Source: Diploptera punctata
Taxonomy: Eukaryota; Arthropoda; Insecta; Blattodea; Blaberidae
Length of the DNA: 64,000 nt
Direction of reading: 5' to 3'
NCBI GenBank assembly: GCA_030220185.1
Contig: JASPKZ010004202.1
Coordinates: 1,616,001-1,680,000 of the forward strand
The position numbers were made by a program, and so were the translations under genes. This document shows, piece by piece, positions 1-64,000 of this stretch. Positions within the stretch are counted from its first letter, which is position 1, and each line of letters starts with the position of its first letter. Below the pieces are notes generated by a model that saw only the letters and a program-made list of their open reading frames with translations, ran no database searches and was not told the origin of the DNA.

Positions 1-74
1 ATTAAAAACACAACAAAAAATCCAATGTGCCAGAAATATATGAAAACACTTAAAACATAAACAATAAAAAGGTA

Positions 75-515
75 TTAATAGTGGGTGGAGAATACATTTT
101 TAACGACTTATATAATTTCAAATTTCTTTGATATCTTTATATAATAAATTTGGGAATTTTTGACATCATGAGGTTTAAATCATAAGAATTAAATGAATCA
201 TGATTTCTTCTTACCTCATACTTCTATGTTTTTTTAAACACAGCACTGCAGTATCAGCAACCATCATCACCATCCTCAGCTGTTTTCACGACTGTTGTGA
301 AAACAGCTGAGGATGGTGACAATGGTCGCTAATACTGCAGTGCTGTGTTTAAAAAACATAGAAGCATGAGGTAAGAAGAAATCATGATTCATTTGATTTC
401 TTATTCTTTGATATCATTTGAAATTATATGAGGTGAGTCGTTAAAAATATGTTCTCCACTCACTATTAATGATATAACCTCATAATGTTTACTTCCCAAT
501 ATTAATTTAAATATA
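75..515. mobile_element. PLE-derived head-to-head palindrome (family A), split by inner pair
   Basis: Left arm (about 75-150) carries the inverted form and right arm (about 405-515) the direct form of a 3' end that recurs at 13920-14385, 19465-19700 and 43965-44160. The right arm holds ATATGAGGTGAGTCG and then AACCTCATAATG, the terminal signature shared by all PLE-derived families here. The pair is split by another palindrome at 190-392. Assignment to PLEs is by similarity to the 13920-14385 copy, whose inner part matches the C-terminal coding pattern of the PLE copies near 47222-47713. Confidence 0.6.
190..392. mobile_element. PLE-derived inner palindrome with decayed hammerheads
   Basis: A near-perfect inverted repeat centred near 292. 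Both arms contain a CTGAGGA core, a stem II and the palindromic stem III ACTGCAGT, but the expected GAAA reads GATA in the left arm (minus strand) and AATA in the right arm. The outer ends carry TTACCTCATA and its complement, as in other families. It lies inside the family A palindrome at 75-515, so it inserted later. Confidence 0.55.
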
Positions 516-547
516 ATAAAAAGGTATATTTGAAAAGAAGAATATAC

Positions 548-620
548 GCCTAGACTGGGGTTTGAACCCAGGACCTTTGACTCTCTATGTCAATGATCTA
601 TCCAAGTCAGCTACCTAGGC
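548..620 (-). repeat. tRNA-like module T1 (AGA-type loop)
   Basis: On the minus strand it starts GCCTAGGTAGCTGAC and ends CCCAGTCTAGGC, with a T-arm around GGGTTCAAACCCC. The D stem is damaged, so it is not a functional tRNA. It belongs to the subfamily of T3 and T6. Confidence 0.55.
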
Positions 621-877
621 CTCCAATTCTAAATGCGTATTTTTCTCTTATACATAGTTAATTCCCTAACCTCACCTGGGTTCGAACCCTAGTCTAGGCG
701 TATATTTTTCTTTAATTAAATAAAAATAAAACTTAGTTTTATTTGATTTTCATATTTTTCTTTTTTCTTTTCAAATATAATTTGTCCATCATTAAGATGT
801 TTAAAAACGAATATTATGAATAATAAAAAGTATTACAACGTATATAAGAGAAAAATTTTGCATCTATATCGTAACTC

Positions 878-950
878 GCCTCGGTAGCTCAGTTGGTAGA
901 GCATTTGGCCCGGCAAGCCAAAGGTCCCGGGTTCGAGTCTCGGTCTAGGC
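878..950 (+). repeat. tRNA-like module T2
   Basis: Cloverleaf-like 73-mer beginning GCCTCGGTAGCTCAG; D stem GCTC/GAGC intact; anticodon arm TTTGGC/GCCAAA with loop CCGGCAA; T-arm around GGGTTCGAGTC. The 6-bp anticodon stem and C at position 33 argue against a working tRNA. Confidence 0.6.
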
Positions 951-1010
951 AAAAAAATTTTCTCTTCAAATATAATAAAAAGTAAATTATATTTGAAAAG
1001 AAAAATATAT

Positions 1011-1082
1011 GCCTAGACCGGGGTTTGAACCCAGGACCTTTGACTCTCTATGTCAATGCTCTTCCAAATGAGCTACCTAGGC
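1011..1082 (-). repeat. tRNA-like module T3 (AGA-type loop)
   Basis: Minus-strand copy close to T6 at 4967, with D stem GCTC intact and T-arm GGGTTCAAACCCC. It faces T2 across about 60 bp, forming an inverted pair. Confidence 0.55.
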
Positions 1083-1311
1083 CTCCAATCTAAACGCATA
1101 TTTTTCTCTTATATACGTTGTAATTCCCTATCGCCAAATGCTTTTGAAACCATTGCTTCTATCTTTGCAAATGGCGGCTTCTTAGTTAAGAAGACATTTA
1201 TTGGGAATTTAACATTACTTTATAAAGCTAGTAAGGCTTCTAATGATGTTTTTATTATTCATTTAACATTTCTCAATGAAAGATAAATTATATTTGAAGA
1301 GAAAAATTTTC

Positions 1312-1387
1312 GCCTAGACCGGGACTCAGTTGGTAGAACACTTGGCCCGGAAAGCCAAGGGTCCCGGGTTCGAGTCCCGGTCTAGGC
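1312..1387 (+). repeat. Chimeric tRNA-like module T4
   Basis: The first 17 bases are the reverse complement of the module's own 3' end (GCCTAGACCGGGACT), joined directly to CAGTTGGTAGAACAC and the rest of a forward module. This looks like a head-to-head junction formed inside the module, leaving GCCTAGACCGGG...CCCGGTCTAGGC as perfect terminal inverted repeats. Confidence 0.55.
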
Positions 1388-1619
1388 GAAAATTTTTCTC
1401 TTCAAATATAATTTATCTTTCATTGAGAAATGTTAAATGAATAATAAAAACATCATTAGAAGCCTTACTAGCTTTATAAAGTAATGTTAAATTCCCAATA
1501 AATGTCTTCTTAACTAAGAAGCCGCCATTTGCAAAGATAGAAGCAATGGTTTCAAAAGCATTTGGCGATAGGGAATTACAACGTATATAAGAGAAAAATT
1601 TGCGTATAGATCGTAACTC

Positions 1620-1692
1620 GCCTCGGTAGCTCAGTTGGTAGAGCACTTGGCCCGGAAAGCCAAGGGTCCCGGGTTCGAGTCCCGGTCTAGGC
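1620..1692 (+). repeat. tRNA-like module T5
   Basis: Well preserved: GCCTCGGTAGCTCAG at the 5' side, anticodon arm CTTGGC/GCCAAG around loop CCGGAAA, T-arm CCGGG/CCCGG around TTCGAGT, 3' side TCTAGGC. Identical in these parts to copies near 17150 and 50487. Confidence 0.6.
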
Positions 1693-1833
1693 GAAAATTT
1701 TTCTCTTCAAATATAATTTATCTTTCATTGAGAAATGTTAAATGAATAATAAAAACATCATTATGAGGTATAATCATTAAAATTCATCGGAGAACATATT
1801 GTTTAAACAACTCACCTCATAGGATTCATGCTT

Positions 1834-1881
1834 CCATGATATCGCGATTTCAAACATAGTCATGTTCATCTTCAGCCATAA
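1834..1881 (-). ncRNA. Hammerhead ribozyme motif, family B left arm
   Basis: On the minus strand: stem I strand TTATGG, core CTGAAGA, stem II (AACAT, loop GACT, ATGTT), GAAA, stem III ATCGCGAT, cleavage A, stem I return TCATGG. Stem I pairs UAUGG with UCAUG (G-U allowed). Stem III is fully self-complementary with no room for a loop, as described for minimal PLE hammerheads that may act as dimers. Confidence 0.75.
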
Positions 1882-2262
1882 CTCTGACTGACGAAATTCT
1901 TCGGCCGTCAACTATTCTATTGTCGCCATCTTCAGTGCTGCCATCTATGGTTAAATTTATGAACTTCGAAATCAATGTAATTTCGTTAGGGATATCAAAA
2001 TTCATTGATCTATTTTTGTTTTTCTGAATGTATATTTTTTCCCAAACTGTCAATTCCAAAGGTTTCTCTACTTGTTTTAAACCTTTGGAATTGACAGTTT
2101 GGGAAAAAATATACATTCAGAAAAACAAAAATAGATCAATGAATTTTGATATCCCTAACGAAATTACATTGATTTCGAAGTTCATAAATTCAACCATAGA
2201 TGGCAGCACTGAAGATGGCGACAATAGAATAGTTGACGGCCGAAGAATTTCGTCAGTCGGAG

Positions 2263-2310
2263 TTATGGCTGAAGATGAACATGACTGTGTTTGAAATCGC
2301 GATATCATAG
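2263..2310 (+). ncRNA. Hammerhead ribozyme motif, family B right arm
   Basis: Mirror copy of the motif at 1834-1881: CTGAAGA at 2269-2275, GAAA at 2293-2296, stem III ATCGCGAT at 2296-2303, predicted cleavage after A2304. Stem II (GAACAT/GTGTTT) keeps pairing through G-U changes. The TGA in GTTTGAAAT is also the stop codon of the reading frame. Confidence 0.75.
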
Positions 2311-2483
2311 AAGCATGAATCCTATGAGGTGAGTTGTTTAAACAGTATGTTCTCCGATGAATTTTTATGAACAGAATGCAGTCCTGGAATAACTAATAAC
2401 TAATTTTCAAAATAACGTATATCACACGCTGAAATTAAGTATTGTGAGTAATGCAAGGATTTTTTTTTTTTTTTTAGTTTCAG

Positions 2484-2606
2484 AGTCACATTGGCAGACC
2501 AGAGTATCTGAACTGGAAGAAAGAGTATCGCAGCAGAATCAGGACCTGGATACACATGTGCACATGATTGCATTACTGGAAGCTGAAAAACTTGATCATA
2601 TAAAAG
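2484..2606 (+). CDS. lva: lava lamp-like golgin, internal exon (first in window)
   Basis: Short exon behind a long T-tract ending TTTCAG, encoding the coiled-coil piece ESHWQTRVSELEERVSQQ... through ...LDHIK. It ends with a single G before GTTACT, and the next exon starts AC, so the split codon GAC keeps the frame (KD). An alternative acceptor is the AG at 2476-2477 (two codons longer). Leftward exons are outside the window. Gene identity rests on the 3' exons. Confidence 0.6.
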
Positions 2607-2689
2607 GTTACTATAAAAACCATCATTAAAAATAATTAATAAATCAATTTTCTAAATATATAAGGTGAATCTGAAGTCATCTTATCTCA

Positions 2690-3940
2690 TAACTTGTTGG
2701 GTAGATTTCTGAACCGAAGTCTAAAGCGCGACCGCGGTTTTCCAATTTTTTGTTGTTTCCATAACAACCATCATCATCATCCATGCGAGTATTAGGCCGT
2801 GTGGCCTGTTACGGTCTCAAATAGGAATTTTCCATCCAGCGCTTTTTTGGACGTCCCAGCGATCTTTTGTCTTGGGGGCAGTAGTGAAGTATGGCTTTTG
2901 GAATTCTATGAGACGGCATTCGTTGAAGATGGGCTTTCCAGTTGTTCAGGTAGTTTTGTATATGGTGAAGAATGTGTTCTACATCCAACTCTTCCATAAT
3001 TTCATCATTTCTTTTATGGTCCCACTTTGTGTAGCCTGCTGTACGGCGCATAAATCGCACCTCATTTACTGTTATTCGACTTTCATCTCTTCTTCATATT
3101 GTCCATTCTTCACTACCATATCTTAATACTGGTCTTGCGAGAACCTTATAAAGCCGTAATCTTGTGTTCTTCTGTACTAAAGATGGTTTCATTATACTGT
3201 TAATTATCCCCGTTGTTTTTTGTAAATTTGTGATTTTCTTTGATATATCAGCTTCATCTTGAAATGTTAAATTATAACCCAAATAATTAAATTTGTTTAA
3301 TCATTTTAAAATTTCATCATCCAAAACAATTTTGCTAAGTATAGGGTATTTCCCACAAAAGGCAATCACTTTAGTTTTCTTTGTATTCATTTCCATATTG
3401 TACTTTTTGCAATTATATTAAAATTGTGTATAGAATACTGTAAATCTGTTTCTGTTGGAGCTGTTAATACCAAATCATCTGCAAAAAGCAAGGAGTCTAT
3501 TTTATGGTTTCTATTAATTTGGATAGAACCGTGTCTCATCTGTCGCCAATCTTGGAGTATTCTATCCATGTATATGATAAAGAGCAAGGGCGAGAGGCCA
3601 CATCCTTGTCTTACGCCCCTATAAATTTTGGTCCATTCTGTTGTGTGTTATTGATTCGAACTGAAATCAAATTTGTTTTAAAGATATTGTATAAATTTAA
3701 AATATACTGTCGTGGTAGACTGTTGTCAGCTAAAATTTCTAACAGTTTATTCCCATAACCATAAAAACTGAAAATCGATTACTGTTAATTACAAAAACAA
3801 ATGTCTCGATCAGGCCCATGGTTTTATAATAATTTCTGTGAATTTTCAGTAATTTATATGGTTATACAAACCAAAAAAATTGGAAAACCGTGGCCGTGGT
3901 TTAGACTTCAGTTGAGAAATCCACCCTTTGTGTTCTATTT
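2690..3940. repeat. Inverted-repeat element enclosing a LINE
   Basis: About 60 bp at 2697-2757 (…GACCGCGGTTTTCCAATTTT) is the inverse of 3868-3935 (AAAATTGGAAAACCGTGGCC…). The arms bracket an RTE-like LINE fragment. This is a foldback element of a type not seen elsewhere in the window; its class is unknown. It sits in the lava lamp intron 2607-6198. Confidence 0.5.
2759..3770 (-). pseudogene. RTE-like LINE, 3' part of reverse transcriptase ORF, frameshifted
   Basis: Minus-strand frames give a reverse transcriptase segment with FADDLVL (the YxDD-type active site) at about 3450-3600, then LRLYKVLARPVLRYGSEEW and MRFMRRTAGYTKWDHKRND, then HRIPKAILHYCPQDKRSLGR and a stop. This order is typical of the C-terminal half of RTE-type endonuclease-reverse transcriptases. 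Frame changes and stops separate the pieces, so it is dead. On the minus strand the 3' tail is (ATG)n-like, close to 2775. Confidence 0.75.
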
Positions 3941-4004
3941 GAAATAGTTTTGATATGTCATGCATACCATCAGCAGTTTTTCCAAACTGTTTAATTTTAT
4001 TTTT

Positions 4005-4275
4005 TAATGAGTTGGTTATTTTGACTTCTTGATTTTTATGCAGACCAGGTTTCGTTGCTTTTGCACGACATTGTCCAACTGTTGTTTTGCAGTTGTCCAT
4101 CCTGTAAGTTGATTTCTTCTCCCTCTTACCGGAGGACTACAGTTGGAATGCATTGACAATGTCATGCAAAAGCGACAAATCATAGTCTGCATAAAAATCA
4201 AGAAATATGAGGCAAGTCAAAATGACCAACTCATTAATAATAAAAGAAAGTTCATAGTGTTATTTCGTACATATA
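4005..4275. mobile_element. PLE palindrome with U3-A8 hammerheads (family G)
   Basis: Left arm 4005-4085 (minus) and right arm 4140-4275 (plus). The right arm has TTGACAA at 4153-4159 flanked by ATGCA, which pairs with TGCAT at 4188-4192 as a 5-bp stem I. The GAAA box is damaged (ACAAAT). The left arm has lost the CCTCATA block that its partner keeps as ATATGAGGCAAG. Confidence 0.6.
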
Positions 4276-4277
4276 TT

Positions 4278-4400
4278 AAATAATGGTAAAATCAAATGTT
4301 TCTTACCTCTCGTCATACAAATCTTCTAAGTAGATCGCGATTTCAGGACCATAACGGTCTCATCTTCAGTACTATTTTGGCGACTGATGTTATTTTTTAA
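4278..4400 (-). mobile_element. Solo PLE 3' end with hammerhead (family E)
   Basis: Single arm without a partner: minus strand runs from the hammerhead (4326-4374) to CGAGAGGTAAGAAACATTTG. The same terminus occurs as a pair at 56515-56820, where the upstream coding sequence with TVWEKIHIQKN is also kept. Confidence 0.6.
4326..4374 (-). ncRNA. Hammerhead ribozyme motif, family E
   Basis: Minus strand: AGTA, CTGAAGA (plus-strand 4363-4369), stem II around GACC/GGTC with loop GTTAT, GAAA, stem III ATCGCGAT (4334-4341), cleavage C, then TACT. Stem I AGUA/UACU pairs fully over 4 bp. Confidence 0.7.
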
Positions 4401-5118
4401 TGTTAATATTATTTGTTTTTAAACATCTTAAAGATGGATAAATTATATTTTCAAAGAAAAATATATTTTACTGTCTTGGTCCCACATTCAAATGCAATGA
4501 ATCATCATTCACAAATACACAATGAATGGCTTCTACCTGAAGAAGACATGAAGGGACTCCACATAGCTAAAGCATTATTTATTAAATTAATATTATGAAA
4601 CTAAAGTTGTTACTATGATTGAAACAAGTAAATTAATGTACACAACTAAATTATTGTAATCAAATGGTAAAGAGAAAAATGTTTTTTAAAATTTAGTTGT
4701 GTACATTAATTTACTTGTTTCAATCATAGTAACAGCTTTAGCTTCTTAATATTAATTTAATAAAGAAAAATATAATTTGTCCATCATTAAGATGTTTAAA
4801 AACGAATAATATTAACATTGAAAGAAGCACTACTGGCTTTATAAGTAATGTTTAAATTCTCAATAAAAAGTCTTCTTAATAAAGAAGCCGCCATTTGCAA
4901 AAATCGTAGCATTTGGGGTTAGGGAATTAACTATGTGTAAGAGAAAAATATGCGTTTAGATTGGAGGCCTAGGTAGCTCAGATGGAAGAGCATTGACATA
5001 GAAAGTCAAACGTCCTGGGTTCAAACCCCAGTCTAGGCGTATATTTTTCTTTTCAAATATAATTTGTCCATCATTAAGATGTTTAAAAACGAATAATATT
5101 AAGACTGATGTTATTTCG
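4400..5118. repeat. tRNA-like element composite
   Basis: Contains body segments of two tRNA-like subfamilies (CACAAATACACAATGAATGG at about 4512, AAGAAGCCGCCATTTGC at about 4882), inverted about a centre near 4670, and module T6. The terminal unit TTTGTCCATCATTAAGATG recurs at about 4785 and 5065. Non-coding. Confidence 0.5.
4967..5038 (+). repeat. tRNA-like module T6 (AGA-type loop)
   Basis: Begins GCCTAGGTAGCTCAG; anticodon arm TTGAC/GTCAA with loop ATAGAAA, i.e. T33 present and AGA at 34-36; T-arm CTGGG/CCCAG around TTCAAAC; ends TCTAGGC. A serine-type AGA anticodon would need a long variable arm, which is absent. Confidence 0.6.
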
Positions 5119-5642
5119 ATCGGAAGAAGAAGAAGAGTTACGGCCTCAAAGAGGAATTTTCCATCCAATGCTTTTTTGGACGTCCCAGCAATTTTTTGCC
5201 TTGGGGGCAGTAACGAAGCATGGCTTTTGGTATTATATGAGATGATGGCATTTGTTGAAGATGGGCTTTCCAGTTATTAAAATATATCTTCTTCTTCTTC
5301 TTCCTTCCAAGTATTAGGCCAAGGCCTGTTACGATCCTATAGAGAATTTTCCCTCCAGCGTTTTGATCCTTCCGGGGAATTCTCGTCCACACCATTAAAA
5401 TATAATCTTCTTCTTCTTCTTCTTCCTTCCAAGTATTAGGCCAAGGCCTGTTACGATCCATTAGAAAATTTTCCCTCCAGCGTTTCATAGGACGGCCCAG
5501 TGATCTTTGTCCTCTTGGTATATAATTATAAACAGCTTTGGGGATCCGATTTGAAGTCATTCTTTCAAGATGGTGTTTCCAATTTAGTTGGTACTATTGT
5601 TTATTTTTTATCATTTCACTCACCTCATACTTCATAATTTAT

Positions 5643-5688
5643 AGCAGACCCAGGGTTTCTTCACGTAATTCGTGACATTGTCAATGCT
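5643..5688 (-). ncRNA. U3-A8 hammerhead motif, family F left arm
   Basis: Minus strand: AGCA, TTGACAA (plus 5678-5684), T, stem II TCACG/CGTGA, GAAA, stem III ACC-CTG-GGT, cleavage C, TGCT. Stem I AGCA/TGCT is fully paired. Core position 3 is T and position 8 is A, against C and G in the standard core. Confidence 0.65.
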
Positions 5689-5722
5689 GCGTCATGTTCA
5701 CAACATGTTGTGAACATGACGC

Positions 5723-5768
5723 AGCATTGACAATGTCACGAATTACGTGAAGAAACCCTGGGTCTGCT
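5723..5768 (+). ncRNA. U3-A8 hammerhead motif, family F right arm
   Basis: AGCA 5723-5726, TTGACAA 5727-5733, stem II TCACG 5736-5740 with CGTGA 5746-5750, GAAA 5752-5755, stem III ACC/GGT with loop CTG, cleavage predicted after C5764, TGCT 5765-5768. All three stems pair, and the core differs from consensus only at 3 and 8. Confidence 0.65.
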
Positions 5769-6198
5769 ATAAATTATGAAGTATGAGGTGAGTGAAATGA
5801 TAAAAAATAAACAATATTAAAGAACCTCATAGTGTTATTTCCTATCTACATAACTTAATTAGTTGGTACTGTTTAATATATTCCAAAATTGGCGTAGTCT
5901 TCAATTCTTTTAAGATATCGGTGTTCCTTTTCCGATCCCATCTGGTGTAACCCGCTGTTCTGCGCATGAATCTCATTTCACAAGCCGTTATTCTGCTTTC
6001 ATGTTGTTTATTAAAATATATACTATGCAATAATTGTGATTATGTGAATCGCAGTTTAGTTAAAGTTGAGATTTGGTGTCGTCTAAAATGTAAGTGCAAA
6101 ATTTAGGCTATATGTTCTATAGATCACTTTTTTATTATTGTTCATTCATTGATCATCTGGTAATAAATAAATAATTTTCCTTTCCTTTGTCTTTGCAG

Positions 6199-9100
6199 AC
6201 ATCCAGCAGAGACAAGAAACGTTAATTAGTTTAGAAGAAGAAATAGAAAAATTAAAAGATGTATCCTTGGAACTGGAAAACCAGAAACTTTCATTGGAAA
6301 TGAAGATAGTAGATCTTGAAGAACAAATTGACATAGTAAATAAAGAAAAGAAAGAACTTCAAGAAGAATTAGAAGCAAAATCTATTTCATATAACACTGT
6401 CGAAAAACATGTGTATGAAGAAAAGCAACATCTTGCGGATAATAACAGTTCTGGACAAAGCATAGAAGTTATAGGAATAGAAGAACAAAGGCAGGAATCA
6501 GAATTTAATGTTGGCAGTCAACCAATGAACAAATCAGATCTCGAGGCCGAGCTTGAGAATTTAAGAAGAGTTATAGAAGAACAGAAAAGTATAATTATGG
6601 ACTTGAATTTCAAGATTGATTCCAGAGATGAAGAATTGGATTTACAAAGGGAAATGATAACAAACTTAGAACACTTAAGTGGTAATGACAAAGAAGATAA
6701 AATAATGGATATTGTTAAAGAATTGAATGAAATGGCAAGTGATCTCGAGGAATGGAAGAAAAGATGCACTGAAGTAGAAAATCGTTTACAAGTACTTGGT
6801 ACTGAAAAGGACGAATTGGAAGAACGTTTTGAGGAAGTTAAAGTTGAAAATTCAACTTTAAAACAACAATTAAATAATCAACATGAAGTAGCTACTGATT
6901 TAGCCAATAAATTAAAAGATCACAGCAATGCTATATCAAACAGAGATGAAAAAATCAATATTCTTCAAAGTATGATAGAACAAAATGGTCAGACTTTAGA
7001 AGCTAGAGAAATGACACTCAAAGATGTCCATGAAAAATTGAATAGTGTAGAGAAACAATATGAAAATAGGCTTTCTGAACTGAAATCAGTTCTTCACGAC
7101 AAAGAAAATGAAATCATGAAAATGGCTTCTTCCTTGGGAAAACAAGATGATTTGTTGAAAGATAGAGACGTGCAGATTCAAGAACTTAATGATAAATTGA
7201 ATAAAGAAAAACAGGAATTTGAATCCCTTCAACAACATATATCATACGTTGAAAATTCATCTCATCAGTTACAAATTCAATTGAATGAAATATCTACTGC
7301 CGCTGTTGAAAAAGATTTGTTGAGCTCACAAATGGCTCAGGAATGTCAACACCATAAAGAACAAATAGAAAAATTGTCTTTTGAACTTTCCAATAAAACT
7401 GAGTATGTAAATAAAATAGAAATGGAATTGAACGGTTTCAGAGTCCTTGAGACTCAGTTGAAGACAGCTGAAGATAATTTAAAATCCCAAGCAGAAGAAC
7501 TGGGTAAACTAAAACTAGAAATGCAATCAGCCAAATCTGAATTAGGAGAAAAGCAAGAGAAATTAAATGAAGCGGAAAAGAAGGTAATAGAATTGACAGA
7601 AAAGAATAAAAAATACATTGCAAATCTAAAAGCAAGAACTGTGACTGTTAAAGGACATGAGCAAAAAATACAACAGTATGAAGTGCTTATCAAAGAGAAA
7701 GAAAGCATGATATTACAATTGACAGCCACAAATGAGAAAATCCTAGATGAACTAACAGATAAAAATAAATCAGATTCTCATGAAGTGCAGAACTATATGG
7801 AAAAAATGGATAACTTAACTAAAGAATTACATGAGGAACGTGCTAGAACTGAATTGATTGGGGAAGAACTGACAAGAGCTACTGAAAAAATTGTTTCTCT
7901 TGAGATGGATTTGAAAAATTCTGAATCAAAATTGCAACAAAGATATATGCTTGAAGAAAATCATGCTATGTTGTCAAATAAAATTATGGATCTTGAAAAT
8001 GAGATTTCTCAAATTCAATTATCTTTGAAAGTCAAAGATGAAGAGATTAATCAATTGAAGGAAGGTAATTTTAGACTGAATAAACAGGAAGAGGAACTGA
8101 AAATAAATTTGGAAGAAAATAGATTACAGCACAATGAGTTAATTACTTCGTTAGAAGGAAAAGTAATGATTTTGGAAAATGAATTGACAGCAAGAAAATG
8201 TGAATTAAATGAAGTTAGAAATATCATCAGTGATAAGGAACTTAGAATTGACCAATTAACAGAACAAATGACAGAAATCTCAGAGAGAGGAAGTCAGTCT
8301 TTATCAGCAAATGAAGCCAAGTTACAGGAAAGAGAGGCCGTTGTCGAGTTTTTGGAGCAAGAAGTAACCAAATCGAAAGAAACAATACAACACTTACAAG
8401 AACGGTTAGCTTTTGTTGAAGAAAGACGGCTCTCTCTTGAAAATAAGGCAGAGGTATTAAATTTAAGAGCACAGGAATCTGATAGAATGAAAGAAGAAGC
8501 ATTTGAAACAGAAGGTATGATAGAAAAGAGATTTGAAATGCTTCTTGCAAGTGAAGAAAGCCTCAAAAAGAAGGTTGGATTATTAATTTCTGAAAATGAA
8601 GAACTAACACAAAAAGTTACGGAATTAACAACACAAAATATTGAAGGAAAAAGAGAAATTCAAAATACGGAGTGTAATGCTAAAGATCTTCTAAAAGAAG
8701 TTGAAAGATTAACACCATTTGAATTTCTATTTAGCCAAGCTTCAGAGAATGTTGAAACTTTGGAGCTTGAATTGAAACGAATCAATTCAGAATTTGAATA
8801 TCGCATGAATGAAAAGATTCATAAATTAAAACAACAATCTGAAAGTCTTGAATCAGATTTGAGAAATGTAAATATGGAATTAGAAAAAGTTGAACTAGAA
8901 AAGAGAACATTACTAGAAAGATATGAAAAATTGAATGATGAGAAATTAAATTTGGAAGATGAAATTGAAAAACAAAATGAAACAATTGCATCATATAAAT
9001 TGGCAAATGAAAGTCTTAAAGAAAAGTTTAATACAGACGAAATAAAACAAGAGTTGGAGGAAAGAATACAGTATTTGGATACTGAACTCGCACATAAATT

Positions 9101-12100
9101 ATCGTTGTTGGAGGAAAAAGATGTTTTGGTAAATGAACTGGCTGAGAAAAATAAAATATTAGAAAGTGAAATATTACAGAAAGCTTTGACTATTGATTCT
9201 CTATCGTCATCTAAAGAGGAACTAAATAAAAAACTGGATGAATTGGAGAATGTTATTAAAGATATGGAAGCTTCTAATCAAGCCCACATATTAGAAAAGG
9301 ATAAAGTTCTGACAGAAATGAAAGATAAAATTAATTATTTTGAATCCAAACTAATGGAAACATCTGAAGCGATGTCAGTAGATGTCAGTAGTAGTGAATA
9401 TGAAGAACGCATATCTCATTTAAATAAAGAATTGGAGAATTTAAAATTAACTGTATCTCAAAAGAATGATGAAATTAAAAATTATCAAAAGCATATGTTG
9501 CAATTACAGTTTGAAAGTACTCCTTTCAGTTCTGAAGTAAATACTGCTGTAGAAGATCAAGTATTGAAGTTAGAACAAACAAAAATTGAGTTAGAGGAAA
9601 TGTTAAAAGCAAAGGAAACAGAAATAATTAAAATGAACTCGGTTCTTAATTTATCAAATATAGAGCTTGAAGATCTCAGATCTCAACACGAGAACAGTAA
9701 ATTGAAAATAGAAGCTCTAAACAAAGAACTTGATTGCTTCCGAGAATACGCGAAATCTAAGGAAATACACAGAGACATTAACATTCAAGATTTAGAAAAG
9801 ATTGCAGAATTAGATTCCATCCCTGAAGAACATGCATCACTGAGAAATTTACAAGAAAATCAGGTGTCCTTGGAGCAGCAAGAAGAACTGAATAAAAAAT
9901 TATTAGTGAAGCAAGTGGAAGAAGAAGTTTCACATATCATTGACGTAGCTGAAAAACAAGTTCATAGACTGTTTCCATCATCAATAGATTTACAATTGCA
10001 AGTTGAGAGGCGTAAGAAATCCATATCATTCCAAGAAGCTGAACGTGAACGACATCGGATTGAACATTCTGAAGTTGAAACACATCTTGAAAACAAAATT
10101 AAGGAATTAGATGAAGAATTAAAACTTGTAAAGATGGAACGAGATGAAGCTTTGTTAAGACTAAGTCAACTGACAATACAGCCAGTTGAAAGTATGCCAA
10201 GTGATGTGTCCGATAACATTATACTAGTCTTGGGAACTGAAACTCAGATGGATATTAAAAATGAAGATAATATTGACAATCAAGGGCAGGTATCAGTTCC
10301 ATTGCAACAAATGCCTCCTGCAACTACTTCTGAAACCATCGTTACATCTGGATTGCAAAATTGGGAATTACATGAAGAAGAAGGTTGGTGGGGTTCAGAT
10401 GAGGCAAAGTTAGAAGAAGAACACATTCAAAAACAGCAGAATACTCTTTCGTTTTCTGAACCAGTTGACGTCGTCCTAAACAAACAAATAGTTGAATTAG
10501 AGGATCACATAAAAGACCTGGAAGCTGAGAAGCAGAAACTTTCTGAAGATCTCCATAATTCACAAGTTCGAAGTGGTAAAATGTTGAAAAAACTGAAAGA
10601 ACTGAAATTAAAAAATGATAATCTTTTGAAAGAAAATGCGGAATTGGTAAAGAAAAAGAGTGAGAAGGATTTCAGTGACCTTGATCAAGCTATTGAAGAG
10701 GAACTTAAAATTCAGATTGATGCTCTAGAAAAAGAAGTAAATGAAATAACAAATGAAAGAGATTCTATGATTATAGAAAAAGATGGCCTCATTAAACGAA
10801 TAGATGTACTGACAAGTGCAAATGAGAAACTCGTGGAATCAAAAGAGAAACAGGATTATGATTTAGAATTATGGAAACAAAAAAATAAAGATCTAAGTAA
10901 TCAAATTCAATCTTTAGAATGGAAAATAGGAGAGCTAGAAGCAACCAGTTCAGTAAATTTTGGCATACACGATGAGAAAATGGAAGAGAACGCATTCTTT
11001 TCGTGGGATAAGCAAGGTTTGAGCTCAAATGCAGAAAATTTGTTTGTTAATGTGAACACTGAGACACTTCAAGGACAAACAGTTTTTCCTTCAGGTGAAG
11101 ATGTTAGTATCCTTTTGGAGAAAGAAAAAAGTTTAAGACAGTCAGCAGAAAATCACATTCTAGATTTGCAGCAAAGATTGATTGATGTGAACATGGAAAT
11201 AGAACAGTTGGGAAGTGAGAATATTGCTCTCAAAACCCACTTACAACAACAAGAAAACACAAATTATTTGCAGAGTGCATACAACGCTGTTAACGAGGAG
11301 TATCACCGTGTTGCTACTGAAAATATTGCTTTGAAGAACCAACTGGAACAGTTGAGTCAGCAAGTAGTTAATAATGAGTTGGAAAGCACATATGATGCAT
11401 TAAACAAAGAATATTCTCGCATTTCAAGTGAAAACGTTGAGTTAAAATATCAGATAGAGAATTTAAATATACAGCTGGCTAACAGTGATTTAGAAAGTGC
11501 ATACAGTGCTTTGAAAGATAAATGTAATCAACTTTCAACCGAAAATACTGATTTGAAAAGACAAATAGATGAATTAAATCAAGTCAACTTTGACTTGGAT
11601 AATTCTTATAGGTCTCTCAGTGACAGATTTAATCTTATTTCAGATGAAAATACTAATTTAAAGAACCAGTTGGAACAATTGAATCAACAGGAAACAATCA
11701 GTGATTTGCAAACTGCATATGATTGTCTGAGTGAGAAATATGATTTCCTTTGCAAAGAAATGGAAGAATTCAAAATTTCAGCTGAAAGTAAGTACGAGAT
11801 GCTAAAAGATGAAAGTAATAAAAAACTAGATGAATTAAATAATGAATATGTGAAACTAGAAGAGCTATGTAAGAATCTTCAAGAAGAAAGGAATATACTT
11901 TCAACAGAAATAGATGGATTTAATATTTTAAATACACAATATTTAGCTTTGCAAACAGATTTTGACAATTTGAAAGCACATACTCTGGTTCAAGAAAAGA
12001 ATTTGACTTTTGCAGATGAAGAGAAATTAAGATTGGAACAAGAACTGTATCATTTGAAATCTATAACTGAGAGAAATTCTTCAGACGAAACAGCTGAAAT

Positions 12101-13079
12101 GCTGTCTGAACAACACGTGAAAATTGTACAAATGGAAAAAGAATTACGAGTCAGAATTGAAGAAATTGAAAAGCTGCGCCAGTTAATCGAGGAACAAAAA
12201 CTTGAACATGCTAGAGTTGAACAAGAATGGAACAGTAAAATGGAACGATTACGAAAAGAATTGGAATTGAGTGGGGAAAGCCTACTTCAACAGCAGAATC
12301 GTTACATAATGCTTGAGAAGGAACATGAAGAATTAAAGGATCACATAAATAAAGTGATAGAAAATAAAATTCATGAAGCTATAAGTATTAAAGAACAAGA
12401 AATTAATATTATGAAAGCAGACCTTGAAGAAAAAGAGTCATATTTTGAATCTCAAAAAGAAATAATTATTCAAGAGGAAATGAAACAAAAAACAGAAGAT
12501 ATTGAAAATTTACGACATAAATTAGCTGATTCTGTAGATATTTTAAATATTAGAGAGAATGACATTAAAAGTTTAACATCAAAGCTCTCTGAAAAAGAAT
12601 TAGAGCTTCATGAAATATTGAGTGTAAAGAATTCTGATATTCAGAATTTAAAAATCCAAATGGAAGATAATGAAAAGAGACTAAATCAAATTTTAGGTCA
12701 GAAAGATCAAGATATTGAAAATTTAAATATTCAGTTGTCAGAAAAAGATTTAGAAATAAATGAACTTAAGCAATCTCTCAATGAAGAGAAAAGACAATTT
12801 ACAGATTTAAAAAATCTTGTTGAGAGTCATGAACAAGAGTTACAACAATTCAGAGATGAGTCAGGTGCTGTGAGAAGTGAAAACATTCCAATGTTACCAA
12901 CATTAAATGTTCAGCACCATGATGTTTCTACCTCAGTCTTGGAAAAGAGAATATCTTCTCATTCTTTGCAAGATGAAGAAGAGAAGCCTTCAGATCCACA
13001 GCAGGAGCTAGATCTTGCATTATATATGCTTCACCAAAGAGATGTACGCTGCGATGAACTTACATTGGAGTTAATGCAG
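6199..13079 (+). CDS. lva: lava lamp-like golgin, giant coiled-coil exon
   Basis: One exon of 6.9 kb, open throughout, between TTTGCAG at 6198 and the donor CAG/GTAAGA at 13080. It starts mid-codon (AC of GAC) and reads DIQQRQETLISLEEEIEKLK..., then about 2290 residues rich in E, K, L, N and Q with heptad-like spacing, i.e. nearly continuous coiled coil and no globular domain. Five imperfect repeats of about 38-40 residues (pattern L..AY..L...Y...S.EN..LK.QLE.LN) lie at about 11265-11770. The end, ALYMLHQRDVRCDELTLELMQ, resembles the conserved C-terminal block of insect lava lamp, a Golgi-associated golgin linking membranes with spectrin and dynein for cellularisation and secretion. Name inferred from that block and size (about 2,450 residues or more); another giant golgin is the alternative. 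Confidence 0.65.
11265..11775 (+). repeat. Five tandem 38-40-residue coiled-coil repeats in lava lamp
   Basis: Successive units begin LQSAYNAVNEEY, LESTYDALNKEY, LESAYSALKDKC, LDNSYRSLSDRF and LQTAYDCLSEKY, most with EN..LK.Q following. DNA similarity between units is low, so the duplication is old or the pattern is maintained at protein level. Confidence 0.6.
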
Positions 13080-13141
13080 GTAAGAAATTATCATTTTTTT
13101 TAAATTATGTAGTATATGTAGGAAATAAAATGAGGTTTCTT

Positions 13142-13918
13142 TTAACACATTCAGTACCAGGCACTAAGCCGGGCATTTAAACCCACAGGCCAGCTATTTA
13201 AATACCCAGCTACCCTTTTCGTGGCACTTCAGAAAATGGACCATTATTCACAAACTATTAGTCCTAGAAAATTCAAATTTTGTACATACCTAAAGGAGAT
13301 ATCCTAGTAGGATTTGATGGTGAAATAACTTGGGTGATTGACATCACATGGTATCGGCATATCAATTTCAGGAAGTGGAAGTTCATCTTCACTTTCACTT
13401 TGTGAATCTTCTAATTCACGAATCAGTTCGTCACCTGAATCATAATTATACAAAATATGGTTGGTATCTAATGTCGAGCACTTGATAATGAAATCATTCG
13501 CTCTCTTGCACTCCAATATTTAGCAGAAATTTATACAAAATATTCACTAATTCTTCTTCAGTGAGACATTTTTCTTTCGCCATGGTTTCGCTCACGCACA
13601 AAGAACAGCGCGATAACGAGAAACAAACACGACTGCGTTGGAGACTGGAGACAAGTTTGGGTGAACGAATTCCATGTGTTGTTTGTTTAAAAAATAAAAG
13701 GGGATTCATCAAGGTTAAACATGTCAAACAGGAATATAAAATGTACATTTACATGCCATCTATGATCTCCAAGACATACTAAGCCAACACAATATTTAGG
13801 TTCCGAATATAAATGCGGTTTGTTCGCGCCCGCTCTAAAGCGAGTTAACTGACAGACGGCCATATACACGATAGTCTCCTTAAACGCCTTAACTGTTTTA
13901 TGGTACTGAATGTGTTAA
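13142..13918. mobile_element. piggyBac-type non-autonomous element with transposase N-terminus, copy 1
   Basis: Flanked by TTAA at 13142-13145 and 13915-13918. Terminal inverted repeats start CACATTCAGTACC. A minus-strand frame from the ATG near 13582 gives MAKEKCLTEEELVNILYKF, then is broken by a small insertion, and continues IRELEDSQSESEDELPLPEI, an acidic N-terminal region like that of piggyBac transposases. No DDD catalytic domain fits in 0.77 kb, so it depends on another copy. Compare 22434-23127. Confidence 0.75.
13447..13545 (-). mobile_element. LINE tail micro-insertion in piggyBac copy 1
   Basis: Relative to copy 2, about 85 bp are inserted at ATTATACAAAATAT, which is repeated on both sides (TTATACAAAATAT, 13 bp). 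The inserted bases match, inverted, the end of the LINE at 14755-14815 (TATTGGAGTGCAAAAGAGCG through GACATTAGATACCAACC). It interrupts the transposase frame. Confidence 0.7.
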
Positions 13919-13965
13919 TGAGAACATATTTTTAACGACTCACCTCATATAATTTCAAATTTCTT

Positions 13966-14009
13966 TGATACCGACGGTTTCAGACAATATCTTGTCCCTC
14001 TTCAGTCAT
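13966..14009 (-). ncRNA. Hammerhead motif, family A left arm
   Basis: Minus strand: core CTGAAGA (plus 13999-14005), stem II GACAA/TTGTC, TGAAA, stem III ACC-GTC-GGT, cleavage A, TCA. Stem I is TGA/TCA. Confidence 0.65.
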
Positions 14010-14230
14010 GGCTTCCACTGATAAAATTCTATGGTTGTTGATTTCTCTAAGGACATCACCTCTTGTGCTGCCATCTTTGGTTGGGATTATAAACTTTGTA
14101 ATTTAATTTTTATCCACTGGAATATCAATATTATTAATTATAAAGTTTATAATCCCAACCAAAGATGGCAGCACAAGAGGTGATGTCCTTAGAGAAATCA
14201 ACAACCATAGAATTTTATCAGTGGAAGCCA

Positions 14231-14273
14231 TGACTGAAGAGGGACAAGATATTGTCTGAAACCGTCGGTATCA
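14231..14273 (+). ncRNA. Hammerhead motif, family A right arm
   Basis: TGA 14231-14233, CTGAAGA 14234-14240, stem II GACAA/TTGTC with loop GATA, GAAA 14258-14261, stem III ACC/GGT with loop GTC, cleavage after A14270, TCA. Overlaps the last codons and stop of the PLE frame. Confidence 0.65.
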
Positions 14274-14402
14274 AAGAAATTTGAAATTATATGAGGTGAG
14301 TCGTTAAAAATATGTTCTCCACTCACTATTAATGATATAACCTCATAATGTTTACTTCCCAATATTAATTTAAATATAACTAGAGGTTTCTTTTATTAAT
14401 TA

Positions 14403-14565
14403 TGAGTTGGTTATTTTGATTCGCCTCATATTTCTTATTTTTATGCAGACCTGGTTTCCTCACTTTTGTGCGGCATTGTCCAACAGTTGGAAAGTATTGA
14501 CAATGTCGCACAAAAGTGACAAAATCAGGTCTATTTTAAAATCATTAGGAAGTTACATTATGAGG
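14403..14565. mobile_element. PLE palindrome with decayed U3-A8 hammerheads, interrupted
   Basis: Left arm 14403-14485 (TTGATTCGCCTCATATTTC) and right arm from 14486, with GTATTGACAATGTCGCAC. The right arm's terminus is displaced to 15047-15105 (AAAATCAGGTCTGCATAAAA through ATATGAGGTGACTCG), because other elements inserted between. Confidence 0.55.
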
Positions 14566-14574
14566 TTTAATTTA

Positions 14575-14815
14575 ATATTTGAGTTTGTAGCAACATTCAG
14601 ACTGCTAACGGGACATGACTGCTTGAATAAACACCTACACAGAATTGGCATAACAGATTCACCTAAATGCCCTTTTTGCAATTTAAATGAAGATGTGGAA
14701 AGAAACCATCTCCTCCGTTGTCCAGCTTTTGTAGAAGAGACCAGCCTTTCTGCTAAATATTGGAGTGCAAAAGAGCGAATGATTTCATTATCAAGTGCTT
14801 GACATTAGATACCAA
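14575..14815 (+). pseudogene. LINE 3' end with zinc-knuckle tail
   Basis: Encodes FRLLTGHDCLNKHLHRIG then CPFCNLNEDVERNHLLRCP, the CCHC-like tail after the RNase H region of I/Jockey/R1-like LINEs, ending ...RMISLSSA stop. 5'-truncated. Related to 21855-22433 and to the micro-insertion at 13447-13545. Confidence 0.65.
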
Positions 14816-14817
14816 CC

Positions 14818-15045
14818 AACCAACCATATTTGAGTTTGTATTCTTTAACATTCTTACCTCATATGTTTATTCTGTTGGACGATTGTTTCAAAGCTATTGC
14901 TCCAAGTTCAGCTTGTTCATAAACTGGTTTTTTCTTTTCTTCAAAAAACCAGTTTGTGAACAAGCTGAAGATGGAGCAATAGCTTTGAAACGATCATCCA
15001 ACAAAATAAATATATGAGGTAAGAATGTTAAAAAATACAAACTCA
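14818..15045. mobile_element. PLE palindrome (family H)
   Basis: Arms start TATTCTTTAACATTCTTACC and its complement and meet near 14940 (ACTGGTTTTTTC). The right arm has the hammerhead at 14965-14998; the left arm's core is broken (CTGAACT). Stem III reads ACGATCAT on the right and ACAATCGT on the left, so each arm decayed separately from ACGATCGT. Confidence 0.6.
14965..14998 (+). ncRNA. Hammerhead motif, family H right arm
   Basis: CTGAAGA 14965-14971, T, stem II GGAGC/GCTTT, GAAA 14987-14990, stem III ACGATCAT (one mismatch), C at the cleavage position. Confidence 0.5.
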
Positions 15046-15118
15046 AATATTAAAATCAGGTCTGCATAAAAACAAGATATATGAGGTGACTCGAAGTAAC
15101 CAATCATAATAATTATGT

Positions 15119-15415
15119 CCACCGCTGTGGTCTCAAGGTAGCATGCTGCCTTGTCACGCAGCAGGCCCGGGTTCGATTCCCAGTCGGATAGACTCGTGGG
15201 TGAGTTTATTCAGGGTTTTTCCTCACCTGTAAGACAGATGTCAGGAAGTTTAGGGCCCAACGGTCCCCAAAAATCATCCTTCACCAGTGTGGAAAGCAAT
15301 GGGAAGCTACCACACCTATAATTTCCTAGTAAAGCTGCAAAGCATAGCATGAAAATGCTATAATTGCAGTGAAAGACCTGCCCTCGGGCAGAATTACTAT
15401 AAATACAATAATAAT
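15119..15415 (+). mobile_element. tRNA-derived SINE (family S1)
   Basis: Head with box-A-like TGGTCTCAAGGTAGCATGC and box-B GGGTTCGATTCC, then a unique body (TTCCTCACCTGTAAGACAG, GACCTGCCCTCGGGCAG) and a microsatellite end (ATAATAATAATT). Shares the TTTTTCCTCACCTG block with 20361 onward. Confidence 0.65.
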
Positions 15416-15554
15416 AATTAAGAAATTAGCATTTCTTATTAATAGACTGAATTGAAATGTTCACCTGATCTCATATTTTGTTTTCTCACCTGGACATAGT
15501 TCAAGTGAACATTCTGAACTAGAATTGGATTTGGATTCCAGTTGAAAATAAATC

Positions 15555-15775
15555 CGCCAGCTGGCTCAGGTGGTAGCATGCCTGCTTCTTGACTAGTGGG
15601 CCTGGCTTCAATACCTGGCAGGATTGAAAATTTTAATCATTAATTTGAATATCAGGGCCATGAGAGGTGGTGGTGTTGCTGAAAGTGCACAGATCCGCTG
15701 ATCTGACAATATCTTGATTGGGTTTGAATCGAGGACCTTGGAGTGTGCTAGTCAGCATGTTATCTAGGCTAGCAT
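15555..15775 (+). mobile_element. tRNA-derived SINE-like repeat (family S4)
   Basis: Starts GCCAGCTGGCTCAGGTGGTAG with a decayed box B (TGGCTTCAATACCTG) and continues GGGCCATGAGAGGTGGTGG. A related head occurs near 33360 (CATGCTGGCTCAGAGTAGC). It ends close to the next lava lamp exon. Confidence 0.45.
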
Positions 15776-15827
15776 TTTGTTTTGTAAATACAGAAGCTTA
15801 CACATTTGTTATGAATTTATTTATCAG

Positions 15828-16081
15828 CTACTGGAAGAACGTGATACACTTCAGTTACGTCTTTCTAATGCACTACGTATGAATGAAGAACTTAGAAATT
15901 TAGCTAGAACATCTACTGAATCTTCTCCGGTTAAAATAATAATGTCGCAAGATAGAGACAAAGACTTCTCCAATGCATCGAGAGAAGAGTCTCCACAACA
16001 TACGGTATCAGCTGACTTACTACAAACACCAGCAGCTTCTGCAGCGGAAGTAGAGGAAGATCTTCAATCTCTTGCAAATAA
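15828..16081 (+). CDS. lva: lava lamp-like golgin exon
   Basis: After TTTATCAG it reads LLEERDTLQLRLSNALRMN, directly continuing ...LTLELMQ of the previous exon in phase 0. This is the most conserved part of the protein's C-terminal coiled coil. The rest is serine- and threonine-rich and likely disordered (STESSPVKIIMSQDRDK...). It ends AA before GTGAGT; the next exon supplies A (codon AAA, K). Confidence 0.7.
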
Positions 16082-16139
16082 GTGAGTATATTTCTCATTC
16101 GATGTTCTTATTATTAATTTCATACATCTCAATGATGGA

Positions 16140-16400
16140 TAAATCATATTTGAAGAGAAAAATTATACGCTCAGACCGGGACTTGAACCCGGGACCCTTG
16201 GTTTTCTAGTCCAAGTGCTCTACCATTTGACCTACCTGAGCAAGACCGATCTAAACGCAAATTTTTCTCTATATACGTTGTAATTCCCGCCCACCAAATG
16301 CTTTGAAGCCTTTGCTTCTATCTTTGCAAATGGCGGCTCCTATATTAAGAAGACATATTTGGGAATTATACATTACATTATAAATGCCAGTACGTACTGG
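16140..16400. repeat. tRNA-like element, partial, with module T7
   Basis: Starts ATATTTGAAGAGAAAAATTA, contains the module at 16169-16241 (minus), then the body with GCAAATGGCGGCTCC in inverse orientation relative to T5. Lies in the intron just after the 15828-16081 exon. Confidence 0.5.
16169..16241 (-). repeat. tRNA-like module T7
   Basis: Minus strand begins GCTCAGGTAGGTCAAATGG and ends CCCGGTCTGAGC. Acceptor positions 1-4 covary with T5 (GCTC/GAGC instead of GCCT/AGGC), so pairing is kept although the sequence changed. Confidence 0.5.
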
Positions 16401-16439
16401 CTTAGATAAATTGGAAATCACTCGTAGCATTACTTATGA

Positions 16440-16545
16440 CAATTTATAGATATACCGTTCAGCAGAATATGTTCTAAATCCTCCTCTCCAGCTTGGCACA
16501 GTGGGCACATAGGCGAGTCATTTAGATTTCATCTATATAAATATG
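16440..16545 (-). pseudogene. LINE zinc-knuckle fragment
   Basis: Minus strand reads NDSPMCPLCQAGEEDLEHIL, the CCHC tail of an I/Jockey-like LINE. Too short to classify further. Confidence 0.5.
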
Positions 16546-17023
16546 TATTAGTCATTCAAAGTTAAAAATGGGAAACACATTATGAGGTTCTTAATTAATA
16601 AATTAATGAGTCATTTTTACATCTTACGTCATATTTCATGTTTTATTAAACACGGTAACTATAGTTTTCAAATGATCTTGTCATTCATTTTCAACCGTCA
16701 TTATGACTACTGGATATTCGTTGGAATCTCCCTCTATAACATTGCCATCTGGTGTTGATTTGATGAACTTCGAGATATCGTTGCCATCTGGTATTGATTT
16801 GATGAACTTCGAGATGAGGATGAACGTGACCTCATCTCGAAGTTCATCAAATCAACACCAGATGGCAACGTTATAGAGGGAGATTCCAACGAATACCCGG
16901 TAGTCATAATGGCGGTTGAAAATGAATGACAAGATCATTTGAAAACTATAGTTACCGTTACTTTTATTATTGATTTAACATTCCTCAATGAAAGATAAAT
17001 TAAATTTGAAGAGAAAAATTTTC

Positions 17024-17096
17024 GCCTAGACCGGGACTCGAACCCGGGACCCTTGGCTTTCCGGGCCAAGTGCTCTACCAACTGAGCTACCGAGGC
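17024..17096 (-). repeat. tRNA-like module T8
   Basis: Well preserved minus-strand copy: GCCTCGGTAGCTCAG...CCCGGTCTAGGC with loop CCGGAAA. Confidence 0.6.
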
Positions 17097-17149
17097 GAGT
17101 TACGATCTAGACGCAAATTTTTCTGTTATATACGTTGTAATTCCCTATC

Positions 17150-17222
17150 GCCTCGGTAGCTCAGTTGGTAAAGCACTTGGCCCGGAAAGCCAAGGGTCCC
17201 GGGTTCGAGTTCCGGTCTAGGC
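17150..17222 (+). repeat. tRNA-like module T9
   Basis: Forward copy that starts exactly at the head-to-head junction with the inverted unit. D arm reads TAAAGC instead of TAGAGC. Confidence 0.6.
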
Positions 17223-17454
17223 AAAAATTTTTCTCTTCAAATTTAATTTATCTTTCATTGAGGAATGTTAAATCAATAATAAAAATATAATTAGAAGCCT
17301 TACTAGCTTTATAAAGTAGTGTTAAATTCCCAATAAATGTCTTCTTAACTAAGAAGCCGCCATTTGCAAAGATAGAAGCAATGGTTTCAAAAGCATTTGG
17401 CGATAGGGAATTACAACGTATATAACAGAAAAATTTGCATCTAGATCGTAACTC

Positions 17455-17526
17455 GCCTCAGTAGCTCAGTTGGTAGAGCACTTGGCCCGGAAAGCCAAGG
17501 GTCCCGGGTTCGAGCCTGGTCTAGGC
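17455..17526 (+). repeat. tRNA-like module T10
   Basis: Forward copy 305 bp after T9, ending the element; the T arm has lost bases (GAGCCTGGTC). Confidence 0.55.
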
Positions 17527-17810
17527 GAAAAAAAATTTTTCTCTTCAAATTTAATATAGTTCCCGTGTTTAATAAAACATGAAATATGAGGTAAGATGTA
17601 AAAATGACTCATTAATTTATTATGTATTAGTCACCATGTGACCAATTGTTGCTCGTGATAAGTGAGTATATTTGTGAAATGTAATAATGTTAGTGATCCA
17701 TATAAAATTCCTCACCTGTAGCTTCATTTTACACCAAAATAAAATAGTGTACTTCTCCTTTACCCCATCCTTCTCATCCTATTTTTCATCCTTTAAGTAA
17801 CAAACTGCCA

Positions 17811-18040
17811 TTATTGAACCTGTAGGTTCATATCTGCACAGACATAAGCTCTCAAACATCCCATCCTAAGCAAATGTTTTGACCAGCTATAATGGCTGGG
17901 GACCCGACATGCTGACCAAATGTCACCCCTATACTGGCTAGATGATCGTCTACCTCTGTGATTAACACATGTGGATGTGAGGCCAGCAGCCGGCTCATAT
18001 GCCAAGGGCCTTCTAGACCTGTTGCGCTTGAAGTTTGTGT
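17811..18040 (-). mobile_element. SINE S3 3' part fused to LINE tail
   Basis: Minus strand carries the S3 body (GGGACCCGACATGCTGACC, GGCCTTCTAGACCTG) in the order seen at 34806-35143, and near 17811-17850 the LINE end GCAGATATGAACCTACAGG. A chimeric or nested fragment in the intron before exon 18179. Confidence 0.5.
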
Positions 18041-18178
18041 AATTGTATGTCAAATATGTTTTCTCAGATTTATTGATTAGTCCTGTTATTATTATCATTA
18101 ATTAATTATTAGTGTGTTTTCTATATGTATAGAAGACCACGATTTCCACTGATTTTTTACTTTCTACTTAAATTATAG

Positions 18179-18315
18179 ATTATCCGAGCTGCGGAGGGTG
18201 GGTTACCATCGTGATGTGACATTGCAAGACGAGAGAGAGCAGCGACACAGTGAACAAGTGCGATTATTGCATCAGAGAGGAAGTGGAATAGTTGTTGATG
18301 CTAGTTATACATTAT
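18179..18315 (+). CDS. lva: lava lamp-like golgin exon
   Basis: Starts A after AATTATAG and joins AA of the previous exon (K), then LSELRRVGYHRDVTLQDERE and SEQVRLLHQRGSGIVVDASY. It ends TTAT before the strong donor GTAAGT. A conserved arginine- and glutamate-rich helix continues the coiled coil. Confidence 0.65.
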
Positions 18316-18354
18316 GTAAGTTTGTTTATAATAAGGTAACTCTATTGGTTATAT

Positions 18355-19075
18355 TATTTTTAGTCTGGACATATTACCTCAATATTAATGTTGATTTGTT
18401 TTTGGACATGTTTCAAAACAATTCTGTTATATTCAGCTTTCCCAGACTGGTTTTATTTATGTTGCATAACCTGGATGTCGACGTCAGCTCCATACTGTGG
18501 TTGGCCAAAGAACCTCCAAACAAGGTCACGCTCCATCGGAATATTAAAATTCATAACTCTGTTTCTGTTCTTCTGAATATAAATTTTTTCCCAAATAGTC
18601 AGCTCTTTTGTATTTTCTAACTGTTTTAATAATTTAGTGTCTGAATTTATATTATGAGCAGCAACTGCAGATTTTTCAATTTCTCCATTTTTAATATTTC
18701 TTATGTGTTCATGTTTGGTTTGAAAAACATAATATAAATTCAGACACTAAATTATTAAAACAGTTAGAAAATACAAAAGAGCTGACTATTTGGGAATAAA
18801 ATTTATATTCAGAAGAACAGAAACAGAGTTATGAATTTTGATATTCCGATCGAGGGTGACCTTGTTTGGAGGTTCTGGCCAACCACAGGATGAAGCTGAC
18901 ATCGACATCCAGGTTGTGCAACATAATGTAACATAAATAAAACCAGTCTGGGAAAGCTGACGATAAAACAGAATTGTTTTGAAACATGTCCAAGAACAAA
19001 TCAACATTAATATTGAGGTAAGATGTCCAGACTAAAAATAATATAATTAAAATAACCTCAAAATATAACTTCCTA
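18355..19075. mobile_element. PLE palindrome (family K) with hammerheads
   Basis: Long arms 18355-18730 and 18725-19070 reading TATTTTTAGTCTGGACATAT and TGTCCAGACTAAAAATA. Coding remnants of both arms resemble PLE C-termini. The right-arm hammerhead is at 18957-18990; the left-arm core is lost. Other family K copies: 31855-31950 (solo), 47885-48115, 51890-52690, and 61135-61230 (related). Confidence 0.7.
18957..18990 (+). ncRNA. Hammerhead motif, family K
   Basis: CTGACGA 18957-18963, T, stem II AAAACA/TGTTTT with loop GAAT, GAAA 18981-18984, stem III ACATGT, cleavage after C18990. Stem I is short or absent in this copy (only the closing G-C pair is seen). Confidence 0.6.
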
Positions 19076-19439
19076 AAATTAAATATTAACTCTATTGATA
19101 CATCTAGCAGGCACACATTTTTTAATTACTCTCATTTTGGAGAATTATGTATGATTCAAATTCAACCTCTAAGAATTCTGAATGAACATTCATAACCTCA
19201 GCTACCATTGGTGACCACTTGGTGGAATTGGCCTGTTTCCTTGGCATATTCATTAGGCCATACTTGAACTTTATATTCTTATTGGGTTTGTTTTTCAGAA
19301 ATTATTCTTTTTCTTTACATTATGTATATGGTACTTAGGTTGTAACTTTAATAGTGGCAACTATTTATTTATTCAAGTTTTTGTTTTCTTCTTCTGAGAC
19401 TGGAAACATCTTACCTCAATTTAAACTTTGATTTGTTCT

Positions 19440-19705
19440 TGAACATGTTTCAATATTATTAATAGTAAGTGGAGAACATATTTTTAACAACTCACCTCAT
19501 ATAATTTCAAATTTCTTTGATACTGGCGGTTTCAGACAATATCTTGTCCCTCTTCAGTCATGGCTTCCAGTGAAGAGGGACAAGATATTGTCTGAAACTG
19601 CCGATATCAAAGAAATTTGAAATTATATGAGGTGAGTCGTTAAAAATATGTTCTCCACTCACTATTACTGATATAACCCTATAATGTTTACTTCCCAATA
19701 TTAAT
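19440..19705. mobile_element. PLE palindrome (family A), strongly truncated
   Basis: Arms meet at about 19567, where the two 5' ends were cut inside the hammerhead region. The right arm has lost the C of CTGA (CAGTGAAGAGGGACAAG) but keeps GAAACTGCCGATATC. Confidence 0.65.
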
Positions 19706-19826
19706 TTTAATGTTTCAATATAATCTTCTATATCATCTTCAGCTTGGCCAAAACCTCTTAATGTTACTTCCTATTGTATTTTAAAATTATTTTGATAAAT
19801 ATTTACTGATGTTGTCACTTTTTCAG

Positions 19827-19881
19827 CTCGAGATGTGCAGAGTCCGTCTACAGTTCTTTTGAATTGGATTTGGGGAAGAAG
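19827..19881 (+). CDS. lva: lava lamp-like golgin exon
   Basis: Begins CT after TTTTTCAG, completing TCT (S) with the preceding exon, and encodes RDVQSPSTVLLNWIWGR. It ends AG before GTATGC in phase 2. Short and well bounded. Confidence 0.6.
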
Positions 19882-19974
19882 GTATGCTCGATATAATTTT
19901 CTAAATCTTGAACTAAAATAACATTCCATTTTTATAATACTTTTAGGTCTGCTTGGATGGTGTTACAATTTTTT

Positions 19975-20640
19975 AATGAAGTTTGCAGGCCTGCGTTCGG
20001 TCCGCAGTCAGTACAAGTTTCCTGGATTACGTTTTTTTGGGGTTTTTCCTCACCTAAAGTAAAAAGTAAAGTAGTCCCACTACAGGCCTCGGGAGGGGCC
20101 TCCCGGGCCTTGGGGTAGTAGGAGGTTAAGGCTCCCACTTTTTCTGGACAATCAGCACTTGATGTCAGCCCTGCATGACGGCTGCCTTTACCCCCAGAAC
20201 AAGCATCTGGTACTCATTTCAGTTAGAGGCTGAGTCGACCCCAAGGCCATAGTGCCACCAGAAGGTTTGGGTCAGTTTAAAAATCCTGACCTCACCGGGA
20301 CTTGAATGCTCGACCTTCCGGCTTGTAGTGCAGTTCCTTAACAGCTACGGCGTGCCCCTTTTCCTCACCTGCAAGATAAATATCAGGAAACTTTAAGGCC
20401 CAAACAGTCCCCGAACACTGGCCATCAATATCATATTCGCCTAATTAGATTCAGTTTAGTTTAAGGCCTCTCCTGGCGCATCATTACCATCATCAACCAT
20501 CAACTCTCATATCATCGGGGCAACGTAACCCTGCCTTCTAGGCGCCCCAACCTAAGAAGTGGGTTACAAGTAGGCCATGTCACCAGAATGCCGAAATGAC
20601 AACCTGGGGTATTGGAAAAGAAAACTTTTTTGAGAGAGAT
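19975..20640 (+). mobile_element. SINE S1-like repeat, split by SINE S2
   Basis: The left part reaches GGGTTTTTCCTCACCT at about 20055 and the right part resumes TTTTCCTCACCTGCAAG at about 20360, continuing ATCATCGGGGCAACGTAACC and AGAATGCCGAAATGACAACC, like the copy at 45121-45420. TTTTCCTCACCT on both sides is the target duplication of the inserted S2. Confidence 0.6.
20055..20360 (-). mobile_element. tRNA-derived SINE S2 (inverted copy)
   Basis: Minus strand begins GGGGCACGCCGTAGCTGTTAAGG... with box B GAGCATTCAAGTCCC and body GGTGGCACTATGGCCTTGGG, and ends at ACTTTACTTTTTAC. Inserted in the S1-like SINE with a 12-bp duplication. Confidence 0.7.
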
Positions 20641-20745
20641 TGTGATTGCCTGTTCAATTCTCTCTCAATTCCAATGTTTTACTTTTCTTTTGAACTATTA
20701 AATTATGTGATTAAAAAAAATAATGTAAATTGATTTCTTTTTCAG

Positions 20746-20770
20746 TACGCCTCGAGTAATGCATGTTTGA
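20746..20770 (+). CDS. lva: lava lamp-like golgin terminal exon
   Basis: After TTTTTCAG, T joins AG of the previous exon (AGT, S), then TPRVMHV and the stop TGA at 20768-20770. Full C-terminus: WIWGRSTPRVMHV. Small terminal exon, supported by phase continuity. Confidence 0.6.
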
Positions 20771-20959
20771 GCACAAAAAAATTCTGCAGTGAAGAAATAG
20801 TATGGCGATGCATTTTAGTTTGTTGTCCATGAGTTAACTATTAAAGTCAAATTATCTTATTGTATTTTTATATTAAATATAATTACTACTGCAAATAATG
20901 TAAATATGTAAGTATGAACTGTATTAAATTTATGTTGGGAAGTAAACATTATGAGGTAT

Positions 20960-21165
20960 AATCATTGAAATTCATCGGAGAACATTTTTTTTAAACTCAC
21001 CTCATAAATTTAGTGTTTTTCACAAAACCACAGTTTCAAACATGATCACGCCCATTTAGTGATGGGTTGTTAGGCTAACGATCCATCACTAGATGGACGT
21101 GATACGGCAGTTTTGTGAAAAACACAAATTTTATGAGGTGATTTGTTGAGTTGATTTTTGACTCA
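20960..21165. mobile_element. PLE palindrome, strongly truncated
   Basis: Arms 20980-21070 and 21075-21150 with AAACTCACCTCATAAATTT and AATTTTATGAGGTGA. Only fragments of hammerheads remain (GTTTGAAACTGTGG, minus). Downstream of the lava lamp stop, so probably in the 3' UTR or just beyond. Confidence 0.55.
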
Positions 21166-21187
21166 CCTCATTCTTCTTAACTCCCTC

Positions 21188-21230
21188 GCAAATCCAGATT
21201 TCGTCACTGTATTTGGGACATTCTCAATGC
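21188..21230 (-). ncRNA. U3-A8 hammerhead motif, family D left arm
   Basis: Minus strand: GCA, TTGAGAA (plus 21221-21227), T, stem II GTCCC/GTGAC (one mismatch), GAAA, stem III ATC-TG-GAT, cleavage T, TGC. Stem I GCA/TGC. Confidence 0.6.
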
Positions 21231-21297
21231 CGTTCACATTCACAACTGCAGAGTCTGCAGGAGAGGAGACCATTGAACGTCAGTTGTGAATGTGAAC

Positions 21298-21342
21298 AGA
21301 ATTGAGAATGTCACAAATACAGTGACGAAATCTGGATTTGCA
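21298..21342 (+). ncRNA. U3-A8 hammerhead motif, family D right arm
   Basis: TTGAGAA 21302-21308, T, stem II GTCAC 21310-21314 with GTGAC 21322-21326, GAAA 21327-21330, stem III ATC/GAT, cleavage after T21338. Stem I strand is AGAA here instead of AGCA. Confidence 0.6.
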
Positions 21343-21539
21343 AGGGAGTTAAGAAGTATGAGGTGAGTTTTCAAAAAATGTTCTCCGATGAATTTCTATG
21401 AACTGTATATTTCTCAACATCGCTATATACCATAATTAAAAAGCAGTTGCCTTTATCCAGTCTTCTTTATATTGTAAGTACATCTTCCTGTTGAGAAATA
21501 TTGTTTACAGAGTTTTATTTTTGCTAGAGGACTGAAATG

Positions 21540-21545
21540 AATAAA
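21540..21545 (+). terminator. Candidate poly(A) signal for lava lamp
   Basis: AATAAA about 770 bp after the stop codon, beyond the two PLE palindromes. A weaker candidate is ATTAAA near 20925. Neither is confirmed. Confidence 0.25.
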
Positions 21546-21854
21546 CATTTTTAGAACATAGCTATACTGCTTTCTTCCATAAAATCTAAAATTTTATTAT
21601 TGTGGCACTATTATTTAAAATGCATATGAAAATTGTTTATAATTCTTTCAGTAATTAGATATACTTGAAGAAATTGGGATACGCTATTTATATTATATGT
21701 TAGATTTTTGTAGTCACTGAATACTGTTTCAGCCTCTTGAATCAGAGGTTTGGAGGTTCAGTTTCAGGCAAGGTTGGGATTTTTCAGGCACATACTAACA
21801 AGGAAACTGTCAATTATTAATGAGCTGTATATCTTGAATTGTATATTTATGCAG

Positions 21855-22433
21855 ACACCATATTGACAAATTTAACAAGGTAGTAATACTTACAGATTCC
21901 AAGACAGGACTACAAGCTGAAAATCATAAAATAAGAGAGATCCACACCCTGGTCAAAATTCTTCAAGGACTTAATAAAGAAATAGTTATATAATGGAGAC
22001 CGGCACACTGCCAGATTGCAGGAAATGAGACAGCTGATTTCCTTGCAAAAAAAGGAATAAATATAAAACAAAGAAACAACAATAGTATATCTCTCCAGAA
22101 TATGAAAATCTGGATCAAGCACAAAGCCTGTAAAGAAAGACATATAGAAGAAAGCACAAATAAAGCCTGGAAAATACTACTGGAAGACAAATCTTTCATT
22201 CTTGATCTACCTAGGAGGAAGTCAGTGGCGCTTTTCAGATTATTAACAGGCCATGACTGACTGGTCTCTCATCTTCATAGAATCAATATATATCCCTCAC
22301 CACACTGTACCCTTTGTAAAGATGATGCTTCCATCATGAATGAAGAACATTTGTTGAAATGTCCAGCAATAAGATCTCAGCTCACATGTTATTATTGGGA
22401 CGCCCGTAGGAGAATGGAGGAAGTCCAAGCTCC
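21855..22433 (+). pseudogene. LINE RNase H and zinc-knuckle fragment
   Basis: Reads HIDKFNKVVILTDSKTGLQ (RNase H, catalytic D in TDS), then WRPAHCQIAGNETADFLAKK (the H and D of the last RNase H motif), then LFRLLTGHD and CTLCKDDASIMNEEHLLKCP. Stops in frame show it is inactive. An I/Jockey/R1-like 3' half, cut at 22434 by a piggyBac element. Confidence 0.75.
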
Positions 22434-23127
22434 TTAACACATTCAGTACCAGGCACTGAGCAGAGCATTTAAACCCACAGACCAGCCATTTAAATACCCC
22501 AGCTACCCTTTTCGTGGCACTTCAGAAAATGGACCATTATTCACAAACTATTAGTCCTAGAAAATTCAAATTTTGTACATACCTAAAGGAGATATCCTAG
22601 TAGGATTTGATGGTGAAATAACTTGGGTGATTGACATCATATAGTGTCGACGTATCAATTTCAGGAAGTAGAAGTTCATCTTCACTTTCACTTTGTGAAT
22701 ATTCTAATTCAGGAATCAGTTCATTACCTGAATCATAATTATACAAAATATTCACTAATTCTTCTTCAGTGAGACATTTTTCTTTCGCCATGGTTTCACT
22801 CTCGCACAAAGAACAGCGCGATAACGAGAAACAAATACGGCTGCATTGGAGACTGGAGACAAGTTTGGGTGAACGAATTCCATGTGTTGTTTTGTTTAAA
22901 AAATAAAAGGGGATTCGTCAAGGTTAAACGTGTCAAACAGGAATAGAAAATGTACATTTACATGCCATCTATGATCTCCAAGACATACTAAGCCAACACA
23001 ATATTTAGGCGCCGAATATAAACGCGGTTTGTTTGCGCCCGCTCTAAAGCGAGTTAACTGACCGACGGCTGCATACACAATAGTCTCCTTAAACGCCTTA
23101 ACTGGTTTACGGTACTGAATGTGTTAA
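22434..23127. mobile_element. piggyBac-type non-autonomous element, copy 2
   Basis: TTAA at 22434-22437 and 23124-23127, terminal repeats CACATTCAGTACC and GGTACTGAATGTG. Minus strand 22597-22809 encodes MCESETMAKEKCLTEEELVN and SQSESEDELLLPEID and stops, an uninterrupted version of the frame in copy 1. Sits inside a LINE fragment. The conserved short frame could simply be a remnant of the transposase N-terminus. Confidence 0.8.
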
Positions 23128-23264
23128 GCATTGTCAACAACAACATATTTAGGCAGATTAGTTTGTTGCACATATGCAATGAAACTGGTCTGCATAAAAA
23201 TCAAGAAATATGAGATGAGTCAAAATATACAACTCATTAGTGTTATTTCATACATATATTTAAT

Positions 23265-23480
23265 AAAGGGAACTGTCAGCCATTGCGTGCAGAAACCTAC
23301 CTTGACATTTGTCCCAGAGAAGCATTGTGATGTATCAAGGCTGTGTTAAAAAATTTGCTGCCTTTTTAACTGCAAGGCACAGAAATCGAACCCAGAATCC
23401 AGCAATGGCAACCCACTGTGCTGCATGAATAAGAGCAGTGTGAAGTGAGGCAGGACACAGCGTGGACGGCAGGTAGTGAG
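23265..23480 (+). repeat. Unclassified repeat shared with 45420-45660
   Basis: AAGGGAACTGTCAGCCATTG, ACCTACCTTGACATTTGTC and CTGCCTTTTTAACTGCAAG recur in order at 45438 onward. No domain recognised. Confidence 0.4.
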
Positions 23481-23542
23481 GCTTCTGATTATGAAATTAT
23501 TTACCCCTTGCTTTTATGCACTATATCAATGGAACAGACGTT

Positions 23543-24412
23543 TGAAGTTGTGTTTATTTTTGCCCCTCGTTGTGGAGACATTTAAAGTTGGGTTTCTCGG
23601 TGAGATATCCGAAGTTGAAGATTTGTGATATAATTTAAACCACTTTAAATCTGCCACGGCACTAATAACTCTCTTCAGGGGAATGAGGAAATGTTTCTTA
23701 CACAAATAACAACACTTTATTAACAGTTGAACGATAAGTTAGTTTATTTAAAACTCTCACTTTGGTCAAGATGAATCTTGTAATTTAAAAGTTCCAAAAG
23801 ATTCCGGCTTCGGTTGATATTTTTCACTTCTAGAAGATTACCATTTTATGTATTTAATGGATGACGAATGCTAACGGTCAATCCAGTCATTATTATTCAT
23901 TATTTTCACTTAGAAACTGTTTTTCACCAAGATGGATGACTATTATATCACTATATAATCTTTCATACTTTTAACACTATTTCTTTCAACCAACATCAAT
24001 AAAATAAACAATTATTTCCTTATTCTTTAAGGAGCAGTCGCTGAACATGACCGACCATCTTCAAGTATTGTAGCCATCTTTTTATTATGTAATAACCTCT
24101 AGGTTCTGATTGGTCCAACAGAAAAGGAAGGAGTATTTTCAAGCTAACTTCTATCCAATTCCACCAATCCCATTTATTTCTTTATAAAAATTATCAATTT
24201 GAATATTTGAAGTATTTTACATACTGCATCAGTTATAAAAACATCTAACTGTATTAACAGTTTATATTGACCAGTTATTTTTTTTTTATATACTTATAAA
24301 AAATATGAATTCTATAAATCAATCTGATGTCCATTCTTCATATAAATAAATATAATTATAAACAAAACAAAAACCCTTATTATTATTATATGGGGATAAA
24401 TATCCGGTTTTA
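23543..24412 (-). repeat. 3' LTR
   Basis: Starts (on +) TGAAGTTGTGTTTATTTT and ends ATATCCGGTTTTA. Adjacent on the inner side is AATTGCCCC, i.e. AGGGGCAATT on the element strand, a candidate polypurine tract. Termini are not the canonical TG...CA. Confidence 0.85.
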
Positions 24413-24421
24413 AATTGCCCC

Positions 24422-24476
24422 TGATTTATTTTAATCTTAGCTACAACTAAGTGTGAGGCTAAATTAAAATAAATCA
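24422..24476. repeat. 14-bp perfect inverted repeat before 3' LTR
   Basis: TGATTTATTTTAAT at 24422-24435 and its complement ATTAAAATAAATCA at 24463-24476, between Pol stop and 3' LTR. Possibly an RNA hairpin of the element's 3' end. Confidence 0.6.
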
Positions 24477-24656
24477 CTTTCCCCAAATATCAAGTTTCTT
24501 TCTATACAAGATTCATCTGTATTAGAATCAATACAATGTAATACATCACAATTATAATAAATACATGTTACATAAAGAAATAGAAGTATTAATTTTACAA
24601 AATTTACATACAATATTTTAAATACACTTTGAACTATTTGAAGTCACCAGCTACAA

Positions 24657-27600
24657 CTAATTAATAGGAGTCTGAAATGGTTTCAACAGTTCTTTGGAAT
24701 ATTTTCCAATTTCTTTTCTAGTGTCTATTTCTCTTAGCTCATATGTGGTATCATTAAAATTTTTAAATATTTCATAGGGACCTTTATACAATAGGTTCAT
24801 CCTATGATATTGTTTCTTTAAAGCATTGGATAATGAAATATCCCTTATGAGAACTTTGTCTCCAACTTTGGGATTCCACTTCCTTTTATGTCTTTTAACC
24901 TTATTGTTGCGCTTTTCTGCGCGACATTCTAACCTTTCAATAACTCTTTTACATATTTCCTCGGATGTCTCCGGGATTTGACTTTTATCAATGATAGGTA
25001 ATGGTAAATTAGCAATTAACCTGTCAGGTTGTTTACCTGTCATTAGGAATATGGGTGCTTCCCCAGTATTGACATTAATTGAATGATTCATAACATTCTC
25101 TATGACGCTGATATGTTTAAACCAGTCAGAATGTTTATGATGGGTCAAAACTCTTAAACTTGTAGTAATTTCCCTATTAACTCTCTCACAGGGATTACTT
25201 TTTGGGTGATATTTACTACAATGGTACAATTTAATTCCTATCGCAGTAAGTTTATCTTTAAACTTAGGACTTGAGAACACTGAAGCATTATCACTAAGTA
25301 GTGCATCAATAGGTCCATAATTAGGTAAATAATCTCTCACAATTTTACCTAGGCAAGCTCTGCTATTTACACTTCTTAATGGATATATTTTTACAAATTT
25401 TGAGAATACATCAGATAATACAAGAATATGCTTGTAACCAAATTGAGTAGTAGGCATTTCTCCATGAGTATCCATTACTACTAAGCTATTTACTTTGTTC
25501 CTTAATATGTTTTGTGGAACTATATCATATTTTACGTTCATACATTTGGCTTTTTGACAAGTTATGCATGAAGAAGTAAACTTTCTCAACTTTTTATCTA
25601 AATGTTTAACATAAAAAAATTCACTTATGTTGAGAGCTAATTTTTCACAACCTGCATGATTTAAGCCGACATGAAAAGTTCTAAATAGTGGAACTTCCAT
25701 ATTATTAGGAATTATAACTTTCCATTTTTTCACATTTCTCCCATGTAATTTGTAAAGAATGTCATCCTTTATACCGATTTTCTTATTACAATCAATTCCA
25801 TTTTTGTCATCATTATTTATATCTCTCGCACTATACTTCAATCGTTGTAACTCTATATCAGATTTTTGATGCTCAACAATGTTTTTCATCAACAATGAAA
25901 ATTCTTTGTCTCTATACAGTTTTACATTAAACATTACTACTTCGTGTTTAGGAGTATGTACAGTTTCAGGTATTTTCCCAACACTTTTCAATCTAGACAG
26001 GAGGTCAGCAAACACATTCTGTTCTCCTTCTATGTGTTTTATTTCAATATCATAGGAAATTATTTCCATGATCATCCTACTCAGTTTATTATTGGATAAT
26101 CTACATTTACTTATAAAACTTAGTGAAATGTGGTCACTATGAACAATAACTTTGTTTTTATAAACATAAATTCTAAATTTATTTAGAGCATAAAATATTG
26201 CTGTAAGCTCCAACTCTGAAACAGTGTAATTTCCTTCAATGATGGTAGTCGAGCGCGAAGCTGTCGACACAACATACTGTTGCCCATCATCGTCAAATTG
26301 AGTTAAAACAGCACCGAGGCCAGTTTTACTCGCGTCTGTGTATAAATGGAATTCTCTGTCCATTTTTGGTCTCTGTAGTGAAATACTATTTGCAAATAAC
26401 TTCTTAACATATTCAAAAGTAGATTGATGGTCCTCTGTCCATCTCCATTTACTATCTTTCTTCAGCAGCCCTCTCAGCTTACTAACCGCTGAGGCATAGT
26501 TGATGACAAACTTCGAATAGTAATTTAAGATTCCTAAAAATCTACGAAGTTGTTTTATGTTCTTTGGTGAAGGAATTTCTAAGATTCCTTGAACCTTGTC
26601 TGGGTCAGGAGTAATCCCTTGATTAGAGATCCTGTATCCTAGGAATTGAACCTCCGACCTAACAAACACAGACTTTTCTAGGCTGACTGTCATTCCACTA
26701 TTCTTTAATTGAGACAACATTAAATCAATATGAGATATATGATTCTCAAAAACATTATCAATAATAATTGCATCGTCAACATATATAGTACAATGTCTTT
26801 TAACATCATCAGATAGTACAATATCTAGGGCTCTAAGAAGCGCACTTCCGCTATTTCTTAGACCGAATGCACACCTGGTAAATTCATATACTTTTCCATT
26901 ATGTATAAAAGCTGTATAGGGCCGAACTTTGGGGTCTAGTTCTATCTGCCAAAATGAAGAAGTTAAATCAATAGAACTAATAAATCTACCTGTTTTCATA
27001 TTTGCTATAGATGCTTCAATTGTCTCGGGCCTATAATTATCCCGGACAGTGAAAGAATTAGTCCTACGACTGTCTAAACACAGGCGAATTTTGCCATTAG
27101 GTTTTAACACCCAGCAAATATGGTTGGCGTAAGGAGAATCAGATTTCTGTATTATTCCTTGCATTAACATGTCATCTATCATTTGATCTGCCTGCTCTCT
27201 GATAGCAATAGGGATGGGTCTACTTTTAATATTTATAGGTGGATGTTCCATCACTTTAAAGGAATATTTAAAACAGTTGCACAATCCCGGCTTCGAAGAA
27301 AAAGAACTCTTATTTTTCATTAAGATGTCATACAACATGCCTTTCTGTTCATTGTTTATGCCATGAGTGTCTTTAACTTTTTCCTTTATCATTTCACAGA
27401 TGTCTTTTTCAAGTTCGTCACTCACACAATATAATAGAGGAATTTCATCATACTCAGTATTGCAAGAGACACATTCTAAATCACAACATTTACATGCGAC
27501 ATAATCGTCAGCACAACCATTTTCATTATTAAGGCTTTCTTCGCCCTCGACACTTTTGTCGGAAGTACAATTAACTGCAATATTATCTTGCATTTGGCAT

Positions 27601-28292
27601 CCACGGCCATTCACCAATTCCCTCTCCTCATGAACAACAATATTCTCTATAAAAATGTGTTCTTCAGCAATGTCACTCTCCTTCTTACTTAGATTCTTGT
27701 TCTCCTCATATTCATTATCAAATGGGATGACGACTCTCACATTATCTTCATTATACAAGGAAATATTCTTACACTCAAAATTTATTATGGCATTATATTG
27801 CTCCAACAGGTCGCAGCCTATTAACATATCACAAGACAAGTATGGAGAAATTAAACATATCGCACTGAAGTAATATCCTCCGATATGTAAATCTAGAAGG
27901 CACTGTAGCTTAATTGGCAGTTTCTTCTTGCCTATCGCAAGAGTACAATACACTCCACATATTCTTACAGTCATTATCTTATTCCCTTTGTTGACTAAGA
28001 AATTATAAAATTTCTGATCTATTGTTGTGTTTGAGCAGCCACTATCCGCTATGCAAGTAACATCATTGTTAAAAATATTTACTTTAATTTTGGGTGGTCT
28101 TCCTATGACATTTAATTCTTTATTAGTAACAGGCATAGCATCCTGATTCTTAGAAACATTCAAATGATTATTCAATATTATGCTATCTCGCTGTCTTGAG
28201 GTACATAACTTACTATCTCCTCTCATATTTGCTGGTACAATTTCTAAATTTTGAAACCTATCAAAGCATCTATTTTGGACCCCTAAGTTCAT
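24657..28292 (-). CDS. pol: Pol polyprotein (protease, RT, RNase H, integrase)
   Basis: 1,211 codons from the first ATG at 28292, but the frame is open upstream to the frameshift site at 28337-28343, so Pol is probably made by -1 frameshifting and not from this ATG. Visible: aspartic protease ADSGCSNTT (about residues 82-90), reverse transcriptase with YVDDAII (about 505), RNase H LYTDASKTGLGAVL (about 650), integrase zinc motif HAGCEK...CITCQKAK (about 880-915), and D, D, E motifs in MDTHGE, LSDNASVF and NPCERVNRE. The conserved LPFGL-type RT motif appears as CAFGLRNSGSALL, somewhat unusual. No internal stop; enzymatically it looks intact. Confidence 0.92.
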   Translation of the reverse strand: MNLGVQNRCFDRFQNLEIVPANMRGDSKLCTSRQRDSIILNNHLNVSKNQDAMPVTNKELNVIGRPPKIKVNIFNNDVTCIADSGCSNTTIDQKFYNFLVNKGNKIMTVRICGVYCTLAIGKKKLPIKLQCLLDLHIGGYYFSAICLISPYLSCDMLIGCDLLEQYNAIINFECKNISLYNEDNVRVVIPFDNEYEENKNLSKKESDIAEEHIFIENIVVHEERELVNGRGCQMQDNIAVNCTSDKSVEGEESLNNENGCADDYVACKCCDLECVSCNTEYDEIPLLYCVSDELEKDICEMIKEKVKDTHGINNEQKGMLYDILMKNKSSFSSKPGLCNCFKYSFKVMEHPPINIKSRPIPIAIREQADQMIDDMLMQGIIQKSDSPYANHICWVLKPNGKIRLCLDSRRTNSFTVRDNYRPETIEASIANMKTGRFISSIDLTSSFWQIELDPKVRPYTAFIHNGKVYEFTRCAFGLRNSGSALLRALDIVLSDDVKRHCTIYVDDAIIIDNVFENHISHIDLMLSQLKNSGMTVSLEKSVFVRSEVQFLGYRISNQGITPDPDKVQGILEIPSPKNIKQLRRFLGILNYYSKFVINYASAVSKLRGLLKKDSKWRWTEDHQSTFEYVKKLFANSISLQRPKMDREFHLYTDASKTGLGAVLTQFDDDGQQYVVSTASRSTTIIEGNYTVSELELTAIFYALNKFRIYVYKNKVIVHSDHISLSFISKCRLSNNKLSRMIMEIISYDIEIKHIEGEQNVFADLLSRLKSVGKIPETVHTPKHEVVMFNVKLYRDKEFSLLMKNIVEHQKSDIELQRLKYSARDINNDDKNGIDCNKKIGIKDDILYKLHGRNVKKWKVIIPNNMEVPLFRTFHVGLNHAGCEKLALNISEFFYVKHLDKKLRKFTSSCITCQKAKCMNVKYDIVPQNILRNKVNSLVVMDTHGEMPTTQFGYKHILVLSDVFSKFVKIYPLRSVNSRACLGKIVRDYLPNYGPIDALLSDNASVFSSPKFKDKLTAIGIKLYHCSKYHPKSNPCERVNREITTSLRVLTHHKHSDWFKHISVIENVMNHSINVNTGEAPIFLMTGKQPDRLIANLPLPIIDKSQIPETSEEICKRVIERLECRAEKRNNKVKRHKRKWNPKVGDKVLIRDISLSNALKKQYHRMNLLYKGPYEIFKNFNDTTYELREIDTRKEIGKYSKELLKPFQTPIN

Positions 28293-28301
28293 AACGATTG
28301 A

Positions 28302-28343
28302 GGTACATTGCGGAGTCTTTAATGTACCTTCTATGCGTTTAAA
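28302..28343 (-). promoter_or_regulatory. -1 ribosomal frameshift signal (gag-pol)
   Basis: On the element strand: heptamer T TTA AAC (plus 28337-28343) in the gag frame, 8-nt spacer with the gag stop TAG, then GGTACATT, an 11-nt loop and AATGTACC, a perfect 8-bp stem (plus 28302-28309 with 28321-28328). After slipping, TTT AAA CGC ATA reads straight into Pol. Confidence 0.85.
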
Positions 28344-28891
28344 GCACGAGGTATCCTGTGATTTACTTCGTGGTCATTTTCATTACTAGGTATATCTTGA
28401 CTTTGGTTGTGAATAGTTACAGAGTCTATTCTATTTTGCTCTGTCCTATCACTAGTTTCATTAATTTGACAATTTTGTTGTCGTTGGAAATACCCTTTAC
28501 TTTCATTACCATAGGTATTCCTTCTTCTTTTACCTCTACAGGGAGAAGTCCAATACCTATTTCTATTTTCTCCTACTCTGTTAACATCCATATAATTAAT
28601 TTGTCTGTCATTCCTATTTTCATTACGTTTGAACCATCCATTCTGGTTATTGTTACTATAATTATTAGTCATCCTATTTTTATTTGGGCTGTTTCTATTT
28701 TGAACAAACCTATTATTATTGTTGCCCTGTTTGAAACTTCTTTCTCTATTCTCATTATGATATTCATCATTTCTTTTAGTTACAAAATTACCTTTCTTAT
28801 TATAGGGCTCTGCCCCTTCCCCAAATAAATTTCTTTTACTACATTTATCTACTTCTCTTTTATTCTCTAGTAGAGCTAACAACTCTAACAT
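28331..28891 (-). CDS. gag: Gag C-terminal part (frame-broken)
   Basis: Frame -1 relative to the Gag N-terminal part. Very rich in N and R (for example NRMTNNYSNNNQNGWFKRNE), a nucleocapsid-like basic region without a CCHC zinc knuckle. It ends ...IPRALNA and TAG just after the slippery site. The first ATG (28891) is internal; reading the same frame upstream gives TTNVSEMLELLALLE, the natural continuation of Gag, so one base is missing near 28898-28908. Confidence 0.75.
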   Translation of the reverse strand: MLELLALLENKREVDKCSKRNLFGEGAEPYNKKGNFVTKRNDEYHNENRERSFKQGNNNNRFVQNRNSPNKNRMTNNYSNNNQNGWFKRNENRNDRQINYMDVNRVGENRNRYWTSPCRGKRRRNTYGNESKGYFQRQQNCQINETSDRTEQNRIDSVTIHNQSQDIPSNENDHEVNHRIPRALNA

Positions 28892-30186
28892 TTCAGAAAC
28901 ATTTGTGGTCTGGCTACTATCAAATGATATCTAATCTCATCTGGGAAGTGATGCGATAACATAGAAATTAAAGTTCTCTCATCTATTGGAGGCTGTAACA
29001 ATGATGCCATTTTTGCCTTCTCCAAGAAATAATTAAGATAACCTTGTTTACCATTGTTGGAGAATTTTCCACTAGTTAGGTCTAACCTTAGTTTGTTTTG
29101 TCTTTCTGGTCCCCAGTAGTAACCTAAGAAAGCATTTTTAAATGTTTGATAAGTCATTGAATCATGGCAAGCTATCTTAAACCAAGACTCTGCATTGTCT
29201 TTTAAACTTTTTCTTATGAAGAACATTCTGAACTTGTCTTCTATTCCTTTGATTTCGAAGTATTCTTCAATTTCCCTAATGAAATCAGTAGGGCTTTGGC
29301 CTACAGTATCACCAAAATTAGGTAAGTTAATTTCCCCTAAAAGATTAGCAGGAATTTTACATACATTTTTACTACTACTACTAGAAGGAGGATCATTATT
29401 AACATTACTAGAATGTCCTGACATAACCTCAATCTCCTTTTCACTAGTTTTTGACACATATTTGTTTTCAAGTTCAACAATCTTAGTTATCCATCCTTCA
29501 ACTTGTTCTTTTATAATAATTACTTCATTTGTTATCTTTGATTGAAGTTCTTCATTACCTAAGATAACACTTTCTTCGGAAATTTTTAGTCTATCTTCGA
29601 CTTTAGTTCCTAATTCTTCGATTTTATCTTGGCAACTTTGCCTTACCTCAATCAAAGATATTTCTATTTGATTATGTGTTTCATCAATCTTTTCATTACA
29701 TTTTTCTACCTCATTTTTACAAATATCTATTTTCTTTTCACAGTCTTTAGCTACATTTACTATTCTCTGTTCCAGTTTAGAATTGTTTTGTTTGCATTCT
29801 AACCTAATGCTTTCTAACTTTTGATCTAGTTTTAAGTTATTTTCTTTAATTTCTTTACTAAGATTGGAAATATTTGCATCAATTTTATTGCTAAGGTTAG
29901 TTACATTAGCTTCTAATTTACTACTGAGAATTGAATTGTCATTCCTAATTTCCTTTAATTCTGCACTATTCTTTTCCAGTTTATTATTAATATCAGAAAT
30001 GTTATTTATTAACAATGTTACCCAAGAAGGTGTATCATTAGTTTGATTATTTTCATTGTTACACAAAATTAAATTTTCTTGGCCTTCACTAATTTCTTCG
30101 TTTTCAATATTAACAGTTTTACAAGTTATATTTTCGTTATTGGCCATTGTTGGGTATTTTAATATTTTCTTATTTCTTAAAAGCAT
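28885..30186 (-). CDS. gag: Gag N-terminal part (coiled coil and capsid-like)
   Basis: 433 codons. Residues about 50-250 are heptad-rich coiled coil (NKLEKNSAELKEIRND, KLEANVTNLSNKIDAN). Then a capsid/retrotrans-gag region: GEINLPNFGDTVGQSPTDFI, DNAESWFKIACHDSMTYQTF, SMLSHHFPDEIRYHLIVAR. It stops prematurely at ...RPQMFLKC after a probable 1-bp deletion. The long N-terminal coiled coil is uncommon for a Ty3/gypsy Gag. Confidence 0.85.
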   Translation of the reverse strand: MLLRNKKILKYPTMANNENITCKTVNIENEEISEGQENLILCNNENNQTNDTPSWVTLLINNISDINNKLEKNSAELKEIRNDNSILSSKLEANVTNLSNKIDANISNLSKEIKENNLKLDQKLESIRLECKQNNSKLEQRIVNVAKDCEKKIDICKNEVEKCNEKIDETHNQIEISLIEVRQSCQDKIEELGTKVEDRLKISEESVILGNEELQSKITNEVIIIKEQVEGWITKIVELENKYVSKTSEKEIEVMSGHSSNVNNDPPSSSSSKNVCKIPANLLGEINLPNFGDTVGQSPTDFIREIEEYFEIKGIEDKFRMFFIRKSLKDNAESWFKIACHDSMTYQTFKNAFLGYYWGPERQNKLRLDLTSGKFSNNGKQGYLNYFLEKAKMASLLQPPIDERTLISMLSHHFPDEIRYHLIVARPQMFLKC

Positions 30187-30325
30187 TAATTGTTATTATC
30201 ACTAATTCACTTTTCACATATAAATTTTAACTGTACTCACTTTTGAAGATTTTTATTACTTTCCTCATTCTCGTGGTCCTTGGTTCGATTCAGGTTTACA
30301 GGTCCCTGGTTCGATTCCCATTCGA

Positions 30326-30345
30326 GCCCTCGTTGATGCGCCATT
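30326..30345 (-). promoter_or_regulatory. Candidate primer binding site
   Basis: Directly inside the 5' LTR the element strand reads TGGCGCATCAACGAGG, complementary to a tRNA 3' end in CCA. Upstream on the + strand the sequence has two GGTTCGATTC T-arm-like motifs. Which tRNA it matches is not determined. Confidence 0.55.
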
Positions 30346-31217
30346 TGAAGTTGTGTTTATTTTTGCCCCTCGTTGTGGAGACATTTAAAGTTGGGTTTCT
30401 CGGTGAGATATCCGAAGTTGAAGATTTGTGATATAATTTAAACCACTTTAAATCTGCCACGGCACTAATAACTCTCTTCAGGGGAATGAGGAAATGTTTC
30501 TTACACAAATAACAACACTTTATTAACAGTTGAACGATAAGTTAGTTTATTTAAAACTCTCACTTTGGTCAAGATGAATCTTGTAATTTAAAAGTTCCAA
30601 AAGATTCCGGCTTCGGTTGATATTTTTCACTTCTAGAAGATTACCATTTTATGTATTTAATGGATGACGAATGCTAACGGTCAATCCAGTCATTATTATT
30701 CATTATTTTCACTTAGAAACTGTTTTTCACCAAGATGGATGACTATTATATCACTATATAATCTTTCATACTTTTAACACTATTTCTTTCAACCAACATC
30801 AATAAAATAAACAATTATTTCCTTATTCTTTAAGGAGCAGTCGCCGAACATGACCGACCATCTTCAAGTATTGTAGCCATCTTTTTTATTATGTAATAAC
30901 CTCTAGGTTCTGATTGGTCCAACAGAAAAGGAAGGAGTATTTTCAAGCTAACTTCTATCCAATTCCACCAATCCCATTTATTTCTTTATAAAAATTATCA
31001 ATTTGAATATTTGAAGTATTTTACATACTGCATCAGTTATAAAAACATCTAACTGTATTAACAGTTTATATTGACCAGTTATTTTTTTTTTATATACTTA
31101 TAAAAAAATTTGAATTCTATAAATCAATCTGATGTCCGTTCTTCATATAAATAAATATAATTATAAACAAAACAAAAACCCTTATTATTTTTATATGGGG
31201 ATAAATATCCGGTTTTA
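30346..31217 (-). repeat. 5' LTR
   Basis: Nearly identical to 23543-24412; differences seen include GCCGAAC for GCTGAAC, one extra T in a T run, CCGTTC for CCATTC and a short change near the end. Followed by CGTT target duplication. Confidence 0.85.
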
Positions 31218-31544
31218 CGTTAAATATTTTATGGCTATAACTGTAACTTGAAAGCATAAAACATATCTGCAGAACAAGGAAACTTTTTAGTTATTAATCA
31301 AAGCCAAATGGCATGACCCTTTCTAAACTCGCTTGTATGGCAGTTATAAAACATAGTGCAAACATGTCGAACAGAAGAGTACTGTACTATTGGGTTGTCT
31401 TATCCAAGGAATTTTATTTCTTTTCACTTTTTTAGGTATTGACGCTATGAGCTATTATTTATTTAAGATGACCCAGTAATACATCTACAAAATAGAATTT
31501 AAGCTATCTTTCAGAATGTTTTTAGGAGTGTAAATGTTAAATTG

Positions 31545-31840
31545 TCCCATAGGCGAGTGGTTAAGGCAAGAAGCCTTGGTGCAGTGCTACAGGACTTGCG
31601 CTGGTTCGAGTCCCCACAGCCAGTATGGGAACGGTGTCCACCCAGCATCTTGAGGCGTTTCGGTAGCTACAATAAGTAGCGACTCCAGGTAGAGAAGACC
31701 AGCTTTAACGGCTGGGGACCCGACATACTGACCACATGTCACCCCTACACTGGCTTGACACATGTAGATCTGAGACCAGCAGCCGGCTGGTAGACCAAGG
31801 GCCTTCTGGGCCTGTCACACTTGGAGTTTTAAAAAAATGT
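31545..31840 (+). mobile_element. tRNA-derived SINE S3
   Basis: Head CCCATAGGCGAGTGGTTAAG (leucine/serine-type D arm) with box B CTGGTTCGAGTCCCC, body CACCCAGCATCTTGAGGCG, GGGGACCCGACATACTGACC, ending GGCCTGTCACACTTGGAG and A-rich tail. Confidence 0.7.
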
Positions 31841-31965
31841 TTAATTGAATGTATGGACAAGCTGACGATAAAACAGAATTGTTTTGAAACATGTCCAAGA
31901 ACAAATCAACATTAGTAGTGAGGTATAGATGATCAGACTAAAAATAATATAATTGAATGTATGAC
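31841..31965 (+). mobile_element. Solo PLE 3' end (family K) with 14-bp TSD
   Basis: About 95 bp flanked by TAATTGAATGTATG on both sides. It starts inside the hammerhead region (GACAAGCTGACGATAAAAC) and ends AGACTAAAAATAATA. A single 5'-truncated insertion, showing that PLE 3' ends insert by target-primed means. Confidence 0.75.
31862..31895 (+). ncRNA. Hammerhead motif, solo family K copy
   Basis: CTGACGA 31862-31868, stem II AAAACA/TGTTTT, GAAA 31886-31889, stem III ACATGT, C31895. Confidence 0.6.
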
Positions 31966-32289
31966 TTTATAACATAGAAAGAGCAGTTATCTAGCAAAAA
32001 TAAAATCTCAATATTTTTTCCATGAGTTCATATTAAAATGTAATTATACTGAGAGCTTTATAAAATAAAATTAGAAAACAAACGAACATTGTATTATAAT
32101 TGAACTATTTGTGTTATAACCTTAATTCTGACAAAACTATTATTCCTTGCCCTCTCTTTGTTCTGAACTACTGATAGCTCATTAAATTAATATTAAGAAG
32201 CTAAAGCTATTACTATGATAGAAATAAGTAAATTAATGAACACAATTAAATTATTGTAATAAATGGTAAACAGAATTTTTTTTAAATTT

Positions 32290-32560
32290 TGTTTTGTTTC
32301 TTGACTCACCTCATACTTCTTAACTCCCTCGCATATCTAGATTTCGTCACTGTATTTGTGACATTCTCAATGCTGTTCACGTTCACAACTGACGTCCAAT
32401 GGTCTCCTCTCCTGCAGACTGAGGTCACAAATACAGTGACGAAATCTAGATATCCTTGGGAGTTAAGAAGTATGAGGTGAGTCAAGAAACAACTAAACAA
32501 AATTAAAATAAACCTCATAGTGTTGTTTCCTACCTACATAACTTAAGAAAATTTTTTGTC
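32290..32560. mobile_element. PLE palindrome (family D) with U3-A8 hammerhead
   Basis: Left arm 32295-32415 complete; the right arm starts within stem II at 32424 (GAGGTCACAAATACAGTGACG). Terminus AAACCTCATAGTGTTGTTTCC. Confidence 0.7.
32331..32373 (-). ncRNA. U3-A8 hammerhead motif, best preserved
   Basis: Minus strand: GCA, TTGAGAA (plus 32364-32370), T, stem II GTCAC-AAATACA-GTGAC perfect, GAAA (plus 32342-32345), stem III ATCTAGAT, cleavage A, TGC. Every element is present, with only C3 to T and G8 to A differing from consensus. Confidence 0.7.
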
Positions 32561-32630
32561 TGAACCGGGAATCAAACCCCAAACCTTTAATTTTCCGTGC
32601 TAATACTCAGACCACTGAGCCAATTCAGGC
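32558..32630 (-). repeat. tRNA-like module T11
   Basis: Minus strand GCCTGAATTGGCTCAGTGG...CCGGTTCAGAC; T-arm around GGTTTGATTCCC. Anticodon loop GGAAAAT-type. Confidence 0.5.
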
Positions 32631-32897
32631 TTCATTCCCATCCAAGCATAAATCCTTCCTTTACCTTACTCTACTGGTCCCACATTCAAATGCAATGAAT
32701 CATCATTCACAAATACACAATGAATGGCTTCTACATTAAGAAGACATGAAGGGACTTCACACAGCTATAGCATTATTTATTAATGTCTTCTTAACATAGA
32801 AGCCATTCACTGTGTATTTGTGAATTCATTCATTGCATTTGAATGAGGAACCAGTAGAGTAAGGTAAATGGAGGATTTATGCTTGGATGGGAATGAA

Positions 32898-32970
32898 GCC
32901 TGAATTAGTTCAGTGGTCAGAGCGTTAGCACGGAAAGGTAAAGGTTCGGGCTTCGATTCCCGGTTCAGGC
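32898..32970 (+). repeat. tRNA-like module T12
   Basis: GCCTGAATTAGTTCAGTGGTC...TTCGATTCCCGGTTCAGGC; acceptor GCCTGAA pairs completely with TTCAGGC. Confidence 0.55.
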
Positions 32971-33096
32971 AAAAAATTTTCTCTTTACCATTTATTACAA
33001 TAATTTACTGATATCTCACCCATTTCTATACATTAGGTCATATTTTGTATATAAAAACCATATTTCCTATAATTTGAATTGTATATTTTATGACCA

Positions 33097-33290
33097 AAAC
33101 CAGAGGAAAAACGCCCAGTTGGTAGACCAAGAATGAGGTGGGAGAATAACATTAACTATGATTTGAGGGAAGTAGATTATACAGGCAATGATTGAAAAGT
33201 GTTAGCTCAGGATAGGGATGTATGGTGAGCTTATGTCCATGTGGCCATGAACCTACGAGTTTGATAGTGCCAGTGAGTAAGTAAATATAT
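33097..33290 (+). pseudogene. LINE 3' end, short copy
   Basis: AAACGCCCAGTTGGTAGACC, then a decayed version of the frame seen at 54600-54833 (VGRPRMRWENNINYDLREVD), ending CCAGTGAGTAAGTAAATA. The AAGT-type tail marks the family. Confidence 0.65.
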
Positions 33291-33839
33291 TTTGTGACCC
33301 TACATTTTTAATGTTTAGAAAAGCCTGTTATATAAAAATATCAGATTATTTCGTCTGCCATGCTGGCTCAGAGTAGCAGGCCTGTTTCGATACTCAGTGG
33401 GTTTGACAGTTTTAATTCTGAAGTAAAATTTTCAGGATCATGAGGGGGTGATGGTGTAATTTTTAATTAATATATTTGATAATAAACAGATATTGGTAAA
33501 AGTAAAGTCTCTAAGAACATGTAAAAATCATAAAAAGCACCCCACGCTTTTGATGGTAAAATTATTTTCTTTTTGTTGATAATTCTAGTTTTATTCTATA
33601 TGTGTTGGAGATGATTTTTTTGTTGACCACTTTAAATTTATCCCAAGCGTGTTGGAAATTAAAATTATTTTTCATTTTTGAGTTCGGTTTTCTAATAAAG
33701 TGTACTGTTTTAGTTTTTTAAAACTATTATTTAATTTTTTAGTTTTAATATTTTACAGAATAAGATAAGAATGTAAATATCTTTAAATTCCATACTATTG
33801 TAGTATGAGCTAAAAGTATTACTCTTCTAAAAAAAAATC

Positions 33840-33935
33840 CTCCCCAGCCGGATTCGAACCAGCGACCTATGGATTACTGAAATTGTACACCATTAGTTCA
33901 CTGCTCTACCAACTGAGCTCTTACAACAATTGACT
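33840..33935 (-). repeat. tRNA-Tyr-derived sequence with intron-like insert
   Basis: Minus strand has GAGCTCAGTTGGTAGAGC, then an extended anticodon region, then CATAGGTCGCTGGTTCGAATCC and GGCTGGGGAGGA followed by a T run. The 3' half is close to tRNA-Tyr, which normally has an intron, but the acceptor stem does not pair; more likely the head of a SINE or a pseudo-tRNA. Confidence 0.5.
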
Positions 33936-33979
33936 AAAAAGTCGACAAGTCCGTAACCTATTATACCAGTTTTAATTTT

Positions 33980-34455
33980 TTTGATTTTCTGTTGATTCTG
34001 GCCAGGAATTTAGAAATAAAATACGAAATTATTGTAGTGTCACGGGTCCTTTACAAGTATACAAAGTTTCAAGTCGATCCAATGTCTCTAAGTGGGTGAA
34101 AATCGTGTTCAAAGATTCCGTTACATAAATACAAAGACACTTTTTTTGATTTTCTGATGATTCTGGCCAGGATTTTAGAAAATAAATATGAAATTATTGT
34201 ATTGTCACGGGTTCTTTATAAGTATACAAAGTTCAAGTTGATCCAATATCTCTAAGTGGGTGCAAATTGTGTTCAAAGATTCCGTTACATAAATACAAAG
34301 ACGCTTTTTTGATTTTCTGATGATTCTGGCCAGGATTTTAGAAAATGAATATGAAATTATTGTATTGTCACGGGTCCTTTACAAGTATACAAAATTTTAA
34401 GTCGATCCAATTATTTTAAGTGGGTGAAAAACGCGTTGAAAGATTCAGTTACATA
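33980..34455 (+). repeat. Tandem repeat, about 164 bp x 2.9
   Basis: GATTTTCTG recurs at about 33983, 34148 and 34311; each unit has GATTCTGGCCAGGA, CACGGGTCC/TTCTTTA and GTGTTCAAAGATTCCGTTAC. It ends in ATAGATAGATAAATAAATAC, like a LINE or SINE 3' microsatellite tail. Confidence 0.7.
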
Positions 34456-34514
34456 GATAGATAAATAAATACAGGTCAAGCTAATATAAAGCGTGTAAAA
34501 ATTAGTCTTATTCG

Positions 34515-35300
34515 AATGTATCTAAATGGTATAAAGAGTAGGGTGCAGGTAGAAATTCACAATGGATTAAACTATCAAGCACTGTCTCCTCTGCTATTCA
34601 ATATTGAACTAGAGAATGGAACAAACTCCTTTGAGGATAACCTGTTACTATATCTAGTTACATTATATGGATGGGAAACATGGTATCTTTCTTTAAGAGA
34701 GGAGGAAAGATTACAAATACGCCTATTTGAGAATAGAGTTATGAGAAAAAAATTGGACCAAGGAGAGATGAGCAGACAGGTAAGCTATATGATATTTATG
34801 GGAAACCAGCGCCGTAGCCAAGTGGTTAAGGCAAGAAGCCTTGGCACAGAGCCAGAGGACTTGCACTGGTTTGAGTTCCACATGGGGGAAGAAATTTTCT
34901 CATGGAATTTCGGCCAGTGCCCACCCAGCATCGTGAGGCATTTGGGTAGCTAAATAAGTAGCGACTCTAGGTTGAGAAGACCAGCTAAAACGGCCGGGGG
35001 ACCCGACATGCTGACCACATGTCACCCCTACACTGGCTCGATAACCGTCTTATCTCTATGATTAATACATGTGGATGTGAGGTCAGCAGCCGTTTGGTAG
35101 GCCCAGGGCCTTCTAGGCCTGTCACGCTTGAAGTTTTTTTTAGATGTAATAAGAACAGTCAAGTCTCTTAGAATGCAATTGGCAGGACATGTGGCAGAAA
35201 TGGAAAATTAAAGAGGAGCCGTAGGAAAACCAAAGAGAAAGCATCCAGTAGGTTGGCGAATAATGAGATTTGACCGAACGGTCATGAACCTCCGGTTCAG
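34515..35300 (+). pseudogene. LINE (AAGT-tail family) fragment split by SINE S3
   Basis: 34516-34790 encodes VTLYGWETWYLSLREEERLQ and FENRVMRKK, the region after the RT of this LINE. It is interrupted at GGAAACCAG by a SINE and resumes GATGTAATAAGAACAGTCAAG at about 35146, matching ATAATAAGAACAGTTAAG at 54570. Confidence 0.65.
34806..35143 (+). mobile_element. tRNA-derived SINE S3
   Basis: Head GCGCCGTAGCCAAGTGGTTAAG, body CACCCAGCATCGTGAGGC, GGACCCGACATGCTGACCAC, GGCCTTCTAGGCCTGTCACG and T-rich end. Inserted in a LINE fragment. Confidence 0.7.
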
Positions 35301-35304
35301 CGAT

Positions 35305-36320
35305 AACCCGCAGTGTACGCGAACTCTACGGAAAGCACTCCCAGCAATATCACATACTTTTCTGTCAAGCAAGAGATAATTCTCTAGTGTTCAATGGGAG
35401 GACAAAAACTTCGAATAATCTATAACCGTATATAACACTGAATTTATATATGCTCATTTTTCATTTGGCATATATATATATATATATTCTATGAGAAATT
35501 TATGAATTAGCTCTAAAGATTTTGTACAATCAATGTCATGGATATGAGACAAATCAGACAAATTGCCTTTGAACTTGAAATTTGATTACTCATCTGTAAC
35601 AATGTATATTTTACAATATATAATTATTCCAATTTAAGTCGTACATAATTCCATATGTACTATATTTTTATGTAGAACCTATGTAAAAATAAGATAGAGC
35701 AATGGACAGATTTATATTATTCAGGGGGGGAAGTTGAATCGCAACTATATTGAACTCGATCCTAACACCTCCTGGCTGCTATCTTCAACATTGCAGAATT
35801 AAGTAATATCGATAGAGATGAGTTCCACATTTCCCAAAATCCAAAAAACTTGTCTTATTTATATTTATACATTTATTTATTTATATATATAATCACTGTT
35901 TTTTTAAGAAAGTTTAGTTTCGCATGGTTAATGTCAAGAGGAATACGGTGTAAGAAATTAAATTTCAGTACAAAGTCGTATATTCATTTATATTAATTAA
36001 AATAATGTTATAAAACTAAAAAATTTAATAAAGCAAAAATATTTTGATGATTATGAAGAAAGAACGTTTGGTGAACTTATAACATTTAAAATCACAGCTT
36101 ATAACTGTTTATTTAACTGTTACTGAAGTAGTTAATTATCTGTAACATACATGTGTACAATGTTCAAAAGACCAAGCAATTGAACTTAAAGCTAATAATA
36201 GTAAGTCGCCCACCCTAATCTTAAATTTATATTTATATCTAGCAGAGGTTATTTATTAAATCACTGTTAGATTTTTTATTGCATTCTTGGTTTTAAAGTT
36301 TTTGTAAATACGTTATTAAC
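35305..36320. other. Intergenic, nothing recognised
   Basis: AT-rich DNA with an (AT)n run at about 35469-35487. No coding, tRNA or PLE signature seen. Confidence 0.5.
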
Positions 36321-36325
36321 TATGT

Positions 36326-36600
36326 CTAATAAAATATTAACATTTGTACCCGAGATTTCAGTTGTCCTCCAGTTGAAAACATAGTAGGCCTTTCGGAGCA
36401 TGTTCCATCTTCAGGTGTAAATATATTATGGATATACCTTTCCAGCATTTGTGGTGGAATAAATTCTGAAAGGCCTACGTAATTTTTAACTAGAGTTTTA
36501 ATTAGTTGACCTCTCTTGGGCACATATTTTATTTTCGATATTTTATATAGTAATCTGAACAGTTGTTCAAAATGACTTTCCATAGCACTATTTCAGTAAT
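36326..36600 (-). mobile_element. PLE terminal fragment (family L) with hammerhead
   Basis: Minus-strand frame of 85 codons ends in a ribozyme-coding stretch (FTPEDGTCSERPTMFSTGGQ). The hammerhead at 36385-36414 marks it as PLE-like; the frame before it (MESHFEQLFRLLYKISK) is not recognised. It lies 1.1 kb upstream of the p62 start codon. Confidence 0.5.
36385..36414 (-). ncRNA. Hammerhead-like motif, family L
   Basis: Minus strand: CTGAAGA, T, GGAACATGCTCC (stem II with one mismatch), GAAA, stem III AGGCCT, cleavage A. Stem I is not evident. The same AGGCCT stem III occurs in the decayed palindrome at 42533-42690. Confidence 0.55.
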
Positions 36601-36604
36601 AGCA

Positions 36605-37712
36605 TATGATAGCTGTGAAGAGTCATAACGGTTATAGGTTGACCATACATCTTTTTTGTTATTATTACCAATTTTTTATTGTTATTAACCTGATTTTAAT
36701 TAATTTATTGAAGTTATATATTTTCACTCTAATTTACTTTCATTTCATTATAAATTTTTATCAGCATCGTTAAACAATGTTTCAAGCCTTATTATTATAT
36801 GAATACAAGTTTATAACCACATGGGCATATACAAATTGACTAAAATATTGTTTTATGAAAGTAATAATGCCTAATAATAGCCTTATAATGCAATAATTTA
36901 TTTAAAATATTAGGATATTGTATATACGCATAATAAATTAATTGCAGATAATTATAAATAATTTTATTCTAGAAATTGAGCTAGTTTGGTTTAATATTGA
37001 TCATGTGTTGTGGTAATATAGCAGGGAAGGAGTTGGAGTTAGTAGTGTTTGGCCTGTTGGGTCGCTGTCTGCGCGGTATTCCAGTGCAGACTGTTGGTCG
37101 ATTGGGATGTACCTCTGTGTTATGTATGTCACACATGGCTCCCGTCGAGTTTGGTGGGGCTCTGACTTGCTCCAGAGGAAATTAGCTATTTTTACTGGTA
37201 AATGTCATGTTTCATACCAGATATGCACAATAAACGTATAATAAGTCCACAGAAATGCATTAATAAATAAATTTTTATGTAAAATTCAAATTTATTCGAA
37301 AAATAGTGATATTCAATGTTCTACTACTCAGATGAGTATGAAGCTCTATTTGCCATTTTGTATGATGGTGTACGAATTATTTTTGTCTTACTTTTCAGAA
37401 GTAAAATATGTAAAGTATATTCAATTTAAAATAAAGTTAGGATGTTATATATAATGTTTTACTTTTTTTACTTGTGATAGTGCGAAATATAAGTAAACTT
37501 ATATGTAGTAATGTCGCCATTTCTTCAAGGACGAAGTTGTTAACTTTGAAATAAAATTGGTGAATATTTTTAAGATATAATAATTGTAATGTAGGAGGAA
37601 GAAAAGGATATTCAAAAGAATTATATTTCAAATCATTTAAGAGCACTGTATACATTTTTTCAGGTTTTGCTAATAATGTAAATTATACCTTACAAAAATT
37701 TTGGAGACCACC
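36605..37712. other. Intergenic and putative p62 5' region
   Basis: No repeat or domain recognised. Expected to hold the p62 promoter and 5' UTR, but no TATA or initiator can be assigned with confidence. The 62-codon frame at 36997-37185 has higher GC and no recognisable match. Confidence 0.4.
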
Positions 37713-37866
37713 ATGACTACTTCGTCGGAGGATGTATTACTGCAAGTTGGGCAGGTTCGTTACAAGAAAGGAGATGGTACGTTGTACGTGATGAATGAAC
37801 GTTTGGCGTGGATGATGGATCATAGGGACACAGTTTCTGTAAGCCATCGTTACGCTGATATCAAAA
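37713..37866 (+). CDS. Tfb1: TFIIH subunit p62, first coding exon
   Basis: Starts at ATG in the context CCACCATGA and reads MTTSSEDVLLQVGQVRYKKG, DGTLYVMNERLAWMMDHRD, SVSHRYADIK, the first strands of the N-terminal PH domain of TFIIH p62 (human GTF2H1, Drosophila Tfb1). This domain binds acidic activation regions and XPC/XPG-type partners. It ends A before GTAAGT (phase 1). p62 is a core subunit for transcription initiation and nucleotide excision repair. Confidence 0.92.
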
Positions 37867-39379
37867 GTAAGTTCTTGTAATTCTCTTTTGTGTTCTGCAT
37901 TTAAATTTCATCTGTTGATAATTATGTTAATATTTGGCTGAACTAGCAATGATCAACTTTGTATCTTGAAAATAGACCTCTAGTTACTAAACACATTAAT
38001 AGTATTTGGGTAATCCCATACTTCAGCACGGATCCTAACTCCTAACCTATAATTTCAATTATACTTAAGAAAATGGAAGCTAACTAAAAGGCTAACAGCT
38101 AAAATGATCAACTACTACATTATTACGGAAAAAGTCTAGTATTTGATGATCACAAATTTTTCTAAGAGTCTCAATGCGCATGCTTAATGTAGCTTCCTCT
38201 AGATGGCTCTGAAATCAGTGTTACCCACTTGGATAAGGTGGACAAAACGTTACACATGAGTTCTTTTAAGTTCTACAGAATTGAAGTGTGCATGCGTGAG
38301 TTGTGGGAGTTGCTATAATGGTTAGTATAGCTTGTTTTGTTAGGTTAGGAAATGGGAAATTGGTGTACATCCATTTTTATAAACATTTGGGGGATGTGGT
38401 AGGTTTTATGTCTCTCACAATTTTACACTTACACTCTTATGCCACTGATGCACTAAACACTTGTAAGCATGTTTTGTACTGTTTTAAACATTTTCCAATG
38501 ATCTTCAAGCTTTCTTTACAATATTTTATATTTATATATTTACGTAAAACATGATTACTTGCTTACTACTTTCCCATGTTGTTCCAACGTTGCCACCATT
38601 TGAAAATAATTTCAAACCATATTTGGTGTTAGTGTACGTAAAATTAGTTTATAGTTCATTAAATAGTATGCATGTAAATTGCTTTGTTACGTTAGGAAAT
38701 GGGAAGTTGGTTTACGTCCATTTTTTAAGCATTTGGGAATAAGTAATATGCATGTAAATTGTTTTCTTTAGTTAGAAAATGGCAAGTTTTAACGTCCATT
38801 TTTCTTTTTGCATTTGGAAATTTATTCCCGAAGTTGGTAACGCCGACTGCAGAGCCTTCTACCGGAGGCTATATTAACCATTACAGCAACTCGCGCATGC
38901 GCACTGCAATTCTGTGCAACTTAGAAGAATTTGTCTGAGACGTATAACCGACTTTTTCCCATTTGGGAATTTATTGCAAAAGTGGATGGCTGAGGTTTAC
39001 AAACTGACCCACAAAATTTTCCATCTAACATTATTATGCCACTGATGCACTAAACACTTTTCAACCATTTATAATAACGTTTGGTACTATTTTAAACATT
39101 TTGGAACCATTTTATAAACATTCCTTACGATTTTTAAATATTTATAAATTATGCATAGAGTTCTACAGACACAGAAATGCTTCATGTAACATCCGCTAGG
39201 TGGCTCTCAAATCGGAATTACCAACATTTGAAAATAATTCCAAACCATATTTCAAGAAATTAACTTCATTTTGTTAGAATCCGATGGGACAAGTTAGTGT
39301 ACCTAAAATTAGTTTATAGTTTATTAAATAATATGCATGTAAATTGTTTTGTTAGATTAGGAAATGGGAAGTTAGTTTA

Positions 39380-39480
39380 TTAATAAATTGAGTCATTTTA
39401 ACATCTTACCTCATATGAGGTAAGATGTTAAAATGACTCATTAATTTATTAATTAAGAACCTCATAATGTGTTTCCCAAT
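39380..39480. mobile_element. Minimal PLE palindrome (family I terminus)
   Basis: TTTTAACATCTTACCTCATA meets its complement at about 39418 with no loop; only some 35 bp of 3' end remain in each arm. The right arm keeps AACCTCATAATGTGTTTCCC. Confidence 0.7.
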
Positions 39481-39619
39481 TTTAACTTTGAATAAGTTAG
39501 TTTATGCCTTTTTTTTTAGCATTTCGGAATTTATTTCGAAAGTTGGTAACGCCGACTTCATTGTACCGAAATATTGTTACACGATAAATATTTATTTTTG
39601 AAGTGTGTAACTTGTTTCC

Positions 39620-39740
39620 ATTTTAATTTAGTTGAGTTGTTTCTTGACTCACCTCATACAGTATGAGGCGAGTCAAGAAACGACTCAACAAAATTAAAAT
39701 AAATCTCATAGTGTTATTTCCTACCTACATAACTTATTTC
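39620..39740. mobile_element. Minimal PLE palindrome (family D terminus)
   Basis: GTTTCTTGACTCACCTCATA and TATGAGGCGAGTCAAGAAAC separated by 3 bp (CAG); right terminus CTCATAGTGTTATTTCCTAC. Confidence 0.7.
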
Positions 39741-39955
39741 CAATTTATTAATGTTCTTTATTAACTATTTCATTAATTAAATAGACTTTTTAATTTAATT
39801 CATTAAATGCTCTTTTGAAACACCATGCGAGCTTTTATCTCTTTGGACAATTTACACGCGTTGATGTGCCCTGGATTATGAATTAAATGTGTGTTTGTGT
39901 AAGGGATATGTGTTAAAGGATGTTAAAAAAAAGAAAGAAAAATTACATGTTTTAG

Positions 39956-40158
39956 CACAAAAGATATCTCCTGAAGGAAAGCCAAAAATTCAGCTCCAAG
40001 TATGTCTTCATGATGGAACATCTTCAACTTTTCATTTTGTAAATCGTTTGGGGCAAGGAGCACAGATCAAAGATAGAGATGATGTGAAGGAGCTTCTTCA
40101 ACAACTACTACAAAAATTTAAATGTGAAGTGAACAAAGAATTGGAAGAAAAAAAATAG
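39956..40158 (+). CDS. Tfb1: TFIIH subunit p62, exon 2 (ends in in-frame TAG)
   Basis: After TGTTTTAG, CA completes ACA (T): ...[54 protein letters not shown], the second half of the PH domain and the following linker. The last codon before GTGAGT is TAG in frame. The next exon starts in phase 0, so as written the protein would end after about 118 residues. A canonical exon end CAG or AAG would restore the expected frame, so a point change or assembly error is likely. Confidence 0.88.
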
Positions 40159-40255
40159 GTGAGTACTTTTTGTAGTAAAGAATATATATATATAAACGAA
40201 AATGCGCACAAGTTGTGCATTAGAGTTTTATTAGTTCACTTTGCTTTTGCAATCA

Positions 40256-40660
40256 TTATGAATCTGTGCAGGTCTCAATTAATGATTTGGGTCGTTTTTT
40301 ACATGCTGTGACGTGGTAACGATTGCAAGATAGTTCACAAAACTCGCACATGCATGCTGCGCCTGGGTCGTGGTAGGTCTTCATTTTACACACTTTGTGA
40401 TGGTATCCATGTACTGCTAGGGAATTTACAAAATGGCGAAGATCTTGGTTTGTAGCCATCCACGTTCGATTTACCATTGCTTCTGTTGCGTAAAATTCTA
40501 TCCAAATTTCTTTTTTCTTAGCTTGGAGCTCTGCTAGGAGATCTTGGTAGGCTGCAGTGGATGGTAAGAGTATAAGCATTCGCAATTGTTCTATGAAGAA
40601 GGTCTCTCCTGAGAGTTCATATGCCAGTCGGGAGCGTGTAAATTTGGATATACATAGTAT
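40256..40660 (-). CDS. Unrecognised Cys-rich ORF, possibly fossil
   Basis: 109 codons from ATG at 40585, but the frame is open upstream to about 40675 (CISKFTRSRLAYELSGETFF). It contains a helical stretch (LLAELQAKKKEIWIEFYATE) and ends with closely spaced Cys/His (CMCEFCELSCNRYHVTACKK). An AATAAA-like element follows the stop on the minus strand. It lies in p62 intron 2 on the opposite strand. I do not recognise the family. Could be a captured gene or part of an unidentified element. Confidence 0.4.
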   Translation of the reverse strand: MLCISKFTRSRLAYELSGETFFIEQLRMLILLPSTAAYQDLLAELQAKKKEIWIEFYATEAMVNRTWMATNQDLRHFVNSLAVHGYHHKVCKMKTYHDPGAACMCEFCELSCNRYHVTACKKRPKSLIETCTDS

Positions 40661-40784
40661 TCTCTTTAGATAGACTGACTTAATTTTCTCTATGTTCTTA
40701 GAATATATATATTACCCATCCAAGTGTTTTGTGCAGGCGGAAAATATGTTAACTAACAAACTGTCTTTTTCTTTCTATTCCTTA

Positions 40785-41350
40785 CTATGTTGCTAGTTCC
40801 TGTCCTTTGAAATATGTTGTTTGATTGGCAGGTAGAGAGCTGACAAATACTATGTATTTTAATGATCCGTCGTTCTGCGCGGTCAGTGGGAGAATGACTA
40901 ACTTGACAACCCTGTTACTTTTGGGGTTACGTCTAGGAATGAGCTGTCCCTTCCTTGCCCTTCTCATTACATGTTGCCACTTGTGATTTATTGTGAGGCT
41001 GGTAATGGAGAGACGACAAATACTGTGATTTTAAATGTTCCGACCGCTTGAGCATTCCGTGCTTAAATGACTAATTTGACAACAATGTTAAGATCTTTCA
41101 CACGTGTTTAGGGATTCTCCCCCCACATTTGAAGTTGAAAAATTTCAATACGTGATCGGATGTACATTTTTCTCTTAATCCCTTCCACAGATTCAGTAGA
41201 TCGGCGACACTAGCGCTAAAACTCTTCCCCTCCACCCGTGAACAGTTAACTTGGATGTGTAATACAGTAGTTTTTATTGATTTTTTGGGAAGTAACACCC
41301 CATGAGGTTTAATAGCATTAAAAGGAGTCAATTCACACCTCATCTCATAT
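40785..41350. repeat. Diverged duplicated segment, unknown
   Basis: GACAAATACTATGTATTTTAA and GACAAATACTGTGATTTTAA (40843, 41014), each followed by similar CCG-containing text and GACTAA(C/T)TTGACAAC. A two-copy tandem duplication; minus-strand frames of 60-81 codons have no recognised domain. Confidence 0.4.
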
Positions 41351-41520
41351 TTTGTTAATTTTTGAGGACCAGTTTCAGAAGTTGATTTTTTTTTTGAAGA
41401 TGGTCATTCTGTAGGTTGATTCTCCTTCCTTCTATTGGTTTACTGAAGAACTTCCAAACCAAATCATTGTCCCAGAAACTTCAAAATTTATAATTCTATT
41501 CATAAATTAATTATGGGAAA
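41281..41520 (-). mobile_element. PLE 3' fragment, decayed
   Basis: GGGAAGTAACACCCCATGAGG at 41289 and CACCTCATCTCATATTTTG at 41335 match the 3' ends of family G/C10-like PLEs in inverse orientation; inner part keeps TTGAAGATGG. No intact core. Confidence 0.45.
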
Positions 41521-42124
41521 TAACATTGAGAGCCGCATGCAAATACATTGGTCTCTGGTGAGCTGAGTTTTCCGTGAGCACGTGCAAAGTTCGAATTAGC
41601 GAGTCGCTGACTGGTCATGCATGAAAGTAGCTTTTTTGTAATATTGGCTAGAAATTACCCAGAATTCTCAGCGATAAAACCACTTCCGTTATTTTTGTCT
41701 GCTAGAGGAATGCATTTACACTTGCGTCCTGCAAATAAAACTGCATATGACGACGTCTGCATCGTGCGATATTATGCCGATTCTCCTGGTTTTCCAATTG
41801 AATTCTTTGTAGACTCTATCAAATTCCTCTTCTCCACGTATACTGAAAACATGATTGAAGTCTTCAAGGGCTGACATCTTGGATAAAGCGGCAAGGTAGG
41901 CAGCAAGGTTTCAAAGTACATTGGTTACAATCAGTTCCCATCGGGTTGCTCACGATTCATTCTCTACAAAGTCACCTTGCCAGGTAGCTTAGGAATTTTG
42001 ACAATTATCGCATGAACAGATTTTTGAGTACGCAAAAATGTATTTGGATGTAACTTTCTCAGCAGAGTACAGGCTGAGAATAACTTTTACGGTCTAATGC
42101 GTTCATAGATACGACCCTGAGGTA

Positions 42125-42500
42125 TTCAATTAGTAATTAATAAAAATTAATGATAGAGTCGTATCTCACCTCATACTTAGTTTTTTTCAAGCATGGAAAC
42201 TACAGTTTTCAAGAGGAAATCCTTCCCATCTTCAGCCATCATTACGATTGTCAATTTTTTGTCTATATCTTTATCTTCAAAGTTGCCATTTAGTGTTGAT
42301 TTGATGAACTTTGAGATCAAGTCTTGCTTGCTGGAAATTTCAAAATTCATGGATTTAATTAGTTCTTTTGAATAATGTATACCTTTTCCCAAACTGTCAA
42401 ATCCAAGAGTTTTGCCAAATATTTTGCAGCTCATAGTCATAAAATTGAAAAAAGAAGCTAAACTTTTAAAACATTTGGCAAGTGCCATCGTCCTCAACTA
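42125..42500 (-). mobile_element. PLE 3' end (family M) with hammerhead
   Basis: Minus strand 42177-42497 encodes a degraded PLE C-terminus (MNFEISSKQDLISKFIKST, MAEDGKDFLLKTVVSMLEKN). Frame open across the ribozyme. Terminus TAAGTATGAGGTGAGATACG. Confidence 0.65.
42193..42239 (-). ncRNA. Hammerhead motif, family M
   Basis: Minus strand: ATGG, CTGAAGA (plus 42229-42235), T, stem II GGAA-GGAT-TTCC region, TGAAA, stem III AAC-TGTA-GTT, cleavage T, CCAT. Stem I ATGG/CCAT pairs over 4 bp. Here stem III has a 4-nt loop. Confidence 0.65.
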
Positions 42501-42532
42501 GGTAATTTTTTTAAAAATCTTTTTAAAACTAT

Positions 42533-42690
42533 AGGCCTTTCACAAACCAGCTTCCATCATTAGCAACTAATTGTTGTTTTGCAACACTTTAGACATCAGC
42601 AGCCTTCCAGTATTCCAAAACAACAACAGTTAGTAGCGCATATCATTCTGCTAATGATGGAAGACAGTTTCCTAAAGGCCTACAGTTCTT
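42533..42690. mobile_element. Palindrome with decayed hammerhead (AGGCCT type)
   Basis: ATAGGCCTTTCACAAACCAG is mirrored by CAGTTTCCTAAAGGCCTAC. The right arm reads CTG, CTAATGA, T, GGAA...TTCC, TAAA, stem III AGGCCT, A, CAG: a hammerhead with two core changes. Confidence 0.5.
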
Positions 42691-42764
42691 GCTTTTAACC
42701 TAGTTGAGTGCATTCAGCACCTGCCAGGTATTAAATATTTTAGAAATTAAATTAATGTTTTTAT

Positions 42765-43470
42765 TACCTCACCTCATATCCTTTTTCTTCTAGACTGCAG
42801 TTTTGGAGCTATATCTCCATCATCAGTAGCCTCTCGTCAACCGGTGTTATGTCGTTTCTTGGCGGTTTTCCTCTTCCTTCTATCGGACTGATGAACCCCT
42901 GGATCAAATCAAAATTTGCAGGAGTTTCGAAATTCATGAGTTTATCTTTTTTTTATGTGGATTTTTTTCCTCAGACCATGAGTTCTTTCTGTTTATCTGT
43001 GTGTTTGATTAGGCTAGCTTTTGTATCAATTAAATGTTTTTCAGACCGAGCATGGGCTGCTACAGTTGACTTGTCCACTTCATCCTTTTTGACATTTCTA
43101 AAAATTTAAAAACTAAATTGAAAGAACACCTTAGAAATGTCAAAAAGGGTGAAGTGGACAAGTCAGCTGTAGCAGTCCATGCTTGGTCTGAAAAACATTT
43201 AATTGATACACAAGCTAGCCTAATGAAACACACAGATAAACAGAAAGAACTCACAGTCTGGGAAAAAATCCACATATAAAAAACAAGAAAGATAAACTCG
43301 TGAATTTTGAAACTCCCAGAAATTTTGATTTGATCCAGAGGTTCATCGGTCCAACGATAGAAGGAAGAAGAAAACCACCAAGAAACGACATAACATCGGT
43401 CAACGAGAGGCTACTGATGCTCAAAACTGCATCTAGAAGAAAAAGGATATGAGGTGAGGTAATATAAACA
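42765..43470. mobile_element. PLE palindrome (family C), long arms
   Basis: Both arms keep PLE coding sequence: SAVAVHAWSEKHLIDTQ, ASLMKHTDKQKELTVWEKIH, NFDLIQRFIGPTIEGRRK. The H-A-W-S/L-E-x-H segment is the end of the GIY-YIG domain region. Hammerhead cores are damaged here (CTGATGA with AAAA). Related to 54850-55500 and 56515-56820. Confidence 0.75.
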
Positions 43471-43569
43471 TTAATGTAGTTAAGTTATGTAGATAGGAAA
43501 TAACACTATGAGGTTCTTTAATATTGTTTATTTTTTATCATTTCACTCACCTCATACTTCATAATTTAT

Positions 43570-43615
43570 AGCAGACCCAGGGTTTCTTCACGTAATTCGT
43601 GACATTGTCAATGCT
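43570..43615 (-). ncRNA. U3-A8 hammerhead motif, family F left arm
   Basis: Same layout as 5643-5688: AGCA/TGCT stem I, TTGACAA, TCACG/CGTGA, GAAA, ACC-CTG-GGT, C. Confidence 0.65.
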
Positions 43616-43693
43616 GCGTCATGTTCACAACTGACGTCCAACGGCCTATCTGCAGGATAGAAGGCCGTTGGACGTCAGTTGTGAACATGACGC

Positions 43694-43739
43694 AGCATTG
43701 ACAATGTCACGAATTACGTGAAGAAACCCTGGGTCTGCT
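43694..43739 (+). ncRNA. U3-A8 hammerhead motif, family F right arm
   Basis: TTGACAA 43698-43704, GAAA 43723-43726, cleavage after C43735, stem I 43694-43697 with 43736-43739. Confidence 0.65.
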
Positions 43740-43959
43740 ATAAATTATGAAGTATGAGGTGAGTGAAATGATAAAAAATAAACAATATTAATGTAGTTCT
43801 TAAATTAAACCTCATAGTGTTTTTTTTACTGTGAAAGTTAAATAATTAAATATTTTACTTTGTGAGTATAACCTTAATGGAATTTTAATATGAATTTTAT
43901 CAGTATTGAAAAAAAAAGTGTGTTTTCTGAATTCAAAATTGATACACATTTCAGATTTA

Positions 43960-44160
43960 ATAGTGAGTGGAGAATATATTTTTAACGACTCACTCATATG
44001 ATTTCAAATTTCTTTGATACCGGCAGTTTCAGACAATATCTTGTCCCTCTTCAGTCAAAGAAATTTGAAATCATATGAGGTGAGTTGTTAAAAATATATT
44101 CTCCACTCACTATTAATGATATAACCTCATAATGTTACTTCCCAATATTAATTTAAATAA
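43960..44160. mobile_element. PLE palindrome (family A), truncated, abutting p62 exon 3
   Basis: Arms meet at about 44060 inside the hammerhead (CCCTCTTCAGTCAAAGAAAT). The right terminus ...ACCTCATAATGTTACTTCCC ends about 12 bp before the 3' splice site at 44170. Confidence 0.7.
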
Positions 44161-44170
44161 AACATTTCAG

Positions 44171-44326
44171 ATTGTTGACGGAGATCCATCACTTCTGCAG
44201 TTATATCGTGATCTTGTTATAACACATGTTATATCATCAGAAGAATTCTGGTCACAACATGCCTTAAAGTACATGCAGAAACAGCACTATCAAAAGCAAG
44301 AAATTGGAGTTTCTGGTGCATTTCTG
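44171..44326 (+). CDS. Tfb1: TFIIH subunit p62, exon 3
   Basis: Acceptor AACATTTCAG. Reads IVDGDPSLLQLYRDLVITHV, ISSEEFWSQHALKYMQ, QEIGVSGAFL and donor GTAAGA in phase 0. This is the first BSD domain region (LYRDLV, EEFW), a three-helix module of p62-type proteins. Its polypyrimidine tract partly overlaps a PLE terminus. Confidence 0.9.
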
Positions 44327-44339
44327 GTAAGAATACTTC

Positions 44340-45115
44340 ATTAAACAACTCAAAATTAATTAAAAATACTTCATCTGCTCCAAGTTTCACTATAATCACT
44401 CATAATGTCATTTCTAGGGCAAGGCAATTAATGATTTTGCATCTTTTTCTTATGAAGGTTGAAACATTGCTTGCATATATGAAAATGTACGGCATTAAAT
44501 AAAAGCAATTTGTTAGGGTATTTTCTTAAATTTTTTAGGGATAGGTCACTTCTTGGCAATTTTTAGGTCTTTTGAGCATTTTTTACACTTTTCCAGAAGG
44601 CTGTGACATTATTTGTATTTGATTTAAGATTTTTATTATAATTCAGTATTTTTCCTTGTCAATACAATTTCTTGGAATTAAGTAGTTGTTTTGCTAACTA
44701 CTACTCCTATTTTTCAAGGTATGTGCATAATGATCTTGCCCACTTCTAGGAATTTTATTCAATTTCTTAGAGCTTATGCTAGCTTGTACCCTTATTCTGA
44801 TTGTTAACTGCAATTCAAAATTGCTGTAAAAGTGCACTGTGTAATTGAAATGGATTTTCTGCAATAAACGGTACTGTAATGTGTATGTTTTAAATACTTT
44901 TCTTTTAATACTTTGATCTTAAGTTAAATTTTATGTAATTCAGTAATCAGTTGAATACTTAATCTAATAAATAGTATTTTTTATCAGTAATTATTAACCT
45001 TTTATTCGTCATTTTTTATTTTATTGGTCATTCTTTGCATTTTTTTGGTCATAAATACATTTTTTATTTTGCATTTTTTACCAATTTTATAGGTCATTAA
45101 ATGCTGTACCCTAGT
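44340..45115. other. p62 intron 3, first part, nothing recognised
   Basis: AT-rich, with several TTTTTGGTCAT-like degenerate short repeats near 45010-45090. No element recognised. Confidence 0.4.
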
Positions 45116-45118
45116 CTC

Positions 45119-45420
45119 TTACAGACAGCCTCATGGGCTAGTGGTCAGCGTTCCTTACTACTGTTCATGAGGTCCTGGGTGCAATTCCCAGTCAAATCAT
45201 AGGAATTTTTCCTTAAAGGGAATTATTCCTGTGGTTGTCCAAGGTCTGGAATTTAGGTTAAGAACTCTCCTGGTGCTTGATTATCATTTATTGCCCATCA
45301 TATCATCGGGGTAACGTAACTACGCCTTCCAGGTGCCCCAACCTTAGAAATGGATTACAATTCTGCCAATGCTAGGGGAGAAAGCCAGAAATGCCATAAA
45401 AGACAATCTGGTGACATGGG
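45119..45420 (+). mobile_element. tRNA-derived SINE S1-like
   Basis: Head ACAGCCTCATGGGCTAGTGG with box B CTGGGTGCAATTCCCAG; body ATCATCGGGGTAACGTAAC, GATTACAATTCTGCCAATG, AGACAATCTGGTGACATGGG. Confidence 0.6.
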
Positions 45421-45867
45421 ACAAAAAAAATTCTCTTAACAAGGGAACTATCAACCATTGCATGCCAAAACCTACCTTGAAATTTCTTCCAGATTGTGAT
45501 GTGCCAAGGCCATGTCCAAAAAATTATCTGCCTTTTTAATTGCAAGACATTAAAATCCAGTGCTAAATCTCTCATTTAAGCTGTAGGGAAGCAACAAAAC
45601 TATTGAATTGGTAGATTGGATAACTGTCACTACCTGCCATCCATGTTGCATCCTGCCTCACTCCACTCCGTTCTTACTCATGCATGGCTAAATGATTGTC
45701 CACCTCTATGATTAACACATGTGAATTTGAGGTCCGCAATTGGCTTTAAGGAAGAGTCTTCTAGGTCATTATCAATTTGGAGAATAAAATTACTTTGTTT
45801 TAGTTGACACCATACTGTTGAGTTTTTTTAGAGTTCGTGCTAACATATTATATAAATATTATAATTA

Positions 45868-46615
45868 CAAAGAAATAAACATTATCTCAGTCAAAATATA
45901 AATTTATTGTGTCGACGTTTCAATCTCCTTATGTGAGATAACGTTTATTTCTTTGTAATTATAATATTAATTACTCACAGTGAAAAATAATTTAAAAAAT
46001 CTTTATCTGCATTGGTTGAAAAAGATGCAAAATAGACAAAATGGTTTTTATCGATGGGTGACAAATGAATTTGGAAAAGATACATCATCTCAACTTCAAC
46101 TGTGGCTGTCAGAAGCATTTGCTAAAAATAGTCTCATTTTGTTGGTACGCTGTAGAAACACTGATATATATCCTAAACATCTTCTAAAATTTAATGGAAG
46201 TGGTGTTTCACTCAAAAGTAAGACTGGGAATCGAAAATTAAAAAAGGTGATGGATAAATTTAAAACTAATTTGCTTAATTTGGAAATTGAAGATGCAAAT
46301 ATAGATTTAGAGTTCCATACTAAACAGTTGATGGTTAGACAATAATTTACCTTCCAACGTTGTTTCTGAATTTGTAAACTCTAATACCAATCGATTAATT
46401 AAACACAAGAATAATGAAAAAATTGTTTGATTTCCAAATTTGAGAAACTTAAGACTGAACAAATGATAAGAAAAAAAGAATCTCACATAAGGAGATTGAA
46501 ACGTCGACACAATAAATTTATGTTTTGACTGAGATAACGTTTATTTCTTTGTAATTATAATATTAGTTACTCTCAGTGAAAAATAATCTTAAAAAATATT
46601 ATATAAATTGTTATA
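45868..46615 (+). pseudogene. PLE 5' region: N-terminal ORF and inverted terminal repeats
   Basis: Starts with an inverted repeat (TTACAAAGAAATAAACATT...TTTATTTCTTTGTAA, 45868-45957), then a frame of 121 codons at 45980-46345 with LRNLYLHWLKK-like start (NLKNLYLHWLKKMQNRQ) and LVRCRNTDIYPKHLLKFNG, the pattern of the PLE segment before the RT domain. The RT is absent. The terminal sequence returns at 46490-46600. Probably an internally deleted element with both long-terminal-like ends. Confidence 0.6.
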
Positions 46616-46643
46616 TGTTTAATAAAACATACTTTTTTTACAG

Positions 46644-46890
46644 GCTGATATCAAACCACAGACTGATGGTTGTAATGGTCTAAAATACAATCTCACAGCA
46701 GACATAATTGAATGTATATTTAAAACTTATCCAGCTGTGAGAAAAAAACATCTTGAAAATGTTCCAAACAAGTTGACTGAATCTGAATTCTGGACTAAGT
46801 TTTTCCAATCTCATTATTTTCATCGAGACAGGATCAATGCTGGCGGCATCAACGATCTGTTTCAAGATTGTGCCAAGCTTGACGATCAAG
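46644..46890 (+). CDS. Tfb1: TFIIH subunit p62, exon 4
   Basis: Acceptor TTTTTTTACAG. Reads [79 protein letters not shown], i.e. the second BSD domain with the highly conserved FWxxFFxSxYFHRDR motif. Phase 1 donor GTAAAT. Strong family match over the whole exon. Confidence 0.95.
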
Positions 46891-47205
46891 GTAAATTTAA
46901 TATTTAATTTGCACTACATGAGTCTGAAATGGGTAGAAAATTCTGCATTTAAAGTATATTAAACATTTTGTTTTTCCATATTGATTTTATTAATATAAAA
47001 TTATTATTAATAGCTCATAGTATTAGTTGCTACAAATTTTGATCGCTTTTTTCCAACCAAAAAAGACTGTGGTAGTTAAAATGGATGAATTAAAGTTACG
47101 GTATTGTTAATAGTGAGTGGAGAACATATTTTTAACGACTCACCTCATATAAAATTCATCGGAGAACATATTGTTTAAACAACTCACCTCATAGGATTCA
47201 TGCTT

Positions 47206-47253
47206 CCATGATATCGCGATTTCAAACATAGTCATGTTCATCTTCAGCCATAA
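47206..47253 (-). ncRNA. Hammerhead motif, family B with intact coding context
   Basis: TATGG, CTGAAGA (plus 47241-47247), AACAT-GACT-ATGTT, TGAAA, ATCGCGAT (plus 47213-47220), A, TCATG. Identical to 1834-1881. The frame ends AEDEHDYV with TGA shared with the GAAA box. Confidence 0.75.
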
Positions 47254-47713
47254 CTCCGACTGACGAAATTCTTCGGCCGTCAACTATTCTATTGTCACCA
47301 TCTTCAGTGCTGCCATCTATGGTTGAATTTATGAACTTCGAAATCAATGTAATTTCGTTAGGGATATCAAAATTCATTGATCTATTTTTGTTTTTCTGAA
47401 TGTATATTTTTTCCCAAACTGTCAATTCCAAAGGTTTCTCTACTTGTTTTAAAAGTTTAGCTTCTCTTCCAATTTTATGATGTTCTAATAAACTATGTGC
47501 AGCAATTGCAGATTTTTCAATTTCACAATTTTTAATATTTCTGAAATGTTCTTTTGTCCGAATTTCCAAATTCCTTTTTGTTTTTCCTATATAAACTTTA
47601 TTGCAATCTTCACAATTTATTTGATAAATTCCAGATTTCTTACTGTCTGGAACATTGACTTTTTTATTGGTACTTAGAAGATTACCCAGACTAAATTTAT
47701 TTATTGGTGCCAA
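47222..47713 (-). pseudogene. PLE GIY-YIG endonuclease and C-terminus
   Basis: 163 codons: SKKSGIYQINCEDCNKVYIG carries GIY, the CxxC zinc motif typical of PLE endonucleases and YIG; KTKRNLEIRTKEHFRNI has the catalytic Arg and following E/H; then EKSAIAAHSLLEHH and TVWEKIYIQKNKNRSMNF. Upstream the frame is broken near 47720-47800. This copy anchors all the C-terminal fragments in the window to PLEs. Confidence 0.85.
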
Positions 47714-47933
47714 AGAAATGTTCTATTTGTCAAAAATTTTTTGAAATTTTCTATGCATTTCAGGATGGTAAGTAATTTTCTTGCATTTTTTCTTTTCTTT
47801 GCAATTTTGTAGAGTATGATATTCATTAAGTTTAAACAATATGTTCTCCGATGAATTTTAATGATTATACCTCATAATTATATTATTTTTGGTCTGGACA
47901 TCTTACCTCAATATTAATGTTGATTTGTTCTTG

Positions 47934-47969
47934 GACATGTTTCAAAACAATTCTCTGTTTTATCTTCAG
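47934..47969 (-). ncRNA. Hammerhead motif, family K left arm
   Basis: CTGAAGA (plus 47963-47969), T, AAAACAGAGAATTGTTTT, GAAA, stem III ACATGT (plus 47935-47940), C. Confidence 0.6.
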
Positions 47970-47988
47970 CTTTCCCAGACTGGGAAAG

Positions 47989-48024
47989 CTGAAGATAAAA
48001 CAGAGAATTGTTTTGAAACATGTC
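47989..48024 (+). ncRNA. Hammerhead motif, family K right arm
   Basis: CTGAAGA 47989-47995, stem II AAAACA/TGTTTT region with a longer loop, GAAA 48015-48018, ACATGT, C48024. N7 is A here and C in the 18957 copy, as the variable position allows. Confidence 0.6.
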
Positions 48025-48164
48025 CAAGAACAAATCAACATTAATATTGAGGTAAGATGTCCAGACCAAAAATAATATAATTAAAATAACCTCAAAATAT
48101 AACTTCCTAAAATTAAATAAAAATATACCTCATAATGTTTACTTCCCAACATTAATTTAATATA

Positions 48165-48715
48165 ATCACCTCATATAATTTCAAATTTCTTTGATACTGG
48201 CGGTTTCAGACAATATCTTGTCCCTTTTCAGTTATGACTTCCACTGATGAAATTCTCTGGTTGTTGATTTCTCTAAGGACATCACCTCTTGTGCTGCCAT
48301 CTTTGGTTGGGATCATAAACTTGAAATTAAATTTTTATCCACCAGAATATCAAAGTTCATAGATCGATATTTATTCTTCTGAATGAATATCTTTTCCCAA
48401 ATTGTCAATTCCAACAGTTTATCCAATTGTTTCAAAAGTTTTGCCTCTTTTTCAATTTTATGATGTTCTAGCAAACTATGTGCAGATTTTTCAATTTCAA
48501 AATTTTTAATATTTCTAAAATGTTCTTTAGTGCGTTTCCAAATTCTTTTTTGTTTTTCCTACGTATACTTTGCTACAATCATTACAATTTACTTGATAAA
48601 TTCCATCAAAGAAATTTGAAATTATATGAGATGAGTCTTTAAAAAATATGTTCTCCACTCACTATTAATGATATAACCTCATAATGTTTACTTCCCAATA
48701 TTAATTTAAATATTA
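48165..48715. mobile_element. PLE copy (family A), left arm with endonuclease remnant
   Basis: Minus-strand arm 48170-48600 keeps hammerhead pieces (GTATCAAAGAAATTTGAAAT side) and coding fragments (WEKIFIQKNKYRSMNF-like, AHSLLEHHKIEKEAKLLKQ) back to the CNDCSKVYVGKTK region of GIY-YIG. The right arm is only the terminus (48605-48715). Confidence 0.65.
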
Positions 48716-48769
48716 CAGTATTGTTGTTTATTTTTTATTATTTCACTCACCTCATACTTCATAAATCAT

Positions 48770-48815
48770 AGCAGACCCTGGGTTTCTTCACGTAATTTGT
48801 GACATTGTCAATGCT
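48770..48815 (-). ncRNA. U3-A8 hammerhead motif, family F
   Basis: AGCA (inverse at plus 48812-48815), TTGACAA (plus 48805-48811), TCAC(A)/(T)GTGA-type stem II, GAAA, ACC-CAG-GGT, C, TGCT. Confidence 0.6.
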
Positions 48816-49369
48816 GCGTCACGTTCACAACTGACGTCCAACGGCCTTCTATCCTGCAGACTGACCTCCGCGCCATCTGGTGGCCGACCGAAGAATTTCC
48901 AAATCAGTCCTCTTTCTTTATAACCGGGTATTTCAAAGTTCATAGTTGTATTTTCATTCTTGCATATGTAAATTTTTTCCCAAATTGTGAGTTCCTTCGG
49001 TTTTTCCAATTGTTTAAGTAATTTTGTTTTGTTTTCAATTGTATGTTTTTCTGACCAGGCATGTGCAGCTATTGCAGATTTTTCGGTTTCTCCATTTTTA
49101 ACATTTCTGAGGTGTTCTTTTAATCTTGTATTTAGATTCCTTTTTGTTTTTCCTTTGTATATCTTTTCACAATCTTAACAATTAATTTGATAAACTCCCG
49201 ATTTTTTACAGTCTTCAATTTTTTCATTTTTGTTGGTTTTTATTAAATTACCTAAGCTGTAATCATTTTTCGGTGCTAATTTAATGTTGAATTTGTTGAA
49301 AATTTTTTGAAACTTGTCAAATACGAAAGGATGGTAATGGAAACCGAAAAATCTGCAATAGCTGCACAT
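48788..49369 (-). pseudogene. PLE GIY-YIG endonuclease with nonsense codon
   Basis: Minus strand: KIEDCKKSGVYQINC, stop TAA, then DCEKIYKGKTKRNLNTRLKE, SAIAAHAWSEKHTIEN and WEKIYICKNENTTMNF. G-V-Y and Y-K-G replace GIY and YIG, and the TAA lies between them, so inactive. Confidence 0.75.
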
Positions 49370-49614
49370 GCCTGGTCAGAAAAACATACAATTGAAAACA
49401 AAACAAAATTACTTAAACAATTGGAAAAACCGAAGGAACTCACAATTTGGGAAAAAATTTACATATGCAAGAATGAAAATACAACTATGAACTTTGAAAT
49501 ACCCGGTTATAAAGAAAGAGGACTGATTTGGAAATTCTTCGGTCGGCCACCAGATGGCGCGGAGGTCAGTCTGCAGGATAGAAGGCCGTTGGACGTCAGT
49601 TGTGAACGTGACGC

Positions 49615-49660
49615 AGCATTGACAATGTCACAAATTACGTGAAGAAACCCAGGGTCTGCT
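49615..49660 (+). ncRNA. U3-A8 hammerhead motif, family F in coding context
   Basis: AGCA 49615-49618, TTGACAA 49619-49625, TCAC/GTGA, GAAA 49644-49647, ACC/GGT, C49656, TGCT 49657-49660. The PLE frame runs ...RDAALTMSQIT and TGA... through the ribozyme, tying U3-A8 hammerheads to PLE 3' ends. Confidence 0.7.
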
Positions 49661-49764
49661 ATGATTTATGAAGTATGAGGTGAGTGAAATAATAAAAAAT
49701 AAACAATATTAAAGAACCTCATAGTGTTATTTCCTATCTACATAACTTAATTACAGTATTGTGT

Positions 49765-50205
49765 CACTTTTTTGACTACTGGAAATTAACGTAACTCAAT
49801 AGATACAATAGTAAATTGAATAAAACATTGTACAGTAATATTATTATTTAGGGGTGATGTTTGAATCCAAATTTAACATAGAAGTTTGAATTGAATTGAA
49901 TTTGTAGTCCTACAGGATTATAATTTATTGCTGATAAAAATAACTTAATTTTAAATCATCCAAATTTAAATCTTATGAGGCACTTAATTTTAGTGAAAAA
50001 ACTTATCACCGTGAATTGCATTTATATAATTGTTATTAGTTGACTCAGAATGATTTTTGGAAGTTGTTAGGGTTAGGATAGACTAGAACAGAATAGATTT
50101 ATTTTAGACTGGTGAAGTTAAGACAATGTGGCCTTTCTCTTCCACTCACCAGGGACAAACATATGTTACCTATAAATACAAAATATTACAATAATAGTAC
50201 ATATT
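49765..50205. other. p62 intron 4, nothing recognised
   Basis: AT-rich single-copy-looking sequence; no element, tRNA or coding signal seen. Confidence 0.4.
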
Positions 50206-50208
50206 AAA

Positions 50209-50638
50209 CAATTAATTATCTTTGAAGAGAAAAATTTTCGCCTAAACTGGGACTCGAAAATTTTTCTCTTCAAATATAATTTATCCTTCGATGAGAAGTG
50301 TTAAACTAATAATAAAATCGTCAATAGAAGCCCTACTGGCTATAAAGTAGTGTTTAAAATTCCCAATAAATGTCTTCTTAACTAAAGAAGCCGCCATTTG
50401 CAAAGATAGAAGCTATGGTTTCAAGCATTTGGCGCAAGGGAATTACAACGTACATAAGAGAAAAATTTGCGTCTAGATCGCAACTCGCCTCGGTAGCTCA
50501 GTTGGTAGAGCACTTGGCCCGGAAAGCCAAGGGTCCCGGGTTCGAGTCCCGGTCTAGGCGAAAATTTTTCTCTTCAAATATAATTTATCCTTCGATGAGA
50601 AGTGTTAAATTAATAATAAAATCGTCAATTAATTATCT
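50209..50638 (+). mobile_element. tRNA-like mobile element with 13-bp TSD
   Basis: Flanked by CAATTAATTATCT at 50209-50221 and 50626-50638. The left end is a 35-bp inverted stub (GAGAAAAATTTTCGCCTAAACTGGGACTCG region) joined head to head to a forward unit: tail, body with GCCGCCATTTGCAAAGATAG, module T15, tail. The tail TTTATCCTTCGATGAGAAG appears before and after, so slightly more than one tandem unit is present. Confidence 0.8.
50487..50559 (+). repeat. tRNA-like module T15
   Basis: Best preserved forward module: GCCTCGGTAGCTCAG, CTTGGC-CCGGAAA-GCCAAG, CCGGG-TTCGAGT-CCCGG, TCTAGGC. Could bind TFIIIC through its A and B boxes. Confidence 0.65.
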
Positions 50639-50831
50639 GTCAAATTGAATAGTAATGAAAATATTGTCTAATAATACAATAAAATTAAATACAATTAAAA
50701 TTAAATTAATGATAGAATGAATACAGATAGGAATAACAGCTCGAATCTACTATACATAAAAAAAGAAAAGAAAGAAAAAAATTACAAAGAAAGTAATAAA
50801 TTATGATGAATTAATCTATTGCTTTTTATAC

Positions 50832-51140
50832 AAGGGGGGCACGCCGTAGCGTAGTGGTTAAGGCACTGAGCTACAAGCCGGAGGGTCGAGGGTTCAAGTC
50901 CCGTTGGGGTCAGGATTTTTAAACTGACCCAAACCCTCTGGCGGCACTATGGCCCTGGGGTTGACTCAGCCTCTAACGGAAATGAGTACCAGACACCTGT
51001 TCTGGGGGTAAAGGCGGCCGTCACGCAGGGCTGACATCAAGTGCCGATTGTCTAGAAAAAATTGGGAGCCTTAACCTCCCACTACCCCAAGGGTCTCCTG
51101 AGGCCTGTTGTGGGATCACTTTACTTTTTTTTTATACAAG
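50832..51140 (+). mobile_element. tRNA-derived SINE S2 with TSD
   Basis: GGGGCACGCCGTAGCGTAG to ATCACTTTACTTTTT; box B GAGGGTTCAAGTCCC; flanked by TTTTTATACAAGG on the left and right. Confidence 0.8.
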
Positions 51141-51449
51141 GCATTAGGTAAATATATTAAATCTTAAAACTGTTTTTATTAAATAATGAAAAAACAAATT
51201 ATTCATTTTTAAATAATAATATTAGTGCGTTGTTTCTGTTAATTTTATTTTCAATTTGTTTCTGAAAGATTGTAAAGTTTGACAGTCTCTGACATAGGGT
51301 GAAAGGTAATTCCATGTTCTAGCAAGAGAAATTGTAAAAGATTTTGAATAATAGGTAATGTGATGAGGAGGGATATAAAGGACACTGTGCTCAAGGTATT
51401 GATGTTTTTCAGAAATTTTGTGTATTAAAAAGTATAATGACGTGTTTAT

Positions 51450-51870
51450 TTAATATTTGTAGGAAATAACACTGTGCGGCTTGTTTTAATTATTACGAGT
51501 TATTTCGACTCACCTCATTTTTTTTTTTACATTCTGCAGACTATAGTTACATCGCATCTATGCGACATTGTCGATACATTTTAAATGTTGTTTTTTGCGG
51601 TTGTCATCCCGTAGGTTGTATCTACTCTCTCTGTTGGCTGACAAATGAACTTCCAAATCAAATATTTTTTTTTCTCTTTCCCTGGGAATTTGAAAATTCA
51701 TAGTTTTCTCCTTTTTTTGTGGATGTAAATTTCATCCTAGAGGATGACAACCGCAAGAAATAAGTTAGAATGCATAGACAATGTCACATAGGTGTGACGA
51801 AACTATAGTGTGCCGAATATCAAAGAAATATGAGGTGAGTCAAAAATAACTAACTCATAGTTATAATAAT
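51450..51870. mobile_element. PLE palindrome with decayed U3-A8 hammerheads
   Basis: Left arm 51490-51720 and right arm 51735-51860; right core TAGACAA (51775-51781), stem II GTCAC-ATAGGT-GTGAC, GAAA 51799-51802, stem III ACTATAGT; cleavage base is G, so inactive. Stem I TGCA/TGC-type. A PLE coding trace (ENYEFSNSQG-like, WKFICQP) is visible on the minus strand. Confidence 0.6.
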
Positions 51871-52156
51871 GACATCTATTTAATTTTAGGAAGTGATATT
51901 TTGAGGTTATTTTAATTATATTATTTTTAGTCTGATCATCTTACCTCAATATTAATGTTGATTTGTTCTTGGACATGTTTCAAAACAATTCTGTTTTATC
52001 GTCAGTTTGTCCAGACTGGTTTGAATTATGTTGCACACCCTGGATGTCGATGTCAGCTCCATCGTGTGGTTGGGCAAAGAACCTCCAAACAAGGTCACGG
52101 AGCTTCTTTGGCCAACCACAGGATGGAGCTGACATCGACATCCAGGGTGTGCAACA

Positions 52157-52565
52157 TTTTTCTGTAATTGTAAGCCCATGTTTTCCCTTTACAGAGATTT
52201 AGGCGCTTTCCCCCTATAGGGAGGAATTTGAACCATACTTATTTATTTACACTTGTTTTCGTATAGATGTCATTTTGAGTGGTCCGTAGTCAGCGTTCCA
52301 CCTCATACTGACATATAGGAAACCAAGGTAGTACTAGGATGGGAAAGTTTGGTAAATTTTGCTTAGAGGCCTTTTCATTCAGGCTTAAGGATTTTTTACG
52401 AGCCTGAAAATCTTCAGACTCGGGACCCACAGCTTAAAGTCCCTCTCGGAGGACTTGCTCCTTGGATTTTTCTGTCCTAAAAATCCATTGATCCCGGCCA
52501 GGTTTGAACCCATGACCCTCGGGACCAGAAGCAAGGAGCATAACCACTAGTCCACTGCGGCCGAT
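52157..52565 (-). mobile_element. tRNA-derived SINE S6
   Basis: Minus strand head GGCCGCAGTGGACTAGTGG with box B CATGGGTTCAAACCTGG, body GACTTTAAGCTGTGGGTCCC, CTTGGTTTCCTATATGTC, end GGGCTTACAATTACAG. 12-bp duplication in a PLE arm. Its 3' part recurs at 61917-62092. Confidence 0.7.
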
Positions 52566-52599
52566 GGTGTGCAACATAATTCAAACCAGTCTGGGAAAG

Positions 52600-52633
52600 C
52601 TGACGATAAAACAGAATTGTTTTGAAACATGTC
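52600..52633 (+). ncRNA. Hammerhead motif, family K
   Basis: CTGACGA 52600-52606, AAAACA/TGTTTT, GAAA 52624-52627, ACATGT, C52633. Confidence 0.6.
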
Positions 52634-52959
52634 CAAGAACAAATGAACATTAATATTGAGGTAAGATGATCAGAGTAAAAATAATATAAATAATGACATG
52701 TGTTTTGTTCTTAATGTGTTATAGGGTTTTTTCATGTCTAGAAAATTGTATTGCTCTTGTGGGAACGCTGTTGCTATGTGACAGAGAAGAAAATATATTT
52801 CCCTCCTGTCCTTGTAGCATAAGTTTAACATCAACTTAATTTTATGGCATAATTATCTTTACTGCTGCTACTAAAATCTAAATCCTGTTCATTCTAGTGT
52901 TGTTACAAGGAACAACATTAACTTTAAAATTCATCGGAGAACATTTTGTTTCGTAAATT

Positions 52960-53155
52960 AATGAGTAATTTTTTAACATCCTACCTCATATTTTTATGTT
53001 TCAAACATGGGAAGTAGTTTTCGAGAGCAGGGTCTCTCTCATTTTCAACCGACATTATGAAATGTTTGAAGAAACATAAAATATGAGGTAAGATGTTAAA
53101 AAATGACTCATTAATTTACGAGTTAAGAACCTCATAATGTTATTTCCCATATTTA
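52960..53155. mobile_element. PLE palindrome (family I), truncated
   Basis: Arms AATTTTTTAACATCCTACCT and its complement; right terminus AACCTCATAATGTTATTTCCC. Hammerhead lost. Confidence 0.6.
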
Positions 53156-53159
53156 ACTA

Positions 53160-53490
53160 TGAACATTTTGTTTAAACAACTCACCTCATACCATGATACC
53201 ACGGTTTCAAACACAGTCGTGTTCATCCTCAGCCATAACTCTGACTGACAAAATTCTTCGGCTTTCAACTATTCTATTGTCACCATCTTCAGTGCTGCAA
53301 TCTATGGTTGAATTTATGAACTTCGAAATTACTTTGAACTACTACACGTTGTGGACGTGACACAGCATTGAGAATGTCACAAAGGATGATGAAACCCTGG
53401 GTATGCTTGCTAGGAGTTATGAAGTATGAGGTGAGTGAAATAAAAAATAAACAATATTAAAAAAACCTCATAGTGTTATTTCCTATCTAC
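53160..53490. mobile_element. Chimeric palindrome: family B left arm, family F right arm
   Basis: Left arm (minus) has the family B terminus and decayed hammerhead (GGTTTCAAACACAGTCGTG), then GAAATTACTTTGAA joins a family F right arm with CAGCATTGAGAATGTC and the terminus CCTATCTACATAAC. Two different PLE families joined head to head. Confidence 0.6.
53365..53406 (+). ncRNA. U3-A8 hammerhead motif with broken stem II
   Basis: GCA, TTGAGAA 53368-53374, GAAA 53391-53394, ACC-CTG-GGT, cleavage A53403, TGC; stem II no longer pairs (GTCAC against GAT). Confidence 0.5.
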
Positions 53491-53666
53491 ATAACTTAAT
53501 AACTTAATTGCTTATTTAAAATGAATTAACTAGTAAATCAATCTCGCATAAAAGGTCACGTCTGCTATCAAGAATTACTCCATAAGAGCAATGCTGTTTT
53601 CTAGATGTGAAAAAACGTATAGTAATTTTATGTATTAAATTTGTTTATTATGATGTTAACTTACAG

Positions 53667-53820
53667 AAATGAAAAAGGATATATCTGCTGGTATTGAGGA
53701 TCCATTAGTTGATGTTACTTCATTCGAAGATAAAACAATTGATGAAGGGTATGGTACAGGAAGTGATAAGTCTTCAGGAGCACCGAGTGGCAACATAGTA
53801 CATCAATATATGATAAAAAG
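53667..53820 (+). CDS. Tfb1: TFIIH subunit p62, exon 5
   Basis: AA completes GAA (E) after TTACAG. Reads MKKDISAGIEDPLVDVTSFE, DKTIDEGYGTGSDKSS, IVHQYMIKR. The DxxLDEGYG-like element is conserved in p62. Ends AG before GTAATT (phase 2). Confidence 0.9.
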
Positions 53821-54096
53821 GTAATTATGTACAGTCAATTCTGTTATTTGGGATGATCTAAAAAAACACGACCAATGTAAAAACATGGATATCCTAAAAA
53901 TGCTACAATAAAGAAACTACAAACAAATAAAATCTATGATGCAGGAACTGCTATAAACTAAGCAAATTTTTCAGCAAGTCAAATGTATGAATTAAATTAA
54001 TGTTTTTATTACCTCACCTCATTTATTTAACTTTCACAGGGAAAGAACACTATGAGGTTTAATTTAAGAATTAAATTAATGTTTTTATTACCTCAC

Positions 54097-54470
54097 CTCC
54101 TGTAAAGCGACTATATCCAAGAGCTATTTATCTAAATCCCGCGTTAATATCTCTAGTGCCCCGCTATTGTATAAAGTCCTAACATTCCATGTTCCTAGGA
54201 ACATGTGAGCCTTTGGCATGGGTTCCCTGAAGTAGTCCCTGCCCGGAGAACCGAATGGGGGACTCCCAGTTGAACCCATGTCCGCATTTCTTGACGGTTG
54301 TATTTTTACAGTGAAAGATCGTCACTCTTTCGACCAAGGTACTTTTTTCGTCTGGCTTATCACCGTCGACCAGTCCGGCATGGGTAACCCTATCGGCAGC
54401 AATGCTACTGCCGGCATAGCTCTCCCTTACTTTAAGGGAGGAAAGGAGATTACGAGTATTTGAGAATAAA
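54097..54470 (-). pseudogene. LINE 5' part: AP endonuclease N-terminus (inverted)
   Basis: Minus strand reads AHMFLGTWNVRTLYNSGALE, ILTRDLDK, stop, LLDIVALQE, the start of an AP-type endonuclease domain of RTE/CR1-like LINEs. Upstream is a leader-like frame. It lies head to head with the 3' fragment that follows. Confidence 0.7.
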
Positions 54471-54852
54471 GTACTGAGGAACATTTTTGGACCAAGGAGA
54501 GATGAACAGACAGGAGAATGGAGAAGACTACATATCAATGAACTACATGGTCTTTATAGGAAGCCAGATATAATAAGAACAGTTAAGTCTCATAGACTGC
54601 GATGGGCAGGACATGTGGCACGTATGGGGAATGGAAGACTTGCATGGAAGCTTCTTGTAGGAAAGCCAGAGGGAAAATGCCCAGTTGGTAGACCAAGAAT
54701 GAGGGGGGAGAATAACATTAACTATGATTTGAGGGAGGTGGATTATACGGGGAATGATTGGAAAGTATTAGCTCAGGATAGGGATGTATGGAGAGCATAT
54801 GTCCGCGCGGCCATGAACCTACAGGTTCGATAGTGCCAGTAAGTAAGTAAGT
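54471..54852 (+). pseudogene. LINE 3' part with AAGT tail
   Basis: Reads ENKVLRNIFGPRRDE-like text, HSLRWAGHVARMGNGRLAWK, GKPEGKCPVGRPRMR, NYDLREVDYTGNDWKVLAQD, AYVRAAMNLQVR, stop, then CCAGTAAGTAAGTAAGT. Together with 54097-54470 and the shared duplication TATTACCTCACC this is a twin-priming inversion. Confidence 0.75.
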
Positions 54853-55375
54853 ATTACCTCACCCCATATCCTTTTTCTTCTAGACTGCAGTTTTGGAGCT
54901 TATCTCCATCATCAGTAGCCTCTGGTCGACTGGTGTTATGTCGTTTCTTGGCGGTTTTCTTCTTACTTCTATCGGTGGACCAATGAACTTCTGGATCAGG
55001 TCAAAATTTGCGGGAGTTTCGAAATTCATGAGTTTATCTTTCTTGTTTTTTTTTTTGGATGCGGATTTTTTCCCAGACTGTGAGTTCCTTTTGTTTATCT
55101 GTGGGTTTGATTAGGCTAGCTTTTGTATAGATTAAATGTTTTTCAGACCAGGCGTCCAACATTTAATCGATACAAAAGTTAGCCTAATCAAACACACAGA
55201 TAAACAAAAAGAACTCACAGTCTGGGAAAAAATCCACATCCAAAAAAACAAGAAAGATAAACTCATGAATTTTGAAACTCCTGCAAATTTTGACCTGATC
55301 CAAAGGTTCATCAGTCCTCCAATAGAAGTAAGAAGAAAACCGCCAAGAAACGACTTAACACCGGTCGACGAGAGG

Positions 55376-55414
55376 CTACTGATGATGGAGATAAGCTCGG
55401 AAACTGCAGTCTAG
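55376..55414 (+). ncRNA. Hammerhead motif, family C
   Basis: CTA, CTGATGA 55379-55385, T, stem II GAG/CTC, GAAA 55400-55403, stem III ACTGCAGT, cleavage after C55411, TAG. Stem I CTA/TAG. The TAG is also the stop of the frame ...LLMMEISSETAV. Confidence 0.7.
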
Positions 55415-55748
55415 GAGAAAAAGAATATGAGGTGAGGTAATAAAAACATTAATTTAATTCATAAATTAAACCTCATAGTGTTCTTTTCCTATGAAAGTTA
55501 AATAAAGTCAAATGTATGTTCCCACAAAGTGTTGGACTGCTGAGGAAATAAATAATGCTAACCATAAGTTATTATTACCTACGTGATTCACGATTCATTT
55601 GATTCTTATTACTCTCATATCACTGTCATTTATTTTTAGTTTTTTATAGGTTGGTTCTAGATGGTATTTTGCTGAAAAGTTCTTAATTTACAAGATGAAG
55701 ATGAAGAGTGCTATTTTTTGATAATTTGTGAAAATTACTTTTTTTCAG

Positions 55749-55908
55749 GTTTAATCAACATTCCATCATGGTCTTGAAAGCATGTCAACAAAATACATCT
55801 CATTCTGCATTGGAGGATTTAGAATCTTCAAAGTTACCAAATAAGCACCCTGCAAATTCAAATGACAATAGTTCAGATAGTGGTGGCAATCTCCCAAAAG
55901 CTAAGAAG
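55749..55908 (+). CDS. Tfb1: TFIIH subunit p62, exon 6
   Basis: G completes AGG (R) after TTTTTCAG. Reads FNQHSIMVLKACQQNTSHSA, LEDLESSKLPNKHPAN, NDNSSDSGGNLPKAKK. RFNxHSxMVL is conserved in p62; the rest is the variable linker. Phase 0 donor GTACAT. Confidence 0.9.
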
Positions 55909-56159
55909 GTACATAATACATGAAACTTCTCCTAGTTTTTAACTTTAATACTTGGCATGCAGTCACCGTAATATTACATTGCCTAGAAACTTTGGTAAAA
56001 TGTAGGTTCTGTAATTTTACATCACTCCATTTTGCATGTTGATAAACTACATTTATTGTAATTTTACTTTTCCTGCAAAATGAGAATGGATTCCTGGTTC
56101 TTTCAGTGCATATTGTGAAAACTTGATACTAGTATCTCCTTGCAAACAAATGAAAATTG

Positions 56160-56187
<28 letters not shown>
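56160..56187. repeat. (TA)n microsatellite
   Basis: Uninterrupted alternating TA run of about 27 bp. Confidence 0.8.
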
Positions 56188-56190
<3 letters not shown>

Positions 56191-56212
56191 TAACGGTCGA
56201 ACTACAGTTTCT

Positions 56213-56455
56213 TTAAAATTCATCAGAGAACATATTGTTTAAACAACTCACCTCATAGGATTCATGCTTCCATGATATCGCGATTTCAAACATAGTCATG
56301 TTCATCTTCAGCCATAACTCCGACTGACTATTCTATTGTCACCATCTTCAGTGCTGCCAACTATCCTATGAGGTGAGTTGTTTAAACAATATGTTCTCCG
56401 ATGAATTTTAATGATTGTACCTCATCATGTTTACTTCCCAACATTAATTTAATAC
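56213..56455. mobile_element. PLE palindrome (family B), truncated
   Basis: Left arm retains the minus-strand hammerhead (ATCGCGATTTCAAACATAG, 56277 onward); the right arm starts beyond it at CTATCCTATGAGGTGAG. Terminus TACCTCATCATGTTTACTTCC. Confidence 0.65.
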
Positions 56456-56489
56456 AGTTTCTTTTTTATTTTGTTTATCTTTTATAGGA

Positions 56490-56820
56490 ATTAATCGCTA
56501 TGAGGTTTAATTTATGGTGAAATTAAATGTTTCTTACCTCTCCTCATATTGTTTGACAAACAAAAAGAACTCACGGTTTGGGAAAAGATCCACATTCAGA
56601 AAAACAAAGGAAAACTTATGAACTTCGAAATTCCTGCAAATTTTGACCTGATCCAGAGGTTCATCAGTCCACCAACAGAGGGAAGAAGAAGAGTTTCTTC
56701 CGATCGACATAACATCCGTCGCCAAGAAAGTGCTGATGATGAGACCGTTGTGGTCTCGAAATCGTGATCTACTTAGAAACTTTATATGAGGAGAGGTAAG
56801 AAACATTTAATTTCACCATA
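56490..56820. mobile_element. PLE (family E) right arm with complete 3' end
   Basis: Short left terminus (GTTTCTTACCTCTCCTCATA, 56530) joined to a right arm coding DKQKELTVWEKIHIQKNKGK, NFDLIQRFISPPTEGRRRVS and ending in a hammerhead and TATGAGGAGAGGTAAG. Confidence 0.75.
56728..56775 (+). ncRNA. Hammerhead motif, family E, well preserved
   Basis: AAGTG 56728-56732, CTGATGA 56733-56739, T, stem II GAGACC-GTTGT-GGTCTC perfect, GAAA 56758-56761, stem III ATCGTGAT (one G-U), cleavage after C56769, TACTT. Stem I AAGTG/TACTT pairs over 5 bp. Core fully consensus apart from the extra T. Confidence 0.8.
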
Positions 56821-57069
56821 ACAGATGAAGTGCTAGATGAGAGTACAAAGAATAATAAATAAGTTCAAGAAACAAAAATTAATCAATGCGAGGACACAAA
56901 AAGAAAATATAAAATTCAACACCACAATTTTTAAAAAGTTGAAAAATAGATACCGAAAAATTATTTTAGCCTCAATAGAATAATAGAATTCAACAAAAAT
57001 GAGAAAATGGAAGAAAAAAATAAATTAGTTATTTATCAGATAAGATGAAGGGATTATGATAAAATCGAT

Positions 57070-57330
57070 GTAAGAAAAACATAGGAATGTTAAAAATGGT
57101 AAAGTAGAAAAATCTGCAGTAGTTTCTCATGCTTGGTCAGAAAAACATTTAATTGAAAGACGGGGAAAATTAAATAAATTAAGAAAAAAAGAAAAACCTA
57201 AAGAATTTAGTTTGAGAAAAGACCTACATTCAAAAAGAAAATAAAAGGACCGATTAATTAAATTTGAAATTTTTTGGAAATTCTCGTATAAGACTTCTTT
57301 GATACCGGCGGTTTCAGACAATATCTTTGA
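57070..57330 (+). pseudogene. PLE endonuclease C-terminal fragment
   Basis: Reads HRNVKNGKVEKSAVVSHAWS, EKHLIERRGKLNKL then KEFSLRKDLHSKRK, stop. It is followed by a short family A hammerhead piece (TTTGATACCGGCGGTTTCAG). Confidence 0.65.
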
Positions 57331-57551
57331 TTGGTTGCTGGCCAAAGGAAGGCAAGACCGGTGATGGGGCTGCCATCGAGTTCAAATCGGATCCCCAAAG
57401 CTGTTTATAATTATATACCAAGAGGACGACGATCACTGGGCCTTCCTATGAAACACTGGAGGGAAAATTTTCTATAGGATTGTAACAGGCCTTGGCCTAA
57501 TACTTGGAAGGAAGAAGAAATTTTTGGGAACGTGATTTGATTTGGAGGTTC

Positions 57552-58050
57552 ATCGGTCTACTAATGTGGAAAGAGATATTGACTCCAAAATAAATAAATT
57601 TCAGACGGTGTGTGGAACAATACAGAGAATGTTCAAAAATAAAATTAGAAAAGAAACCAAGATAAAAATGTATAATGTTATGGCAGTTCCTACAATATTG
57701 TATGGATGTGAAACTTGGGCACCAATGAAAAAACAGAAGGATAGAATACAGACGGCGGAGATGAGGTTCCTAAGACAAGTAAAAGGATGTACAAGACTTG
57801 ATAGAATAAGAAATGAGGATATAAGAGAAGAATTGAAAGTACAGCCTTTATTGGATAAAGTCACGAATTACAGACAGAAATGGATTGATCACATGGATGG
57901 AATGAATAAGGAGAGATATCCATTGTTAGCAAGAAATTATCAAGCAAGAGGAAGACGTGATGTTGGAAGACCTAGAAGACTTTGGGCTGATGCATTATGA
58001 AGGCAGAACGGGCAATTACCTAATCCCTGGAGTGATGATGATGATGATCG
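57552..58050 (+). pseudogene. RTE-like LINE 3' end with TSD, copy 1
   Basis: Encodes MYNVMAVPTILYGCETWAPM, MRFLRQVKGCTRLDRIRNED and GRRDVGRPRRLWADAL, the C-terminus of an RTE-like enzyme. Tail ATGATGATGATGAT. TCGGTCTACTAA is found on both sides, so the target was PLE coding DNA (IWRFIGLLTNG when rejoined by eye). Confidence 0.75.
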
Positions 58051-58089
58051 GTCTACTAACAAACGGAGGAGGAAATATCACTATGATGT

Positions 58090-58265
58090 TTATTTTAATA
58101 TTGTTTAGTTGTTTCTTGACTCACCTCATACTTCTTAACTCCCTCGCAGATCCAAGAGTTGTGACCGTGAACAGCATTGGGAATGTCACAAATACAGTGA
58201 GAAAATCTAGATCTGTGAGGTAGTTAAGAAGTATGAGGTGAGTCAAGAAACAACGCAACAAAATT
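58090..58265. mobile_element. PLE palindrome (family D) in duplication unit 1
   Basis: TTCTTGACTCACCTCATACT with its complement at 58228; core TTGGGAA (A6 to G) and GAGAAAAT, so ribozyme inactive. Confidence 0.6.
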
Positions 58266-58473
58266 AAATCAAGTACTAACTGAAGATGGAGGATTATTTT
58301 CTCCAAAACTAATCTTAAAAAGAAGATAAAGTATGAGGGAAATTCTCTCTGGACCGTCCTATGAAACGCTGGAGGGAAAAGTTTCTATAGGATTGTAACA
58401 GGCCTTGGCCTAATACTTGGAAGGAAGAAGAAGAAGAAGAAATTTTTGGGAACGTGATTTGATTTGGAGGTTT

Positions 58474-58945
58474 ATCGGTCTACTAATGTGGAAAGAGATA
58501 TTGACTCCAAAATAAATAAATTTCAGACGGTGTGTGGAACAATACAGAGAATGTTCAAAAATAAAATTAGAAAAGAAACCAAGATAAAAATGTATAATGT
58601 TATGGCGGTTCCTACAATATTGTATGGATGTGAAACTTGGGCACCAATGAAAAAACAGAAGGATAGAATACAGACGGCGGAGATGAGGTTCCTAAGACAA
58701 GTAAAAGGATGTACAAGACTTTATTGGATAAAGTCACGAATTACAGACAGAAATAGATTGATCATATGGATGGAATGAGTAAGGAGAGATATCCATTGTT
58801 AGCAAGAAATTATCAAGCAAGAGGAAGACGTGATGTTGGAAGACCTAGAAGACGTTGGGCTGATGCATTATGAAGTCGGAACGGGCAATTACCTAATCCC
58901 TGGAGTGGTGGTGATGATGATGATGATCGGTCTACTAACAAACGG
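58474..58945 (+). pseudogene. RTE-like LINE 3' end, copy 2 with internal deletion
   Basis: Same as copy 1 until ACAAGACTT, then jumps to TATTGGATAAAGTCACG, losing about 60 bp and the frame. Confidence 0.7.
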
Positions 58946-59019
58946 AGGAGAAAACAATAACAAAACAATAGTCCAGTACTAAGTTGTGTAGGCAGGAAAT
59001 AACACTATGAGGTTTATTT

Positions 59020-59180
59020 TAATATTGTTTAGTTGTTTCTTGACTCACCTCATACTTCTTAACTTCCTCGCATATCCAAGAGTTGTGACCGTGAACAGCA
59101 TTGGGAATGTCACAAATACAGTGACAAAATCTGGATCTGTGAGGTAGTTAAGAAGTATGAGGTGAGTCAAGAAACAACGC
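59020..59180. mobile_element. PLE palindrome (family D) in duplication unit 2
   Basis: Same structure as 58090-58265; keeps GTGACAAAATCTGGATCTG. Confidence 0.6.
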
Positions 59181-59394
59181 AACAAAATTAAGTCAAGTAC
59201 TAACTGAAGATGGAGGATTATTTTCTCCAAAACTAATCTTAAAAGAAGATAAAGTATGAGGGAAATTCTCTCTGGGCCGTCCTATGAAACGCTGGAGGGA
59301 AAAGTTTCTATAGGATCGTAACAGGCCTTGGCCTAATACTTGGAAGGAAGAAGAAGTATGAGGTCGGATGTAATTTTAATATTCTAGCATTCAT

Positions 59395-59465
59395 GTCTTC
59401 GGTGTATCAAATTTGATGTACAGAGTTAGAGGTCTGGGATTCGATTCCTGGTTCAGATGATAATT
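59395..59465 (+). repeat. tRNA-like fragment
   Basis: GGGATTCGATTCCTGGTTCAG is the T-arm and 3' side of the T12/T14 module type; the 5' half is missing. Confidence 0.35.
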
Positions 59466-59569
59466 TTTTTCTTTTTGAAAAATTTATCTTGAAACTTTGT
59501 CCTTAAACTCCACTGATTTTATTCCCAAAGCATATTTAAATCTAAATCAAGAAGTGTTTCTGATTTTTT

Positions 59570-59850
59570 TTAAGGTATCATATTTGTGATAAGGGTAAGA
59601 AGTTAGATCTTTTGGAGGCTGTAGAAATTAATAAATTTAAAAGTAGTAAAAAACTGTTAAATTCTCAACTTGATTTGAATGAATCCCCTTTGTTAAATTT
59701 AAAAATTTAAATAAATATTGTTGTATTGTTGCTTAGATCAGTTGGAACACAATTCATAATTTGTTAACATGTCTGAAGAAGGTACAGTGTACCGAAACAG
59801 CTGTCACTGAATTATATAATAAATATGAAAATCAAATAAAACTACGTTTT
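59570..59850 (+). mobile_element. PLE 3' end (another family) with hammerhead
   Basis: Reads CDKGKKLDLLEAVEINKFKS, LLNSQLDLNESPLLNLKI, stop: the GxKLxxLExxEIxK motif and LN...SPLL ending typical of PLE C-termini. The hammerhead lies 60 bp after the stop, and the copy ends TAAAACTACGTTTTATTTTT. Unpaired, unlike most others here. Confidence 0.7.
59771..59807 (+). ncRNA. Hammerhead motif in 3' UTR of PLE
   Basis: GT, CTGAAGA 59773-59779, A, stem II GGTAC-AGT-GTACC perfect, GAAA 59794-59797, stem III ACAGCTGT, cleavage after C59805, AC. Stem I is only 2 bp here. The extra base before stem II is A, not T. Confidence 0.75.
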
Positions 59851-59941
59851 ATTTTTATTTAATTTAATTAATATCAATTTTCAGTTTTTTGTAGAAGAGT
59901 AAGAGATTGATTTAATTAAATGTATTATTTTGAAATTACAG

Positions 59942-60068
59942 ATGCGAATTCAAGAGAAAATAACTTATGATGACCTGGAGTCAAACAGTAACAAGGAGCT
60001 GACAGGAGGGCACTTGATGTTGACCAGGGTCGAGCGCTATCTTCATGGTCCAACGTCTGGTTCAAATG
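59942..60068 (+). CDS. Tfb1: TFIIH subunit p62, exon 7
   Basis: After GAAATTACAG: MRIQEKITYDDLESNSNKEL, TGGHLMLTRVERYLHGPTSG. The acidic IxYDDL element and RYxHGP are conserved in p62. Ends G before GTAAGT (phase 1). Confidence 0.9.
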
Positions 60069-60074
60069 GTAAGT

Positions 60075-60670
60075 AAATTACAGTGACTATTTAACTCATG
60101 CCCCAAATGGGAATCAATGACCAATCACATTTCAATGATTTTTTATTTACAACCAATCACAGTCGTGTTTTGCCTAGAATTTACCAACTAAAGTTTATCA
60201 TAATAAAGAAAGCACCTCCTTTTTAACATTCTGAGTAGGTCATACCATTATTTTGCAGTGACTGACTCCCTAAGAAATATGGCTACCAGTTTGTATATAT
60301 AGTGCATGAATGTCAACACATACTGCATGCAGGAGATAATATAAAAACATTTGTAGCAATTGATTATACCACCAAAAAAAGAAATCACTGTTTGCACTTT
60401 CTTAAATATATTATTTTCCCAGGTAATAACATTTCAGAAAAATATAATTGTCATATTTACATTATAGCATCAGAAATGAATTAATATACAGTTTGATGTG
60501 TTTCATTTTTTCTCCACTAGAGTGTATTCTTACAATATTGCGTTCCTTTGGCAATAAATAATATGATCTGGTTGCAGTGATGAACAAAAGAAGCAAATGA
60601 AGCATACCAAACGTTTCTCATTTGTTTTCAAACATCACCGTTTACATTAAATATATAAATATTTTAAAAT
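60075..60670. other. p62 intron 7, nothing recognised
   Basis: AT-rich, with no repeat signature before the SINE at 60687. Confidence 0.35.
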
Positions 60671-60671
60671 A

Positions 60672-60971
60672 ACTATAGTTAAATAATGGGGCACGCCGTA
60701 GCGTAGTGGTTAAGGCACTGAGCTACAAGCTGGAGGGTTGAGGGTTCAAGTCCCGTTGGGGTCAGGATTTTTAAACTGACCCAAACCCTCCGGCGGCACT
60801 ATGGCCCTGGGGTTGACTCAGCCTCTAACGGAAATGAGTACCAGACGCTTGTTCTGGGGGTAAAGGCGGCTGACATAAAGTGCCGATTGTCTTAACCTCC
60901 TACTACCCCTAGGGCCTCCTAAGGCCTGGTGTGGGATCACTTTACTTCTTTTATAGTTAAATAATGATTTG
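60672..60971 (+). mobile_element. tRNA-derived SINE S2 with 15-bp TSD
   Basis: GGGGCACGCCGTAGCGTAG...CACTTTACTTCTTT between two copies of TATAGTTAAATAATG. The body has an internal deletion after AAAGGCGGC. Confidence 0.8.
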
Positions 60972-61009
60972 TGAGTAAACAGGTTAATTTTATTTGTTAA
61001 ATAGTCTTA

Positions 61010-61125
61010 ACAAATGCCACTCTTGATTTTCAAATTCTCTAGATAAATTCACTCCTCACTTCGTGAGTCGTGAATTTATCGATAATTTGGAAATCACTCG
61101 TGGCATTACTTATGATAAATAAGGT
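61010..61125. repeat. Unclassified palindrome
   Basis: AAATGCCACTCTTGATTTTC...CTAGATAAATTCAC is mirrored by GTGAATTTATCGATAATTTGG...CTCGTGGCATT. Part recurs near 16390-16440. Confidence 0.5.
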
Positions 61126-61134
61126 GATTCTGTT

Positions 61135-61510
61135 GCATCTTACCTCGTAAAAATTGAGTTCTTTTAGGACATGTTTCAAAACACTTGTATTTCATCTTCA
61201 GCTTGTCCAGGCTGTTGATGCAACAGATCTACCTTATTTATTAACCTTTTCACTGCTGAGATATTTCCAGCCTTTAAAACCCTCCTTGCTCAATGCAGGG
61301 AGAAATATGGAAAAAGTTTATTTAGGTTCCTAAGAGATGGCAGTATATGCCTGCTTAGTTTGAAAGCAATGCAATACGTGTTATATAACTAGCAGACATT
61401 TGGAGTTAAGAATGGATATACACACCCATAGCACGGCAAGCATTTTCTTTGCCAACGGATATACCCGTTCGTAGCAGTGTAAAGGTTAAGAAGAACCTCG
61501 TAATGATATT
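61135..61510. mobile_element. PLE fragment (family K-like), split
   Basis: CATCTTACCTCGTAAAAATTG and a minus-strand hammerhead remnant (CTGAAGATGAAATACAAG...GAAACATGTCC); the right terminus GTTAAGAAGAACCTCGTAATG appears at about 61487. The middle holds an unrecognised 250-bp insert (about 61240-61485). Confidence 0.5.
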
Positions 61511-61526
61511 TCCTATTGTATTTCAG

Positions 61527-61712
61527 ATGATAATTTGACGAGAGATGATCTACTGAGTATGTCAAACAGGGTTCAGAGTGAAGCACAATATTGGTATTTG
61601 AATGCTCGTCATCAAACAACTCTAGTTAATCCTGCAGTTGCTGTAAGTGCCCTTGGAGAATTAACACCAGGTGGATCCCTTATGAAAGGTTTTCAAGAAG
61701 AATCACTAGCTC
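61527..61712 (+). CDS. Tfb1: TFIIH subunit p62, exon 8
   Basis: AT completes GAT (D). Reads DNLTRDDLLSMSNRVQSEAQ, YWYLNARHQTTLVNPAVAVS, ALGELTPGGSLMKGFQEESL. ALxxLxPGGxLM is a clear p62 signature. Ends C before GTAAGT (phase 1). Confidence 0.92.
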
Positions 61713-61916
61713 GTAAGTTTTGCTTTGTTTACCCACTTTTTATTTTCACATCATAGTTAATTTATAGCCCTTCAAATTATTAAATATTATTAACCAGCAA
61801 ATCTCTTCAAGAACTATTTGCGGCTTGGTTGATCAAAACCATTTCCAGGTAAGAGGAATAATTATTTAAGAAAAATTGTATTGCCTCACCTCATATCCTT
61901 CTTATTAGAATTTTCC

Positions 61917-62092
61917 CGTCCTAGTATTACCTTGGTTTCCTAGATGTCAGTATGAGGCGGAACGCTGACCACGGACCACTCAAATTACATCAATACGAAA
62001 ACAAGTATAACTAAATTAGTATGGTTCAAATTCTTCCCTGCAAGGGGAGAGCGCCTAAATCTCTGTTAATGGAAAACATGGGCTTACAAGAA
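61917..62092 (+). mobile_element. SINE S6 3' part
   Basis: CCTAGTATTACCTTGGTTTCC to GGAAAACATGGGCTTACAAG, then AAGAAGAAGAAG. 5'-truncated copy of 52157-52565. Confidence 0.6.
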
Positions 62093-62142
62093 GAAGAAGA
62101 TATTTAAGTTATTGTAAATCAATGGTAAAGAGAAAAATTTTC

Positions 62143-62215
62143 GCATGAACCGGGAATCAAACCCCAAACCTTTAGCTTTCCGTACTAATGCTCTGTCCAC
62201 TGAGCTAATTCAGGC
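62143..62215 (-). repeat. tRNA-like module T13
   Basis: Minus strand GCCTGAATTAGCTCAGTGG...TTTGATTCCCGGTTCATGC; anticodon arm TTAGT/GCTAA with loop ACGGAAA. Confidence 0.6.
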
Positions 62216-62531
62216 TTCATTCCCATCCTAGCAGAAATCCTTCCTTTACCTTACTCTACTGGTCCCACATTCAATTGCAATGAAATTTTTCTCTTTACCA
62301 TTGATTTACAATAATTATTGTGTTCATTAATTTACTTATTTATATCATAGTAATAGCTTTAGCTTCTTAATATTAATTTAATAAATAATGCTATAGCTGT
62401 GTGGAGTCCCTTCATATCTTCTTCAGGCAGAGGCCATTCATTGTGTATTTGTGAATGATGATTCATTGCAATTGAATGTGGGACCAGTAGAGTAAAGGTA
62501 AAGGAAGGATTTCTGCTTGGATGGGAATGAA

Positions 62532-62604
62532 ACCTGAATTAGCTCAGTGGACAGAGCATTAGCATGGAAAGCTAAAGGTTCGGGGTTCGATTCCCGGTTC
62601 AGGC
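62532..62604 (+). repeat. tRNA-like module T14
   Basis: ACCTGAATTAGCTCAGTGG, anticodon arm TTAGC-ATGGAAA-GCTAA (5 bp, T33, GGA at 34-36), T-arm CGGGG-TTCGATT-CCCGG, ends TTCAGGC. Of all modules this one is closest to a real tRNA fold, but a GGA (Ser) anticodon without a long variable arm is not expected. Confidence 0.6.
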
Positions 62605-62785
62605 AAACATTTTTCTCTTTACCATTGATTTACAATAATTTAATTGTGTTCATTAATCTACTTATTTTTATTATATAATAGCTTTAGCTTCTCAGTAATA
62701 ATTTAATAAAGAAGAAGATATATTCAGCATATTTTAAGATTTAAATTAAAAATCTCTATACCTCACCTGATATCCAGTCTTCTAA

Positions 62786-62822
62786 TATACCAATTTCAAA
62801 ACCTACGTGGTTTTATCTTCAG
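62786..62822 (-). ncRNA. Hammerhead motif, family N
   Basis: CTGAAGA (plus 62816-62822), T, stem II AAAACC-ACGTA-GGTTTT perfect, GAAA (plus 62794-62797), stem III ATTGGTAT (mispaired centre), A. Confidence 0.55.
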
Positions 62823-63063
62823 TAATATTTCAACTAATGTTATGTCGTTCTCCTGAACCATAACCTCTTTTGCAGTCGTCTAATTATACCGATTGCAAAA
62901 TCTATGTGGTTTCATCTTCGGTATTATTTTGCCTGATGTTATGTCTACTTATTTTAGGAATTCTCACTATGAGGTATATTCATTACGGTAGAATTTTTAT
63001 CAGTCATCTCATATGTTCTCTTGACGAGCTCTTCAAGATGACAGAACAACGGTTGTGACGATA

Positions 63064-63100
63064 CTGAGGATGGAACAGAAACTATGTTCCGAAACTAGTT
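63064..63100 (+). ncRNA. Hammerhead motif, family N right arm
   Basis: CTGAGGA 63064-63070, T, stem II GGAACA-GAAACTA-TGTTCC, GAAA 63091-63094, stem III ACTAGT, T63100. Stem I is poor here but ATA/TAT pairs in the sister copy near 63690-63740 (minus), whose GAAA is mutated. Confidence 0.6.
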
Positions 63101-63336
63101 TCTAGTCAAATAAGAAGAACAATATGAGGTGAGTAATAAAAAATTCTACCTTAATGATATGTCGTTCAGGAGAACAATATGGATATGAAACATTTCAATA
63201 ATCTTAAATTAATCCTCGTAGTGATTTTTTCCTATAAAAATTCAACATTTTAACCAACCCATTTATAAATTGAAAATTACCTCTTTGTTACTTCCTACTG
63301 TAATTTTGGTTATTTTTGTATTATATTTCATTTCAG

Positions 63337-63512
63337 AATTGGTACCAACTGAGCTAGAGCGAGAATTGAAGAATGTCTACATGTCGCTCTGTGAACTTTT
63401 CCGACATTTTTGGTCAAGTTTTCCTCCAACAACACCAGCTCTTGAAGCCAAAGCAGTCCGTATGCACGAAGCACTTCATCGTTTCCATTCAGCAAGGCTT
63501 AAGCCTTTTGAG
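63337..63512 (+). CDS. Tfb1: TFIIH subunit p62, exon 9 (gene continues)
   Basis: AA completes CAA (Q) after TTTCAG. Reads LVPTELERELKNVYMSLCEL, FRHFWSSFPPTTPALEAKAV, MHEALHRFHSARLKPFE. LxHFWxxFP is the C-terminal helical region that contacts XPD and p44 in TFIIH. Phase 0 donor GTATGA. The last 60-70 residues expected for p62 lie past the window. Confidence 0.93.
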
Positions 63513-63569
63513 GTATGATGTTCCTAATCCCAAACATATTAGTATTTGGCTCATATACGAGGGTCAGTC

Positions 63570-63760
63570 AAAAAGTTGTAATGTCGAGCACTTGATAAAA
63601 TCATTCGCTCTCTTAGGAATTCACACTATGAGGTATGTTCATTTAGGTAGAATTTTTTATCACTCGCCTCATATTGTTCTTATTTGACTATAAACTAGTT
63701 TTGGAACATAGTTTCTGTTCCATCCTCAGTATCATCACGACTAGAGTCCGGGTGTTAGTC
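63570..63760 (-). mobile_element. PLE 3' end (family N) next to a LINE-tail relic
   Basis: GTCGAGCACTTGATAAAATC (63583) is the same LINE tail as at 13480 and 14790. Then TTCACACTATGAGGTATGTT and CACTCGCCTCATATTG lead (minus) into a hammerhead whose box reads AAAA (CTGAGGATGGAACAG...TTCCAAAACTAG). Confidence 0.55.
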
Positions 63761-63764
63761 ACTT

Positions 63765-64000
63765 AAAAAGTTCAAAATAGGCAGGCAAAAAGGCACTAAA
63801 AATCATTAATATAGGCACTAAAAAATCAAAATAGGCTCTTACAAAAAATGAACTACAACATAAAATTTTACATCCTTAAGTAAAGAATATAAACATATGC
63901 TATCAATAGCATACGAAGATATCAGAGATGATTTTGGAACTTGTTTTGCCTTTTTACAAAGAGCATACTTATGTTTTGAAGTGTGTACATGCTGCGAAAC
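63765..64000. other. p62 intron 9, nothing recognised
   Basis: AT-rich with repeated AATAGGCACTAAAAA-like words; no assignable feature. Confidence 0.35.

What the first reader, a model, noticed from the sequence alone, without database searches (positions are those of the whole stretch)
5643..53406. A second hammerhead class with U3-A8 in place of C3-G8
In families D and F the core reads TTGANAA instead of CTGANGA: C3 to T and G8 to A together, in copies at 5643, 5723, 21188, 21298, 32331, 43570, 43694, 48770, 49615 and 53365. C3 and G8 form a Watson-Crick pair in the active hammerhead fold, so this is a compensated pair change. Stem I (AGCA/TGCT or GCA/TGC), stem II, GAAA and a palindromic stem III remain, and the extra T is present too. 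I do not know of a natural hammerhead group fixed for U3-A8.
Basis: partly seen in the sequence, partly recalled or inferred. Interest (0 to 1): 0.88.

Follow-up and report, generated by a model that had tools for sequence, protein, structure and literature searches.

The report
Cockroach retrotransposon hammerheads with swapped core
A cockroach genome holds thousands of copies of a small RNA motif shaped like the hammerhead self-cutting ribozyme in which one conserved core base pair has been exchanged for another that still fits, an exchange known from a few natural ribozymes but here shared by whole transposon families.

Summary
All ten copies have U3-A8 instead of C3-G8 in a hammerhead layout; two have a stem mismatch, one a shortened stem II. 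They come from six insertions; five copies lie on the minus strand. A further U3-A8 family ('G', 16652 and 16910) was not listed. The host is the cockroach Diploptera punctata. The motifs overlap the 3' ends of GIY-YIG endonuclease frames of Penelope-like elements. In 314 kb, with nt 3 and 8 left free, a structural scan gave 17 C-G, 8 U-A, 1 U-G and no other combination. The D/F pattern has 23,453 exact genome matches: C3-G8 3, U3-G8 69, C3-A8 327. Family G has 5,355. A C3-G8 control family is the mirror image in its first 100. A DNA tree separates D/F and G (AU p 0.0013); a protein tree agrees but does not reject one origin (p 0.108). In D/F both changes are silent in the overlapping frame; in G neither is. 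Natural U3-A8 covariation was published in 2011, and dimeric Penelope hammerheads are cited as published in 2017, so the kind is known. New here is fixation across high-copy families. Cleavage is untested.

The parts
5643..5688 (-). U3-A8 hammerhead, family D (TTGACAA), minus arm of palindrome 5592-5819
5723..5768 (+). U3-A8 hammerhead, family D, plus arm of the same palindrome
16652..16698 (-). U3-A8 hammerhead, family G (TTGAAAA; stem II GAATGA/TCATTT; stem III AACTATAGTT); not listed in the finding
16910..16960 (+). U3-A8 hammerhead, family G, opposite arm of palindrome 16652-16958
21188..21230 (-). U3-A8 hammerhead, family F, stem II with one mismatch
21299..21341 (+). U3-A8 hammerhead, family F, stem I with one mismatch
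32331..32373 (-). U3-A8 hammerhead, family F (TTGAGAA), all stems intact
43570..43615 (-). U3-A8 hammerhead, family D
43694..43739 (+). U3-A8 hammerhead, family D
48770..48815 (-). U3-A8 hammerhead, family D, overlapping the end of the frame at 48788-49174(-)
49615..49660 (+). U3-A8 hammerhead, family D, opposite arm of palindrome 48719-49711
53364..53407 (+). U3-A8 hammerhead, family D/F, shortened stem II
48788..49174 (-). GIY-YIG-like frame of the D lineage (ends ALTMSQIT*; the stop lies in stem II of the hammerhead). No Pfam hit on its own; recognised by tblastn with the 47222 frame (62%)
47222..47722 (-). GIY-YIG frame (PF01541, above cut-off) of family A, ending inside a C3-G8 hammerhead (MAEDEHDYV*)
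47206..47253 (-). C3-G8 hammerhead of family A, for comparison
42193..42239 (-). C3-G8 hammerhead of family H, possible sister of family G (stem III AACTGTAGTT)
   Evidence: support 79/25, not starred
58174..58205 (+). decayed F copy (T3, A8 kept; A6 to G, G12 lost)
59098..59129 (+). decayed F copy (T3, A8 kept; A6 to G, G12 to A)

Best explanation
These are minimal type I hammerhead-fold RNAs at the 3' ends of Penelope-like retroelements in Diploptera punctata. In two element lineages (D/F and G) the core pair C3-G8 has been replaced by the isosteric pair U3-A8 and then inherited through large amplifications. The palindromic stem III has no room for a hairpin loop, so I infer that the RNA acts as a dimer, two transcripts (or two units of one transcript) sharing stem III and cutting after H17. 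Cutting would process element RNA during retrotransposition. In D/F the two substitutions are silent in the overlapping endonuclease frame (CTG>TTG Leu; ANG>ANA with N = C, G or A), which would have given a protein-neutral route through a U-G or C-A intermediate. In G they cost two amino-acid changes. Shown: the letters, stems, covariation, reading frames and match counts; supported but not settled: two origins. Inferred: direction C-G to U-A, dimer action, cleavage, role in transposition.
For: nt3/nt8 left free: 17 C-G, 8 U-A, 1 U-G of 26 hits in 314 kb. Anchored on the downstream tail instead: 102 sites, 46 with intact core = 26 C-G, 17 U-A, 1 U-G, 1 G-G, 1 G-C (the last an alignment artefact). 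21 unselected D/F copies with up to 4 mismatches allowed: T3 21 of 21, A8 21 of 21. Alignment of 26 copies that I chose: pair 3-8 C-G 13, U-A 12, U-G 1; stem II 98.1% paired with double changes at 3 of 4 pairs. Stem III varies within D/F as different palindromes. Genome: D/F 23,453 with C3-G8 3, U3-G8 69, C3-A8 327; G 5,355, first 100 listed all U-A; control family A 11,459, of the first 100 listed 97 C-G, 1 U-G, 2 C-A. Three D copies on other contigs are 96.8-98.9% identical over 437 nt to the window copy, and a subfamily at 80% (L045) has U3-A8 too. Two lineages: AU p 0.0013 with nt 3 and 8 masked. GIY-YIG domain: PF01541 for families A and G. Published: U3-A8 covariation in several natural hammerheads and in vitro activity; C3G/G8C double mutant partly rescues a Penelope-like hammerhead.
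Against: No cleavage data. 13 of 27 D/F motifs (loci picked for diversity) have A at 11.1 opposite G10.1. The published Anolis Penelope-like hammerhead did not cut without its protein, and cutting was not needed for insertion in vitro. Rfam finds no hammerhead here, even at E up to 10. Within D/F the double C3-G8 class (3) is hardly more than the about 1 expected from the singles, so there is no sign of pair-wise reversion. The genome counts demand an intact rest of the pattern, which lowers the share of any single variant. Family K has the same reading frame as D/F but kept C3-G8. The protein tree does not reject one U3-A8 origin (p 0.108; a first version with frameshifted rows gave 0.221).
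Confidence: 0.72

Rival explanations
1. The U3-A8 motifs are non-cutting relics: the pair was fixed once or twice by drift (easy in D/F, where both changes are silent) and multiplied as a passenger because transposition does not need ribozyme activity.
For: In vitro, hammerhead mutants of the Anolis element still insert. 13 of 27 D/F motifs lack a standard 10.1-11.1 pair. 4 of 21 unselected D/F copies have lost G12.
Against: Stem III takes different palindromes within D/F while the rest of the core stays in most copies. Single variants U3-G8 and C3-A8 are rare (69 and 327 of 23,453), though only among otherwise intact motifs. Family G reads two amino acids differently from A and H yet is paired at 3-8.
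Confidence: 0.25
2. The motif is kept as a folded landing site for the element's protein or as a recognition structure for reverse transcription, using the hammerhead shape without cutting.
For: The hammerhead lies at the element's 3' end shortly before a conserved TATGAGGTGAGT-like tail. The Anolis hammerhead RNA is cut only in the presence of the element's protein.
Against: A shape-only role does not explain why GAAA, A6, A9 and H17 are held as in active hammerheads across families.
Confidence: 0.15
3. The resemblance is a by-product of a conserved C-terminal peptide plus DNA palindromes of the insertions.
For: C3-G8 families A, B, C and H share an acidic peptide such as AED, TEE or ADD over the core, and four of the six insertions of the finding are inverted repeats.
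Against: In D/F and K the core is read in another frame (nt 3 at codon position 1 instead of 2), so one peptide cannot explain the shared core letters. Stem II covaries across families. The hammerhead pairing is within one arm, not between arms.
Confidence: 0.03

Closest known systems
Small dimeric hammerhead variants of Penelope-like elements (Lunse, Weinberg and Breaker 2017; Cervera and de la Pena 2014; neither is held, known here only from citing papers)
   Same: Minimal type I hammerheads in Penelope-like elements; reduced stem III; cleavage as dimers by the 2017 title.
   Different: I could not read whether either paper lists U3-A8 members. Here whole families share it and the motif overlaps the end of the endonuclease frame.
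Natural hammerheads with U3-A8 (Perreault et al. 2011, PMC3088659; passages and part 2 of 7 of the main section read)
   Same: The same compensated pair; covariants had been proven active in vitro before.
   Different: Described as several examples among rare core variants, not (in the parts read) as high-copy families of a retroelement.
Hammerhead of the Poseidon element PAc of Anolis carolinensis (Frangieh et al. 2024, PMC11167929, section 'Main text' read)
   Same: Penelope-like element; hammerhead overlaps coding sequence; the frame starts at stem II, so an A9-T-G10.1 start like the ATG in several families here is likely (inference); C3G and G8C abolish cutting and the double change partly restores it.
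   Different: PAc has C3-G8. There the start codon is overlapped; here the end of the frame is.
Penelope elements of Adineta vaga with inverted pLTRs (PMC3846280, passages)
   Same: Head-to-head inverted copies with palindromes at the junction.
   Different: The word hammerhead does not occur in that text.

Membership tests
Hammerhead ribozyme (type I) | Three helices around the core in the order I-core-II-GAAA-III-UH-I | tested here: met
Hammerhead ribozyme (type I) | C3 and G8 as letters | tested here: not met
   U3 and A8 in 21 of 21 unselected D/F copies and in the first 100 listed of 5,355 family G matches
Hammerhead ribozyme (type I) | A Watson-Crick pair between nt 3 and nt 8 | tested here: met
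   C-G 13, U-A 12, U-G 1 of 26 chosen copies
Hammerhead ribozyme (type I) | U4 G5 A6, A9, G12 A13 A14, A15.1-U16.1, H17 | tested here: met
   Required by the scan; also present in most copies found by tail or by family, lost in some (for example G12 in 4 of 21)
Hammerhead ribozyme (type I) | Self-cleavage after H17 | not testable with these tools
   no wet experiment
Penelope-like element | GIY-YIG endonuclease frame next to the motif | tested here: met
   PF01541 above cut-off for families A and G; D lineage below cut-off or no hit but 62% identical to A by tblastn; family G matches PDB intron-associated endonuclease 1, E 0.0014
Penelope-like element | Telomerase-like reverse transcriptase in the same frame | tested here: inconclusive
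   the longest frames found upstream were short; the 172-aa frame in L017 matched no reverse transcriptase model
Penelope-like element | Inverted or tandem copies with repeated ends | tested here: met
   head-to-head palindromes with hammerheads pointing outward; repeated ends of a full element were not reconstructed

The most novel reading that the evidence does not exclude
Two Penelope-like lineages of one cockroach independently swapped the hammerhead core pair C3-G8 for U3-A8 and then amplified to some 28,000 recognisable motif matches (palindrome arms counted singly). One swap could go by a protein-silent route through the overlapping endonuclease frame, the other cost two amino-acid changes. 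That is a natural double-mutant experiment on the ribozyme core at genome scale.
Probability: 0.55. Interest if true: 0.65.

Novelty: new variant of a known kind. Interest (0 to 1): 0.5.

Why it matters
The 3-8 pair is a contact inside the hammerhead core. Families that live with U3-A8, next to sister families with C3-G8 in the same genome, let one compare activity, pair tolerance and protein constraint in natural sequences. Searches built on CUGANGA would miss them, and Rfam missed both classes in this window, so counts of Penelope hammerheads may be too low.

Tried and rejected
Rfam at gathering level and at E up to 10 on the window: no hammerhead family; long palindromes give many microRNA matches below cut-off. 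RF00008 over the whole genome: 0 hits, but only 68 of 317,751 candidates were scored and no control rang, so it says nothing.

A third U3-A8 family at L008:2778 was considered and dropped: no GIY-YIG, no tail, 2-bp stem I. Hits at L018:5235, L003:8138, L016:4061 and window 20592 were judged chance for like reasons. L018 is one of the 8 U-A hits, so 7 are believed.

A first tree (50 rows) was flawed: one row had the wrong core picked (P), and two C3-A8 copies inside D/F were counted as outside the U-A group, which made its AU test meaningless. It was redone (38 rows) with P picked anew and 12 rows left out by my judgement after seeing the first tree: A_w1834, D_w53364, D_L017a, E_L017 (U-G), N_L001 (U-G), the C3-A8 rows L041 and L043, both L031 rows, L034 and both L035 rows. 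A protein tree with frameshifted rows (17 rows, p 0.221) was redone without them (12 rows, p 0.108); H was lost from it.

Enrichment of the double C3-G8 class in D/F was looked for and not found (3 seen, about 1 expected from the singles). In one search two of five measures (pairs with a change on both sides, 288 of 500 shuffles as high; further pair types, 111 of 500) do not exceed the shuffles; the other three do (0 of 500).

Print: searches in the open library listed no paper on a retroelement family fixed for U3-A8, judged by titles, abstract starts and the passages read. The two most relevant papers (2014, 2017) are not held, so absence is not established.
Full report
WHAT WAS CHECKED. 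The ten coordinates were read directly. Each holds, on one strand or the other, a stem I (GCA/TGC, with a mismatch at 21298), TTGANAA, one extra T, stem II, GAAA, a palindromic or near-palindromic stem III that begins with A and ends with T, and H17. Five lie on the minus strand. Four palindromes and two single copies make six insertions. Searches also found family G, with the same pair and different stems.

CHANCE. The 7-mer alone is common. A descriptor with all stems and with nt 3 and 8 left open found 26 motifs in 314 kb (window plus 25 pieces of 10 kb, 20 along the same contig and 5 on others): 17 C-G, 8 U-A, 1 U-G, none of the other 13 combinations. Simulated DNA (3 Mb) gave 7, and six decoy cores gave 0-2. 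With laxer stems the same sample gave 39 hits (25 C-G, 11 U-A, one each of U-G, G-G, A-A), more of them chance (64 in the 3 Mb). One of the eight strict U-A hits is probably chance. An independent anchor, the TATGAGGTGAGT-like tail shortly downstream (eleven spellings), gave 102 sites: 46 with an intact core (26 C-G, 17 U-A, 1 U-G, 1 G-G, 1 G-C artefact), 17 with one core letter lost, 39 without a motif over the score limit. Arms of one palindrome count twice in these numbers.

COVARIATION. On 26 copies that I chose from both classes the pair 3-8 is C-G 13, U-A 12, U-G 1. Stem II is 98.1% paired, with changes on both sides at three of four pairs. Shuffles reach the covariation score and the paired share in 0 of 500, but two of the five measures are not above the shuffles (288 and 111 of 500); sliding the partners lowers all measures. 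In the 30 distinct motifs with a tail, which include loci picked for deviant nt 3 or 8, the pair is C-G 14, U-A 14, U-G 1, C-A 1. Stem pairing is partly built in by the scan; pair 3-8 was not required. Within D/F, stem III runs through several palindromes (ACCCWGGGT, ATCTAGAT, ACTCGAGT, ACCTAGGT and others).

GENOME COUNTS. Exact D/F pattern with nt 3, 7 and 8 free: 23,453, reversed-pattern control 0. Of these C3-G8 3, U3-G8 69, C3-A8 327; the remaining 23,054 are U3-A8 plus 12 other combinations, and of the 100 listed I count 97 U-A, 2 C-A, 1 U-U by eye. Family G: 5,355, the 100 listed all U-A. Family A, a C3-G8 control: 11,459; of the 100 listed 97 C-G, 1 U-G, 2 C-A. These are exact matches to the rest of the pattern, so old decayed copies are left out. 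Without that demand, 21 D/F copies in 314 kb (up to 4 mismatches) have T3 and A8 in 21 of 21.

CONTEXT. The motifs overlap the 3' ends of GIY-YIG frames, often in head-to-head inverted copies as described for Penelope elements. In families A, B, C and H nt 3 is the second base of a codon; in D/F and in K (C3-G8) it is the first. So C3>U and G8>A are silent in D/F (CTG>TTG; ACG>ACA, AGG>AGA or AAG>AAA). In family G, with a frame open over the last 170 residues in three arms (L046 minus, L047 both), the same exchange reads Ala>Val and Asp>Asn relative to H and A. The extra nucleotide after A9 is present in 25 of 26 strict hits. In most families it is T and makes an ATG, as the text on the Anolis element implies, but B has G, I has A, and the window's E copy reads ATA, so the nucleotide is kept even where there is no start codon.

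LINEAGES. With nt 3 and 8 masked, a DNA tree of 38 copies needs two changes and rejects one U-A clade (lnL 19.3 lower, AU p 0.0013). G falls on the side of the C3-G8 families A, B, H, M and O (79/89, weak), and with H at 79/25 (not starred). By protein, the family G copy L047 is 80% identical to A over 144 aa and 63-64% to D over 101 aa. The protein tree also needs two changes but does not reject one (p 0.108). The alignments are short (224 DNA and 148 protein columns). Three D copies on other contigs are 96.8-98.9% identical to the window copy, and a subfamily reaches 80%, so the swapped pair passed through old and recent amplification.

HOST. The giant frame at 6171-13103 is 100% identical, over 98% of the 400 residues searched, to a Diploptera punctata protein on a contig of 4,099,939 bases, the length of this contig.

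WHAT IS KNOWN. Perreault et al. 2011 report U3-A8 covariation in several natural hammerheads and cite in vitro activity. Frangieh et al. 2024 show that a Penelope-like hammerhead loses cutting with C3G or G8C, partly regains it with both, needs the protein in vitro and is not needed for insertion. A review describes minimal hammerheads in Penelope-like elements that may self-cleave as dimers, role unknown. That U3-A8 marks whole high-copy families was not met in the searches listed under Tried and rejected.

MECHANISM. Dimer formation through stem III, cutting after H17, and processing of element RNA are inferences from anatomy and from the cited work. The 2'-OH at position 8, which binds the metal ion thought to supply the general acid (passage), is still there with A8. 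I put activity of intact U3-A8 copies at about 0.65.

Noticed in passing
for example window 5782(+), 14290(+), 32315(-), 47193(-), 56785(+); 102 sites of eleven spellings in 314 kb: A conserved TATGAG|GTGAGT-like tail, shaped like a 5' splice site, follows the hammerheads of most families shortly after stem I.
   Followed up: partly
tail sites L009:9427(+), L009:8747(-), L020:4474(+), window 220(-); similar sequence near L010:6033 and 6130: A family with GAT in place of GAA in the core and G at position 17, shared by several copies; probably non-cutting, or my reading of its core is wrong.
   Followed up: no
whole genome, D/F family: C3-A8 single variants (327) are almost five times as common as U3-G8 (69), although the wobble pair should be the milder change.
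   Followed up: no
window 59771-59807(+); L009:6196(-); L011:7915(+); L019:3725(-): A hammerhead-like family (stem II GGTAC/GTACC, extra A) with a different downstream sequence; a weak GIY-YIG match lies near only one of the four.
   Followed up: no
window 547-1694, 4967-5039, 16167-17528, 50486-50561, 62532-62605: Twelve tRNA-like genes, eleven read as tRNA-Ser, several in inverted pairs, as in tRNA-derived SINEs.
   Followed up: no
window 24657-30192(-): Ty3/Gypsy-like polyprotein frames (name by eye, no call) between repeats at 23541-23840 and 30344-30643 that are 100% identical: a young LTR element by its look.
   Followed up: no
window 6171-13103(+): Single 2310-codon frame of a golgin-like host protein; its first 400 residues match a Diploptera punctata record at 100%.
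   Followed up: partly
L019 (two copies), window 58174 and 59098: 4 of 21 unselected D/F copies have lost G12, and the two window copies of these also A6; all are F-like.
   Followed up: partly
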